Source of the DNA: Eubacterium sp.
GTDB taxonomy: Bacteria > Bacillota > Clostridia > Lachnospirales > Lachnospiraceae
NCBI GenBank assembly: GCA_021769425.1
Contig: JAETSX010000025.1
Coordinates: 1 to 43,150 of the forward strand
Direction of reading: 5' to 3'
DNA: 43,150 bases
The notes under the pieces are model-generated. The model saw only the letters and a list, made by a program, of their open reading frames with translations. It searched no databases and was not told where the DNA came from. Numbering within the stretch: the stretch's first letter is position 1; each line of letters begins with the position of its first letter. Shown here piece after piece: positions 1 through 43,150 of the stretch. The position numbers and the translations under genes were made by a program.

Positions 1-51
1 ATTTTTGTATATTTTCACACAATAAAAAAGAATTATTATCAAAATCTATCA

Positions 52-84
52 ATTTCAGGAATCCATTTGGTTCCTGTCTTTTTT
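52..84 (+). terminator. candidate rho-independent terminator
   Basis: CAGGAA (56-61) pairs with TTCCTG (71-76), CCA/TGG can extend the stem inward, and a T-run follows at 79-84. It would end a plus-strand gene lying left of the window. No T-run follows on the minus strand, so it is less likely to serve the minus-strand gene that ends at 119. Confidence 0.4.
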
Positions 85-118
85 AATTATTCCAAAACTA
101 AAAGCTAAATCTCTGCAA

Positions 119-1204
119 CTATCCTTCTTCATGATGAAGCTGTTTCTGCACCTTCAAAAACACGCCTACAATTTCCGGATCAAAGAAGGCGCCGCTGCCT
201 TCTTCAATAATTTTAAGGCTTTCCGCCTTCCTATCGCCGTCCGTATTTTGCTTTCCTTCCAGCAAATCATCATAAATATCTACAATTGCGGTAATTCTTG
301 CCGACAATGGAATATTTTTCCCCTTAAGTCCTTTCGGATATCCGCTGCCGTCCCAATTTGCATAACGGTAGCGGGCAATTTCAATCGCCATCGGCAGGAA
401 ACTGTTCTCGGAGGTACTGGCATGCACCTTCTCTAAAATGGCTGTCCCCTGTTCCACATGACGCTCCAAGACTTCCGGATCCTCAGTCTCAAATGAATCA
501 TGATCCACATGAATTCTGCAGGGCGTCTGAATCTTTCCAATATCATGCAGCCGGGAAGCCACCTCTATAGTATCAATAAAAGCCTCTGATATTTCTTCGG
601 AAAATTCCGGGCTAAACTGAAGACTTTGAGCCAATAATCGGCAGTTATATGCAACATTATCCAGATGATGGACCGCTCCGGCTCCCTGTTCTTCGCCCAA
701 AGCAGCCAGAGCATACAGAATATTTTTCTGCTCCTCTTCAATTCTCCTGGCCTGGCTGCCGATGACACTGTGCAGACGGCGGTTGCTTAATTCCAGTTCC
801 TGCTGCATCTCATAAAGCTTCAAGTGGTTCTTAACCCGCATGGTAACTTCCGTCACTTCGAATGGTTTTCCGATGTAATCCACAGCGCCTAACTTAAACC
901 CCCGTACTTTATCTTCACTGGAATCGGCTGCTGAAATAAAGATTATGGGAATATCCCTGGTAATGGGATTCTCTTTCAAACGTTCACAGAATTCATATCC
1001 GTCCATTTCAGGCATAAACACATCCAAAAGAATCAATTGAGGCAGACGTTCTGCAATCAGCTTTGTGGCTTCACTGGCGCTGGATGCGCACCTTGGTTCA
1101 TACCCCATCTCCAAAATAATATTTTCCAGAATCATCAGATTTGCGTCCACGTCATCCACAATCAAAATCTGGGGCGTTGCTCCGGCTCTTTCCATAATTT
1201 CCAT
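119..1204 (-). CDS. response regulator with degenerate HD-GYP domain
   Basis: An N-terminal receiver domain (about residues 10-125) has the acidic pair DD, phospho-acceptor D61 in LLDVFMPEMDG, and the GKPF lysine. A linker helix is followed by an HD-GYP-like domain (about 175-350) with HDIGK near 220 and WDGSGYP near 284. In active c-di-GMP phosphodiesterases the WDGSGYP is preceded by HHE; here those positions read RYA, so two metal ligands and the glutamate are missing. The domain may therefore be a non-catalytic sensor or scaffold (inference). I chose the ATG at 1204 because GGAGG lies 9 nt upstream. A GTG at 1210 overlaps the kinase stop codon but has poor spacing. It is translationally coupled to the upstream kinase, its probable partner. 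Confidence 0.85.
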   Translation of the reverse strand: MEIMERAGATPQILIVDDVDANLMILENIILEMGYEPRCASSASEATKLIAERLPQLILLDVFMPEMDGYEFCERLKENPITRDIPIIFISAADSSEDKVRGFKLGAVDYIGKPFEVTEVTMRVKNHLKLYEMQQELELSNRRLHSVIGSQARRIEEEQKNILYALAALGEEQGAGAVHHLDNVAYNCRLLAQSLQFSPEFSEEISEAFIDTIEVASRLHDIGKIQTPCRIHVDHDSFETEDPEVLERHVEQGTAILEKVHASTSENSFLPMAIEIARYRYANWDGSGYPKGLKGKNIPLSARITAIVDIYDDLLEGKQNTDGDRKAESLKIIEEGSGAFFDPEIVGVFLKVQKQLHHEEG

Positions 1205-1206
1205 AC

Positions 1207-2649
1207 TCACATTCCTCCGACGTTTTCCTCAAACAACTGTTTCAGATTATTATACTGTTCCACTGCTTTCTCATATTTCTCTTTGCGGACATTCATTTCC
1301 AGCCGGAACGCAGCTTTTTTCACCTCCTGAGGCGCTTCTTCCACCAATGCTTTGATATTATGGGAAAAAGTTTCCGCCTTGTCCCAGGCCCCCACTTCCA
1401 GGCAAATAATCAATTTCTCCATCTTGCTGCGCAGTTCCTCTGCATTCTCCGCAGTTCCGAAATGGAAAATTTCCCCGATATTGTCAAACTTAGACATATC
1501 CTGATTCTGATTGATAAATTCAAATTGTTCCCGGACACTATTCTCTTCTTTTTTATTCTGGGCCACATGCAGCCGCACGGAATAGGAAAAGCTGCTGCCC
1601 TTTCCTTTTTCGCTGTCCAGATGTATGCTGCCGTTCATCAATTCCACCAACTGTTTGGTAATGGCAAGTCCCAGACCTGTACCGCCGTATTTTCTGGTAA
1701 TGGAGGCGTCTACCTGAGAAAAACTCTTAAACAGCTTATCCTTTTCTTCCTGGGAAATTCCAATTCCCGTATCGGAAACCACAAAGAACAATTCAATCTC
1801 GTCATCAAACTGCACTGTTTTAGTTACTTCTATATTAATATATCCTACGCTGGTAAATTTTACCGCATTGGACAGAAGATTGTTGAGAATCTGCGTCAGA
1901 CGCAGTTCATCCCCGATGAGAAATTCGGGAATTAACTTATCTATATTTACCATAATATGTAAACCCTTTGCATTAATTGCAGTAATATTTGTCTCTACTG
2001 CATGATTTATCATCTGGTAAAAATTAAATTCTTTCTGCTCCAGCGTAAATTTCCCTGCTTCCAATTTGGAAAAATCCAGAATATTATTGATAATGGCCGA
2101 CATATTCTCACAGCAGCGGATAATAATATCCAGCGTCCGCTTCTGTTCCACGGTAACGCCCGCTTCCAGCATATTCGTCACATGTCCCCGGATTCCGTTC
2201 ACCGGCGTACGCAGTTCATGGGTAACATTTGCCACAAATTCATTCCGTACCTTGATGGTCTCCTCCATCTCTTCTTTCATCCGAACCAGCTTCCGCTCCG
2301 TTTCAACCCTTTGCGCAACATTGATTGCAAACAGCAGATTCTGTTCCCCCTCCACAATTGTGGTCATGCATACCGGAAAACAAGTGCCGTTCTTGCGGTA
2401 CATCATACTCTCTCTCATGGCTGCCATTGTATCCAGCAGCATACCGTCCTCATACTTTTCCTGCTGCAGTTCTGTGGGAAACAGCTCCAGAAGACTGATT
2501 CTTGTCAGCTCTTCCCCATATCCCAAATCCTTTTTTGCCTGACTGTTGCCATACAGGATCTTTCCATCCCTGTCAAACCTTAATATGATCTCCAAAGCCA
2601 CATCTGCAAATCGGAAGAAATCCTCTTTCCGAAGCGTCTCCTGTTCCAT
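1207..2649 (-). CDS. PAS-domain sensor histidine kinase
   Basis: 480 aa, cytosolic, with no membrane segment. A PAS fold spans about residues 10-115, then a short coiled coil. HisKA has the phospho-acceptor H144 in NVTHELRTPVNG. The ATPase domain shows the N box (NLLSNAVKFT), G1 (DTGIGI) and G2 (GGTGLGLAI). The last ~90 residues are helical with a histidine in FSHNIKAL, which resembles a degenerate Hpt domain, although no receiver domain lies between. The start has AAGGAG 9 nt upstream. The stop overlaps the start region of the response regulator gene at 119-1204. Signal unknown. Confidence 0.9.
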   Translation of the reverse strand: MEQETLRKEDFFRFADVALEIILRFDRDGKILYGNSQAKKDLGYGEELTRISLLELFPTELQQEKYEDGMLLDTMAAMRESMMYRKNGTCFPVCMTTIVEGEQNLLFAINVAQRVETERKLVRMKEEMEETIKVRNEFVANVTHELRTPVNGIRGHVTNMLEAGVTVEQKRTLDIIIRCCENMSAIINNILDFSKLEAGKFTLEQKEFNFYQMINHAVETNITAINAKGLHIMVNIDKLIPEFLIGDELRLTQILNNLLSNAVKFTSVGYINIEVTKTVQFDDEIELFFVVSDTGIGISQEEKDKLFKSFSQVDASITRKYGGTGLGLAITKQLVELMNGSIHLDSEKGKGSSFSYSVRLHVAQNKKEENSVREQFEFINQNQDMSKFDNIGEIFHFGTAENAEELRSKMEKLIICLEVGAWDKAETFSHNIKALVEEAPQEVKKAAFRLEMNVRKEKYEKAVEQYNNLKQLFEENVGGM

Positions 2650-2727
2650 AGATTCTGCTCCTTCCCCATGGCTCTTCTGCCATTTTTCTTTATTTTTAGT
2701 ATACTTTTTTCAATTTTTCGTGTCAAG

Positions 2728-2776
2728 TAAAAAACCGAGGCTTTTGAAAGATTGAATTCTTTCAAAAGCCCCGGTT
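2728..2776 (-). terminator. terminator of the tRNA cluster
   Basis: Read on the minus strand, a long stem (GGCTTTTGAAAGA against TCTTTCAAAAGCC, closed by CCG/CGG with one mismatch) is followed by an uninterrupted T-run. It starts a few bases after the tRNA-Leu 3' end and separates the tRNA operon from the kinase gene. Confidence 0.9.
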
Positions 2777-2779
2777 CCA

Positions 2780-2859
2780 TGCGGATGACAGGAATCGAAC
2801 CTGCACGGTCTCCCACCAGATCCTAAGTCTGGCGCGTCTGCCAGTTCCGCCACATCCGC
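2780..2859 (-). tRNA. tRNA-Leu (TAG)
   Basis: Acceptor GCGGATG pairs with CATCCGC, discriminator A, with a long variable arm as expected of class II tRNAs. The anticodon loop carries TAG. The 3' CCA is not encoded. It is the last gene of the cluster, directly before the terminator. Confidence 0.95.
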
Positions 2860-2915
2860 CTGTATACATCCCTGCAAAATCTTCATCTTTCACAGTAAAC
2901 CCCACCATGATTAGC

Positions 2916-3000
2916 CTGTCGTGCGACAGACCGCATGGCCATCCAAACTATGAAAGCGTCAGCTTTCACAGCAAAAATAGTCACGGCCCGTCAAAGGGCC
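2916..3000 (-). other. three-hairpin spacer inside the tRNA operon
   Basis: The 213-base gap between tRNA-Lys and tRNA-Leu is far longer than the other gaps in the cluster. It holds three compact stems in series: CTGTCG/CGACAG (2916-2929), TGAAAGC/GCTTTCA (2951-2968) and GGCCC/GGGCC (2985-3000). The stretch is presumably transcribed and removed during processing. It could also be an inserted repeat element. Confidence 0.5.
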
Positions 3001-3072
3001 TGCTAAACAAAATGACAATTTGCAGAGAAAATCAGGAATTCCTGAAAACAGAAATTCCTGTTCATATACCAA

Positions 3073-3145
3073 TGAGACATCGGGGATTCGAACCCCGGAC
3101 AACTTGATTAAAAGTCAAGTGCTCTACCATCTGAGCTAATATCCC
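3073..3145 (-). tRNA. tRNA-Lys (TTT)
   Basis: 73 nt. Acceptor GGGATAT pairs with ATGTCTC through two G-U pairs. The anticodon stem-loop CTTGA-CTTTTAA-TCAAG gives TTT. The T-loop is TTCGAAT and the discriminator is A. No encoded CCA. Confidence 0.95.
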
Positions 3146-3153
3146 ATATATAG

Positions 3154-3225
3154 CTGGGCTAGCTGGATTCGAACCAGCGAATGCAGGAGTCAAAGTCCTG
3201 TGCCTTACCGCTTGGCGATAGCCCA
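3154..3225 (-). tRNA. tRNA-Gln (TTG)
   Basis: 72 nt. It starts TGGGCTA, pairing with TAGCCCA, and has discriminator G, the pattern typical of bacterial tRNA-Gln. The anticodon loop CTTTGAC gives TTG. Confidence 0.95.
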
Positions 3226-3270
3226 TCAGTTTGGGCGCGTACTCTGCAGACAGCCCTTAAATTAGGAAAA

Positions 3271-3345
3271 GGTGGATACAGGGATTCGAACCCTGGGCCT
3301 CCAGAGCCACAATCTGGCGCGCTAACCAACTGCGCTATACCCACC
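3271..3345 (-). tRNA. tRNA-His (GTG)
   Basis: The acceptor GTGGGTA/TATCCAC is preceded by an extra 5' G opposite a C discriminator, the G-1:C73 identity element of tRNA-His. The anticodon loop TTGTGGC gives GTG. Confidence 0.95.
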
Positions 3346-3380
3346 ATGGTAATCACAGATCCGCTTAAGCATCTGCGTAA

Positions 3381-3454
<74 letters not shown>

Positions 3455-3458
3455 ACAA

Positions 3459-3529
3459 AGCGGGTGATGGGAATCGAACCCACGTGTCCAGCTTGGAAGG
3501 CTGGTGTTCTACCATTGAACTACACCCGC
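3459..3529 (-). tRNA. tRNA-Gly (TCC)
   Basis: 71 nt. Acceptor GCGGGTG pairs with CACCCGC and the discriminator is T. The anticodon loop CTTCCAA gives TCC. Confidence 0.95.
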
Positions 3530-3536
3530 ATAGCGA

Positions 3537-3611
3537 TCGGGGTGACAGGATTCGAACCTGCGACCTCCTGGTCCCAAACCAGGCGCTCTAGCCAAGCTGA
3601 GCCACACCCCG
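3537..3611 (-). tRNA. tRNA-Pro (TGG)
   Basis: 75 nt. Acceptor CGGGGTG pairs with CACCCCG and the discriminator is A. The anticodon loop TTTGGGA gives TGG. It is the first gene of the cluster, about 37 nt downstream of the -10 box. Confidence 0.95.
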
Positions 3612-3647
3612 ATGGTTATCCTCCGCGTTAACCGTAACGCAAGTTAT

Positions 3648-3676
3648 ATTATATGCGAAACATTTCCAAATGTCAA
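3648..3676 (-). promoter_or_regulatory. consensus sigma-A promoter of the tRNA cluster
   Basis: Minus strand: perfect -35 TTGACA (3671-3676), 17-nt spacer, perfect -10 TATAAT (3648-3653). This is the expected strength for a stable-RNA operon, and no other promoter is seen inside the cluster. Confidence 0.92.
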
Positions 3677-3730
3677 CAACTTTTTCCCTTTTTTTCTATT
3701 AATCTTTTTCTGTCCCTGCCAGCTTCTTTT

Positions 3731-3760
3731 CCTGCAGCAATCCGCAGCAATCCGCAGCAA
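3731..3760. repeat. three 10-bp tandem units
   Basis: A 10-bp unit ending in GCAGCAA is repeated three times in the noncoding gap between the tRNA promoter and the phosphoesterase stop codon. No function is suggested. Confidence 0.7.
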
Positions 3761-3802
3761 TTCGCTTTCTGAAAATTTTACCGTATCCTTACTGCATTGA
3801 CG

Positions 3803-4285
3803 TCACTGCAGATACTCAATATAAAAATGCGCCTCTCCTTTTTCATCAATCTCCATCACCGCATAAGAGGGACGGCGCCCCTCCTGCCTGGGATAGGAAA
3901 CGCTTCCGGGATTTAATGTGACAATTCCTCTGCTGTAATCCAGGAGAGGACGGTGGGTATGCCCGAACATCACAACATCCATTCCCCGCCCCACAGCCTC
4001 TTTTTTCAGATCCTCCACCCCCATAGAGACATAATAGTAATGTCCATGGGTAATCAGAACCCTATATTTTCCAATCTGCAGTTCTTTTTCCCGATCCAGA
4101 TCAGAAAAGAAGTCGTTATTTCCCAAAACAATTTCCATGGGGCATCCAGCCAGTTCCGCCAGATAATCCTCGTACCCTTCCGAATCCCCCAAATGTATCA
4201 TCAGGTCAATATCCCTTTCCCGTTCCAGAATCTTTTTTAAATTCTCATGTTTCTTATGTGTATCGCTTACAATCAATATTCTCAT
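3803..4285 (-). CDS. YfcE/MJ0936-family metallophosphoesterase
   Basis: 160 aa, usual family length. The dinuclear-metal motifs are all present in order: SDTH (residues 7-10), GD (32-33), GNND (about 55-58), THGH (about 79-82) and GHTH (about 108-111). The family hydrolyses phosphodiesters or phosphomonoesters in the cytoplasm; the physiological substrate is unclear. The gene lies 46 bp downstream of rdgB on the same strand, the common rdgB-yfcE order in Firmicutes. Its ribosome binding site (AAGGGATGGG) sits just past a duplicated copy of the rdgB 3' end. Confidence 0.92.
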   Translation of the reverse strand: MRILIVSDTHKKHENLKKILERERDIDLMIHLGDSEGYEDYLAELAGCPMEIVLGNNDFFSDLDREKELQIGKYRVLITHGHYYYVSMGVEDLKKEAVGRGMDVVMFGHTHRPLLDYSRGIVTLNPGSVSYPRQEGRRPSYAVMEIDEKGEAHFYIEYLQ

Positions 4286-4293
4286 AACCCATC

Positions 4294-4358
4294 CCTTATC
4301 TGCCTGCTAATCTCTCTTTCATAACTCAACCTTATCTGCCTGCTAACTTCTCTCTCAT
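4294..4358. repeat. short tandem duplication of the rdgB 3' end
   Basis: Two imperfect 29-bp copies (4294-4322 and 4330-4358) lie 36 bp apart. The second copy encodes the last residues of RdgB (M-R-E-K-L-A-G-R-stop). The first, in the rdgB-yfcE spacer, still reads M-K-E-R-L-A-G-R-stop, so it is a vestigial duplicate of the gene end. Confidence 0.85.
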
Positions 4359-4931
4359 GGCGCGGAGCGCTTTTCCCCGGTGGCTCAGCTGATTCTTCTT
4401 CTCCCGGGACAACTGAGCCGTGGAACACTGGTATTCGTCTACATAAAATATGGGATCGTAGCCGAAGCCGTTTTCTCCCGCAGGCTCCCAGCCGATATAC
4501 CCCTCTATGGTTCCCCTTGTCACGCAGGAAGTTCCATCCGGGAAAACCGCTGCAATGGCGCAGACAAACCTGGCTGTCCGTTGTTCCTTAGGCACCCCTT
4601 CCAGACGATCAATGAGATTCTGGTTCTTAATCTCATAAGAAGTATTTTCCCCCATATATCTTGCCGAATAAATGCCCGGTTCCTTATTCAGATAATCGAT
4701 CTCCAGCCCGGAATCGTCTGCCAACACCACCGTATCCTCCTCCCGAACGCTTTTTGCAAGAGCAGCGGCTTTAATCAGGGCGTTTTCTTCAAACGACGTT
4801 CCGTCCTCCACAATATCCAATTCCATGCCAGCTTCCTTCATGGAGAGGATTTCCATGCCGGGATCTGCCAAAATTTCCCGGATTTCCCTCATTTTATCCT
4901 GATTTCCCGTAGCAAATATAACTCTGTCCAT
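4332..4931 (-). CDS. rdgB: XTP/dITP pyrophosphatase (HAM1 family)
   Basis: 199 aa, full length. It hydrolyses non-canonical purine triphosphates (XTP, dITP, ITP) to the monophosphate and pyrophosphate, cleansing the nucleotide pool. Family motifs seen: the N-terminal FATGNQDKMREI substrate loop, VLADDSGLEIDYL with the catalytic acidic residues, PGIYSARY, GFGYDPIFY and the C-terminal SHRGKALRAM. The ribosome binding site AAGGAAG precedes the ATG. It forms an operon with the downstream phosphoesterase. Confidence 0.96.
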   Translation of the reverse strand: MDRVIFATGNQDKMREIREILADPGMEILSMKEAGMELDIVEDGTSFEENALIKAAALAKSVREEDTVVLADDSGLEIDYLNKEPGIYSARYMGENTSYEIKNQNLIDRLEGVPKEQRTARFVCAIAAVFPDGTSCVTRGTIEGYIGWEPAGENGFGYDPIFYVDEYQCSTAQLSREKKNQLSHRGKALRAMREKLAGR

Positions 4932-4982
4932 TTCTCAGCTTCCTTCCTATATTCTATTCCGTATTCTTCCTCTGATTCCCAG

Positions 4983-5075
4983 ATATGCCCGTGAGCGAAA
5001 TCATTTGCCGACAGATCTTCACAGATTTGAGGAAAAAGCAAATGATTTGACAAAATAAGTATGCTCGTGAGTATA
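4983..5075 (+). repeat. palindromic intergenic element, copy 1
   Basis: About 93 bp. It begins with ATGCCCGTGAGCGAAATC and ends with TGCTCGTGAGTATA. The inner arms AAATCATTTG and CAAATGATTT pair perfectly. It lies between the rdgB start and the amidase stop. Orientation is defined here as plus when the CCCGTGAG end comes first. Six further copies lie in this window. Confidence 0.9.
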
Positions 5076-5110
5076 ACGGCAATTTCTCCATACTTTCCAC
5101 GACTATATAT

Positions 5111-6139
5111 TTAATATCCTTCATCCAACGCGCGCAGAATGGCGTTATAAATTCCCTGAGCCGCGAGCTTCTGATATTCCGGAGAATTCAGCTTATTCAG
5201 CTCCGTCTGGTTTGTCATAAATCCCACCTCGATCAAGGCCGCCGGAACCTCGTTATTTCTGATAATATAAATCCCGTTGCCATAAGTCAGTCCATTATTT
5301 TTGCTGGCCATGGAGCCTGTGATTTCTTCCAGGCAGATCTGGGCAAGATGCTTGCTGCTGAGTCCTTCACTGTCCTTTTCCTCATCATACATCACTTCTG
5401 TGCCGTTATAATCAGACATCTGTCCATCCGTGGTGGAATTGCTGTGAACGCTGATGAAAAAGTTCGCGCCCGCTTTCTCCCCAAGCTGCGCCCGCTGTTC
5501 AAAAGTCGGATTATTGTCCTCTGTTCTGGTATAATATACGCCGATGTTTTGGTCATTTTCGTCCAGAAGTTTTTTCAGTTCCAACACAATGGACAGGTTG
5601 ATGTCCTTCTCCATAATCCCCTGTTTAATGGCTCCCGGCGCGCCGCCGCCATGGCCGGCGTCAATCACAACCACCTTATCATACACCTGTCTAGGCGTGA
5701 GAAAATTCACATACAGAAATCCGTTTTTCACTGCGGTCTTCACCTCGTAAACAGCGTCCATGGTAATCTCAATCACGCCGTTTTCCATATACAGGTCATT
5801 GATGTAGTCGCTTCTTCCCAACAGGGGATGATTGCTGAAATAATCCTTTTCCACATCAGGAATCCGAATCGTAATCAACTGCTTTACATAATCATTTTCA
5901 ATGGCAATCTTATCTTCCGTCATTCCTGCCGGAAGTTCCAAACGAAGCTGATGGCGGAATGCAATATCCTCTTCCTCCTCCGCCTGCTCCGTATAATAAG
6001 CCAGCATCTGAAGCTCCGACATCTGTTCCCGTTTCGCTTCTCTTTTATTTACCACAGAAAACTGCCCTAGTATCACCACTGCCCCTGCGATTATCAGGGT
6101 GAAAACCGCTGATGACAGCTTCAGTATTTTTTCTTCCAT
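5111..6139 (-). CDS. membrane-anchored N-acetylmuramoyl-L-alanine amidase (Amidase_3)
   Basis: 342 aa. An uncleaved signal anchor at about residues 8-28 puts the protein outside the membrane. A linker domain of ~130 residues is followed by the Amidase_3 zinc hydrolase domain (about 160-340), which cleaves the lactyl-amide bond between MurNAc and the stem peptide. Zinc ligands are visible: His in IDAGHGG, Glu in GIMEKD and His in SVHSN. The catalytic Glu is in LIEVGFM. A role in cell separation, spore wall or germination is possible; the sequence does not decide. It sits 70 bp downstream of the protease gene on the same strand and may be cotranscribed. Confidence 0.92.
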   Translation of the reverse strand: MEEKILKLSSAVFTLIIAGAVVILGQFSVVNKREAKREQMSELQMLAYYTEQAEEEEDIAFRHQLRLELPAGMTEDKIAIENDYVKQLITIRIPDVEKDYFSNHPLLGRSDYINDLYMENGVIEITMDAVYEVKTAVKNGFLYVNFLTPRQVYDKVVVIDAGHGGGAPGAIKQGIMEKDINLSIVLELKKLLDENDQNIGVYYTRTEDNNPTFEQRAQLGEKAGANFFISVHSNSTTDGQMSDYNGTEVMYDEEKDSEGLSSKHLAQICLEEITGSMASKNNGLTYGNGIYIIRNNEVPAALIEVGFMTNQTELNKLNSPEYQKLAAQGIYNAILRALDEGY

Positions 6140-6209
6140 TATTTTGTACCGTCTCTTTCGTCCCGCTTTGCTAGTTCTTAGAAAATATCTTGTAAAACGG
6201 CTGCAGATA

Positions 6210-7919
6210 TTATGGAATATTCTTTGAATACACCTTCAGGCACAAATTACAATCCTGCTTATCCTCTGCGCTTTCCCATTTTTTGCCTCCGGAACTGATA
6301 TAGCCCTGCCCATCGGACAAATCCACATTTGCCGTCATATCATCTGCCGCATATTCAATTGCCAGGGGATGAACCGAACCCGGAGTGGTGATACGCAGCG
6401 CCACTGCAAATTTTTCTCCCTGCTCCACCTGGCATTCTTTCTCAAATTCCACTGTATAATAACCTGGATTAGCCAACACCCCGCTTGCCACCTTCACCCG
6501 TTCTGCCAGTGAATCCGTATTTTCAAAATCATTTACCACGTACAGCTCATAAGAAGTCTCTTTGCCGGTGGCGTAAAATCCTGCCGCCCGCAGAGTTTCC
6601 GCTGATTGGGCTGTATACACATTTGCCCCATACACGCTTTCCTTATTATAGCCCAACTGTCCCACCCAGCCGCATAAATCTGACTGATAAATATGATCAT
6701 AATTATCCGTTTCTTCAATTCCGGTGTAAATCACGCCGTGGCTGCCGATGTTTACGTCATAATAGGAAACGTAAAATACGCCCTTTTCCCCAAATTCTTC
6801 CCCCCAGCTGTTCTGACACAGGAAAGCCCCGTCATCCTCCACTTCCAGATTGAAATTTTCTTTGGGAAATGTATCATCCCAACCGATAATCATAATTTCA
6901 TGATTGGGCTTCTCTGCCCCTGCATAACAATAGGCATATGTTTTGCTGTTGTAATAAGGAGAATAGGAGCCGGCGTCTTCCAGCGCACTGTAAATAGCCG
7001 TCTGCACTCCGCCGTACAGAAATACAGACTCCTTGATCTTCTCAAAATCTTTACCGTCCAAAAGCTGGATTTCCTGTACATGCTTTACCGGCTCCAGCTC
7101 CTTTGCAGAAACGCCGTCTCCGTATGGGTCGTCTTTCTCATTGACCGGTCCCTGCCAGGCAGTAAGGTAAGCCATTCCCATCGTATATTCCCCGCCTTCT
7201 GCCTGCCCGCGCACAAAACCATTCTGAAGGGTCATATGATCCGGCGAAAGTTCCCATTCCTCCTCCGGCATCAGAGCCGACTCCATGGCAGAAAGGGCCG
7301 CAAAAGCCCAACATGTCCCAAAAGGCCCCTGATTCTTAATCTTAGGCGCCCGCTGCCTGTTTCGCAGATCATATTGCAAAGGCAGGATTCCGCTGCCCTT
7401 TGCCGCATCAACGGCTATGGCCTGATTCTTCTCACTATCCCAGTTATAATTAAAATTCAGCTTTTCCGCCACTGTTTTCGCCGCTACATAGTATTCTCCG
7501 TCAATATAAGTCATAGGCGATGCAATTTTTTCCTTTTTGCCATTCACCTGAACTTTATCCTCTTCCAACTGAAAAGCAATGACGTCGGAACGTTTTTCCA
7601 GCACCAGCTTCTGTTTCTCATACAGATGGGCGCTGCAGTGAAAACTGTCTCCCAGGGCGGACAGGGGGATCATAAGATTCAGGTTCTGATCCATGAAAAT
7701 CCCATGTTCTTTATTGGTCAGCTCCCGGTTATCCACAAGCAGCTTTAAGGTCTGCTTATTGATGCTTTCTGCAATCAGGGGATTCCAGATTTCCGCTTCC
7801 AGCCTGGCCCCGCGGAAGCTCTCCACCTTTTCATTCTTTCCTCCCAGACCGGCAAATTTAAAAAACACCGCAAGCATAAGGATTGCGGCCATGATTATGT
7901 ACTTTCCCCACTGCCTCAC
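6210..7919 (-). CDS. secreted papain-like (C1A) cysteine protease with lectin-like tail
   Basis: 569 aa. Residues 1-24 form a signal peptide or anchor. Residues ~75-172 resemble a copper-amine-oxidase N-terminal-type domain, which in secreted Firmicutes proteins acts as a wall or linker module. The C1 peptidase domain follows, with oxyanion Q197, nucleophile C203 (GPFGTCWAF), H340 (NHEIMIIGW) and N370 (QNSWG), all intact. The C-terminal ~150 residues form a beta-rich region like the lectin-like domain found behind clostridial C1 proteases. It starts with GTG, overlapping the methyltransferase stop by 4 bp with AGAGG upstream. Probably active on extracellular or host proteins (inference). Confidence 0.88.
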   Translation of the reverse strand: MRQWGKYIIMAAILMLAVFFKFAGLGGKNEKVESFRGARLEAEIWNPLIAESINKQTLKLLVDNRELTNKEHGIFMDQNLNLMIPLSALGDSFHCSAHLYEKQKLVLEKRSDVIAFQLEEDKVQVNGKKEKIASPMTYIDGEYYVAAKTVAEKLNFNYNWDSEKNQAIAVDAAKGSGILPLQYDLRNRQRAPKIKNQGPFGTCWAFAALSAMESALMPEEEWELSPDHMTLQNGFVRGQAEGGEYTMGMAYLTAWQGPVNEKDDPYGDGVSAKELEPVKHVQEIQLLDGKDFEKIKESVFLYGGVQTAIYSALEDAGSYSPYYNSKTYAYCYAGAEKPNHEIMIIGWDDTFPKENFNLEVEDDGAFLCQNSWGEEFGEKGVFYVSYYDVNIGSHGVIYTGIEETDNYDHIYQSDLCGWVGQLGYNKESVYGANVYTAQSAETLRAAGFYATGKETSYELYVVNDFENTDSLAERVKVASGVLANPGYYTVEFEKECQVEQGEKFAVALRITTPGSVHPLAIEYAADDMTANVDLSDGQGYISSGGKKWESAEDKQDCNLCLKVYSKNIP

Positions 7920-9097
7920 CTGTCTGCCTCTTCCTCTCTGTGCTCTGTATGTCTGCTTCGTTTCGGCGGCCTGGGCCCCTGAAACTGGTAAAAATATGTT
8001 TTCAGCATTCCGTTGTAAATCTTTCGGTTTTTATCCGCTTTTCTTCCTATATATTTCTCAGCGTCTTCATAACCGGTCAGCAGATAGAAAGACCAGCTGT
8101 CCAGCCGCCGGATGGCTTCCCCCAGTTCTCCGTATAGCCCCGGAAGCGCTTCCTTTTCTTCCATCCGTTCTCCATAAGGCGGATTGCAGATGACAAATCC
8201 GTATTTTTTCGGATGGCTTAACTGGCTGACCGGCCTCTGCTGAAAATGAATCATATGATCTACCCCTGCCCGCCGGGCATTTTCCCTGGCAGCTTTCAAC
8301 ACTTCCCCGTCAATATCATATCCCTGGATATCCGTCGCTGTCTCCCGCCGGATCAGGTCTTCTGCTTCCTCTAGGCCCTCATGCCACAATTTGCGTTCGA
8401 TCAGATTCTCCCACTTCTCTGCGGTAAATCCCCGGTTCATTCCCGGCGCAATACCTGCCGCCATCATAGCCGCTTCTATGGGAAAGGTTCCGCTGCCGCA
8501 GAAAGGATCCACCAGAATCCGATCCTTTTTCCAGGGAGTCAGCAAAATCAATGCCGCAGCCAGTGTTTCTGTCACAGGCGCTTTGCTCGTCATTAACCGG
8601 TATCCTCTTTTGTGCAGGGAATCTCCGGAAGTGTCAATCCCCACTGTCACTTCATCTTTCATCAAAAATAAGCGCAGCGGATACTCTGCACCGGACTCCG
8701 GAAACCACTCCATATGATATTTTCCCTTCAGCCGCTCCACCATTGCCTTTTTCACAATGGACTGTATGTCTGAGGGACTGAATAATTTACTCTTTACGGA
8801 AGACGCCTTGGCAACCCAGAATCTGCCGTCTGTCGGAATATAATCTTCCCAGGGAATGCTTTTGATTCCCTGAAACAGTTCTTCAAATGTTTCCGCATGA
8901 AACTGCCCCGCTTTCAACAGCACCCGCTCTGCGGTGCGCAGGAAAATGTTGGCCCGGCAAACAGCCTCTTCATCTCCCTCAAAAGTCACTCTACCGTCTT
9001 CCACCCGGATAATTTCATATCCCAAATCATATATCTCTCTTTTTAAAACCGCTTCCAGCCCAAAATGGCAGGGCGCAATCAATTCAAATGTTTTCAT
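7916..9097 (-). CDS. rlmL: THUMP-domain 23S rRNA guanine-N2 methyltransferase (RlmL/YpsC family)
   Basis: 393 aa. An N-terminal ferredoxin-like/THUMP RNA-binding region (to about 155) is followed by a Rossmann methyltransferase domain with the SAM motif DPFCGSGTFPIEAA (about 197-210) and the catalytic motif NPPYGER (about 308-314). The family methylates N2 of a guanine in 23S rRNA (m2G2445 in E. coli). This is the short Firmicutes form, lacking the second RlmK domain of the E. coli fusion. GGAGACAGAA precedes the ATG. It is translationally coupled to the protease gene, although the two functions are unrelated. Confidence 0.9.
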   Translation of the reverse strand: MKTFELIAPCHFGLEAVLKREIYDLGYEIIRVEDGRVTFEGDEEAVCRANIFLRTAERVLLKAGQFHAETFEELFQGIKSIPWEDYIPTDGRFWVAKASSVKSKLFSPSDIQSIVKKAMVERLKGKYHMEWFPESGAEYPLRLFLMKDEVTVGIDTSGDSLHKRGYRLMTSKAPVTETLAAALILLTPWKKDRILVDPFCGSGTFPIEAAMMAAGIAPGMNRGFTAEKWENLIERKLWHEGLEEAEDLIRRETATDIQGYDIDGEVLKAARENARRAGVDHMIHFQQRPVSQLSHPKKYGFVICNPPYGERMEEKEALPGLYGELGEAIRRLDSWSFYLLTGYEDAEKYIGRKADKNRKIYNGMLKTYFYQFQGPRPPKRSRHTEHREEEADR

Positions 9098-9110
9098 TTC
9101 TGTCTCCGTT

Positions 9111-9145
9111 TATGCCCGTGAACCAAATATTCTGCCAACATGTTC
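9111..9145 (+). repeat. decayed half copy of the palindromic element
   Basis: TATGCCCGTGA followed by CCAAATATTCTGCCAACA matches the left arm of the 93-bp element with several substitutions. The right half is missing. It overlaps the leader just upstream of the rlmL ribosome binding site. Confidence 0.6.
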
Positions 9146-9189
9146 TCATTATTTTAAAAATTCTTAGAGTACCACTTCTTTCCCCTCCG

Positions 9190-9242
9190 AAACAAACAGC
9201 CGGAAGGCTCTAAGAATATATTATCTTCTCACCTCCCGGCTG
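9190..9242 (-). terminator. terminator of the rhodanese gene
   Basis: Minus strand: CAGCCGGGAGG (9242-9232) pairs with CCTTCCGGCTG (9207-9197) over 11 bp, and the inner TGAGAA pairs with TTCTTA. TTTGTTT follows. A separate perfect 10-bp inverted repeat (CTCTAAGAAT 9208-9217 with 9160-9169) interleaves with this stem. Confidence 0.75.
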
Positions 9243-9251
9243 TCAATCATT

Positions 9252-9548
9252 TTATTGTTTTTGCAGGACAGTATTCATGCCGCCCACCAGCGTTGCTGTC
9301 CGGTAGCCTTCCCGGCTCAGTTCCTTTGCCGCCATCAGGCTGCTGGAACCTCTGTCACAGTATAGGAGGTACAGTTTATCCTTGGGCAGATATTTCCGAA
9401 ACATTTCCAGTTCTTCATAAGGTATATTTCTGGCTCCCTCCACATGAATGTCTTCAAACTCCTCTTTGCTGCGCAAATCTATTACCCAGACATCGGGGCG
9501 TTTCCGGTATTCATTAAATTCCCGAATGCCAATTGTCTGAAACTCCAT
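9252..9548 (-). CDS. single-domain rhodanese-like protein
   Basis: 98 aa, one rhodanese domain. WVIDLRSKEEFEDIHVEGARNIP is the usual first half, split here only by length. The active-site loop YCDRGSSS contains the cysteine (about residue 69) that carries persulfide in active sulfurtransferases. The loop length fits sulfur transfer to small acceptors such as cyanide or thiols. The physiological partner is unknown. AGGGGTGAG precedes the ATG. It is a single-gene transcription unit bounded by terminators on both sides. Confidence 0.88.
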   Translation of the reverse strand: MEFQTIGIREFNEYRKRPDVWVIDLRSKEEFEDIHVEGARNIPYEELEMFRKYLPKDKLYLLYCDRGSSSLMAAKELSREGYRTATLVGGMNTVLQKQ

Positions 9549-9572
9549 AATCTCACCCCTTAAACAGAATAT

Positions 9573-9611
9573 AAAACAGATTACCGGAAATCACTTTCCG
9601 GTAATCTGTTT
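9573..9611. terminator. bidirectional terminator, 17-bp perfect stem
   Basis: A perfect 17-bp inverted repeat (9574-9590 with 9595-9611; inner part TTACCGGAAA) has a 4-nt TCAC loop, with A/T-rich flanks on both sides. It lies downstream of the small Asn-rich gene at 9651 and upstream of the rhodanese start. Confidence 0.85.
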
Positions 9612-9650
9612 CTACATTATTATATTATGCAGTTTCCTTCTTTTTGACAA

Positions 9651-9851
9651 TTATCTCTCGTAAGAATCATGGCAGTTGGAGCCGCTCTCATTGCTTGCCT
9701 TATTGCTGGATTTGTTCTGAGAAGAAGAATTCTTTGTGCTATTCTGGGAATATGCATTCTTTGTGCTGTTCTGAGAAGTTGTATTCTTCATATTTCCAGC
9801 TTCGTTGGTTCCGTTTGTACTCTTGTTCTGCATATTGCTGTTTTTTGCCAT
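9651..9851 (-). CDS. small Asn/Ser-rich protein, probable spore protein
   Basis: 66 aa, almost entirely N, S, K, T and Q, with three imperfect 9-residue repeats (SQNSTKNAY / SQNSTKNSS / SQNKSSNKA). It has one cysteine near the C-terminus (SNCHDSYER) and no hydrophobic segment. AGGAGG lies 9 nt before the ATG and a terminator follows, so it is a real gene despite its low complexity. Composition and repeat style resemble gamma-type small acid-soluble spore proteins, and the promoter looks forespore-specific. The family assignment is inference. Confidence 0.7.
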   Translation of the reverse strand: MAKNSNMQNKSTNGTNEAGNMKNTTSQNSTKNAYSQNSTKNSSSQNKSSNKASNESGSNCHDSYER

Positions 9852-9884
9852 TTTAGTTTTCCTCCTAATTCTTTACTGCTTTCA

Positions 9885-9915
9885 TAGTATCTGATAAAGA
9901 GTCTTTTTTTATGCA
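9885..9915 (-). promoter_or_regulatory. sigma-G/F-like forespore promoter
   Basis: Minus strand: TGCATA (9910-9915), 18-nt spacer, GATACTA (9885-9891). This matches the forespore consensus (about GNATR, 17-18 nt, CATNNTA) far better than a sigma-A promoter. It places the start about 27 nt before the ATG of the Asn-rich gene. Confidence 0.6.
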
Positions 9916-9958
9916 GAAAATTAATTCAAAAATTTTTTAAATTTTTTTCATTTTCCTC

Positions 9959-9987
9959 TTGCTTTTTCTGACAAGCTGTACTATAAT
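9959..9987 (+). promoter_or_regulatory. sigma-A promoter of the regulator/ABC locus
   Basis: -35 TTGCTT (9959-9964, moderate), 17-nt spacer, perfect -10 TATAAT (9982-9987). The transcript would start near 9994, giving a leader of about 150 nt before the response regulator. Confidence 0.7.
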
Positions 9988-10013
9988 AGCATTTGTAAGG
10001 AGGATTTCACCTT

Positions 10014-10049
10014 ATGAAATTTTTCTTACTAAGTTATACCCCTTATTAA
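10014..10049 (+). CDS. 11-aa leader peptide ORF
   Basis: ATG to TAA encodes M-K-F-F-L-L-S-Y-T-P-Y. A perfect AAGGAGG (9997-10003) lies 10 nt upstream, better than that of most genes here. It sits between the promoter and a hairpin in the 5' leader of the response regulator gene, the arrangement of translation-controlled attenuators of antibiotic-response operons. Translation and function are inferred. Confidence 0.55.
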   Translation: MKFFLLSYTPY

Positions 10050-10068
10050 TTATTTATACTCCCCTCAT

Positions 10069-10101
10069 GAAGAGATCAGTGGCTCCCCCGCTGGTCTCTT
10101 C
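10069..10101 (+). promoter_or_regulatory. leader hairpin, possible attenuator
   Basis: GAAGAGATCAG (10069-10079) pairs with CTGGTCTCTTC (10091-10101) over 11 bp including one G-U, with an 11-nt loop. TATTTATATT follows, a broken T-run. It begins 20 nt after the leader ORF stop and ends about 35 nt before the response regulator ribosome binding site. Confidence 0.55.
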
Positions 10102-10147
10102 TATTTATATTAAAGATATTAAAGTTACACCTATTACGGAGGTATCT

Positions 10148-10840
10148 ATGCCATACAATATACTGATTATCGAAGACGAACCGGACATCAATCTTTTATT
10201 AACCAGAATCCTCACAGCCGCCGGCTATACCGCAGCCCAGGCTTATTCCGGCACAGAAGCCAGGCTTTTGCTGGAAAAAGAAACGCCGGATTTAATTCTG
10301 CTGGATCTTATGCTTCCGGGATTGTCCGGGGAAGAACTGCTGCTTGAAATCCGTGAAACCATGCACAATGACATTCCTGTGCTGATTCTCTCGGCCAAAG
10401 GCTCTCTGCAGGACAAAGTAACGCTGCTGACTGCCGGAGCCGATGACTACATCACCAAGCCTTTTGAACCGGAGGAGGTCATCGCCCGCATTCAGGCGGC
10501 CCTCCGGCGAAGCTGCAGCTTCAAACGCTCCCCATCCCTTTTATCCTGCAAGCATCTTACCCTCTGTCCTGATACCCGAAAAGTCCTGGTTAACGGCACA
10601 GAACTTTCTCTGACAGTAAGGGAATTCGACCTGCTGCATCTTTTCCTGCAGACGCCGGATAAAGTGTATTCCAGAGAACGTCTCTATGAACTGATCTGGA
10701 AAGGCGGTTATTACGGAGAAAACAACACGGTCAACGTTCATGTCAGCAATCTGCGCAAAAAAATAAAAGCCGCAGACCCCGAAGAGGAATACATACAGAC
10801 AGTCTATGGGATAGGCTTTAAACTCTGTGAAACTTTATAA
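10148..10840 (+). CDS. OmpR/PhoB-family response regulator
   Basis: 230 aa. The receiver domain (1-120) has E9-D10, phospho-acceptor D53 (LLDLMLPG) and the conserved Lys in ITKPFEP. The winged-helix DNA-binding domain (about 130-228) has the LTVREFDLLHLF and NTVNVHVSNLRKKI motifs. The start was chosen at the ATG with ACGGAGG 6 nt upstream; the open frame runs further up but crosses the leader ORF and hairpin. It is the first gene of an RR / ABC ATPase / ABC permease / kinase locus, typical of peptide-antibiotic detection and detoxification modules. Confidence 0.92.
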   Translation: MPYNILIIEDEPDINLLLTRILTAAGYTAAQAYSGTEARLLLEKETPDLILLDLMLPGLSGEELLLEIRETMHNDIPVLILSAKGSLQDKVTLLTAGADDYITKPFEPEEVIARIQAALRRSCSFKRSPSLLSCKHLTLCPDTRKVLVNGTELSLTVREFDLLHLFLQTPDKVYSRERLYELIWKGGYYGENNTVNVHVSNLRKKIKAADPEEEYIQTVYGIGFKLCETL

Positions 10841-10942
10841 CTTCTTTATAAGTTCTTTATGACTAATAAAACACGGAACCCTTATGATAATGGTACAGCA
10901 TTCTTCGTTTCCTACAGGGAAGGCAGCATGCCGGCCGCAGAT

Positions 10943-11034
10943 TATACTCAAGAGCATGCTTATTTGCCAAATGATCTGCTTGTTTTCTTGAAGCAGAGAA
11001 AATTTGTTGGCAAATCATTTCGCCCACAGGTATT
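10943..11034 (-). repeat. palindromic intergenic element, copy 2
   Basis: A diverged copy in inverted orientation, beginning TATACTCAAGAGCATGC and ending CGCCCACAGGTAT. It separates the response regulator from the ABC ATPase gene of the same locus. Confidence 0.8.
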
Positions 11035-11078
11035 ACTCCTACGTAAAATTCTGCGATATTTAACTGCCGGAGTAATAT
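11032..11078. repeat. short inverted repeat with GCCGGAGTAAT end
   Basis: ATTACTCC (11033-11040) and GGAGTAAT (11069-11076) flank a 28-bp spacer directly after element copy 2. The right arm belongs to a longer motif (GATATTTAAcTGCCGGAG, from 11055) that recurs at 33637-33660 and partly at 22418-22433. Confidence 0.6.
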
Positions 11079-11125
11079 AACCGAAACGGAGAATCATTAA
11101 GAATACCCAACAGGGAGGAAACGCA

Positions 11126-12046
11126 ATGCAAAGAACATATGTCATAGAGACAAAATCTGCAACAAAATCCTACGGCTCCCTCCTGGCCCTGGATCGGGTC
11201 AGCATCCATGTAGCGCAGGGGAGCATTTACGGACTAATCGGCGACAACGGAGCCGGTAAATCCACTCTTTTAAAGTTACTGGCAGGCCACATTTCCACTG
11301 ACTCCGGGGAAATCCTGCTGTTTGGAAAAAGCGGTGAAAAAGATCTGAGGCGCTGCCGCAGGCAGACAGGAACCATCATTGAGCAGCCGGGATTTTTCCC
11401 GGGAATGACTGCAGAACAAATGCTGGAATATTACCGCATCCAAAAAGGCGTGCCCGGCAGAGAAAAAGTCGAAGAAACCTTAAACCTCACCGGCATCTGG
11501 GAAAAACGGAAATGCAAATGCAAAACCCTTTCTCTGGGACAGAAACAGCGGCTGGGCCTTGCCATTGCCTTAATCAGCCAACCCCAGCTGCTGATTCTGG
11601 ATGAGCCCATCAATGGATTGGATCCCAGCGGCATTATAGAATTGAGGAGCCTGTTCCACCGGCTGAACCAGGAAAAAAATATCACAATACTGCTCTCCAG
11701 CCACATTCTGACGGAATTGCAGCAAACCGCCGACACCTTCGGATTTCTCCACAAAGGACAAATCTTAGAAGAGCTGCCTGCAGAAAAACTTCTGGAAAAA
11801 TGCAAAACCTATCTGACGATCCTGGTAAACGATCCGCAAAGCTATATGGCTCTGCTAGATCAGCAGACGGCCAAGGATTCCTGCCGGGCGCTTCCGGATC
11901 AGAGCATTGAAATTACAAATCCCAAAAGGGAACCGGAATTCTACAGCCAGCTTGCCGCAGAACATGGGATTCTAATCAGAGGCTTAGAACAGCGGCATGC
12001 TTCACTGGAAGAATATTTCATTAATTTAAAGGGAGGCAAACAATGA
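11126..12046 (+). CDS. ABC transporter ATP-binding protein (BcrA/LanF-like)
   Basis: 306 aa. Walker A GDNGAGKST, the Q-loop in TIIEQPGFF, signature LSLGQKQRLGLA, Walker B LLILDEPINGLDP and the H-loop LLSSH are all present. The C-terminal ~90 residues form the extra regulatory region seen in bacitracin/lantibiotic-export ATPases. Its partner permease overlaps it by 4 bp. GGGAGGAAACGCA precedes the ATG. Likely function: ATP-driven export or membrane clearance of an antimicrobial peptide (family-level inference). Confidence 0.92.
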   Translation: MQRTYVIETKSATKSYGSLLALDRVSIHVAQGSIYGLIGDNGAGKSTLLKLLAGHISTDSGEILLFGKSGEKDLRRCRRQTGTIIEQPGFFPGMTAEQMLEYYRIQKGVPGREKVEETLNLTGIWEKRKCKCKTLSLGQKQRLGLAIALISQPQLLILDEPINGLDPSGIIELRSLFHRLNQEKNITILLSSHILTELQQTADTFGFLHKGQILEELPAEKLLEKCKTYLTILVNDPQSYMALLDQQTAKDSCRALPDQSIEITNPKREPEFYSQLAAEHGILIRGLEQRHASLEEYFINLKGGKQ

Positions 12047-12828
12047 CAAATTATATCAAAAGCGAATGCTACCGCCTATTCTACACCAAACCCATATATC
12101 TGACTGCCCTGATTTTATCCGGCCTTACCTTCTTATTCAACCTGGTTCTCCGGCTGTTTGATCGCTATACCCCGGACTTTGCCTATGCCACCACCTCTTT
12201 CTCCTATTCCAATCTGGTGGGACAGCCAATGCTGTACTGTGTCGCGGCTTTTCTCATTGCGGCCATCTTGTACGAAGGAGAAAATAAGAACGGCACCAAA
12301 AAGAACAGTATTGCCTATGGAATTTCCCGCACAAATCTGTTTCTGGGAAAATGCCTGGTAAGCCTGTTTGCAGCATTTTTAGTTCTGATCCCCGTTATGG
12401 CTGTTTATGCAGGCAGCGCCTTATTGCTGCTGTCCAAATATGGTCCCGTCACCCTGCAGGATCTTCTGATGGAAATCCCTGCGGTCTCTCTGGTTGCCGT
12501 CTCTGCGGTGGTTCTGGGCATTTTTATGCTGGAGCTGTTTGAACAGAGTATTTTCGGCATTCTGGCATGGTACTGCATCCTGTTCGGCATTCCGAAAATC
12601 CTTTTCCTTCTGAGCATAAAGCTGGAATTTCTTCAAACTGCCGCGCTCTGGATGCCCGCCAATTTTTTCACCAATCTCGGACACCCAAACATGCAGGTCA
12701 CAACCAAAACCTGCATCACCGTCTGGGACACCGGGGCTGGTATGGAAAAATGCCTGATGGCCGGCGCCATTGGCATTCTTCTGTTCGGCCTATGGGCCAT
12801 TGCTACTCTTCGGAAAAAGGATAATTAA
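12043..12828 (+). CDS. ABC transporter permease (ABC-2 type)
   Basis: 261 aa with about six hydrophobic segments, starting with one at about residues 20-38 and ending with the C-terminal GAIGILLFGLWAIATL. Layout and length match single-permease subunits paired with BcrA-like ATPases. The ATG overlaps the ATPase stop (ATGA), indicating translational coupling and complex assembly in the membrane. Confidence 0.85.
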   Translation: MTNYIKSECYRLFYTKPIYLTALILSGLTFLFNLVLRLFDRYTPDFAYATTSFSYSNLVGQPMLYCVAAFLIAAILYEGENKNGTKKNSIAYGISRTNLFLGKCLVSLFAAFLVLIPVMAVYAGSALLLLSKYGPVTLQDLLMEIPAVSLVAVSAVVLGIFMLELFEQSIFGILAWYCILFGIPKILFLLSIKLEFLQTAALWMPANFFTNLGHPNMQVTTKTCITVWDTGAGMEKCLMAGAIGILLFGLWAIATLRKKDN

Positions 12829-12887
12829 ACGGACAGCTTCATTGCCGCGGAAAATAGTAATGAAAAATCTTACGAAATGGAGGCCCT

Positions 12888-13814
12888 ATGTTCTATATGC
12901 TTTTTGCCCTCCTGCTCCTTGCAGGCGGATATTTTGCTTTTCGCTGTTTTCTAATGAAACATGCGCTGAGGGAAGCCCGCAGGGAACTGCTGGAAATCCA
13001 AAAAGACCTCAGCCAAAATCAAATTCTGCATCTGGCCGCGCCGGATCATGATTTGGAAAAATTGCTGCACACTGTCAACTGTATGCTGGAAGAACTGCGC
13101 AGAGAACGGCAGAATTATGAGAAACGGGAGAAACAATTCCAGCAGCAGATCCAGCAGATCAGCCATGACTTACGAACGCCTCTCACGGTCATTCTCGGTT
13201 ACTTAAAGTTTCTGAAACAGGCTGATGAATCCGAAACTGCTGAAATCCTTGAAATCATTGGACGAAAATCCCATGCCATGGAACATCTGGTATCTCAATT
13301 CTATGATTTCTCCCGTCTAACTTCCCAGGATTACAAGGTGAAGTTGCAGCAGGTGGATGTCTGCCGGATTCTTCGGGAAGCGCTTTTGGACAATTACCAC
13401 ATACTGGAACAGTCACAGATCGTTTTGGAACATGCGCTGCCTGAACGTCCGGTTCCGGCGCTGGGAGATCCCCAGGCGCTGGAGCGGATTTTTGACAACC
13501 TGTTTCAAAATGCCGGCCGCTACGGAACCGGATGTTTGAAGATCTCCTTACAGGAGCTCCCTGAAAACATCTGCATCCAGTTTACCAACGGTGCCAAAAA
13601 CCTTACGCCCAAAGACGTTCCACATCTGTTTGATCGCTTCTATATGCAGGATTCTGCCAGAACCAGCAGCGGCACAGGGCTGGGACTGACCATTGCCAAA
13701 TCTCTGGCTGAAGCCATGAACGGCTCCCTGACTGCCTCCTGTTCCGGCTCTGATGCCGCAGAACCCTCGGAGAACCTCATGCTCACCTTCACGTTAACCT
13801 TAACCATAATTTAA
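12888..13814 (+). CDS. intramembrane-type sensor histidine kinase
   Basis: 308 aa. One N-terminal hydrophobic segment (3-21) and no extracellular domain, then a coiled coil (about 26-90). HisKA has H93 in QISHDLRTPLTV. The ATPase domain shows NLFQNAGRYG (N box) and GTGLGLTIAKS (G2). The G1 box is weak (FTNGAKNL in place of DNG-x-G). With no sensor domain of its own, it probably relies on the adjacent transporter for signal input (known for Bce-like modules; inference here). TGGAGG precedes the ATG. It ends the locus. Confidence 0.9.
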   Translation: MFYMLFALLLLAGGYFAFRCFLMKHALREARRELLEIQKDLSQNQILHLAAPDHDLEKLLHTVNCMLEELRRERQNYEKREKQFQQQIQQISHDLRTPLTVILGYLKFLKQADESETAEILEIIGRKSHAMEHLVSQFYDFSRLTSQDYKVKLQQVDVCRILREALLDNYHILEQSQIVLEHALPERPVPALGDPQALERIFDNLFQNAGRYGTGCLKISLQELPENICIQFTNGAKNLTPKDVPHLFDRFYMQDSARTSSGTGLGLTIAKSLAEAMNGSLTASCSGSDAAEPSENLMLTFTLTLTII

Positions 13815-13833
13815 CTTTATCCCAGGGAGAATA

Positions 13834-13926
13834 TATACCCGTGAGCGAAATCATTTGCCAGAAGATCGTTCATAACTTTGAGGAAAAAAGCAAATGATTT
13901 GGCAAATCAGTATACTCGTGAGTATA
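13834..13926 (+). repeat. palindromic intergenic element, copy 3
   Basis: The best-preserved copy: TATACCCGTGAGCGAAATC at the left, TACTCGTGAGTATA at the right, inner arms AAATCATTTGC and GCAAATGATTT. It fills the gap between two convergent genes (kinase stop 13814, cNMP-protein stop 13941), where it could act as a bidirectional mRNA 3' end. Confidence 0.9.
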
Positions 13927-13940
13927 ACATATCTTTATCC

Positions 13941-16217
13941 TTATAAATCATAGAAATCTTTATTTACCTGCAGCTCCTCAGTAATGACGCCGCCTTTCTT
14001 CTGATACCGGTCATACCACAGCAGCATGTGGCGGGCTTTTCGATCCTTTAATATTTCATATTTCTCAAACATTTCCCGGTACATGGGGTTTACTTTCAGT
14101 TCCGCCCGGATAGCCTTATTGAACGGACAGTACCGGAAAATAATATCTCTGGCCACTTTGTTCAGGCGGAAGCTGCCCTTGGACTCATAGCGGATCCAGC
14201 TCTGGTAATCCTTTACAAATACCTCCCGGTAATTATTCTTGGATTTATAAAGAGCATTCTTTACTTTTTCTTTGGCGTCCGCAGACAGGTCATGGTTCTT
14301 CCGGTAATACTGGATATAATCATTGTATTCGGAAGTCAGAGAAGCCTCTGTGATATCATTCCAGCGGACGCCCTGAATCTTCCGGCACATTTCCCAACGG
14401 AACCGGCCGCATACCTCTACCATCAGCTCTCCTACATCCGATGCCGTAAGTATGGGGAAAATAAACCTGGCCTGGGTGTCCTTCTTGATTCCCGCTGTCT
14501 CCTGCCACATCATGGCTTTGCTTCCCGCATTGGGCATTAATATAATATAAGGAATCACTTCCTTCTGAATCATTTCCATATTGACTTCATGTTCCGGATC
14601 GGAGAATCCCACTTCGCGGTAAAACAGAGAGAAATCAATCTTACGGATTTCGTCTAAGGCTTCATTGGCTTTCTCCGCCGTTACCAGCATGTGCTCCACC
14701 GATCCGATGATATCATCTTTATACAAGATGGGACAGAATGTAGAAATTTTCCCATAAGTGGCGCGGTTGGTAGAGACAAACATATTCTGCATCTCGAACT
14801 TTAACTTCTCCTGATTGTCTTTCGCCAGCAGAGGCACCTGAGCCGCCGTAATCTTGCCGGTCTTCTTCTGTTCATTCAGGTAACCGGTGTAATCCATGTC
14901 AAATTCATTCCTGGAAGGTTCATTTTCGCCCCGGTAAACGCTCATCAGCCACTCATATATGGTATATACATTGCTTGCCCTGCAGCGTCTCATATGGCCT
15001 GCCGCCTCAAAGAGACTGCGAGTATTCTCCTTGCCTGCCAGCTCTTCGTCCATAAAACCGAAATTCAAAAACATTTTCACGGAAGTAGGCATATAGCCTC
15101 CATCCAGCGAATGGAAAAAGCACAGTTCATATACCGCATAAAAATCATCGGTAATTTTCCGGCGGAGCCTGCGCACATCATCTGTGGTGGCAAGCATATC
15201 CGGCAGATTCTTATATTCCTTAAGAGAAGATCGGAAACTCTGCGCCTTTTCCTCCCGCCAGCCGGAATATTCCAAGATCTCAGTTAGATAATCAATTCCC
15301 TCTTCGTAAGGCTCTGCGATTTCTTCCTCTTCCTGACTGCCGCTTTCCGCCTGGGCAGTGAGGGTAAAATCATAATTCTCATACTCTGCTAAATTCGAAC
15401 TCACCAATTGTTCCGGATAAAACCCGATTTTCCTTGCAAATTCTATTAATTCAGAGATTCTCTGCTGTACCGCACTGATATCTGCGCCGGTATAAGCCGC
15501 CTTTTTCGCAAGTTCAAAATACATTCGGAAAAGATTTTCCGAAGTCCCTGACAGCAGAAGGTCTTTATGGTCTCTCAGATAACTTTTTATCACTCCCACC
15601 AGTTCCATGGATTTTCTCATCCAGAACACTGCATTGGAAATAGCCCCTGTGCCAATCACATAATCTCTTGCCAACTGCTGATCCAGTGCGGCCAGAGGCA
15701 GAGCAGACATCCGCTCATAATACGCGCCCACCCAGGACTGAATCGGCTCTTTGATCGCAACCGGCGCAAGAGAATTGATTCCGGCCATCTGTTTCTCCGG
15801 CATTCCAAGTTCCCCGCACAGCTTCTGATACTCTCCGAAACTCTCTGAAAGAAAACGATAGAACTCTCCGGCTTTCCTGTAAAATGTATCGTACCGGCGT
15901 ATCATCATGTCTGCCTGATGGGCAGCGCCCATGGCAAACACCGCCACATATTTCTCATCTTCCGTAAATATCTTCTTATAATCTTCTACCGTCCGATAAG
16001 GAAATGCATAAAGCATACAATCGGTTTCCGCCACATACTCACACACATAGCTGTCAGAAAGGCTCTCCGGCAGACCCACAATGCTCCCCGTATTCATACG
16101 AAATTCATCATTCTCTGAAATTACCCGGACATTGCCCTGCAATATAACAAACAGCCCCTTAAGCCTGTCTCCTCTTTTTAAAAAATGTCTTCCCTTACTT
16201 ACTTTTACTGTTTCCAT
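13941..16217 (-). CDS. large uncharacterised protein with N-terminal cNMP-binding-like fold
   Basis: 758 aa. Residues 1-90 read as a cyclic-nucleotide-binding beta-roll (GDRLKGLFVILQGNVRVI, then GSIVGLPESL). The phosphate-binding cassette lacks the usual GE-x-A-L and R-A-A residues, so classical cAMP binding is doubtful. The remaining ~660 residues are predominantly charged and helical. I see no HTH, kinase, nuclease or transmembrane signature. An acidic linker (about 295-310) divides it into two parts. AGGAGGAAGCC precedes the ATG. It lies 20 bp downstream of a HAAS-domain membrane protein gene in the same operon. Function unknown. Confidence 0.75.
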   Translation of the reverse strand: METVKVSKGRHFLKRGDRLKGLFVILQGNVRVISENDEFRMNTGSIVGLPESLSDSYVCEYVAETDCMLYAFPYRTVEDYKKIFTEDEKYVAVFAMGAAHQADMMIRRYDTFYRKAGEFYRFLSESFGEYQKLCGELGMPEKQMAGINSLAPVAIKEPIQSWVGAYYERMSALPLAALDQQLARDYVIGTGAISNAVFWMRKSMELVGVIKSYLRDHKDLLLSGTSENLFRMYFELAKKAAYTGADISAVQQRISELIEFARKIGFYPEQLVSSNLAEYENYDFTLTAQAESGSQEEEEIAEPYEEGIDYLTEILEYSGWREEKAQSFRSSLKEYKNLPDMLATTDDVRRLRRKITDDFYAVYELCFFHSLDGGYMPTSVKMFLNFGFMDEELAGKENTRSLFEAAGHMRRCRASNVYTIYEWLMSVYRGENEPSRNEFDMDYTGYLNEQKKTGKITAAQVPLLAKDNQEKLKFEMQNMFVSTNRATYGKISTFCPILYKDDIIGSVEHMLVTAEKANEALDEIRKIDFSLFYREVGFSDPEHEVNMEMIQKEVIPYIILMPNAGSKAMMWQETAGIKKDTQARFIFPILTASDVGELMVEVCGRFRWEMCRKIQGVRWNDITEASLTSEYNDYIQYYRKNHDLSADAKEKVKNALYKSKNNYREVFVKDYQSWIRYESKGSFRLNKVARDIIFRYCPFNKAIRAELKVNPMYREMFEKYEILKDRKARHMLLWYDRYQKKGGVITEELQVNKDFYDL

Positions 16218-16237
16218 GGCTTCCTCCTGTGTCCAAT

Positions 16238-16711
16238 CTATCGTCTATTCCCCAAAAACAGTGAATACAGCAGCCAGATCAATATAATCGGCACCATAAC
16301 CGGCAGCAGAAAAGCCACCACATTGGCTACAACTACAATCAGCAGAATTGCAATCAATACCAGCAATAACTTCCCATACCAACTGTTCAGCTTAAATCTC
16401 CCGAAACGCACATCCCATCCATCCTGCTGGGAATAATCTGCCCGGAACCCTCTGTCTGTGCCTGCAGAACTGTAATCCTCCGAATAATACTGCTTTCCAG
16501 ATGCCCCTGGCTTGTCTGATGTATCAATCAATGTCTTTGCGATGAGCCTGGGATTTCCCAACTGAGCCGTTACTTCCGCTTCGCTCTTTCCTTTTCTGGA
16601 CTCCTCCATAATATAATTATCATAAAATCTCAGATTCTCATTGACTGCCGACTGATCCATCTCTCCCTGCAGCGCAGTCTGCAATTCATGTAAAAATTCC
16701 TTTTTTGTCAT
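16238..16711 (-). CDS. HAAS/DUF1700-type membrane protein
   Basis: 157 aa. The N-terminal ~60 residues (MTKKEFLHEL, then FYDNYIMEES and LGNPRLIAKTLI) match the HAAS/DUF1700 helical domain, often found next to PadR-type regulators. A low-complexity Tyr/Ser/Gly linker follows, then two membrane helices (about 111-133 and 135-152). No PadR gene is adjacent. TAGGAG precedes the ATG. It is the first gene of a two-gene unit with the 758-aa protein. Confidence 0.8.
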   Translation of the reverse strand: MTKKEFLHELQTALQGEMDQSAVNENLRFYDNYIMEESRKGKSEAEVTAQLGNPRLIAKTLIDTSDKPGASGKQYYSEDYSSAGTDRGFRADYSQQDGWDVRFGRFKLNSWYGKLLLVLIAILLIVVVANVVAFLLPVMVPIILIWLLYSLFLGNRR

Positions 16712-16829
16712 GAACGTTCTCCTACTTGTGTGCTTTCTGTTTTATCCAATATTTTTCCAACTATCTGTTATTCTATCACACTATGCTCTTTTTTTCATCA
16801 CATTTCCCAAATTTTTTTCAAAAAATCAC

Positions 16830-16858
16830 TTGACAAATTCCGGAAACAGGAGTAAGAT
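16830..16858 (+). promoter_or_regulatory. promoter of tRNA-Arg(ACG)
   Basis: Perfect -35 TTGACA (16830-16835), 17-nt spacer, weak -10 TAAGAT (16853-16858). The transcript would start about 22 nt before the tRNA. Confidence 0.7.
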
Positions 16859-16887
16859 TATAAACGTTCCAGGCGAACATTTGTTAT

Positions 16888-16961
16888 GTGTGTGTAGCTC
16901 AGCTGGATAGAGCACTTGGCTACGGACCAAGGTGTCGGGAGTTCGAATCTTCTCACGCACG
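16888..16961 (+). tRNA. tRNA-Arg (ACG)
   Basis: 74 nt. Acceptor GTGTGTG pairs with CACGCAC and the discriminator is G. The anticodon loop CTACGGA gives ACG, whose A34 would be deaminated to inosine to read CGN codons. A single-gene unit with its own promoter and terminator. Confidence 0.95.
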
Positions 16962-16966
16962 TAGAG

Positions 16967-17003
16967 AATCCCTTGAAGACGAAAGTTTTCAAGGGATTTT
17001 TTT
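16967..17003 (+). terminator. terminator of tRNA-Arg
   Basis: AATCCCTTGAA (16967-16977) pairs with TTCAAGGGATT (16988-16998), followed by TTTTT. It ends one base before the convergent ABC ATPase stop codon. Confidence 0.9.
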
Positions 17004-17004
17004 A

Positions 17005-17652
17005 TCAACAAACAGAAACCTCATGATTGATCTCTTCCAAATCTACCATTCGGCTGCAAACACGCTCTGCCAATGCCCGGTTATGGGTAATTACAAGCAT
17101 CCCCATCTTTCGCCTCTCTGTCTCTTCCAGGAGAATCTGCCAGATTTGCGCCTGTGTAATCACATCCAGCATAGCGCTGATTTCATCACAAATCAGAAAT
17201 TTTGTCTCAGGTCCCAGTATCCGGGCAATGCAGAACCGCTGCAGTTCCCCGCCGGACAATTCAATGGGCCACCGCGTCATCCAGCTTTTCTCAATTCCCA
17301 TTCTCTGCAGCAGCTCCTCATCCGGATTCCAGCATTCCCTCAGAATTTTTTCCATTCTCCACCGGGGATTCACCGCCTGTTCCGGGTGTTGGCCAATCAT
17401 CTGGACAGGGCAGAAGCCCTTCCGTTCCAATGGCTTCCCCTCCCATAAGACCTCTCCGTTTCCGGGTACTTCATACCCTGCCAAAATTCCTGCCAAGGTG
17501 CTTTTTCCGCAGCCGGAAGGTCCCACCAGAGCCACCCGCTCCCCAGCTTCCACGCTTAGATCTACGTCCTTCAATACCCAAGGGGCATTCTTCCGATATC
17601 GGAAACTGATATGCGCTGCCCGAAGGGCCGGCTCTTTGTAAAACTTTTGCAT
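17005..17652 (-). CDS. nickel/peptide-type ABC importer ATPase (DppF/NikE-like)
   Basis: 215 aa. Walker A GPSGCGKST, signature LSGGELQR, Walker B FLICDEISAMLD and H-loop ITHNRA are present. I chose the ATG at 17652, which has AAGAGG 8 nt upstream; a TTG at 17673 is in frame but lacks a site. The gene still starts 82 bp inside the upstream ATPase gene, an unusually long overlap. It is shorter than typical DppF (about 320 aa) because it lacks the C-terminal oligopeptide-transporter extension, as in NikE/CntF. It energises import together with the partner ATPase. Confidence 0.88.
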   Translation of the reverse strand: MQKFYKEPALRAAHISFRYRKNAPWVLKDVDLSVEAGERVALVGPSGCGKSTLAGILAGYEVPGNGEVLWEGKPLERKGFCPVQMIGQHPEQAVNPRWRMEKILRECWNPDEELLQRMGIEKSWMTRWPIELSGGELQRFCIARILGPETKFLICDEISAMLDVITQAQIWQILLEETERRKMGMLVITHNRALAERVCSRMVDLEEINHEVSVC

Positions 17653-18404
17653 AACTCTACCTCTTCTTTCCAATTCGTGTTCAAAAAGTCCGCTGCCGGC
17701 GCTGGTTCCAACACCCTTCCGTCGTAAAAAACGGCAATTCGATCCGCCATCTGCAATGCCAAATCAATGTCATGGGTAATGAGCAATACCCCGCATCCTT
17801 CCTCCGCCAATTCCCGGAAATTATGCAGCGTCTCCCTTGCCAGCGACTCCTGCAACCCCGGCGTAGGCTCATCTGCCACAATCAGCTTCGCTGAATTCAT
17901 CACTGCGCCGGAAATCAGCACACGCCTCGCCATGCCGCCGGACAGCTGATAGGGATACAGATTTGCCACGGATTCTTCCAATTGATACCGGGCAAACACC
18001 TGCTTCATTTTTTCCTGACGTTCTTTTTTCTCTCTCCTGCTGCAGGGACCGATCACCTGCCGGCCCACTTTCATCAAAGGGTCCAGATACTTCACCGACT
18101 GGGGAATAAAAGAAATCTCCTGTCCCCTCAGTTTTTTCAAAGATGCTTCATCCAGCCTCTGGCCGCAGAATTCCATGGTTCCCGTCACTCTTGCATTCCC
18201 TGGCAAAATCCCAAGAACCGCATGAGCCAGCAGACTTTTCCCGGAACCGCTGGAACCTGCCACTGCCACAATTTCCCCTGCATTTACCGTGAGAGAAAGC
18301 TGGTGCACCATCTCAAATTCCCGCCGGTTCAATCCTCTGTCATACATGGTAAAAGAAACAGACAGATCCCTTATGGTGAGAACCGGTTCTTTTTGTCCTT
18401 TCAT
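17571..18404 (-). CDS. nickel/peptide-type ABC importer ATPase (DppD/NikD-like)
   Basis: 277 aa. Walker A GSSGSGKSL (Leu where Thr/Ser is usual after the Ser), Q-loop SFIPQSVKYLDP, signature LSGGMARR, Walker B LIVADEPTPGL and H-loop LITHD are present. The ATG at 18404 has GGGAGGAAGG upstream; an ATG at 18431 overlaps the permease gene without a clear site. The C-terminal 27 codons overlap the next ATPase gene. SIG-type ADEPTPGLQ, where most family members have DEPTTALD, is a subclass trait. Confidence 0.88.
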   Translation of the reverse strand: MKGQKEPVLTIRDLSVSFTMYDRGLNRREFEMVHQLSLTVNAGEIVAVAGSSGSGKSLLAHAVLGILPGNARVTGTMEFCGQRLDEASLKKLRGQEISFIPQSVKYLDPLMKVGRQVIGPCSRREKKERQEKMKQVFARYQLEESVANLYPYQLSGGMARRVLISGAVMNSAKLIVADEPTPGLQESLARETLHNFRELAEEGCGVLLITHDIDLALQMADRIAVFYDGRVLEPAPAADFLNTNWKEEVELCKSFTKSRPFGQRISVSDIGRMPLGY

Positions 18405-18420
18405 TTTCCTTCCTCCCAAA

Positions 18421-19329
18421 TCACGATTCATTTCCGCTGTTTGGATTCAGCAGACGTTTCAGGTTTTCCCCTGCCGCATCAAACAGCATCACAGCCGCAA
18501 GAAGCATCAGCCCCGGAAAAACTGCCATCCACCATTTTCCTGTGGTAATATGGTTCATAGATTCCGATAAAATCACACCTATGGCCGGAACCTCCGCCGG
18601 AAATCCAAAGCCCAGAAAGGTAATGGCCGCCTCATGCATAATGGCATGGGGAAACAGCAGAACCACGCCGATCAAATATACCGGTAGCACCTGAGGAAGC
18701 ATATGATCTTTTGCCACCTGAAGCCTGGTCTTTCCCATTCGGTAAGACGCCTGCACATATCGGGCAGAACGAACCTGGAGCGCTTCTGCCCGTACCAGCC
18801 GGGTTAATTCCGGCCAATGGGTCAGCGCCACCGCAATCAGAACGCCCCTGCCGCCTTTTCCCATCATAAACGAAACCAGAATTAACAGAATCAAATGGGG
18901 AATTCCCATGCACAAATCCACGCACCAGTTGACAAACCGATCGACCACGCCTCCCTGCAATGCTGCCGCCACTCCTGATATCAGGGCAATTACGGAACTG
19001 ACTGCCGACGCCAGAATTCCCACTATAATGCTGTTGGAGAGCCCCTTCACGCTCCTAAAAAACATATCCCTGCCCATATAATCCGTGCCGAAAGGATGTT
19101 CCAGACATGGCGCTGAAAATTTTGCAGCGTAGTCTACTTCATAGCATTCCGGACTCATGAGCAATCCTGCTGCCAGGATAACCGTTAAATACAATGCGGC
19201 CGCACCCAGGACAAACAAGGTTTTTCTTCTCCGGTTCCAAAATGCCTCTGATTTTCCGTTCACAAGAAATGTTCTTCCTGATTCTGTCATGACCGTACCC
19301 TTTTCTTTCTGAAACACTTTATCATTCAT
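18421..19329 (-). CDS. nickel/peptide-type ABC permease (DppC/NikC-like)
   Basis: 302 aa. An N-terminal hydrophilic stretch, membrane helix at about 38-60, then an extracytoplasmic segment containing HPFGTDYMGRDMF, the signature of DppC-type subunits. Five further helices and the cytoplasmic EAA-like loop (AEALQVRSARYVQASYRMG) that contacts the ATPase follow. The ATG overlaps the preceding permease stop by 8 bp. An internal ATG at 19290 also has a plausible site, but the first has better context. Confidence 0.9.
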   Translation of the reverse strand: MNDKVFQKEKGTVMTESGRTFLVNGKSEAFWNRRRKTLFVLGAAALYLTVILAAGLLMSPECYEVDYAAKFSAPCLEHPFGTDYMGRDMFFRSVKGLSNSIIVGILASAVSSVIALISGVAAALQGGVVDRFVNWCVDLCMGIPHLILLILVSFMMGKGGRGVLIAVALTHWPELTRLVRAEALQVRSARYVQASYRMGKTRLQVAKDHMLPQVLPVYLIGVVLLFPHAIMHEAAITFLGFGFPAEVPAIGVILSESMNHITTGKWWMAVFPGLMLLAAVMLFDAAGENLKRLLNPNSGNES

Positions 19330-20296
19330 GGGAAATGCCCTCCCTGATCCTGGGATCTACCATGCCGTACAGAATATTTGCAATGAAATTGCCTGTAAAT
19401 ACAAAGACAGCGCTGAATATGGCAATTCCCAGAAGCAGCGGCACATCCCCGCCAAGGCCGGCCGCAGTCACTGCGCTTCCGATTCCCGGGTAGGAAAACA
19501 CGGTTTCGGCCAGGGCAATTCCGCCGAACAGCTCACTGAAAGAGGCAAACTGCACCGTAATGGCCGGAATTGCAATGTTTCTGATTCCATGGCCTTTTAT
19601 CATCTGCTTTGTGTCCTCTCCTCTGGCCCTGGCATACAGCATAAATTCACTGCCCAGAACTTCCAGCAATTTCTGCCTTGTATACAAAGTGATTTTTCCG
19701 ATGCCCAGAATGCTTAAGGTAATGGAAGGCAGAATCAAATGATAAATCCGCTCTCCCAGCGTCACCTCCGAGGCCATTTTCCCCATAGGCGCCGCTAAGC
19801 CAATGGGAAACCAGCCCAGATTTACCGCAAAAATACTGAGCATCATAAGTCCCACCCAAAAGGTTGGAGCAGACTGAAATACCAGGCAGATTGTCTTTAT
19901 CACTTTATCCAATATGCTGTCCTGATGGATCGCCGCCGCAACCCCCAGAACAAACCCGAGAACGCCGGAACTGAGCCAGGCAATCAGCATCAGGGCCAGG
20001 GAATACCGGAATCGCTCTTTCAATACTGTCAATACCGGCTGTTTATAGACAATGGATGTTCCGAAATCCCCCCGCAGGGTATTGCCTGCCCATGCCAGAA
20101 ACCGCTCCAGAGGCGGATCATTCAAGCCCCAGTATTCTGCAATCTCTTCTTTGGCATCCTCTGAAATTGTGGAGTTGGTTCCGATATAAGCTGTCAGAGG
20201 GTCTACCGGAGACTTTGCCATCATTAAGAATGAGAGGATGCTTATAGCCGTCAAAAGAGTGAGCATGCGCAAGGCCGGTAAGATAATTTTTTTCAT
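19322..20296 (-). CDS. nickel/peptide-type ABC permease (DppB/NikB-like)
   Basis: 324 aa with six membrane helices. The DppB-type N-terminus has a first helix (about 7-28) and the segment PVDPLTAYIG, then LGLNDPPLERFL-type sequence. The EAA-like loop is near GSEFMLYARARGEDTKQM. The C-terminus ends in a hydrophobic helix and NILYGMVDPRIREG, conserved in the family. It pairs with the downstream NikC-like permease. Confidence 0.9.
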   Translation of the reverse strand: MKKIILPALRMLTLLTAISILSFLMMAKSPVDPLTAYIGTNSTISEDAKEEIAEYWGLNDPPLERFLAWAGNTLRGDFGTSIVYKQPVLTVLKERFRYSLALMLIAWLSSGVLGFVLGVAAAIHQDSILDKVIKTICLVFQSAPTFWVGLMMLSIFAVNLGWFPIGLAAPMGKMASEVTLGERIYHLILPSITLSILGIGKITLYTRQKLLEVLGSEFMLYARARGEDTKQMIKGHGIRNIAIPAITVQFASFSELFGGIALAETVFSYPGIGSAVTAAGLGGDVPLLLGIAIFSAVFVFTGNFIANILYGMVDPRIREGISHE

Positions 20297-20345
20297 GATA
20301 TAGGAGATTCCTTTCCGAAAGTGATAGAATATAATTTTACTATTT

Positions 20346-20378
20346 GGGAACGGTAGGCAATTGAGACTGTCCGTTCCC
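20346..20378 (-). other. intercistronic hairpin
   Basis: GGGAACGG (20346-20353) pairs with CCGTTCCC (20371-20378) in the 117-bp gap after the binding-protein gene, with no T-run. Hairpins here usually protect the upstream transcript and give the binding protein more mRNA than the membrane subunits (inference). Confidence 0.6.
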
Positions 20379-20413
20379 GCGCAAATCTTGCAAACGTTCT
20401 GACAAACCTATCA

Positions 20414-22066
20414 TTATTTGATTTTCCAGTCCTTCATATTGCAGATAATCGGAATTCCGTGGCCGTGGGGGTGGGGAATCTGGGTTTCTTTTGAAATGTC
20501 CAGTCTGTCACTGATGAAATAGCAATGCTCAATGTTGACCAGGTATAAATACGGATAGTCTTCTGCATAAATGTTTTGAATTTCTTTCCAGGCCGCAACG
20601 GCAGCTTCCTGGCTGTTGGCTGCAATGGCTTCTTCTATCAGGCTGTCTACCGTTTCGTTCTGATAGCCGCTGGGATTGCTGTAAGTTTGTGCGGCAAAAT
20701 GGCCGGACTGGAACTGGTTGTCCAGTACCATGGGGCTGTATTGGCCAAATCCCCACACAACACTCTGGGTGTAAGATTTTACTGCAATTTCATCCCAGGT
20801 GGTTTGTTTTACCTCAATGGAAATTCCCAGCTCTTTTACATTTTCTGCCGCTGCCGCTGCCAAAAGATAGCGATCCGGTTCATCTGAGGGAGTGTAAACC
20901 TCAAATGCGCATGGGATTCCGTCTTTTTCCCGGATTCCGTCGCCATTTTCATCTGTCCATCCGCTTTCTTCCAATATTTTTTCAGACTCCTCTGTTTGAG
21001 CGTCTTCGTACCTTTCCGTATTTCCCCAGATTAAATTGTCCGTCCATCCTTCTGCCGGCCGGCCTATGCCGTTAAAGGCATTGTCGATCACTTCCTGACG
21101 GTTTACTCCAAGAGACAGCGCCTTTCGCACGGCCAAATCAGAAGTAACTGCATTTCCAACGGATATCTCCTCTCCGTCACCATTCAGGATCGTTTCCGGT
21201 TTCCGGCATGGAAGGCTGATATTTCTTACATCCATGGTCTCTAACTTCTCCATATGCATGCCCTTTATGGTTTCTGCCGCATAGGAAGGCTGCACCATCA
21301 CCACATCCAACTGCCCGGATCTGGCATTGGAAAACGCCGCCTCATTGTCCATATCTACGAACGTTACCCGCTTAATTTCCGGCGTTCCTTCAAAGTAGTC
21401 TTCATTTGCCTCCACAATCAACTGCTGTTCCATATCATATTGAACCACTTTCCACGGGCCTGTCCCCACTGGTTTCTGATCAAATGCCGCACTGTCATAT
21501 CCGTCGCCAGGCACAATTCCAAGCTGGGCAGTCGTATCCAGAAAAGGGGAAAAATGTTCTTTTAAAGTGAATTGCACCGTATAGTCATCCAACGCCTCTA
21601 CTTTTTCCAGTTTAGACAAATCCACCTTCTCATTCTGTCCCTGATTAGCCATCACCGCTTCATAGGTAAACACCACATCTTCCGCTGTAAAATCAGAGCC
21701 GTCCTGGAAATGAATTCCCTGTTTCAGCTTATAGGTATAAGTCAGTGCATCTTCGGAAATTTCCCAGCTTTCCGCCAAATCTCCTTCGTATTCCGATCGG
21801 GCATTAACCCGCACCAATGCATTGTTGATAAAATCATATCCGTAAGCAAAACCGCCTTTCACCGGATCCAGGGAACCGTCCCAGAATCCATGACCCACGT
21901 AGCAGACAATACTGTCAGAAGAATCCTCTTTTGCTCCGCATCCTGCCGACAAACTGCACAATGCCAGCGCAGTGCAGCACAAAACCCATGCCTTTTTCCT
22001 GTTGCAGATACTTCTTATGTAAAATGCAGCATATCTTCGCAAAATATCTCTTTTTCCCTTTTTCAT
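20414..22066 (-). CDS. ABC importer substrate-binding lipoprotein (SBP family 5)
   Basis: 550 aa. A long N-terminus precedes a lipoprotein signal ending in LSAGC (Cys43), so it is anchored outside the membrane. The mature part shows the family 5 signature (LAESWEISEDALTYTYKLKQ, GIHFQDGSDFTAEDVVFTYE). The start DPVKGGFAYGYDF and the His-rich C-terminal IPHPHGHGIP are reminiscent of nickel/metallophore binders (NikA/CntA-like) more than of oligopeptide binders, but the ligand cannot be read from sequence. AGAGGAGTCAG precedes the ATG. It is the first gene of the importer operon. Confidence 0.88.
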   Translation of the reverse strand: MKKGKRDILRRYAAFYIRSICNRKKAWVLCCTALALCSLSAGCGAKEDSSDSIVCYVGHGFWDGSLDPVKGGFAYGYDFINNALVRVNARSEYEGDLAESWEISEDALTYTYKLKQGIHFQDGSDFTAEDVVFTYEAVMANQGQNEKVDLSKLEKVEALDDYTVQFTLKEHFSPFLDTTAQLGIVPGDGYDSAAFDQKPVGTGPWKVVQYDMEQQLIVEANEDYFEGTPEIKRVTFVDMDNEAAFSNARSGQLDVVMVQPSYAAETIKGMHMEKLETMDVRNISLPCRKPETILNGDGEEISVGNAVTSDLAVRKALSLGVNRQEVIDNAFNGIGRPAEGWTDNLIWGNTERYEDAQTEESEKILEESGWTDENGDGIREKDGIPCAFEVYTPSDEPDRYLLAAAAAENVKELGISIEVKQTTWDEIAVKSYTQSVVWGFGQYSPMVLDNQFQSGHFAAQTYSNPSGYQNETVDSLIEEAIAANSQEAAVAAWKEIQNIYAEDYPYLYLVNIEHCYFISDRLDISKETQIPHPHGHGIPIICNMKDWKIK

Positions 22067-22184
22067 CTTTCTGACTCCTCTCTTTTCCTGCTGTCTGCCT
22101 TTTTATGTTTTCCGTATTCTGGCGCCTGATTCAGTGACTCCCCACCGTATCAGCGCCTGCTGTCCGTTTTATTACTCCTGTGGT

Positions 22185-22277
22185 TATACTCACGAGCATA
22201 CTTATTTGCCAAATCATTTGCTTTTTTCCTCAAAGTTCTGAACAATCTTCTGGCAAATGATTTCGCTCACGGGTATA
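22185..22277 (-). repeat. palindromic intergenic element, copy 4
   Basis: Starts TATACTCACGAGCATAC and ends CGCTCACGGGTATA, with inner arms GCCAAATCATTTGC and GGCAAATGATTT. First element of the composite. Confidence 0.9.
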
Positions 22278-22324
22278 AATATCACAGCCGACGGAGATTT
22301 GGGCAAGGAAGATGTTTCCGTATT

Positions 22325-22417
22325 TATACTCACGAGCATACTTATCTCCCAAATCATTTGCTTTTTTCCTCAAATCTGTGAAAGATCTGTCGGCAAATAA
22401 TTTCGCTCACGGGTATA
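22325..22417 (-). repeat. palindromic intergenic element, copy 5
   Basis: Starts TATACTCACGAGCATAC and ends CGCTCACGGGTATA. It differs from copy 4 at several positions in the loop, where it is closer to copies 1 and 7, so it is not a recent tandem duplicate of copy 4. Confidence 0.9.
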
Positions 22418-22458
22418 ACCGCCGGAGTAATATTTCGCATGCCATATTCTATCACAAC

Positions 22459-22480
22459 AAAAAAGGGGAGGGAAGCCTCC
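22459..22480 (-). terminator. candidate terminator downstream of cysK
   Basis: Minus strand: GGAGG-CTTC-CCTCC, then CCCC and six T. The stem is short but GC-rich. It follows the large hairpin at 22529-22598. Confidence 0.45.
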
Positions 22481-22485
22481 TGGGG

Positions 22486-22598
22486 GGATGTTTTGCAGAT
22501 ACTGCAGCCGGCTAAAGGCAGCCACTCAAAACCGCCCTTCTCCATGCAGGCGGAACATTACAACATCCATCGCTCCTGTGCCTGGAAAAAGGCGGTTT
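22486..22598 (-). other. structured RNA region downstream of cysK, possible pseudoknot
   Basis: Minus strand: AAACCGCC (22598-22591) pairs with GGCGGTTT (22536-22529). The stem continues through TTTTTCCA/TGGAGAAG using G-U pairs that exist only on the minus strand. The loop contains GGATGTT (22568-22562), complementary to AACATCC (22492-22486) downstream, which would form a 7-bp pseudoknot just before the terminator-like stem. I do not recognise a known riboswitch consensus. Confidence 0.4.
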
Positions 22599-22644
22599 CG
22601 AATTACCTGTGTATTAAATTTTTAATCATGTTCTGGTATGCGGT

Positions 22645-23586
22645 TTATTCTTTGTCCTGAAATAATGGGGTAGACAAATATCTGTCACCGGAATCCGGCA
22701 GCAGTGCAACAATTGTCTTGCCGCTGTTTTCCGGCCGGCCGGCCAAAATCGCCGCCGCTTTTAACGCCGCACCGGAGGATATGCCCACCAGAATCCCCTC
22801 ACTTACCGCAAAGGCTTTTCCCTCTGCAAAAGCATCTTCGTTCTCTATTGCAATCACTTCATCATATACCTCCGGATTCAGAACCTCCGGCACAAAACCC
22901 GCACCGATTCCCTGGATCTTGTGGGGGCCCGAGGCTCCTCCTGAAAGCACAGCGCTTCCGGCAGGTTCCACTGCCACAATTTTCACATCGGGATTCTGCT
23001 CCTTTAAGTATTCCCCGACGCCGGTAATGGTTCCCCCTGTCCCAACGCCGGCTACAAAAATATCCACGTTTCCATCAGTCTGCTGCCAGATTTCCGGTCC
23101 CGTTGTAGCTTTGTGAACTGCCGGATTGGCCGGATTCACAAACTGCCCTAAAATCACCGCACCCTCGATTTCATTTCTCAGCTCTTCTGCTTTATCAATG
23201 GCTCCCTGCATACCCCGGGCCCCTTCTGTCAGAGCCAGTTTAGCCCCATAAGCTTTCAGCAAATTTCTCCGCTCCACGCTCATGGTATCCGGCAGGGTCA
23301 GAATTGTCTGATAACCTTTCGCCGCTGCCGCTGCCGCAAGGCCGATCCCTGTATTTCCGCTGGTGGGCTCAATAATGGTTGCTCCTTCTCTTAGGACGCC
23401 TCTCTTCTCAGCATCTTCTATCATTGCCAGCGCAGTGCGGTCTTTCACAGACCCCGACGGATTCAGATATTCCAACTTGGCTAGAATCACTGCACCTGTA
23501 ATGCCCGCCTTCTTCATGTATCCGTTCAGCTTCAGTATGGGAGTTCCTCCAATCAATTCCAATGCGCTTTCTTTAATTTGACTCAT
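22645..23586 (-). CDS. cysK: cysteine synthase A (O-acetylserine sulfhydrylase)
   Basis: 313 aa, PLP-dependent fold type II. It converts O-acetyl-L-serine and sulfide to cysteine and acetate. The Schiff-base lysine is K48 in NPSGSVKDR. The substrate-binding loop PTSGNTGIG, the phosphate-binding GVGTGGTITG and the C-terminal SSGAA are intact. I chose the ATG at 23586 with GGAGG 8 nt upstream; an in-frame ATG 15 bp earlier would overlap that site. A single-gene unit with a consensus promoter and a palindrome between promoter and start. Confidence 0.95.
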   Translation of the reverse strand: MSQIKESALELIGGTPILKLNGYMKKAGITGAVILAKLEYLNPSGSVKDRTALAMIEDAEKRGVLREGATIIEPTSGNTGIGLAAAAAAKGYQTILTLPDTMSVERRNLLKAYGAKLALTEGARGMQGAIDKAEELRNEIEGAVILGQFVNPANPAVHKATTGPEIWQQTDGNVDIFVAGVGTGGTITGVGEYLKEQNPDVKIVAVEPAGSAVLSGGASGPHKIQGIGAGFVPEVLNPEVYDEVIAIENEDAFAEGKAFAVSEGILVGISSGAALKAAAILAGRPENSGKTIVALLPDSGDRYLSTPLFQDKE

Positions 23587-23617
23587 GACTCCTGCCTCCA
23601 TTTTTATTCTATTATTT

Positions 23618-23634
23618 CCTACTTATTCAATAGG
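23618..23634. promoter_or_regulatory. candidate repressor operator in the cysK leader
   Basis: CCTACTTATTCAATAGG is an imperfect palindrome (outer CCTA/TAGG) lying about 10-27 nt after the expected transcription start of cysK. A CymR-like (Rrf2) repressor would be a natural ligand in Firmicutes, but the site is not a clear match to a consensus I can state. Confidence 0.35.
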
Positions 23635-23649
23635 TTTTATATGTTTTAG

Positions 23650-23678
23650 ATTATACCTTACTGCATTACAATTGTCAA
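23650..23678 (-). promoter_or_regulatory. consensus sigma-A promoter of cysK
   Basis: Minus strand: TTGACA (23673-23678), 17-nt spacer, TATAAT (23650-23655), both perfect. A promoter this strong in front of a cysteine gene implies repression or a downstream control. Confidence 0.9.
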
Positions 23679-23760
23679 TTCTTTTTAATCACAAAAATCT
23701 CCGGCTTCTCAACGCGAAACCGCATCTATTTGCCATTTTTTGTGCATCGCGGAGCGCTTT

Positions 23761-23822
23761 TATTTGATAGGAAAGCCATACACTTTAGTGCTTCACAGCA
23801 ACAATGTCTTCCCTATCAAATA
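23761..23822. repeat. 11-bp inverted repeat
   Basis: TATTTGATAGG (23761-23771) and CCTATCAAATA (23812-23822) are perfect inverted copies around a 40-bp spacer, between the cysK promoter and the hybrid kinase terminator. No ORF lies inside. Confidence 0.6.
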
Positions 23823-23862
23823 AGAAAAACCGTATCAGCGGCATTATCTGCCACCAATACGG
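23823..23862 (-). terminator. terminator of the hybrid kinase gene
   Basis: Minus strand: CCGTAT/ATACGG outer and GTGGCA/TGCCGC inner stems around a short loop, followed by TTTTTCTT. The inner stem needs a G-U pair that exists only on this strand. Confidence 0.8.
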
Positions 23863-23878
23863 CTCAATTCTTTTATTC

Positions 23879-26419
23879 CTAATTCAAATATTTCTGCAGT
23901 GTCCGCATACATTCTTTCAAATCAATCGGTTTCGCAATATGCGCATCCATGCCTACTTCCAGGCAATGCTGTGCATCATCCGAAAATGCGTCTGCGGTCA
24001 TGGCAATAATCGGCAGCCCGTTATCACTCCGCTCCAGGCCCCGGATTGCTATGGTAGCATCGTATCCATTCATCACCGGCATACGAATATCCATCAGAAT
24101 TGCGTCATAGAATCCAATCTCAGAAGCTTCAAACATCTCCAGACACTCTTTTCCGTTGACGGCCCGTTCAAGGATCAGTCCTACAGAACTTAAAATCTCA
24201 CTGATAAACTCCCAGTTCACGTCGATATCTTCCGCCAGAAGAATGTGCTTGCCTTCAAAATCTATCTCAATCTCTTCACTCTCATCGGCAAAATCTTCAC
24301 CCTCCATATATTTCTTCAAATACAGATACAGTGTAGATTTAAACAAGGGCTTGGAAATAAATCCTTCAATTTCAGAAGCGTCTACTTCTTCCTCTAATTC
24401 GCTCCAGTCATAAGCAGAAATCAGAAAAGCCGGAATCTTATTTCCAACCATCACATTCCTCATTTCACGGATCACTTCAATTCCGTTCATATTGGGCATC
24501 TTCCAATCCACCAATACAAAATCATAATCATTGTTCTGCAAATGCCTGTCTTCAATCATGCGGATTGCCTGCCGGCCATCCAAAGACCACTCGGTATGTA
24601 CACCCAATTCCTGCAGATTGGCAACTGCACTGGTACACAGTTGTTCATTATCATCCACCACCAACACATCCCAATGGGGCAGCATCATATCTTTTTCATC
24701 AATTTCACATTTCTTCAAATCCAGCGTAATGTGGAATTTGCTTCCCTTGCCCAACTCACTGGTTAATTGAATCGTACCTTTCATCAAATCAACAATTGCT
24801 TTGGTAATAGACATTCCCAGTCCGGTTCCCATAATTTTAGCCACTTGATCGGAATTCTCCCGTTCAAAGCTGTCAAAAATCTTACTTTGGAATTCCTCGG
24901 ACATTCCGATTCCTGTATCCTCCACTACGAAATGGGTACGGACATAATCTTCACCCACAGGAGATTCCTCCTGATACAGATGAACATCTATCCTACCTTC
25001 CTCCGGCGTAAATTTCGTTGCATTCGATAAAAGGTTCAGCAGCACCTGATTCAGCCGCACGGAATCACAGAATACGTCTTCCGTTTTGATAGACTGAATA
25101 AAAATATCAAAATACTGCCTTTTCGTTTTCACCTGAGGCTGCATGATATTTACGATATCATCCATCGCATCCCGCAGAGACATTTGATTCATATTAAGGG
25201 TCATTTTGCCGCTTTCAATCTTGGACATATCAAGAACATCATTAATCAATCCCAGCAAGTGTTTGCTTGACAGCTTGACTTTATTCAGGCAATCCATCAC
25301 ACGCTCCGGATCTTTGATATTCTTTAATGCAATCTCTGTCATTCCGATAATAGCATTCATTGGCGTCCGGATATCATGGCTCATACTGGAAAGAAATTCA
25401 CTCTTGGCTTTATCGGAACAGATTGCCTTCTGCTTTGCAGAATTCAGTTCTTCCATCTGATGGATAGAAAACCGGAAATACAGCAAAAATACAATGGACA
25501 TAGCCACTAAAATCATAACGGAAGATCCAACCATAATTCCTATCCGCTGAAGATCCAAAGCGCTGATAGGCGCATCCATGGCTTCCTTATTCATAACGGT
25601 AACAAGGTACCAATCATGGGTCTCCTTGATCGGCGTGCAGTATGTATACCGCTTCTCTCCATTGATGGTCACCATCTTCGCATAAGGTTCCCCTTTTTCC
25701 ATAGCTTCCTTCAGTTCCGATATATACTCCTCTGCACTGCTTCTGTGATCCTTGGCTTCTGACAGAATCCGTTCAAAATAACTTTCCCGAAAAGCGTCTC
25801 CGCTGCGAATTACAAAATTGCCCTGGCTGTCAATGATATGCGTATACACCAGGGTATCTCCAGAATCCAAAAACAGCGCTTCCTTCAGATATTCCATAGG
25901 AATCCCGGCAATCAAAGCCACGCTCTTCCCCCCATTTTTCATGGGATACTCCGCTCCTCTTCCTAAAATGAGCATTCTCTCACCCTGATCGCTCATTCCC
26001 ATGGCTACAATATTTCCATCTTTTTTCAAAGATTGAATGATTGAATCCTGAGAAACCGTTATTTGGCCGCCGTAAATGGTTTCCAGCTCTCCGTCTTCTG
26101 CGTACAATCCAAGGAATGTAAATTCTCTGACCTCTCCCCCAATTGTAAGATCCTCAATAAAATCTTCATTATACTCGGCAGAATCCGGCGGGGTCCGGCG
26201 GATCAAGCCTTGAACCTGCCCCAAACGCAGCCCAATGATTGACGTAAATTTCTGTCCCAATTGAGTATTCATTTCAGACATGTAGATTTCACTGATCTCA
26301 TCAATGGTATCCCCTGTCCGCTTGCCCATAATCAGTACCAGCCCAATAAACACGACAACGCAGACACTGATTACACTGACAAAACTGTTCCTCAAAAACT
26401 TTCTTACATTCTTCTCCAT
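23879..26419 (-). CDS. hybrid sensor histidine kinase with two receiver domains
   Basis: 846 aa. Membrane helix at about 10-32, an extracellular Cache-like sensor domain of ~260 residues, a second helix at about 293-316, then HisKA with H348 (SSMSHDIRTPMNA). The ATPase domain has NLLSNATKFT, DTGIGM and GTGLGMSI. Two receiver domains follow, with acceptors in LVDWKMPNMNG and LMDIRMPVMNG. I chose the second ATG (26419), which GGAGGA precedes by 5 nt. It lies 13 bp after the Hpt gene, its probable phosphorelay partner. No DNA-binding output domain is nearby, so the final target is unknown. Confidence 0.92.
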   Translation of the reverse strand: MEKNVRKFLRNSFVSVISVCVVVFIGLVLIMGKRTGDTIDEISEIYMSEMNTQLGQKFTSIIGLRLGQVQGLIRRTPPDSAEYNEDFIEDLTIGGEVREFTFLGLYAEDGELETIYGGQITVSQDSIIQSLKKDGNIVAMGMSDQGERMLILGRGAEYPMKNGGKSVALIAGIPMEYLKEALFLDSGDTLVYTHIIDSQGNFVIRSGDAFRESYFERILSEAKDHRSSAEEYISELKEAMEKGEPYAKMVTINGEKRYTYCTPIKETHDWYLVTVMNKEAMDAPISALDLQRIGIMVGSSVMILVAMSIVFLLYFRFSIHQMEELNSAKQKAICSDKAKSEFLSSMSHDIRTPMNAIIGMTEIALKNIKDPERVMDCLNKVKLSSKHLLGLINDVLDMSKIESGKMTLNMNQMSLRDAMDDIVNIMQPQVKTKRQYFDIFIQSIKTEDVFCDSVRLNQVLLNLLSNATKFTPEEGRIDVHLYQEESPVGEDYVRTHFVVEDTGIGMSEEFQSKIFDSFERENSDQVAKIMGTGLGMSITKAIVDLMKGTIQLTSELGKGSKFHITLDLKKCEIDEKDMMLPHWDVLVVDDNEQLCTSAVANLQELGVHTEWSLDGRQAIRMIEDRHLQNNDYDFVLVDWKMPNMNGIEVIREMRNVMVGNKIPAFLISAYDWSELEEEVDASEIEGFISKPLFKSTLYLYLKKYMEGEDFADESEEIEIDFEGKHILLAEDIDVNWEFISEILSSVGLILERAVNGKECLEMFEASEIGFYDAILMDIRMPVMNGYDATIAIRGLERSDNGLPIIAMTADAFSDDAQHCLEVGMDAHIAKPIDLKECMRTLQKYLN

Positions 26420-26432
26420 CGGCTCCTCCATA

Positions 26433-26780
26433 TTATGAATTATCTATGGCGCTTATGATTTTCTCCTGGACAGGCAGAATCTTCACGAGCACCTCCCTCG
26501 CTTCTTCCGGTTGTCCTTTGCGCAGCAGATCTACAATCTCACTGTACGCTTCATACACTGGAGTCACGGACAGATTTCCGGAAGCTCCTTTAATTGCATG
26601 GGCTTTTTCAATAATATCTTCATAATCTTCTCCGTCAAAATCAGGCTCAACGGAATAATTTTTCATCATTTTTGTAAAAGTCCCCAACATTTTTTTATAA
26701 ATGGCAGTATTGCCCCCCAACCGCTTTACTCCCTCATCTACGCTCACGCCCAATTCTCTCAGTTCATCAAGTAGATTCAT
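26433..26780 (-). CDS. stand-alone Hpt phosphotransfer protein
   Basis: 115 aa, one Hpt four-helix bundle with phospho-accepting H61 in KAHAIKGASGNL. It would shuttle phosphate between the receivers of the adjacent hybrid kinase and another regulator. AAGGAGATAG precedes the ATG. It is the first gene of the two-gene unit. Confidence 0.92.
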   Translation of the reverse strand: MNLLDELRELGVSVDEGVKRLGGNTAIYKKMLGTFTKMMKNYSVEPDFDGEDYEDIIEKAHAIKGASGNLSVTPVYEAYSEIVDLLRKGQPEEAREVLVKILPVQEKIISAIDNS

Positions 26781-26818
26781 AAAACTATCTCCTTTTTCTC
26801 TGTAATTTCAATATTTTC

Positions 26819-26847
26819 ATTGTAGCATATTTCAATTCATATCGCAA
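26819..26847 (-). promoter_or_regulatory. promoter of the Hpt/hybrid kinase unit
   Basis: Minus strand: TTGCGA (26842-26847), 17-nt spacer, TACAAT (26819-26824). Start about 32 nt before the Hpt ATG. Confidence 0.6.
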
Positions 26848-27081
26848 CATGTTTGTGAATCGTTTATTTTAGGCATTTCCCTGGAAAACGCAGAAACAGG
26901 GCTTACGGAAAATGACTGGTTTCCCGCAAAATATACTGTGGTTCTTTCAGTATCACAGCCATATATTGCAGATAAACTTCACTTCCCTAAAGCCCTTTCA
27001 CTTAAACTGTCACGCTTATTCTTCCTTTTCCTCCAAAACTATAGCCGTTTTGTTTTCATAACCGTCATTACAAGAAATGAT
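26848..27081. other. intergenic stretch without recognised features
   Basis: The gap between the Hpt promoter and the EutH stop codon has no supported ORF, RNA gene or clear terminator. Only weak short inverted repeats are seen. Confidence 0.5.
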
Positions 27082-28152
27082 TCAGGATTCCTGATTTCCA
27101 GAAACACACAGCGCCAGCGCAACCGAAGCCGCCGCACCGCAGAGCTTTCCGCCCATCAGAGCAGGAAGCATTTCCGGCTCTGTGCTGACGGTAAATCCCA
27201 TATGAGCCGCCAAAAGGCTTGCCCCGTTTACCAGAAACGCCCCCACAGCCACTTTTCCTTTGGGGTCCATCTCATGATACATGGTAAAAACCGGCACGGG
27301 ACTCACCAGCCCCAGAAGCATTCCGGTCAGACTCTGTGATTTCATCCCCATCTTTGCCCCCAGGCAGAGAAAAGGCTTCTCCAGCAGCCGGCTTAAAAAC
27401 TTTGCCGCCGGAAGGCTCCCCAGCATCACTACGCCAATGGAAGACACCACGCCCATGGCATCTTCCACAGGAGCCATCCCGGGCAGCGGATTCCATCCGC
27501 AGAAGGATTCTGCGGCCGCCAGCATCAGGCCCACCGTAACCAGGGCGCGTATGCCTCCCGCCAATCCATAAAACCCTTTGACCATCTGCCTTGGTATTTT
27601 CCACAACCCCAGCAGAAGCAGCAGAGCCGCCGCAAATACAGGCAGATTCTGATGCAGGCACTCCCCCACAGACAGTCCGCACAAAAGCCCGCCGCACAGA
27701 AGTCCCGCCGGCATGCCGGTCAGCCCCAGCATGATTCCCCTGGCAAAAAATTTCCGGTCCTCCTGTTCTATCATTCCCATACCAACCGGAATTGTAAACA
27801 CTAACGTACAGCCAAAAACTGCAGACGCCACAATGCCTGCATAGCTGCCAATCCGGCTGTCTACAGCCAATTCCTTTGCAAGCTGATAACCGCCCATATC
27901 AATGGCCAGCACGCTTCCGAACATGGACGGGTCCGCCCCGATCGCCTGATAAAAAGGGATTACCGCCCGCCCCAAAATGTCTGCCAGCGCCGGAGCTAAG
28001 CAGATCATCCCTGTCATGGACAAGGCCATTGGCCCTAAAAGCTGAAATCCTTCCTCGAACTTTTCGCCATAGCCCAGTTTGTTTCCAAAAATCCGGTCAA
28101 TCCCGCCGACGATGGCTCCGACTGCCATAATTGTCATAAGTATCTGATTCAT
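27082..28152 (-). CDS. eutH: EutH-family ethanolamine transporter
   Basis: 356 aa with about ten membrane helices and the family features GGIDRIFGNKLGYGEKFEEG near the N-terminus, PSMFGSVLAIDMGGYQLA, and GLVSPVPVFTMYHEMDPKGK. EutH helps ethanolamine enter the cell, mainly at low pH in enterobacteria. No other eut gene (ammonia-lyase, microcompartment shell, EutV/W) is in the window, so it is an orphan. Its ATG overlaps the stop of the BlaR1-like gene by 4 bp, tying its expression to BlaI control. Confidence 0.9.
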   Translation of the reverse strand: MNQILMTIMAVGAIVGGIDRIFGNKLGYGEKFEEGFQLLGPMALSMTGMICLAPALADILGRAVIPFYQAIGADPSMFGSVLAIDMGGYQLAKELAVDSRIGSYAGIVASAVFGCTLVFTIPVGMGMIEQEDRKFFARGIMLGLTGMPAGLLCGGLLCGLSVGECLHQNLPVFAAALLLLLGLWKIPRQMVKGFYGLAGGIRALVTVGLMLAAAESFCGWNPLPGMAPVEDAMGVVSSIGVVMLGSLPAAKFLSRLLEKPFLCLGAKMGMKSQSLTGMLLGLVSPVPVFTMYHEMDPKGKVAVGAFLVNGASLLAAHMGFTVSTEPEMLPALMGGKLCGAAASVALALCVSGNQES

Positions 28153-29975
28153 TGTTTTTCTTCCGCACTCTCTACCGTGAATCCGGTCATGTTCCAGGAA
28201 TCATCCCGCTTCACCACTATCCCTACGGTTCCTTCTTCATCTGTAAACTTCCGAAACAGATTCGGCCCCATTTCATCCTTGAAATATCCAACAATTTCAC
28301 CATTGTACAGAAAATGTGCGCCTTCCCGGTCATAGGACAATCCATATTTCTCATATTCGGAAAACTCCGCACTTCGGGAAATATTCTCCAGAAAAAGAAC
28401 AAAAGGTTCCTGCACATCGCTTTCCCACACCGTTTCAGAATCTATTCCTCCAGAAACATCTGTCGGATTCTTCTTGGGCAGGGGAAGCAAAACCATACCT
28501 TCGGAATTAAATCGTTCTAAATCCGGCACCTTATCCGTTTCCGCCGTTTCTGTTCCCGCCAGACCCCTGTTATCACTTTCTGCTGTTTCCGTCAAACCTC
28601 TGCTGTCGTTTTTTTCTGTCTCCGCCAAACTTCTGCTATCGTTTTCTTCTGTCTCCGCCAAACCTCTGCTGTTGTTTTCTTCTGTCTCCGCCAAACTTCT
28701 GCTATCGTTTTCTTCTGTCTCCGCCAAACCTCTGCTGTTGTTTTCTTCTGTCTCCGCCTCCGCCACAGTATCCTTTTCAACCGTATTCTGCAGTGCAGAA
28801 GCGGCAAACAATACGGCCATAAACATCACCAGAATTCCAGATCCTGTAAGGGAACCAACGGTAAATTTTCTTTTTTTCATAATAGCAGCAATCCTTTCTT
28901 CCATTGCATTTTTACTGAATCCGCTTCCCCAGGAAACCAAACTGCTTTTTTGCTCTGCCAGGTTGATTAAAGACATGGCGTACGCCCGCTTGGAATCCTG
29001 TCCGAAACGCTCAATGACTTTTTCATCACAGGCCAACTCCAGATCCCGGTTTGCCAAAATCTGCATGATCCACACCAATGGATTGAACCAGTGAATGCAT
29101 GCGGCGGACACAAGCAAAAACTTCCAAACAGCATCAAACCTGCGGACATGAATCAATTCATGAGTTAAAACAAACTTCATCTGCCGGGAATCTTCCCACT
29201 GAATCCCTTTGGGAAGCAGAATCACCGGACGCAGCACACCGTAAGTCATAGGCGTTACAATCAAATCCAGGCTGCGCACCTGCACCCGGCGCTTCAGCGG
29301 AACAGACTGTACACACTCCCAAACAGCCGGATCTTCCACTGGCAGTGAGGTTCGGAATATTCTGCGGTATTTCAGGTATGCAGTCAGATAAACTCCTGCA
29401 CAGAGCAGCGCCCCACTCAGATAGAGAATCTTTAAAAGAGAAAATCCCGCACCGGCGCTGAGAGAATTCGGTTCCGCACTTACTGCTTCATTCCCGCTTC
29501 CTTTTGCAGCATTCTCTGCTTCTTCATCGGAACCGTTCCATATTCCATTCCCTGCTCCTTCACCGAAACCGTTCCATATTCCATTCCCTGCTCCTTCACC
29601 GAAACCGTTCCATATTCCATTCCCTGCTCCTTCACCGAAACCGTTCCATATTCCATTTCCTGCTCCTTCACCGGAACCGTTCCATATTCCATTTCCTGCT
29701 CCTTCACCAGAAAGAGAACTCCCGTCACCCTCTAATCCGGTAATTCCGGAAATTCCTGCAAGCCCCTCAAGCCCGTCTGCAATTCCGGAACTCTCCAACA
29801 GCGAATAAACGCTGAAAGGCGCCTCCACTGACCAGGGCGCCAGAAGCCGCAAAACCGCTGCCATCCACAGTATCAGAAAGGTATGCCTGGGCAGCCTGTT
29901 CTGAAACAGCCTGCGGGCTGCCAGTATCACCAAAATTAAAATTCCGCCGGAAACACTCATTTCCCACAACGTCAT
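28149..29975 (-). CDS. BlaR1/MecR1-like M56 membrane metalloprotease with repeat linkers
   Basis: 608 aa. Two N-terminal helices, an extracellular loop carrying five 12-residue repeats (GEGAGNGIWNGF type, about 91-148), a third helix (about 178-200), and a cytoplasmic zinc protease domain with THELIH (272-276) and the third ligand in ELACDE. A fourth helix (about 375-395) is followed by extracellular 11-residue repeats (AETEENDSRSL type, about 406-470) and a ~120-residue C-terminal domain. The penicillin-binding sensor domain of true BlaR1 is absent, so beta-lactam sensing is unlikely and the ligand is unknown. The ATG at 29975 has GAGGTG upstream; a GTG at 29984 is the alternative. The partner repressor gene lies directly upstream. 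Confidence 0.88.
   Translation of the reverse strand: MTLWEMSVSGGILILVILAARRLFQNRLPRHTFLILWMAAVLRLLAPWSVEAPFSVYSLLESSGIADGLEGLAGISGITGLEGDGSSLSGEGAGNGIWNGSGEGAGNGIWNGFGEGAGNGIWNGFGEGAGNGIWNGFGEGAGNGIWNGSDEEAENAAKGSGNEAVSAEPNSLSAGAGFSLLKILYLSGALLCAGVYLTAYLKYRRIFRTSLPVEDPAVWECVQSVPLKRRVQVRSLDLIVTPMTYGVLRPVILLPKGIQWEDSRQMKFVLTHELIHVRRFDAVWKFLLVSAACIHWFNPLVWIMQILANRDLELACDEKVIERFGQDSKRAYAMSLINLAEQKSSLVSWGSGFSKNAMEERIAAIMKKRKFTVGSLTGSGILVMFMAVLFAASALQNTVEKDTVAEAETEENNSRGLAETEENDSRSLAETEENNSRGLAETEENDSRSLAETEKNDSRGLTETAESDNRGLAGTETAETDKVPDLERFNSEGMVLLPLPKKNPTDVSGGIDSETVWESDVQEPFVLFLENISRSAEFSEYEKYGLSYDREGAHFLYNGEIVGYFKDEMGPNLFRKFTDEEGTVGIVVKRDDSWNMTGFTVESAEEKQ
28588..28752. repeat. in-frame 33-bp tandem array in the M56 gene
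   Basis: Five 33-bp units. Two types alternate (NNSRGL and NDSRSL), giving a 66-bp higher-order period that points to unequal recombination of paired units. The encoded segment is acidic, extracellular and next to the last membrane helix. Confidence 0.9.
29533..29712. repeat. in-frame 36-bp tandem array in the M56 gene
   Basis: Five nearly identical 36-bp units (starts 29533, 29569, 29605, 29641, 29677) encode 12-residue Gly/Asn/Trp repeats in the first extracellular loop. Confidence 0.95.
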
Positions 29976-29985
29976 CTGCGTCACC

Positions 29986-30345
29986 TCATTCCAAATCTTC
30001 CACCAGCTGTTTCAGCCTGCAAATCTCCTCCCGGGAGAAATTCTTTCTGTTTAACAAAGCGGCAAACAATTTGTCTGCGGAGCCATCATATATTTTATTG
30101 ATAAGCTCCTCCGTCTCCGCCTCCTGCACTCTTTCCTTGGGAATCAGCGCATGGCACATAAAGTTCGGCTCAAAACGTTCAATGGCTCCCTTTTTCATAC
30201 AGCGCTTGATCAGGGTATACGTGGTGTTCTTGTTCCAGCCCACCTCATCCTTCAATACATCAGAAATATGCTTGGCCGTGGCGTCTCCTTCCCGCCAGAG
30301 CACATCCATCACCTTCAATTCTGAATCAAACAACTTCACTTCCAT
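29986..30345 (-). CDS. blaI: BlaI/MecI-family repressor
   Basis: 119 aa. The N-terminal winged helix (about 5-75) contains the family stretches LKVMDVLWREGDATAKHIS and NTTYTLIKRCMKKG. The C-terminal helices mediate dimerisation. N102-F103 lies where the sensor-triggered Asn-Phe cleavage occurs in BlaI. It would repress its own operon (blaI, M56 protease, eutH) from the two palindromes upstream. GGAGGTATGT precedes the ATG. Confidence 0.93.
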   Translation of the reverse strand: MEVKLFDSELKVMDVLWREGDATAKHISDVLKDEVGWNKNTTYTLIKRCMKKGAIERFEPNFMCHALIPKERVQEAETEELINKIYDGSADKLFAALLNRKNFSREEICRLKQLVEDLE

Positions 30346-30359
30346 ACATACCTCCTGAA

Positions 30360-30373
30360 ACTACTGCAGTAGT
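30360..30373. promoter_or_regulatory. BlaI-type operator 1
   Basis: ACTACTGCAGTAGT is a perfect 14-bp palindrome of the TACTAC/GTAGTA class bound by BlaI/MecI. It lies between the -10 box and the ribosome binding site of blaI. Confidence 0.85.
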
Positions 30374-30383
30374 CTATATATTC

Positions 30384-30412
30384 ATACTACCACAGTAGTT
30401 TCACTTTGTCAA
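30384..30412 (-). promoter_or_regulatory. promoter of the blaI operon
   Basis: Minus strand: perfect TTGACA (30407-30412), 17-nt spacer, -10 TAGTAT (30384-30389). The second operator overlaps the -10 and spacer, so repressor binding would block polymerase. Confidence 0.85.
30386..30399. promoter_or_regulatory. BlaI-type operator 2
   Basis: ACTACCACAGTAGT, arms ACTAC/GTAGT around four central bases, centred 26 bp from operator 1 and inside the promoter. Confidence 0.85.
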
Positions 30413-30452
30413 TACTGCAGCAAACTTTCCATCCGTATCCAAAAAGTAGAAA

Positions 30453-33400
30453 TCAGTGTTTCCTGGAAAAGAAATTCATTAAAATCTCTTTGATGTGGTT
30501 ATACCTTCTGGCATAGGAATTTTCCACCCGAATGACCTGCAGGCCAAAGGCGCTGCAGATCTCCTGCTTCTGCTTCTCACGCTGCTGCAGAACTTCCTCT
30601 TCCAGATGCTCCCGCCCGTCCAGTTCAATGGCCAGCACCGGGACTTCTTCGGCTTCCTGCTTCTCATACACGACAAAATCAAACTGATCTGTATAAAATA
30701 ACTCTTTTTGTTCCGGACGTTCCGAAAACAGCTCCTTAATATCCACTTTCTGCTGCACCAAAAAACGGTTCTGAGACAGCCAGATATTTTCCAGCGCATG
30801 GTTTAAATTCTTCAAAAAGGCTTCTTCTGTTTCCGTGGTGAAAGGCTTCACCCCAAGGGCTCTGGAATTAGCCTTTTTCTGGGTGACCTGAGACATTCCG
30901 TTTTGTCTGGCATACTGCACCAGTTCATAAAAATCATCCTCCCCATCCTGCTGATGCAGCCAGTTAAGATGCTTCATATCTGCCAGAATCACCAGCTTGT
31001 CCCTGGCGCGGGAAGTGGCCACATTGATGAGTTCTTTATTATTTTTCAGCCATTGGTACGTGCCCTGTCCGGTCTGTTCTGTAATGGCAGTGGAAAACAG
31101 CACCACATCTTTCTCATCCCCCTGAAAAGCATGGACGGTTCCGCAGTCTACATGAGTAAAACGCGCCTCCCTGGCTGCCTCTTCCAGCAGTCTCCTCTGA
31201 TTTACAAAAGGCGTAATCACCCCTATGGTTTTATCCCGGTTTGCGGCGGCATAGCGCAGAACCGCCTCTACCTCGGCAGGCGCGGTATTCTTCCCATTGC
31301 TCTGGCTGTCTTTCACGTCAATATACAGCAAAGGCTCCTTCTCATCGCTTTTCGTTTTGATGCATAGTTTTTCATTGTAGTATTTCTTGTTGTTAAACCC
31401 AATGATTTTCTCATGACAGCGGTAATGGTAGTGAAGAAGGATTTCATCGCTGACCGCGTCACAGGCAAGAAAAGTTTTGTAAATGGAATTTTTCCGGTAG
31501 TCGTATTCATCGGAAATATTGTACTTTTTCCTTAATTTCTGATTGACCAGTTCCTCCAACTGAATTACAGGATTTAACTGCTGAGGATCTCCCACCAACA
31601 TCAGGCTGCTGCCCCGGATCACGGGAACCAGGGACACCGCCAGATTGCACTGGCTGGCCTCATCCATAATCACCATATCAAACATGGGCGCAGGCTCTCC
31701 CAGCTTATGGGCAGAAATGCAGGTGGTGGCCACAATGGGAAAAATTTCCTGTAGCTTGCGGATGTTTTCTTTTTTGCTGAGATACCTGGCAAAATCCTCC
31801 AACTGCAGCTTTTTATTCTTATTTAAGATAATATTTTTCAGTTCCTCATGTCTGGGCAAATCAATTTTTTTGATATAACGAGCCGACGTGTAATACAGGT
31901 ACTTTTTCAGTTCCTCCACATTGTCATCCAACAGAGAAAACGCCTCTTCTTCTGTAATATCCCCGGTTTTTTCAATTCTGCGCTTCACCTGCTCCATCTG
32001 CCTTCCCTGCAAATCCGCCTGAAAAGGCAGCATCTGAAAAGATATTTGCTGCTCATTTTCAAATTCCAGCACCCGATGAATAGTCTCTCTGCGTTCCTCC
32101 AAATCCAGCCGCTCCTCGTATCTGCGCAGCAAGCCGGACAGCCGTTTGGCCCGTTCGATACGGTCTTCCCGGTTCCTGTCCAGCGTGGATTCATAGACCT
32201 TGATTTTCCTGGTCTGTTCGTATACGCTTTTCATATGCTCCAGGGCTTCCTGCATTTTCTCATTGCTTCCCAGCCGCAGCGCCGGAAAGGGAATGCTGTA
32301 ACTTTGGTATTTCATTCCCAGCAGCTTTTCCACCACCCCGTTGATGGGATGGTTGTTATAGGATGCAAACAGTACGGTTTTTTCATTGAAAAAGGCGGTG
32401 ACTATGGTATTGATTATAGTGCTTGTCTTTCCGGTTCCCGGCGGCCCCTGGATGTAAGCCACCGGATATTTCATGGCGTTGTTGATTGCCAGGAGCTGAT
32501 CCAGATTTACTTTCTGATCCGTCAGCACAATGGGATATGCTTTCCTCCGCACCGGCCGGCTGACCATTTCCCCGAAAAAAGCCCGGATGGGGGCAGTCAC
32601 TTCCTCTCTCTGATACATCTCAATGACCGCTTCGTATTCCTTATGCAGATCCAGCAGAATATCCATGCCCAGCCCAATCATATACGGCATATCATCTACG
32701 GCTTGTCTGCCATGACGGAAGATGCAGTCCTTAATCTGCTCCTGGTTCTGTTCAAAATCCTTCAAAAGCTCATATTCCTCTGCGTCCAGATATTTCCGTA
32801 TGTTTTCCTTTCTGCCTTCCAGAGTGTATTCGGTACAGATAACAATTTCCTCCTCCGGGTGCAGAAGCCTGCGTTTTACATCCAGCTGCAGGTTCCGGTA
32901 AGCCAAAACATACAGTCCCCTGGGCGTGTGAATGCTGAGCACATTCATGGCGAGCTGCTTCAGCCTCAGCTTGCCGTCCTTTTTCTCTCTTGTTCCATAT
33001 TGAAAATATTTCACAATCATGCGGAACTGTTCTTCATTCAGGGGATAATCCTCTCCGTGAAAGCTCTCCCGGTCCAAATGGCGTATCAGTTCAAAATCCG
33101 AGTGATAGGGCACTGTGTCCAGGCGGTTGCACATTTCCAGATAATTGAGTATTTTCAGGTTGACGGGGCATTCAAACAGTTCTTTATATTTATGGGGATT
33201 CAGATAAATATCTCTGACCAGTTCCTGATTGACGGGACAGTAAGAGCCTTCCACAATACTGGAAGAAAGAATGGAATCCATGTAAATCACGTCAAAAGTC
33301 TCTGTGGTGTATCTGCCCAGGTGCAGGCCTTCCACTTTCAGCGTGCGTTTTGCCGGATTCAGATTGTAAATGCCGATCCAGTATTTTGAAATCTGGTTTT

Positions 33401-33476
33401 CTTTGTTGCGGTATTCAATGCTGAGCCATTTGCCCTCATGGATGGCCCTGAAAATGTCCCGGTAAATGGTGTTCAT
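30453..33476 (-). CDS. WYL-like / SF1 helicase / DUF2726-like nuclease fusion
   Basis: 1007 aa. Residues 1-80 resemble a WYL domain (AIHEGKWLSIEYRNK, then a beta-barrel-like run). The SF1 (Upf1/Dna2-like) helicase core has Walker A GPPGTGKT (344-351), motif II MDEAS, motif III GDPQQL, the YRCH segment, GTVHAFQGDEKD (motif V) and NVATSRARDK (motif VI). The last ~130 residues look like a DUF2726/PD-(D/E)XK nuclease (DQFDFVVYE, then AIELDGREH with the E-x-D pattern). A ligand-controlled helicase-nuclease for DNA or RNA is suggested; defence or repair roles are inference. It is a single-gene unit. Confidence 0.85.
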   Translation of the reverse strand: MNTIYRDIFRAIHEGKWLSIEYRNKENQISKYWIGIYNLNPAKRTLKVEGLHLGRYTTETFDVIYMDSILSSSIVEGSYCPVNQELVRDIYLNPHKYKELFECPVNLKILNYLEMCNRLDTVPYHSDFELIRHLDRESFHGEDYPLNEEQFRMIVKYFQYGTREKKDGKLRLKQLAMNVLSIHTPRGLYVLAYRNLQLDVKRRLLHPEEEIVICTEYTLEGRKENIRKYLDAEEYELLKDFEQNQEQIKDCIFRHGRQAVDDMPYMIGLGMDILLDLHKEYEAVIEMYQREEVTAPIRAFFGEMVSRPVRRKAYPIVLTDQKVNLDQLLAINNAMKYPVAYIQGPPGTGKTSTIINTIVTAFFNEKTVLFASYNNHPINGVVEKLLGMKYQSYSIPFPALRLGSNEKMQEALEHMKSVYEQTRKIKVYESTLDRNREDRIERAKRLSGLLRRYEERLDLEERRETIHRVLEFENEQQISFQMLPFQADLQGRQMEQVKRRIEKTGDITEEEAFSLLDDNVEELKKYLYYTSARYIKKIDLPRHEELKNIILNKNKKLQLEDFARYLSKKENIRKLQEIFPIVATTCISAHKLGEPAPMFDMVIMDEASQCNLAVSLVPVIRGSSLMLVGDPQQLNPVIQLEELVNQKLRKKYNISDEYDYRKNSIYKTFLACDAVSDEILLHYHYRCHEKIIGFNNKKYYNEKLCIKTKSDEKEPLLYIDVKDSQSNGKNTAPAEVEAVLRYAAANRDKTIGVITPFVNQRRLLEEAAREARFTHVDCGTVHAFQGDEKDVVLFSTAITEQTGQGTYQWLKNNKELINVATSRARDKLVILADMKHLNWLHQQDGEDDFYELVQYARQNGMSQVTQKKANSRALGVKPFTTETEEAFLKNLNHALENIWLSQNRFLVQQKVDIKELFSERPEQKELFYTDQFDFVVYEKQEAEEVPVLAIELDGREHLEEEVLQQREKQKQEICSAFGLQVIRVENSYARRYNHIKEILMNFFSRKH

Positions 33477-33511
33477 TTTGCTCTCCCTGCTGTTTGGCTT
33501 TTGATGTCTTT

Positions 33512-33540
33512 ATTATATCTCCAAACAGAAAGGATGACAA
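33512..33540 (-). promoter_or_regulatory. promoter of the helicase-nuclease gene
   Basis: Minus strand: TTGTCA (33535-33540), 17-nt spacer, perfect TATAAT (33512-33517). A GGGAG site precedes the ATG. Strong for an accessory gene. Confidence 0.75.
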
Positions 33541-33636
33541 CAGAAAACAAGAGGAGCAGCTATGGAGAACGGACAAAATTTACACCTTTTTTATTTTGAT
33601 AATTTGCAGATATTTGTTGAGTTCCCTTACTTTTTT

Positions 33637-33660
33637 GATATTTAACCGCCGGAGTAATAC
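33637..33660 (+). repeat. recurring GCCGGAGTAATA motif
   Basis: GATATTTAACCGCCGGAG plus TAATAC. The same 23-base motif with one difference occurs at 11055-11077, and its last 17 bases end the composite repeat at 22431. Possibly the terminus of another element family. Confidence 0.6.
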
Positions 33661-33743
33661 ATCAAATGGCAAGAAAAGTCAGCAAAATCAAACGTTTCAA
33701 GCTTAATCAGCAGGCGCTAATTAAGGATTGCTGATAAATCAAA

Positions 33744-33790
33744 GGGGCTATCGGGAAACGGCAATTTAAAAGTTATTTTTGAACAGCCCC
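33744..33790 (-). terminator. candidate terminator overlapping a stop codon
   Basis: Minus strand: GGGGCT (33790 side) pairs with AGCCCC (33749-33744) across a 35-nt loop, followed by TTTGATTT. The stop codon of the 310-aa gene lies inside the loop. Confidence 0.4.
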
Positions 33791-34705
33791 TAACCGAACG
33801 AAAATATCTTCCAAAGCCTGCTCCAGATATAAAACAATTTCTTCTGCATCTTCTGCATATCCCTGTACCAATGAAGCAATTGCCTTTCTGACCTGCTCCT
33901 TGGCTGCCTGAACTTTCGGCTGTTTCCAGGCATTCTGCGTCTTCCCGCTCTCCTCCTTTTCCTCCCGGGCTTTCGGCTGCTCCCATACGCTCTGTATTCT
34001 TCGATAATCCTCCTCGGTAAATTTTTCCTCCCGGGCTTTCGGCTGCTCCCATACGCTCTGTATTCTTCGATAATCCTCCTTGGTAAATGTATGCTCCGTC
34101 AGCGGTTTTTTGGCCATAACATGGCAGGCAATATCCCTTAGAACTATCCAGCAGAGATTCTCTGCCAGTTCCTCATACCGGCTGTCATACTTCATCAGCA
34201 CACCTTGCACATACGCTTCAGGAAACGTATTCAGAAATTTCTGTTCCGCCCGGATGCATAAAATAAATTCATAGATTTTATCAATTCCTGTCTGTCCGGA
34301 AAGATTTTTCAGCACCGGATAGTCCAGTGTCAGAATGGTATCCTGGGGGCAGAATTTCATGTCATACCATTTGAAGAACTCCGGCAGGCCGCTAATTACC
34401 GTATCATGCAGGCAGCGATTGCCGTAATGGACAAAAGACGGCATAATCTCATTGTAAAGAGCCAGCGCTTTCTTCGCTTTCTCTTCCACCTGCAGCAACC
34501 CGGCCTCATATAGCTGCTGCGCTGTCATGTTCCCACTGGCAGCTGCAGTCTGGTTTCCGGATGCCTCCGCTTCATGAATACAATATTTCACAGCCTCCAT
34601 CAACTGCCGGGCCTCCTCATAGGAGATAGAAGTGTGTTCGTAAGCAGCGTATTTTTCGGCCAGTTTGCCAACTACTGGCACAAGTTCTTCCATCGTCAGT
34701 TCCAT
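33773..34705 (-). CDS. uncharacterised protein (DUF6179-like)
   Basis: 310 aa, no signal peptide, no membrane helix, no catalytic motif that I recognise. The N-terminal half is helical, with the central segment FFKWYDMKFCPQDTILTLDYP. Near the C-terminus a 22-residue tandem duplication (DYRRIQSVWEQPKAREEK twice) is followed by a third decayed unit. The ATG at 34705 has AAAGGGG upstream; a TTG at 34711 lacks support. It follows the 177-aa gene by 33 bp in one transcription unit. The DUF6179 name is from memory and unverified. Confidence 0.65.
   Translation of the reverse strand: MELTMEELVPVVGKLAEKYAAYEHTSISYEEARQLMEAVKYCIHEAEASGNQTAAASGNMTAQQLYEAGLLQVEEKAKKALALYNEIMPSFVHYGNRCLHDTVISGLPEFFKWYDMKFCPQDTILTLDYPVLKNLSGQTGIDKIYEFILCIRAEQKFLNTFPEAYVQGVLMKYDSRYEELAENLCWIVLRDIACHVMAKKPLTEHTFTKEDYRRIQSVWEQPKAREEKFTEEDYRRIQSVWEQPKAREEKEESGKTQNAWKQPKVQAAKEQVRKAIASLVQGYAEDAEEIVLYLEQALEDIFVRLGAVQK
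33961..34092. repeat. 66-bp in-frame tandem duplication
   Basis: Two 66-bp units (33961-34026 and 34027-34092) differing at very few bases, encoding 22 residues each. The near identity implies a recent event. Confidence 0.9.
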
Positions 34706-34738
34706 GCGCAATTACCCCTTTCCAATCAAATCCTGCAT

Positions 34739-35272
34739 TTATCCCCAGCAAAGCTCTTTCAAAACCTCAAAGTACACATCGTAATCCCACCTCTTTACTT
34801 CATCAAACCTGGCATATTCCCGGTAACCGTCAGAACTTTGATAGCCCTGATACCCTGCACGGATTGCCTGTGCAAAAATATTAAGGCACGTCCCCTCCAG
34901 ATAGTCCAAATCTCCGTAACACATCAGTTCAAATTGTTCTTTCATCAGATGCAGCAATTCATCATCCGTAATCTCACCGCTCATCTCATTTTTATAGAGA
35001 TAAAAAATTTCCTGAAGCCGGATAATGGTATCCACATAATTATTCTGATCAATAAAGTCAGAATCGCAGAATTCATAAATGATTTTCGGCGTAATGCCCT
35101 CACCAAATTCCACCCGCTTTTGTTCCCGCAGCGTATTGTTCTTCTCCTCCAGAATCAATTTAGCGTCCTGCTCGCTTAAAACAAGCCCGTACCGCTCTGC
35201 CTTCTGGTTTGTTTCAATCACTTTCCCCAGTTGCTTCTGCTGCTGTAATAAAACCATCCAATTTTCTTCCAA
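34739..35272 (-). CDS. uncharacterised protein (DUF6323-like)
   Basis: 177 aa, soluble and acidic. The sequence pattern GLVLSEQDAKLILEEKN, then LDYLEGTCLNIFAQAIRAGY is reminiscent of DUF6323 proteins, which I recall as neighbours of DUF6179 (unverified). The start is a TTG with GGGAGGG 7 nt upstream; the first in-frame ATG is 15 bp further in, too far from that site. It is the first gene of a two-gene unit. A palindromic element lies 46 bp upstream, at the probable promoter position. Function unknown. Confidence 0.65.
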   Translation of the reverse strand: MEENWMVLLQQQKQLGKVIETNQKAERYGLVLSEQDAKLILEEKNNTLREQKRVEFGEGITPKIIYEFCDSDFIDQNNYVDTIIRLQEIFYLYKNEMSGEITDDELLHLMKEQFELMCYGDLDYLEGTCLNIFAQAIRAGYQGYQSSDGYREYARFDEVKRWDYDVYFEVLKELCWG

Positions 35273-35317
35273 GAACAGCCCTCCCTACTATAGATTTAAA
35301 ATTTGTGTCCTGTATTA

Positions 35318-35406
35318 TACTCAAGAGCATACTTATTTGCCGAATCATTTCTGATTTTCTTGAACTAGTGAACACTTGCTGGAAAATCATTTCGCTCACG
35401 AGTATA
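35318..35406 (-). repeat. palindromic intergenic element, copy 6
   Basis: A diverged copy (89 bp): starts TATACTCAAGAGCATAC and ends CGCTCACGAGTATA. Loop and inner arms have drifted (GAATCATTTCTG instead of AAATCATTTGCT). It resembles copy 2 in the CTCAAGAG start. Confidence 0.85.
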
Positions 35407-35898
35407 ACTTCCTACGGATAAACTGAAACCAAAATTATGCCCTTTTTTGCAAAAATTGTTTCTAAACGCCTAAAGCGGGCAATCAATGTTCCGATCCCCG
35501 GCAAAAACCGGAACCAAAGATAGAAAGTTCGCTCTAGTGTACTGTCTGTATTATATCTGGCGAAACTCCGCAGGATATTCGTTCATCGGCAAGGCGGATT
35601 TTCAGCGGCATAGCGGTGACTACGTCGATTGATGAGGGTCTGCCCCGCTTTATCGGGCACAACGCAGCAGATGGAAATTTAGACAAGTGAAAGGTACGGT
35701 TAATTAGTATGGATTATACTAGGTTCACTCCTAGGTCGTGCACCACGCTGCACGGTCACAAGCCAATACCGTATTGGAGCCAGAATCCGGCCTCTTGCCG
35801 TAAGGCAATTTTAAACAGTCAGGATTTATTACCGTGAGCGCCATAGGCATAAACAGGAACGGAATGATTATAGCATTGGGAACAGCCGATTGCCAGTC
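35407..35898. other. noncoding stretch with serial hairpins
   Basis: No supported ORF over ~490 bases, yet GC content and structure differ from a plain spacer. Stems on the plus strand include ACTAGG/CCTAGG near 35728-35743, CGTGCA/TGCACG near 35744-35760, CCAATAC/GTATTGG (35764-35778), GCC/GGC, and TTGCC/GGCAA (35795-35808). It could be a structured RNA, a mobile-element end or recombination-site remnant. I cannot assign it. Confidence 0.4.
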
Positions 35899-35927
35899 TT
35901 GAGTTTTTGCCGTTTTTGTGGTATAAT
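35899..35927 (+). promoter_or_regulatory. orphan plus-strand promoter
   Basis: TTGAGT (35899-35904), 17-nt spacer, perfect TATAAT (35922-35927). It fires directly into the bidirectional terminator at 35940-35970 and has no plus-strand gene downstream. Confidence 0.5.
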
Positions 35928-35939
35928 ATATACAGAAAG

Positions 35940-35970
35940 AAAAAGAAACGATACTTTGCCGTTTCTTTTT
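35940..35970. terminator. bidirectional terminator
   Basis: AAAAAGAAACG (35940-35950) pairs with CGTTTCTTTTT (35960-35970), with T-runs on either strand. It can end the minus-strand nucleotidyltransferase transcript and any transcript from the promoter at 35899. Confidence 0.8.
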
Positions 35971-36056
35971 TTCTCTTTCCGTTATGATACAATTTTAATG
36001 TCCTGACTTCCAATCATTTCATAATCATCCAGAAGCATCATGAAAACCATCCTTTG

Positions 36057-36184
36057 GATTGTCATTATCTTTATCATTCAAAATTTCTGCAGAATAAACT
36101 CCCGGTAAATCTGATCCAGTGATTGTCATTATCTTCATCATTCAAAATTTCTGCAGAATAAGCTCCCGGTAAATCTGATCCAGT
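36057..36184. repeat. 64-bp tandem duplication spanning a gene end
   Basis: Units 36057-36120 and 36121-36184 differ at two or three bases. The second contains the last 14 codons and stop of the nucleotidyltransferase gene; the first is a noncoding duplicate downstream. Confidence 0.92.
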
Positions 36185-36912
36185 GTATCCCACTCCGCTC
36201 TCCTGTCATCTTCCATATCATCTGCAATCTGTTTCTGACGTTCTAATTCCTCCCGGATAAATTCTATGATTACCGGCATCTGGGGCTTTTGTTCCTTCTC
36301 ATCTGTCAGTTTCTTTTTTTCCAGCAATTCTTCAATGCCTCTGCGCAGATGTCCCGGCAGCTCCATCTGCATTAAGTCCTCAAACAATACCGGCGGCGCA
36401 GCGCCATAAGTTTCCACATACCGGCAGGCCAGAAGGGGCCGAAGGGCATAAAAATATTTTTTATACCTGACCTGTTCCCCCTGCAGATATTTCTGGAATG
36501 TACTTTGGGCTGTTCCATAATAATGGTACACTGCCGCTTTTTTCGAAAAGTATTTCTTTGCTTTCTGGTAAATTTCTTCCCACTGTTTTGTCTTTTTATA
36601 GACAACCGGCGAGTTGCTCCACTCAAACAACGTTGCATTGCCCCGGTGAAACTGCGCCAATGCTTTTTTCAAATCCCATCCGTTGATATCCAGCACATCA
36701 TCCAACTGCCATTCAATAACATCCTTTTCTTCCTTTAATTTCAGATAATCCCCTTGCGTTCTTGCATAAATAAACCGCACATCGTAATCACTGTCCGGGG
36801 AAGCAAAGCCCCATGCCCTGCTGCCGGATTCCACTGCAAGCAGAATTGTCACATTTTCCTGCTTCTCTATCTCCAATAATTTCTCATGCATTTCTTCTGA
36901 AATATTTCTCAC
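36142..36912 (-). CDS. nucleotidyltransferase (YcgL/RlaP-like, COG3541 type)
   Basis: 256 aa. The polymerase-beta-type NTase motif is GSRAWGFASPDSDYDVRFIY (about residues 30-49), with G-S and D-x-D for metal and NTP binding. A helical domain of ~170 residues follows. I chose a GTG at 36912 with AAAGGAGG 6 nt upstream; the longer frame starting at 36984 begins inside a palindromic repeat and is rejected. The substrate is unknown; relatives are predicted to modify RNA ends or small molecules. A second NTase gene of the same broad family lies immediately upstream. Confidence 0.85.
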   Translation of the reverse strand: MRNISEEMHEKLLEIEKQENVTILLAVESGSRAWGFASPDSDYDVRFIYARTQGDYLKLKEEKDVIEWQLDDVLDINGWDLKKALAQFHRGNATLFEWSNSPVVYKKTKQWEEIYQKAKKYFSKKAAVYHYYGTAQSTFQKYLQGEQVRYKKYFYALRPLLACRYVETYGAAPPVLFEDLMQMELPGHLRRGIEELLEKKKLTDEKEQKPQMPVIIEFIREELERQKQIADDMEDDRRAEWDTLDQIYRELILQKF

Positions 36913-36963
36913 GGATTGCCTCCTTTCCCCGTCCTGCTGCCGGAACAGTTTTGCTTCTGCTGT

Positions 36964-37055
36964 TATACCCGTGAGCGAAATCATTTGTCGACAGATCTTT
37001 CACAGATTTGAGGAAAAAAGCAAATGATTTGGCAATAAGTATGCTCGTGAGTATA
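36964..37055 (+). repeat. palindromic intergenic element, copy 7
   Basis: Starts TATACCCGTGAGCGAAATC and ends TGCTCGTGAGTATA, with inner arms AAATCATTTG and CAAATGATTT. It lies between the two nucleotidyltransferase genes. Its antisense strand supplies a spurious ATG in frame with the downstream gene. Confidence 0.9.
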
Positions 37056-37113
37056 AATAAAGATAACTTTTCATCTGCCGCCAGTGGATCGGTTTTGCAT
37101 TAAAACTCCATTT

Positions 37114-38130
37114 TCAAACACGCTCTAGCGCCCGCTGATTGACGGATTCCACAAACGCTTCCACTTTATCCATATCCGGCTGCTCCGGCAAAACACTGTT
37201 TTGGGCCGCAGATTTCAGCCGCATTTCGTATTCACCCAGAATCCGGTAAAATTCCTCATCAAAGGTTCCGTCCTCTTTTAAAAAAACGCCGGATCGAATG
37301 TCCAAAAGCAGTTTCCTATCATCCACCCGATGGGTTTTTATTTGTCCTTGTTCCAGGATATCAATTGCCATCAGAAACAGGCGGATCAAATGCATGGCAT
37401 GCTTATTCAGATGATTGTCGTCCTTCTTCTTATTGCGCTTGCCGATTTTATCGTAATCCCGGATGACATTATTCAGCGCGCTGAACATTTTCTGATAATC
37501 CCGCAGAGGCATATGTGTCTGGCTGGCATCTACAAAGATCTCCGTATCCATTCCGGCAGTCACTGCCTGATCCAGATAAAGATGTACTGTTCCGTACTCA
37601 AAATTGCCATACCGGCTCTGAAAATCCTCCAGGGTATTCTGAACCGAATTTAAAATATGCCGCTCCCGTTCCGTCTGGGGCATGGAATCTCTGGCAATGG
37701 CGTTCTGCAGCCTGCGAAGCTGTGCGCCGGCATATCCGCCAAAAGACTTGACCGCTCTCTTGGAAAGAAACAAGCTGCTGTTGTCAATCAATTCCTGGCC
37801 GATCCCGGTTTTTATCAGATACTGTTCCTCATCCAAACCCAGAATTTCACAGGTATTGGGATTGCATTCCAGCAGCAGCTTCACCATTTTGCGAAAGGAA
37901 TAAATCACCGTATCCGTTGCAGAATCCTCGTACTGCTCAAAAGCTGTCATCCCCAGCAGATCTGAGCGCAGCGGCAGGGTCACTCCCCGAAAATCAATAT
38001 CACTGTTTTCATTGCTGGTTCCATAAGCATAGCTGCCCCCTAACCCCAGTAAAATGATTCTGCCGCCCAGCCGGGGATTTGTCCGCAGAAAATCATATTC
38101 CGGACCCATCATTATTTTCTTAAAATCCAC
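37114..38130 (-). CDS. nucleotidyltransferase-superfamily protein
   Basis: 338 aa. The NTase motif is LGLGGSYAYGTSNENSDIDFRG (family stretch GGSYAYGTS then SDIDFRG, about residues 31-49), followed by a long helical domain with KHAMHLIRLFLMAIDIL. I chose the GTG at 38130 with GAGGTG 6 nt upstream; the GTG at 38139 is possible. It is the same superfamily as the next gene but too divergent for a recent duplication. A palindromic element sits between the two. Substrate unknown; no RNA ligase or HEPN partner is visible. Confidence 0.82.
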   Translation of the reverse strand: MDFKKIMMGPEYDFLRTNPRLGGRIILLGLGGSYAYGTSNENSDIDFRGVTLPLRSDLLGMTAFEQYEDSATDTVIYSFRKMVKLLLECNPNTCEILGLDEEQYLIKTGIGQELIDNSSLFLSKRAVKSFGGYAGAQLRRLQNAIARDSMPQTERERHILNSVQNTLEDFQSRYGNFEYGTVHLYLDQAVTAGMDTEIFVDASQTHMPLRDYQKMFSALNNVIRDYDKIGKRNKKKDDNHLNKHAMHLIRLFLMAIDILEQGQIKTHRVDDRKLLLDIRSGVFLKEDGTFDEEFYRILGEYEMRLKSAAQNSVLPEQPDMDKVEAFVESVNQRALERV

Positions 38131-38249
38131 CTTCGCCACCTCACATCTGCTTGCTGCTTCCCATTATAACACATTGAAGCGGACAATATAAAATTAATTT
38201 TAAAAAGTATGATCTCCGAATGTTTCCGTTGACGTTAATTTTTTCCGGA

Positions 38250-40073
38250 TTATTTTGCTTTTCCTCCCGCCGGCAGTTCCAGTTCCCTCTGCTCCACATT
38301 ATTGGAGAGATACCGGAAGGTTCCGTCCGAAGAGGGCATCACAACGATTTCATTTCTAAAAGCAAGATCCGAATTGTAATCGGCCCATACCCCGTCCACA
38401 TACAGGGTGATGCTCCCATCCTCATGTTCCACATAATCCACAACTTCTCCAAAGGGCGGGTAAGGAACGGCATATATCATCTCATGGGGATAACTTGCCG
38501 TACTTTCTTCATATCCGCATTTTTCCCGCACTTGCTCCAACGACACCGGGAAATAAGCAGTCATCACCCGCTCATATAACTCTGCCGGTATCCTGCCGCC
38601 CTCCGTTTTCAGAAATTCCCCGGTATCCATACGGTAAATGTCCTCAAACATACAGGGCATTAGAATATCTTCTGCATTGCCGCTGTCCCAGTTTGTCACA
38701 AGAACATGATAATTCCCATAGCTTAACCCGGATATGTATCTGGCCGTCAATTCTCTGCATTTGTCAGAAAGCGGCTTTACCCGCCAGCATTGGCGCAGGC
38801 TGGCATGAGCCGCCACATCCTCATAAGCATAAATCAGATACCCTTTTTCTGTCATCTTAAGTTCTGCGATATTGCTCACTAAGGTTTCTTTTATTCTGCA
38901 GGATGGGCTGAATGTATCCCGGAAAGATTCCTGGCTGTCTGTTCTGAAAAACTCCTGTGATAATTCCTCCCTGCCGCCCTCCGTCACGAGGCTATCTCCT
39001 GACGTATGCTCCATCTGCCATTCTACCCCGACGTAATATGTCTGCAAGCTTCCGTCTCTGTACAGAAAAGTTAAAGTCCCAATCAGTCCGTCCAGATTGA
39101 TCTCAAATATCGTCACCACTGCCTCACGCTGCTCCAGATAGCGCTGGTAAAATTCCTCTGTTTTCTCATAATTTTCCATATTAGTATCCGCCGTGACGCT
39201 GACAAATCCTGCGTTTCCAAGAATTGCTGCAGCTTCCCTGCGCTGTTCGTCTGTAAAGTTTCTGATATAGAAATGCCCGGAAGGCCCCTCTGCATATTCC
39301 GCATTCTGGTACACTTCCCTCACCTGCTCTGCCGCCTCCAGCGCCTGATTCTGTAACTCTTCTTTTTCCGATTCTGTAAAGAGACACTGAGCCGCCTGGG
39401 GCAAAAGCCATACGGATGAGCCTGATTCATCATCTTTCTGACTTTGGGCCGGATTCCCCGCCTGGGGCTGTGACAATGTGTCTTCCTGACTTTGGGTAAG
39501 ATTTCCTGCCTGAAGTTCCGGTAATGCGCCTGCCTGACTTGGAACCGGATTCCTCACCTGGAGCTCTGACAATTTTTCTTTTGCTTTAACGCTGCCTAAA
39601 ATTTCTGCCGGAAGTTCCCAGAGCGTCTTTTGAAATTGGTTTTTTTTCTCCAATCTGACAAAATCCGAATGAAAAATGCTGCCTGCACCCGTCACTGCCA
39701 ATAACAACAAGCAACATGCCGCTCTTCTGTGCATTTTTTCCTGCATTTTTCTTCGAAGCTTTCTTCCCTGCGTTTTTCTTTTTCTCCGTACATTTCTTCC
39801 CATGGCATCTATTCTTTTCCTCTGTGCACTTCTTCCTATGGCATCTATTCTTTTCCTCTGTGCACTTCTTCCCATGGCATCTATTCTTTTCCTCTGTGCA
39901 CTTCTTCCCATGGCATCTATTTGTTCTCTCTGCACATTTTTTTCCATGGCATCTATTTGTTCTCTCTGCACATTTCTTCCCATGGCATCTATTCTTTCTC
40001 TCTGTACGTTTCTTTCCATGGTATCTATTCTTTCTCTCTGTACGTTTCTTTCCCTTTTTACCTTTCTTTCCAT
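38250..40073 (-). CDS. membrane-anchored protein with N-terminal repeat array (DUF6070-like)
   Basis: 607 aa. Residues 1-~105 are very basic and consist mainly of 12-residue repeats (RNVQRERIDAMG type). One membrane helix follows (about 113-131), so the array is probably cytoplasmic and the rest extracellular. A second, 16-residue repeat (QAGNLTQSQEDTLSQP type) lies at about 170-215. The C-terminal ~380 residues share the pattern EVVDYVEHEDGSITLYVDGV with the next gene (EVVSYTNNEDGTVTLVVNAV), so the two are paralogues. The DUF6070 name is from memory. It starts 4 bp after the upstream gene stop. The true start is uncertain because many repeat units carry an in-frame ATG. Confidence 0.7.
   Translation of the reverse strand: MERKVKRERNVQRERIDTMERNVQRERIDAMGRNVQREQIDAMEKNVQREQIDAMGRSAQRKRIDAMGRSAQRKRIDAIGRSAQRKRIDAMGRNVRRKRKTQGRKLRRKMQEKMHRRAACCLLLLAVTGAGSIFHSDFVRLEKKNQFQKTLWELPAEILGSVKAKEKLSELQVRNPVPSQAGALPELQAGNLTQSQEDTLSQPQAGNPAQSQKDDESGSSVWLLPQAAQCLFTESEKEELQNQALEAAEQVREVYQNAEYAEGPSGHFYIRNFTDEQRREAAAILGNAGFVSVTADTNMENYEKTEEFYQRYLEQREAVVTIFEINLDGLIGTLTFLYRDGSLQTYYVGVEWQMEHTSGDSLVTEGGREELSQEFFRTDSQESFRDTFSPSCRIKETLVSNIAELKMTEKGYLIYAYEDVAAHASLRQCWRVKPLSDKCRELTARYISGLSYGNYHVLVTNWDSGNAEDILMPCMFEDIYRMDTGEFLKTEGGRIPAELYERVMTAYFPVSLEQVREKCGYEESTASYPHEMIYAVPYPPFGEVVDYVEHEDGSITLYVDGVWADYNSDLAFRNEIVVMPSSDGTFRYLSNNVEQRELELPAGGKAK
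39796..40049. repeat. 36-bp tandem array at a gene start
   Basis: About seven 36-bp units encode 12 residues each. Most contain a purine-rich AGAGGAAAAGAATAG or AGAGAGAAAG stretch and an in-frame ATG (one unit has ATA). The unit resembles the junction GGAGGAAAAGAATAAGGGC-ATG that precedes the gene, suggesting the translation start region itself was amplified. Confidence 0.9.
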
Positions 40074-40077
40074 GCCC

Positions 40078-41640
40078 TTATTCTTTTCCTCCGTAAATTT
40101 TCTCCCATTGTTCCTTTGTCAGACGCTCTGCATGCCACCAAAAAGAATTATCATTTTCTGCCGAAATTCCTTCCTGCTGTACTTTTGTTTCGTCCGCACC
40201 AAAGTAAGAAATTACCTGATTTGACACATACTGAAAATCCTCCCCGGCAATCGGAGAATTCTCCCCGGCCATTGGAGAATTCTCTCTGCTGTTTGCTTCT
40301 TCACCTTTTGGGCCATATGATATGCCAACATTGTTGTTCTGAAAAACCGCTGTACTGCCATTTTGAGAATCTTCATCTTTTCCCGGGCGAATCACCGTTT
40401 TATGAGAAAATAATTTGGAGGTTTTTCCATCGGGATATACCGCATTGACAACCAGCGTGACTGTCCCGTCCTCATTGTTAGTATAACTTACTACCTCAGG
40501 GTATGGAATATCAGAATAATCAACCTCATAAAACCCCCGGGGCCTGTATTCATAAGCCCCATCTTCCGGAAAATAAGTAGTTTTGGCGCGAATCGCTTCC
40601 AGGCCTATATTAAAATGTGACAGAATTACAGTTTCAAATTCATCCTCTGGTATCTGATACACTTTCCCCGTATTTAAATTCTCATCCGCGGCATAAGGAA
40701 CCGGCCTCTGATATAACTCTGGATAAAATACATCAAACACATCATATAACTCCAAAGCTCCAAAATCTTCCTGACTCCAGTCTGAAAGGAATATATTATT
40801 CCTCCCATATCCCACCGGCAAAATATATTTCCGGTTCCACTCCCGGCAGGTTTCGTCCAACGGCAGCACCCGCAAAACCGCATACTCCGGCTTATCGCTT
40901 AAAGTAAGCACATAATCTACCGCCGAAAAATATTTCCCCTCAAAAATCAAATACCCTTCTTTGGTAAATTGCCATCTGTCGGCAGGGTAACTTACTGTAT
41001 CAATGTTTATTAAAACGCCGTTATCGTCATACTGACAGTATTCTCTGACAATATTAATTTTGCCTTCTTCCGTTTTTAAATCGAATTTCCGCAGGCCGTA
41101 ATCAGCGGCCACAAGAATCGTCTGTTCTGCCGGTTCCTGTTTTTCCACCGCTTTACAAAATTCCAACACTTGTTCTGCATTGGTCATATTAATCTGATTT
41201 TCACTGTCTACGGCCGCATATCCCTGTTCCCCAAGCCATGCGACGATACTTTGCATGTTTTCCAGAGCGCCTGATGTATTTGTTTCCGCTGCTTTCTTGT
41301 ATATTTCCTGGCAGAGTTCCGCTATATGCTCCGTTTCTTTGAACTCGTGTTCTTCTGTTTCCGATGATTCAGCGAGAATGTCTGAAGCTGTTTGGGGTTC
41401 TGATGCTTCAACGGAAATGTCCGAAGCTGTTTGAGATTCTGATGCTTCAGTGGGTACCTCTGAGCTGTTTGGGCCTTCTGATATTTCAGCGGGTACCTCT
41501 GGGCCTTTTTGGGGTTCTGATGCTTCAGCGGGTACCTCTGGGCCTTTTAGTTCTTCCTTACTGCAGCCGGCTGCCAGAACCCAAAACGCTGCAAACAATA
41601 AAATTTGTATGATACTGCTCCTTTTTCTCATAATAATCAC
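40078..41640 (-). CDS. lipoprotein, paralogue of the downstream membrane protein (DUF6070-like)
   Basis: 520 aa. A signal peptide ends in the lipobox LAAGC (Cys26). Next come four to five 14-residue repeats (GPEVPAEASEPQK type, about 33-95), a flexible surface stalk. The globular part holds KTVIRPGKDEDSQN and EVVSYTNNEDGTVTL in common with the 607-aa protein. A shorter repeat (NSPMAGE/NSPIAGE) lies near the C-terminus. It starts at a GTG with AAAGGA 5 nt upstream; the ATG at 41631 is the alternative. It is the first gene of the pair. Function unknown; an envelope location is clear. Confidence 0.78.
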   Translation of the reverse strand: MIIMRKRSSIIQILLFAAFWVLAAGCSKEELKGPEVPAEASEPQKGPEVPAEISEGPNSSEVPTEASESQTASDISVEASEPQTASDILAESSETEEHEFKETEHIAELCQEIYKKAAETNTSGALENMQSIVAWLGEQGYAAVDSENQINMTNAEQVLEFCKAVEKQEPAEQTILVAADYGLRKFDLKTEEGKINIVREYCQYDDNGVLINIDTVSYPADRWQFTKEGYLIFEGKYFSAVDYVLTLSDKPEYAVLRVLPLDETCREWNRKYILPVGYGRNNIFLSDWSQEDFGALELYDVFDVFYPELYQRPVPYAADENLNTGKVYQIPEDEFETVILSHFNIGLEAIRAKTTYFPEDGAYEYRPRGFYEVDYSDIPYPEVVSYTNNEDGTVTLVVNAVYPDGKTSKLFSHKTVIRPGKDEDSQNGSTAVFQNNNVGISYGPKGEEANSRENSPMAGENSPIAGEDFQYVSNQVISYFGADETKVQQEGISAENDNSFWWHAERLTKEQWEKIYGGKE

Positions 41641-41836
41641 ATAGTCCTTTCACTCCGGCAACAATAGCCCTATATTTTCAGCAATATTGCCTCTGTCACA
41701 TCTTCCGCAAATCTGCCAGTTCCTGTGTATCGAAATATAATTATTTTAAATCTTACATTTATAAGATTTCACTGTTTTTAATATATTACATCTGTAGGAT
41801 ATAGAAGTCAAGTAATTTTTTCCTCCAGCGCAGTTG

Positions 41837-41984
41837 GAAATTGTAACAGTTCAGCCTTCGGCCTCACTGTTACTGAATCCAGTCCATTGAAAGTTTGCCT
41901 TCCGCAAAGGGCTGGAATCTTGGCTCAATCTACACCCTCTCACGGCCTTTGCAGCAAGTGCAAAGGCCTGGACTGAACTGTTAC
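41837..41984. other. nested-hairpin element upstream of the recombinase
   Basis: Stems: GTAACAGT/ACTGTTAC (41843-41850 with 41866-41873), CAGTCC/GGACTG (41880-41885 with 41970-41975), TTTGC/GCAAA near 41894-41908, and a perfect GGCCTTTGC/GCAAAGGCC (41944-41952 with 41960-41968). The end CTGAACTGTTAC (41973-41984) is an exact inverted copy of 41843-41854. The whole is a closed, 142-bp structure. It may be a recombination site, a structured RNA or a MITE. Confidence 0.55.
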
Positions 41985-41994
41985 TGGAAATTTT

Positions 41995-42022
41995 CTGACA
42001 TATAGGAAAATTTATGTATAAT
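41995..42022 (+). promoter_or_regulatory. promoter of the tyrosine recombinase
   Basis: CTGACA (41995-42000), 16-nt spacer, perfect TATAAT (42017-42022), then AAAGGAGAAAATATT before the ATG at 42064. The -35 lies 10 bp after the nested-hairpin element. Confidence 0.7.
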
Positions 42023-42063
42023 AGAATATTTGAGAGGGAAATTCATACAAAGGAGAAAATATT

Positions 42064-42984
42064 ATGCACAATTTACAAACACACATCAAAAATTATTTGA
42101 ATTACTGCAATTCTCAAAAGCGCCTGGATGAAAAAACAATAAAAGCCTACCGCATTGATTTAAGGCAGTTTTCCGAACAGCTTACGGTTTCAGAAATTGC
42201 AGAAATTACGCCTCCCGAACTGGAAAAATATATTGCCGGTCTGCATCAGCAATACAAGCCCAGAACCGCTAAACGGAAAATCGCCTCTGTTAAGGCTCTG
42301 TTCCATTATTTTGAATACAAAGAAATTATTGATAGAAATCCTTTTAACCGAATGCAGATACGTTTTCGGGAACCCATGATTTTGCCCAAGACAATTCCAT
42401 TGCGCACCGTCGAGCGATTCCTGGCTGCCATTTATCAGCAATGCCAAAAGGCCGACACCGAATACCAAAAAAGAAATGCCCTGCGGGACGCCGCTGTTGC
42501 AGAATTGCTATTTGCCACCGGTATGAGAATCTCGGAACTTTGTTCCCTGAAAACAAATGACATAAATCTGTATGACGGCACAGTGCTCATTTATGGGAAA
42601 GGCGATAAGGAACGGCGGATTCAGATTGGCAACGACTCTGTGATCCAGATTCTGGAAAAGTATAATAATAGCTTTTACAGGGAAATTCAGGCTTGCGGAC
42701 GTTTTTTCGTAAATCAGGCCGGTAATGCTCTGTCCGATCAGGCGGTTCGGAGAATGATCAACAAGTACACTGCGCTGGCTTCCATAGAATTGCATATTAC
42801 ACCTCATATGTTCCGGCATACTTTTGCTACAAGTTTGCTGGAAGCGGATGTTGATATACGGTTTATTCAGGAAATGCTGGGGCATAGTTCGATTAATATT
42901 ACGGAGATTTATACGCATGTGGCGGTGGAGAAGCAGAGGGATATCTTAATGACTAAGCATCCTAGGAAAGATTTTCGGGTGTAG
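42064..42984 (+). CDS. XerC/D-like tyrosine recombinase
   Basis: 306 aa. An N-terminal SAM-like core-binding domain (1-~95) is followed by the catalytic domain with R155 (TGMRISEL), K179 (YGKGDKER), H248 and R251 (HMFRH), H274 (LGHSS) and Y283 (EIYTHV), the full pentad plus nucleophile. It catalyses strand exchange through a 3'-phosphotyrosine. Size is that of Xer or small integrases. No phage or conjugation genes accompany it. With an inverted-repeat structure just upstream, a role in a local DNA inversion or integration is possible but unproven. Confidence 0.93.
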   Translation: MHNLQTHIKNYLNYCNSQKRLDEKTIKAYRIDLRQFSEQLTVSEIAEITPPELEKYIAGLHQQYKPRTAKRKIASVKALFHYFEYKEIIDRNPFNRMQIRFREPMILPKTIPLRTVERFLAAIYQQCQKADTEYQKRNALRDAAVAELLFATGMRISELCSLKTNDINLYDGTVLIYGKGDKERRIQIGNDSVIQILEKYNNSFYREIQACGRFFVNQAGNALSDQAVRRMINKYTALASIELHITPHMFRHTFATSLLEADVDIRFIQEMLGHSSINITEIYTHVAVEKQRDILMTKHPRKDFRV

Positions 42985-42995
42985 AGAAGGATGAG

Positions 42996-43030
42996 GGCAA
43001 TCTGGGTGAGGAGATTGCCTTTCTCCTTTT
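42996..43030 (+). terminator. terminator of the recombinase gene
   Basis: GGCAATC (42996-43002) pairs with GATTGCC (43013-43019), extendable by GAGAAGG/TTTCTC, then CTCCTTTTT. Confidence 0.85.
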
Positions 43031-43142
43031 TAGGGGTAGGGATGGATAATCCACAGTTATCTGTCGGATTGGCGGGAAATTGGATGTGATCCGTTGAGAT
43101 TAAAAATGAAAGAAATTTTTATATAGAAAATGGTATCTAAAT

Positions 43143-43150
43143 AAAGGAGA
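43143..43150 (+). promoter_or_regulatory. ribosome binding site at the window edge
   Basis: AAAGGAGA ends the window and closely matches the sites used by other genes here, so a plus-strand gene should start within about 10 bases beyond the edge. Nothing else is seen in 43031-43142. Confidence 0.6.

Follow-up and report, generated by a model that had tools for sequence, protein, structure and literature searches.

RUP (repeat unit of pneumococcus) is an intergenic repeat of 107 bp, present in 108 copies, with inverted ends and a TA target, and passages of two published accounts interpret it as a MITE mobilised in trans by IS630-Spn1 (PMC2229807, PMC3049150); the first of these also records stops in all six of its frames (PMC2229807). 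The palindromic element described here was first noted in a 43-kb stretch of Eubacterium sp. DNA, the whole of which is referred to as the window. As far as a comparison by description goes, it resembles RUP in being intergenic in tendency, in its inverted ends and TA target, and in exceeding 100 copies. RUP is accompanied in its genome by an IS630 whose ends are similar, whereas no such partner was found for the element among the DDE_3 loci examined, and in 113 of 123 copies at least one frame is open.

The Correia elements (NEMIS) of Neisseria are ~107 to 156 bp long, with inverted ends of 24–26 bp and a terminal TA, according to parts of the same accounts (PMC2229807, PMC3049150). Here too the likeness, drawn from descriptions only, lies in the inverted ends and the TA at the termini; the RNA-level processing described for NEMIS, however, receives no support for the element from a strand test (see below). 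ERIC sequences are enterobacterial and appear in one of these sources as intergenic repeats of 127 bp with inverted ends and a terminal TA (PMC2229807). The element shares the intergenic position, the inverted ends and the terminal TA, but is 92–93 bp long, and one of its copies (c4) has no blastn match in a collection of E. coli genomes at E values up to 0.01, which sets it apart from ERIC.

Pneumococcal BOX is presented in part of one account as boxA-boxBn-boxC with tandem middle modules (PMC3049150). A 219-bp relative of the element elsewhere in the own genome (L081:5907–6125, contig C13) is similar in that it holds tandem internal modules between the element's ends, with a 42-bp unit repeated 4.3 times and partial matches to this unit in L321 and L333. 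The standard element differs from BOX in having no repeated module, since 109 of the 123 full copies are single units of 92–93 bp.

Structure and abundance of the element

The seven full copies in the window (91–93 bp) that the initial annotation had listed are all borne out, as is their presence in both orientations, with three on the plus strand and four on the minus strand (Table 1). The starts of c1 and c6 are read as 4984 and 35316 in place of 4983 and 35318. A half copy had been counted without a position and is taken to be the left end listed as a relic, which is missing from the aligned position in Petralouisia muris (G015). Chance is excluded for the window copies, because the end motif TATACYCGTGAGCG (up to three mismatches) has 20 matches in the window versus a mean of 2.38 (sd 1.77, maximum 8) in 100 shuffles. 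Five of the seven are assigned to a young subfamily, the other two to an older one. The two RlaP-like nucleotidyltransferase genes of the window adjoin one another (36142–38139), with c7 between them.

Table 1. Copies of the element in the window (window coordinates)
Copy	Coordinates	Strand	Type	Context
c1	4984–5075	+	full copy, young subfamily	
relic	9111–9146	+	left end only	
c2	10943–11034	-	full copy, older subfamily	
c3	13834–13926	+	full copy, young subfamily	flanked by convergent ORFs
c4	22185–22277	-	full copy, young subfamily	
c5	22325–22417	-	full copy, young subfamily	47 bp from c4
c6	35316–35406	-	full copy, older subfamily	
c7	36964–37055	+	full copy, young subfamily	overlaps start of RlaP-like ORF 36142–36984 (-)

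The form common to different assemblies consists of TATACCCGTGAGCCAAATGATTTGCC, ~30 variable bases and GCAAATCATTTGGCAAATAAGTATGCTCGCGAGTATA. In the young subfamily of the own genome the inner arms carry C..G in place of G..C at their central pair, and the older copies c2 and c6 have AAATGATTT as left inner arm. The inner arms AAATCATTTG and CAAATGATTT had been called perfect, which holds for four of the seven copies (c1, c3, c4 and c7) but not for c5, with one change, or for c2 and c6, which differ. The loop between the arms measures ~31–33 nt, not ~25 bp as first given, and it varies between assemblies. In the young form the two ends are inverted repeats, identical at 17 of 24 bases. The mobile unit would be TACCCGTGAGC...GAGTA, which is 88–89 bp in most copies, and its inverted ends are unequal, with a left end of ~24 bp and a right end of ~36 bp. 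Each contains the near-palindrome GCCAAATSATTTGSC, which is placed ~12 bp (about one helical turn) deeper in the right end than in the left; judged by its sequence, the near-palindrome in each arm is capable of forming a small hairpin.

The family is not confined to the window, and a covariance-model search of the own 4.9-Mb genome gives at least 137 matches with E values of 0.1 or below (150 of 4255 first-look candidates scored, with at least two rows overlapping other rows). With c1 as the query there are at least 43 matches (40 of 144 first-look candidates scored). The left-end pattern, allowing up to three mismatches, matches the genome 131 times (74 forward and 57 reverse), and the same pattern read backwards as a control gives no match. 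In 112 stretches of the genome (468,509 bases) 146 non-overlapping hits were read. Full, distinct copies make up 123 of them (87 young and 36 older); their length and the absence of a transposase gene place them within the range of MITEs (50–500 bp).

The copies had been described as lying only between genes, and this stands as a tendency: 18 of the 116 copies with flanks of at least 700 bp are mostly under an ORF of at least 100 aa. A random-placement figure of 0.78 is drawn only from the 98 copies outside ORFs and is an approximate control. Of these 98, 17 have convergent ORFs on either side and 13 divergent ones. Similarly, the element was said to have no coding capacity, and no gene is seen inside it, although the copies with an open frame (113 of 123, above) keep at least one of the six open throughout. 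A coding role was considered for three ORFs that enter or cross copies and was rejected, their Pfam domains starting at residues 151, 57 and 42, past the element.

Insertion sites and the TA target

Two clean empty sites are present in a close relative (G023, MGBC000170), corresponding to copies at L028 and L089:1540, and both have a single TA where the own genome has TATACCC...GAGTATA. At one, the own genome reads ...CATTAT[TATACCC...GAGTATA]ACATA and the relative ...CAATATTAACATA; at the other, the own genome reads ...TTATTA[TATACCC...GAGTATA]ATTC and the relative ...TTATTATAATTC. Two further empty sites (L020 and L329) fit but are diverged. Three copies on contig C130 are arranged head-to-tail and join as GAGTA-TA-TACCC, with neighbours sharing one TA; the relative shows no clear TA at this tandem site.

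The bases flanking the TA show a palindromic preference for a TTAA-like target. Among the 123 copies, A follows the right TA in 89%, and the left TA is preceded by T in 57% and by A in 28%. Where both TATA ends are intact (97 copies), the NTAN target is TTAA in 51, ATAA in 25 and CTAA in 10.

Apart from the clean and diverged sites, the evidence for empty sites consists of alignment lengths, in comparisons restricted to cases with fewer than 250 bases between the flanks and fewer than 150 unaligned bases per side (c3, c4 and c5 fall outside these limits). The own genome is longer by at least 70 bases in 24 of 27 such comparisons, involving 24 own copies (14 young and 10 older), and a profile search finds no copy at the relative's place in 23 of the 24, one of which (L336) has a left-end-like stretch there. 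The exception is L030, where a decayed relative of the element is present at the relative's site and a young copy appears to have landed beside it; the young copy (own contig C57:62044) adjoins an apparent decayed older copy that the relative also has (L143:16489–16569 in G023). For none of the 14 young copies does the profile detect an intact counterpart at the same site in relatives. The three comparisons of similar length (L089:1399, L317 and L328) all concern older copies and were read from length alone as occupied sites with shared insertions; this reading was abandoned, as the profile finds no copy in the relative, with decayed similarity in the alignment at L089:1399.

One copy (L077:1725–1841, at the end of own contig C116) stops at GCAAATG and is followed by other sequence to the contig end, possibly because an insertion sequence has inserted in the element.

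The palindromes are very probably a family of non-autonomous DNA transposons (MITEs) that insert at TA, in agreement with the MITE-like reading offered in the initial annotation. The genome-wide size of the family, the inverted ends, the single TA at two clean sites, the palindromic target, the lineage-specific copies and the even private variation (see below) argue for this. Presence or absence between relatives, together with many dispersed copies, is the pattern expected of MITEs, and a TA target that of MITEs mobilised by IS630/Tc1-mariner elements. A transposase supplied in trans would bind both ends, the unit would be inserted at a TA inside the TTAA-like target with duplication of the TA, and transposase binding would presumably keep the ends constant. 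The same two clean sites would also result from insertion next to a TA with no duplication, so that those sites alone do not separate the two modes; the palindromic target argues against it, and the TA appears to be duplicated at insertion, not merely adjoined. This would be a new family of TA-inserting MITEs, genomic parasites of a familiar, ordinary kind, and, by comparison of descriptions only, RUP- or Correia-like in behaviour.

Distribution in relatives and the search for a mobilising enzyme

The first model, with stricter filters, has matches in at least eight of the 28 other genomes of the genus and none in 20 of these 28 or in 32 genomes beyond the genus. A broader model, with 10 candidates scored per genome, has matches in at least four (counting the own genome) of 396 genomes in the family. 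The genus and family counts are lower bounds, because the filters were strict or few candidates were scored. The exact pattern of the older form occurs in a species-genome collection in 46 stretches of 13 assemblies, mostly Lachnospiraceae: four are titled Lachnospiraceae, two are titled Eubacterium, three have no family name, P. muris, in whose genus the window's genome is placed, belongs to Lachnospiraceae, and the others are of Coprococcus, Roseburia and Lachnotalea, all genera of Lachnospiraceae.

With 150 candidates scored in each assembly, there are at least 82 matches in the CATKXR MAG, 51 in P. muris, 35 in D16-56, 20 in CASCGD, 18 in each of CANDMI and CANDBT, 14 in B62_62, nine in MGBC000170, five in the Coprococcus MAG, three in CANSYV, two in each of Roseburia 1XD42-69 and the Lachnotalea MAG, and one in Eubacterium plexicaudatum ASF492. 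Several of the matching assemblies are of mouse origin (P. muris, 'wildmice', ASF, MGBC). Among possible mobile carriers, two exact end patterns have no match in viral contigs, and blastn with one copy each gives none in plasmids or phages (E values up to 0.001).

The initial annotation could not name the family, and Rfam gives no match for it: at gathering scores only tRNAs are found in the window, and five loci with copies, searched with E values up to 1, show only a T-box elsewhere in L255. Titles and abstract beginnings among the literature matches listed contain no description of a MITE for Lachnospiraceae and point to no paper on the element family. The element forms a large repeat family in Lachnospiraceae, and its lineage-specific copies could serve as strain markers.

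A DDE_3 search of 29 genus genomes reveals 59 matches in 14 genomes, and 30 of these were taken as loci. Paired ends that match at 20 or more of 24 bases occur at nine of the 30, and none resembles those of the element, whose end motif has only two single, chance-like matches around the 30 (L205 and L230); no autonomous IS630-type element sharing the ends was seen among these 30 of the 59 DDE_3 matches. The partial matches to DDE_3 in the own genome number three and lie at two places, one close to the end of a contig. No ends paired around a transposase were seen in 2.74 Mb of collected sequence, in which the paired ends span 204–219 bp (L090, L081 and again in loci that overlap these), 694–712 bp (L274), ~2 kb (L090, with a weak left end) and 2505 bp (L260).

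Several of these pairs were considered as possible parents and rejected. Transglutaminase-like, T2SSF and DUF4860 genes lie between the ends of the L260 pair and a shikimate kinase gene between those of the L274 pair, with no transposase in either, and the L090 pair encloses only ORFs shorter than 160 aa and tandem copies. Solitary right ends in D16-56 and the CATKXR MAG, also considered as candidates for the ends of a parent, were likewise set aside. With the assembly split into 228 contigs, a parent present in several copies could have fallen into the breaks.

The TA target and the example of RUP, whose IS630 shares its ends (PMC2229807), suggest that the mover is a DDE transposase of the IS630/Tc1-mariner kind. 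An alternative that we regard as considerably less probable is a transposase of another, non-IS630 type or one not yet recognised, acting on two unequal ends whose palindromic binding site is set roughly a helical turn deeper on the right; the driver would have been lost and the passengers kept by host genomes, with some copies beginning to grow BOX-like internal arrays. The element ends provide a bait for the missing transposase.

Variation of the ends and loop, and competing explanations

Divergence from the consensus among the 87 young copies is 0.027 in the outer arms, 0.009 in the inner arms and 0.123 in the loop. It is also low (0.020) in an unpaired spacer near the right end, so that conservation tracks the ends and is not explained by pairing alone. 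Private variants fall on ends and loop alike, both in the young subfamily (33 in 64 end sites and 18 in 29 loop sites) and in the older (44 in 64 and 15 in 28). For the young subfamily, variants common to at least three copies number 13 in the ends versus 15 in the loop, which is not a significant difference (Fisher p 0.15), and shared variants in the older subfamily number 23 versus 32 (Fisher p 0.0006); per site, the loop of the young subfamily has 10.45 shared-variant cells and its end segments have 0.3–1.9. With private variants even and inherited ones concentrated in the loop, the ends appear to be kept for movement and not for the host. On the simplest reading, copies mutate freely after insertion and only those with intact ends spawn new ones. 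The comparison of private with inherited variants, together with that of G-U with A-C changes, constitutes a worked test separating mobility from selection for host function.

The initial annotation had regarded the outer arms as kept in G-U pairing and suggested selection on the transcript, and neither proposal is supported. The outer arms are not paired by G-U alone, since one outer position is C versus A in 40 of the 45 distinct sequences that make up a wider set. A structured RNA element, with the hairpin transcribed together with its neighbours and selected for mRNA stability, processing or attenuation in the way described for ERIC and nemis repeats, is unlikely. It predicts an excess of G-U among one-sided changes in the helices, whereas the strand test gives G-U 43, A-C 56 and other 47 (the test covers the Watson-Crick pairs of the consensus, which excludes three of the 13 outer pairs, and cells are non-independent through common ancestry). 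The G-U:A-C split is 16:18 in the outer and 6:4 in the inner helix of the young subfamily, and 10:17 and 11:17, respectively, in the older.

Gene orientation is likewise even, as among the 98 copies outside ORFs 35 run with tandem genes and 33 against them, and both the retained C.A mismatch and the equal incidence of private variants in arms and loop speak against RNA function. Eight single-strand folds of four copies do have z scores of -1.6 to -4.4, and across the 45 distinct sequences double changes, affecting both sides of a pair, number 22 cells in the two helices together (17 in the inner helix), compared with 6.5 in shuffles; both observations favour an RNA. The double changes would mean that the inverted repeats are kept alike, which a DNA-level process explains equally well, whether a DNA-binding enzyme that keeps the repeats alike or template switching at palindromes. 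No sign was found of the element working as RNA.

The same near-palindromes that could form hairpins in each arm might instead recall REP/REPIN-like elements, moved by a Y1 (HUH) tyrosine transposase that acts on hairpins and duplicates no target. Taken alone, the clean empty sites would fit insertion beside a TA under this explanation too. We consider it very unlikely, given a target preference that is palindromic around the TA, termini that are inverted repeats, and adjacent tandem copies with one TA in common. Least credible of all is a host-selected DNA site, in which the GCCAAATSATTTGSC palindromes would bind a chromosomal protein and be kept for the host: the motif is conserved across assemblies of differently named taxa, but the units are of constant full length with sharp ends, their insertions are missing from relatives, the 20 genus relatives above give no match (at the sensitivity of the first-model search), and private variation is even.

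Other repeats are present beside the TA-inserting MITE family. At L084:1916–2029 the left arm of the element is repeated three times in tandem with 44-bp spacing. A second interspersed repeat of ~115 bp is found at L090:2315–2429, L073:120–234 and in L322, L085 and L279, and one copy of it lies inside a 217-bp relative of the element. A third family has units of ~78 bp, in tandem in some loci, and is represented in L073, L299, L280, L089, L300, L296, L335, L023, L077, L293 and others; its match in the window (2897–2975, 81%) sits between tRNA genes of the cluster at 2780–3611. The window also contains tandem repeats of 33, 36, 36 and 39 bp (28515–28778, 29474–29744, 39744–40089 and 41359–41531) inside large ORFs, which encode an M56 peptidase-like protein and two DUF6070 proteins, and two near-perfect tandem duplications at 33957–34088 (66 bp, 98%) and 36057–36184 (64 bp, 97%).
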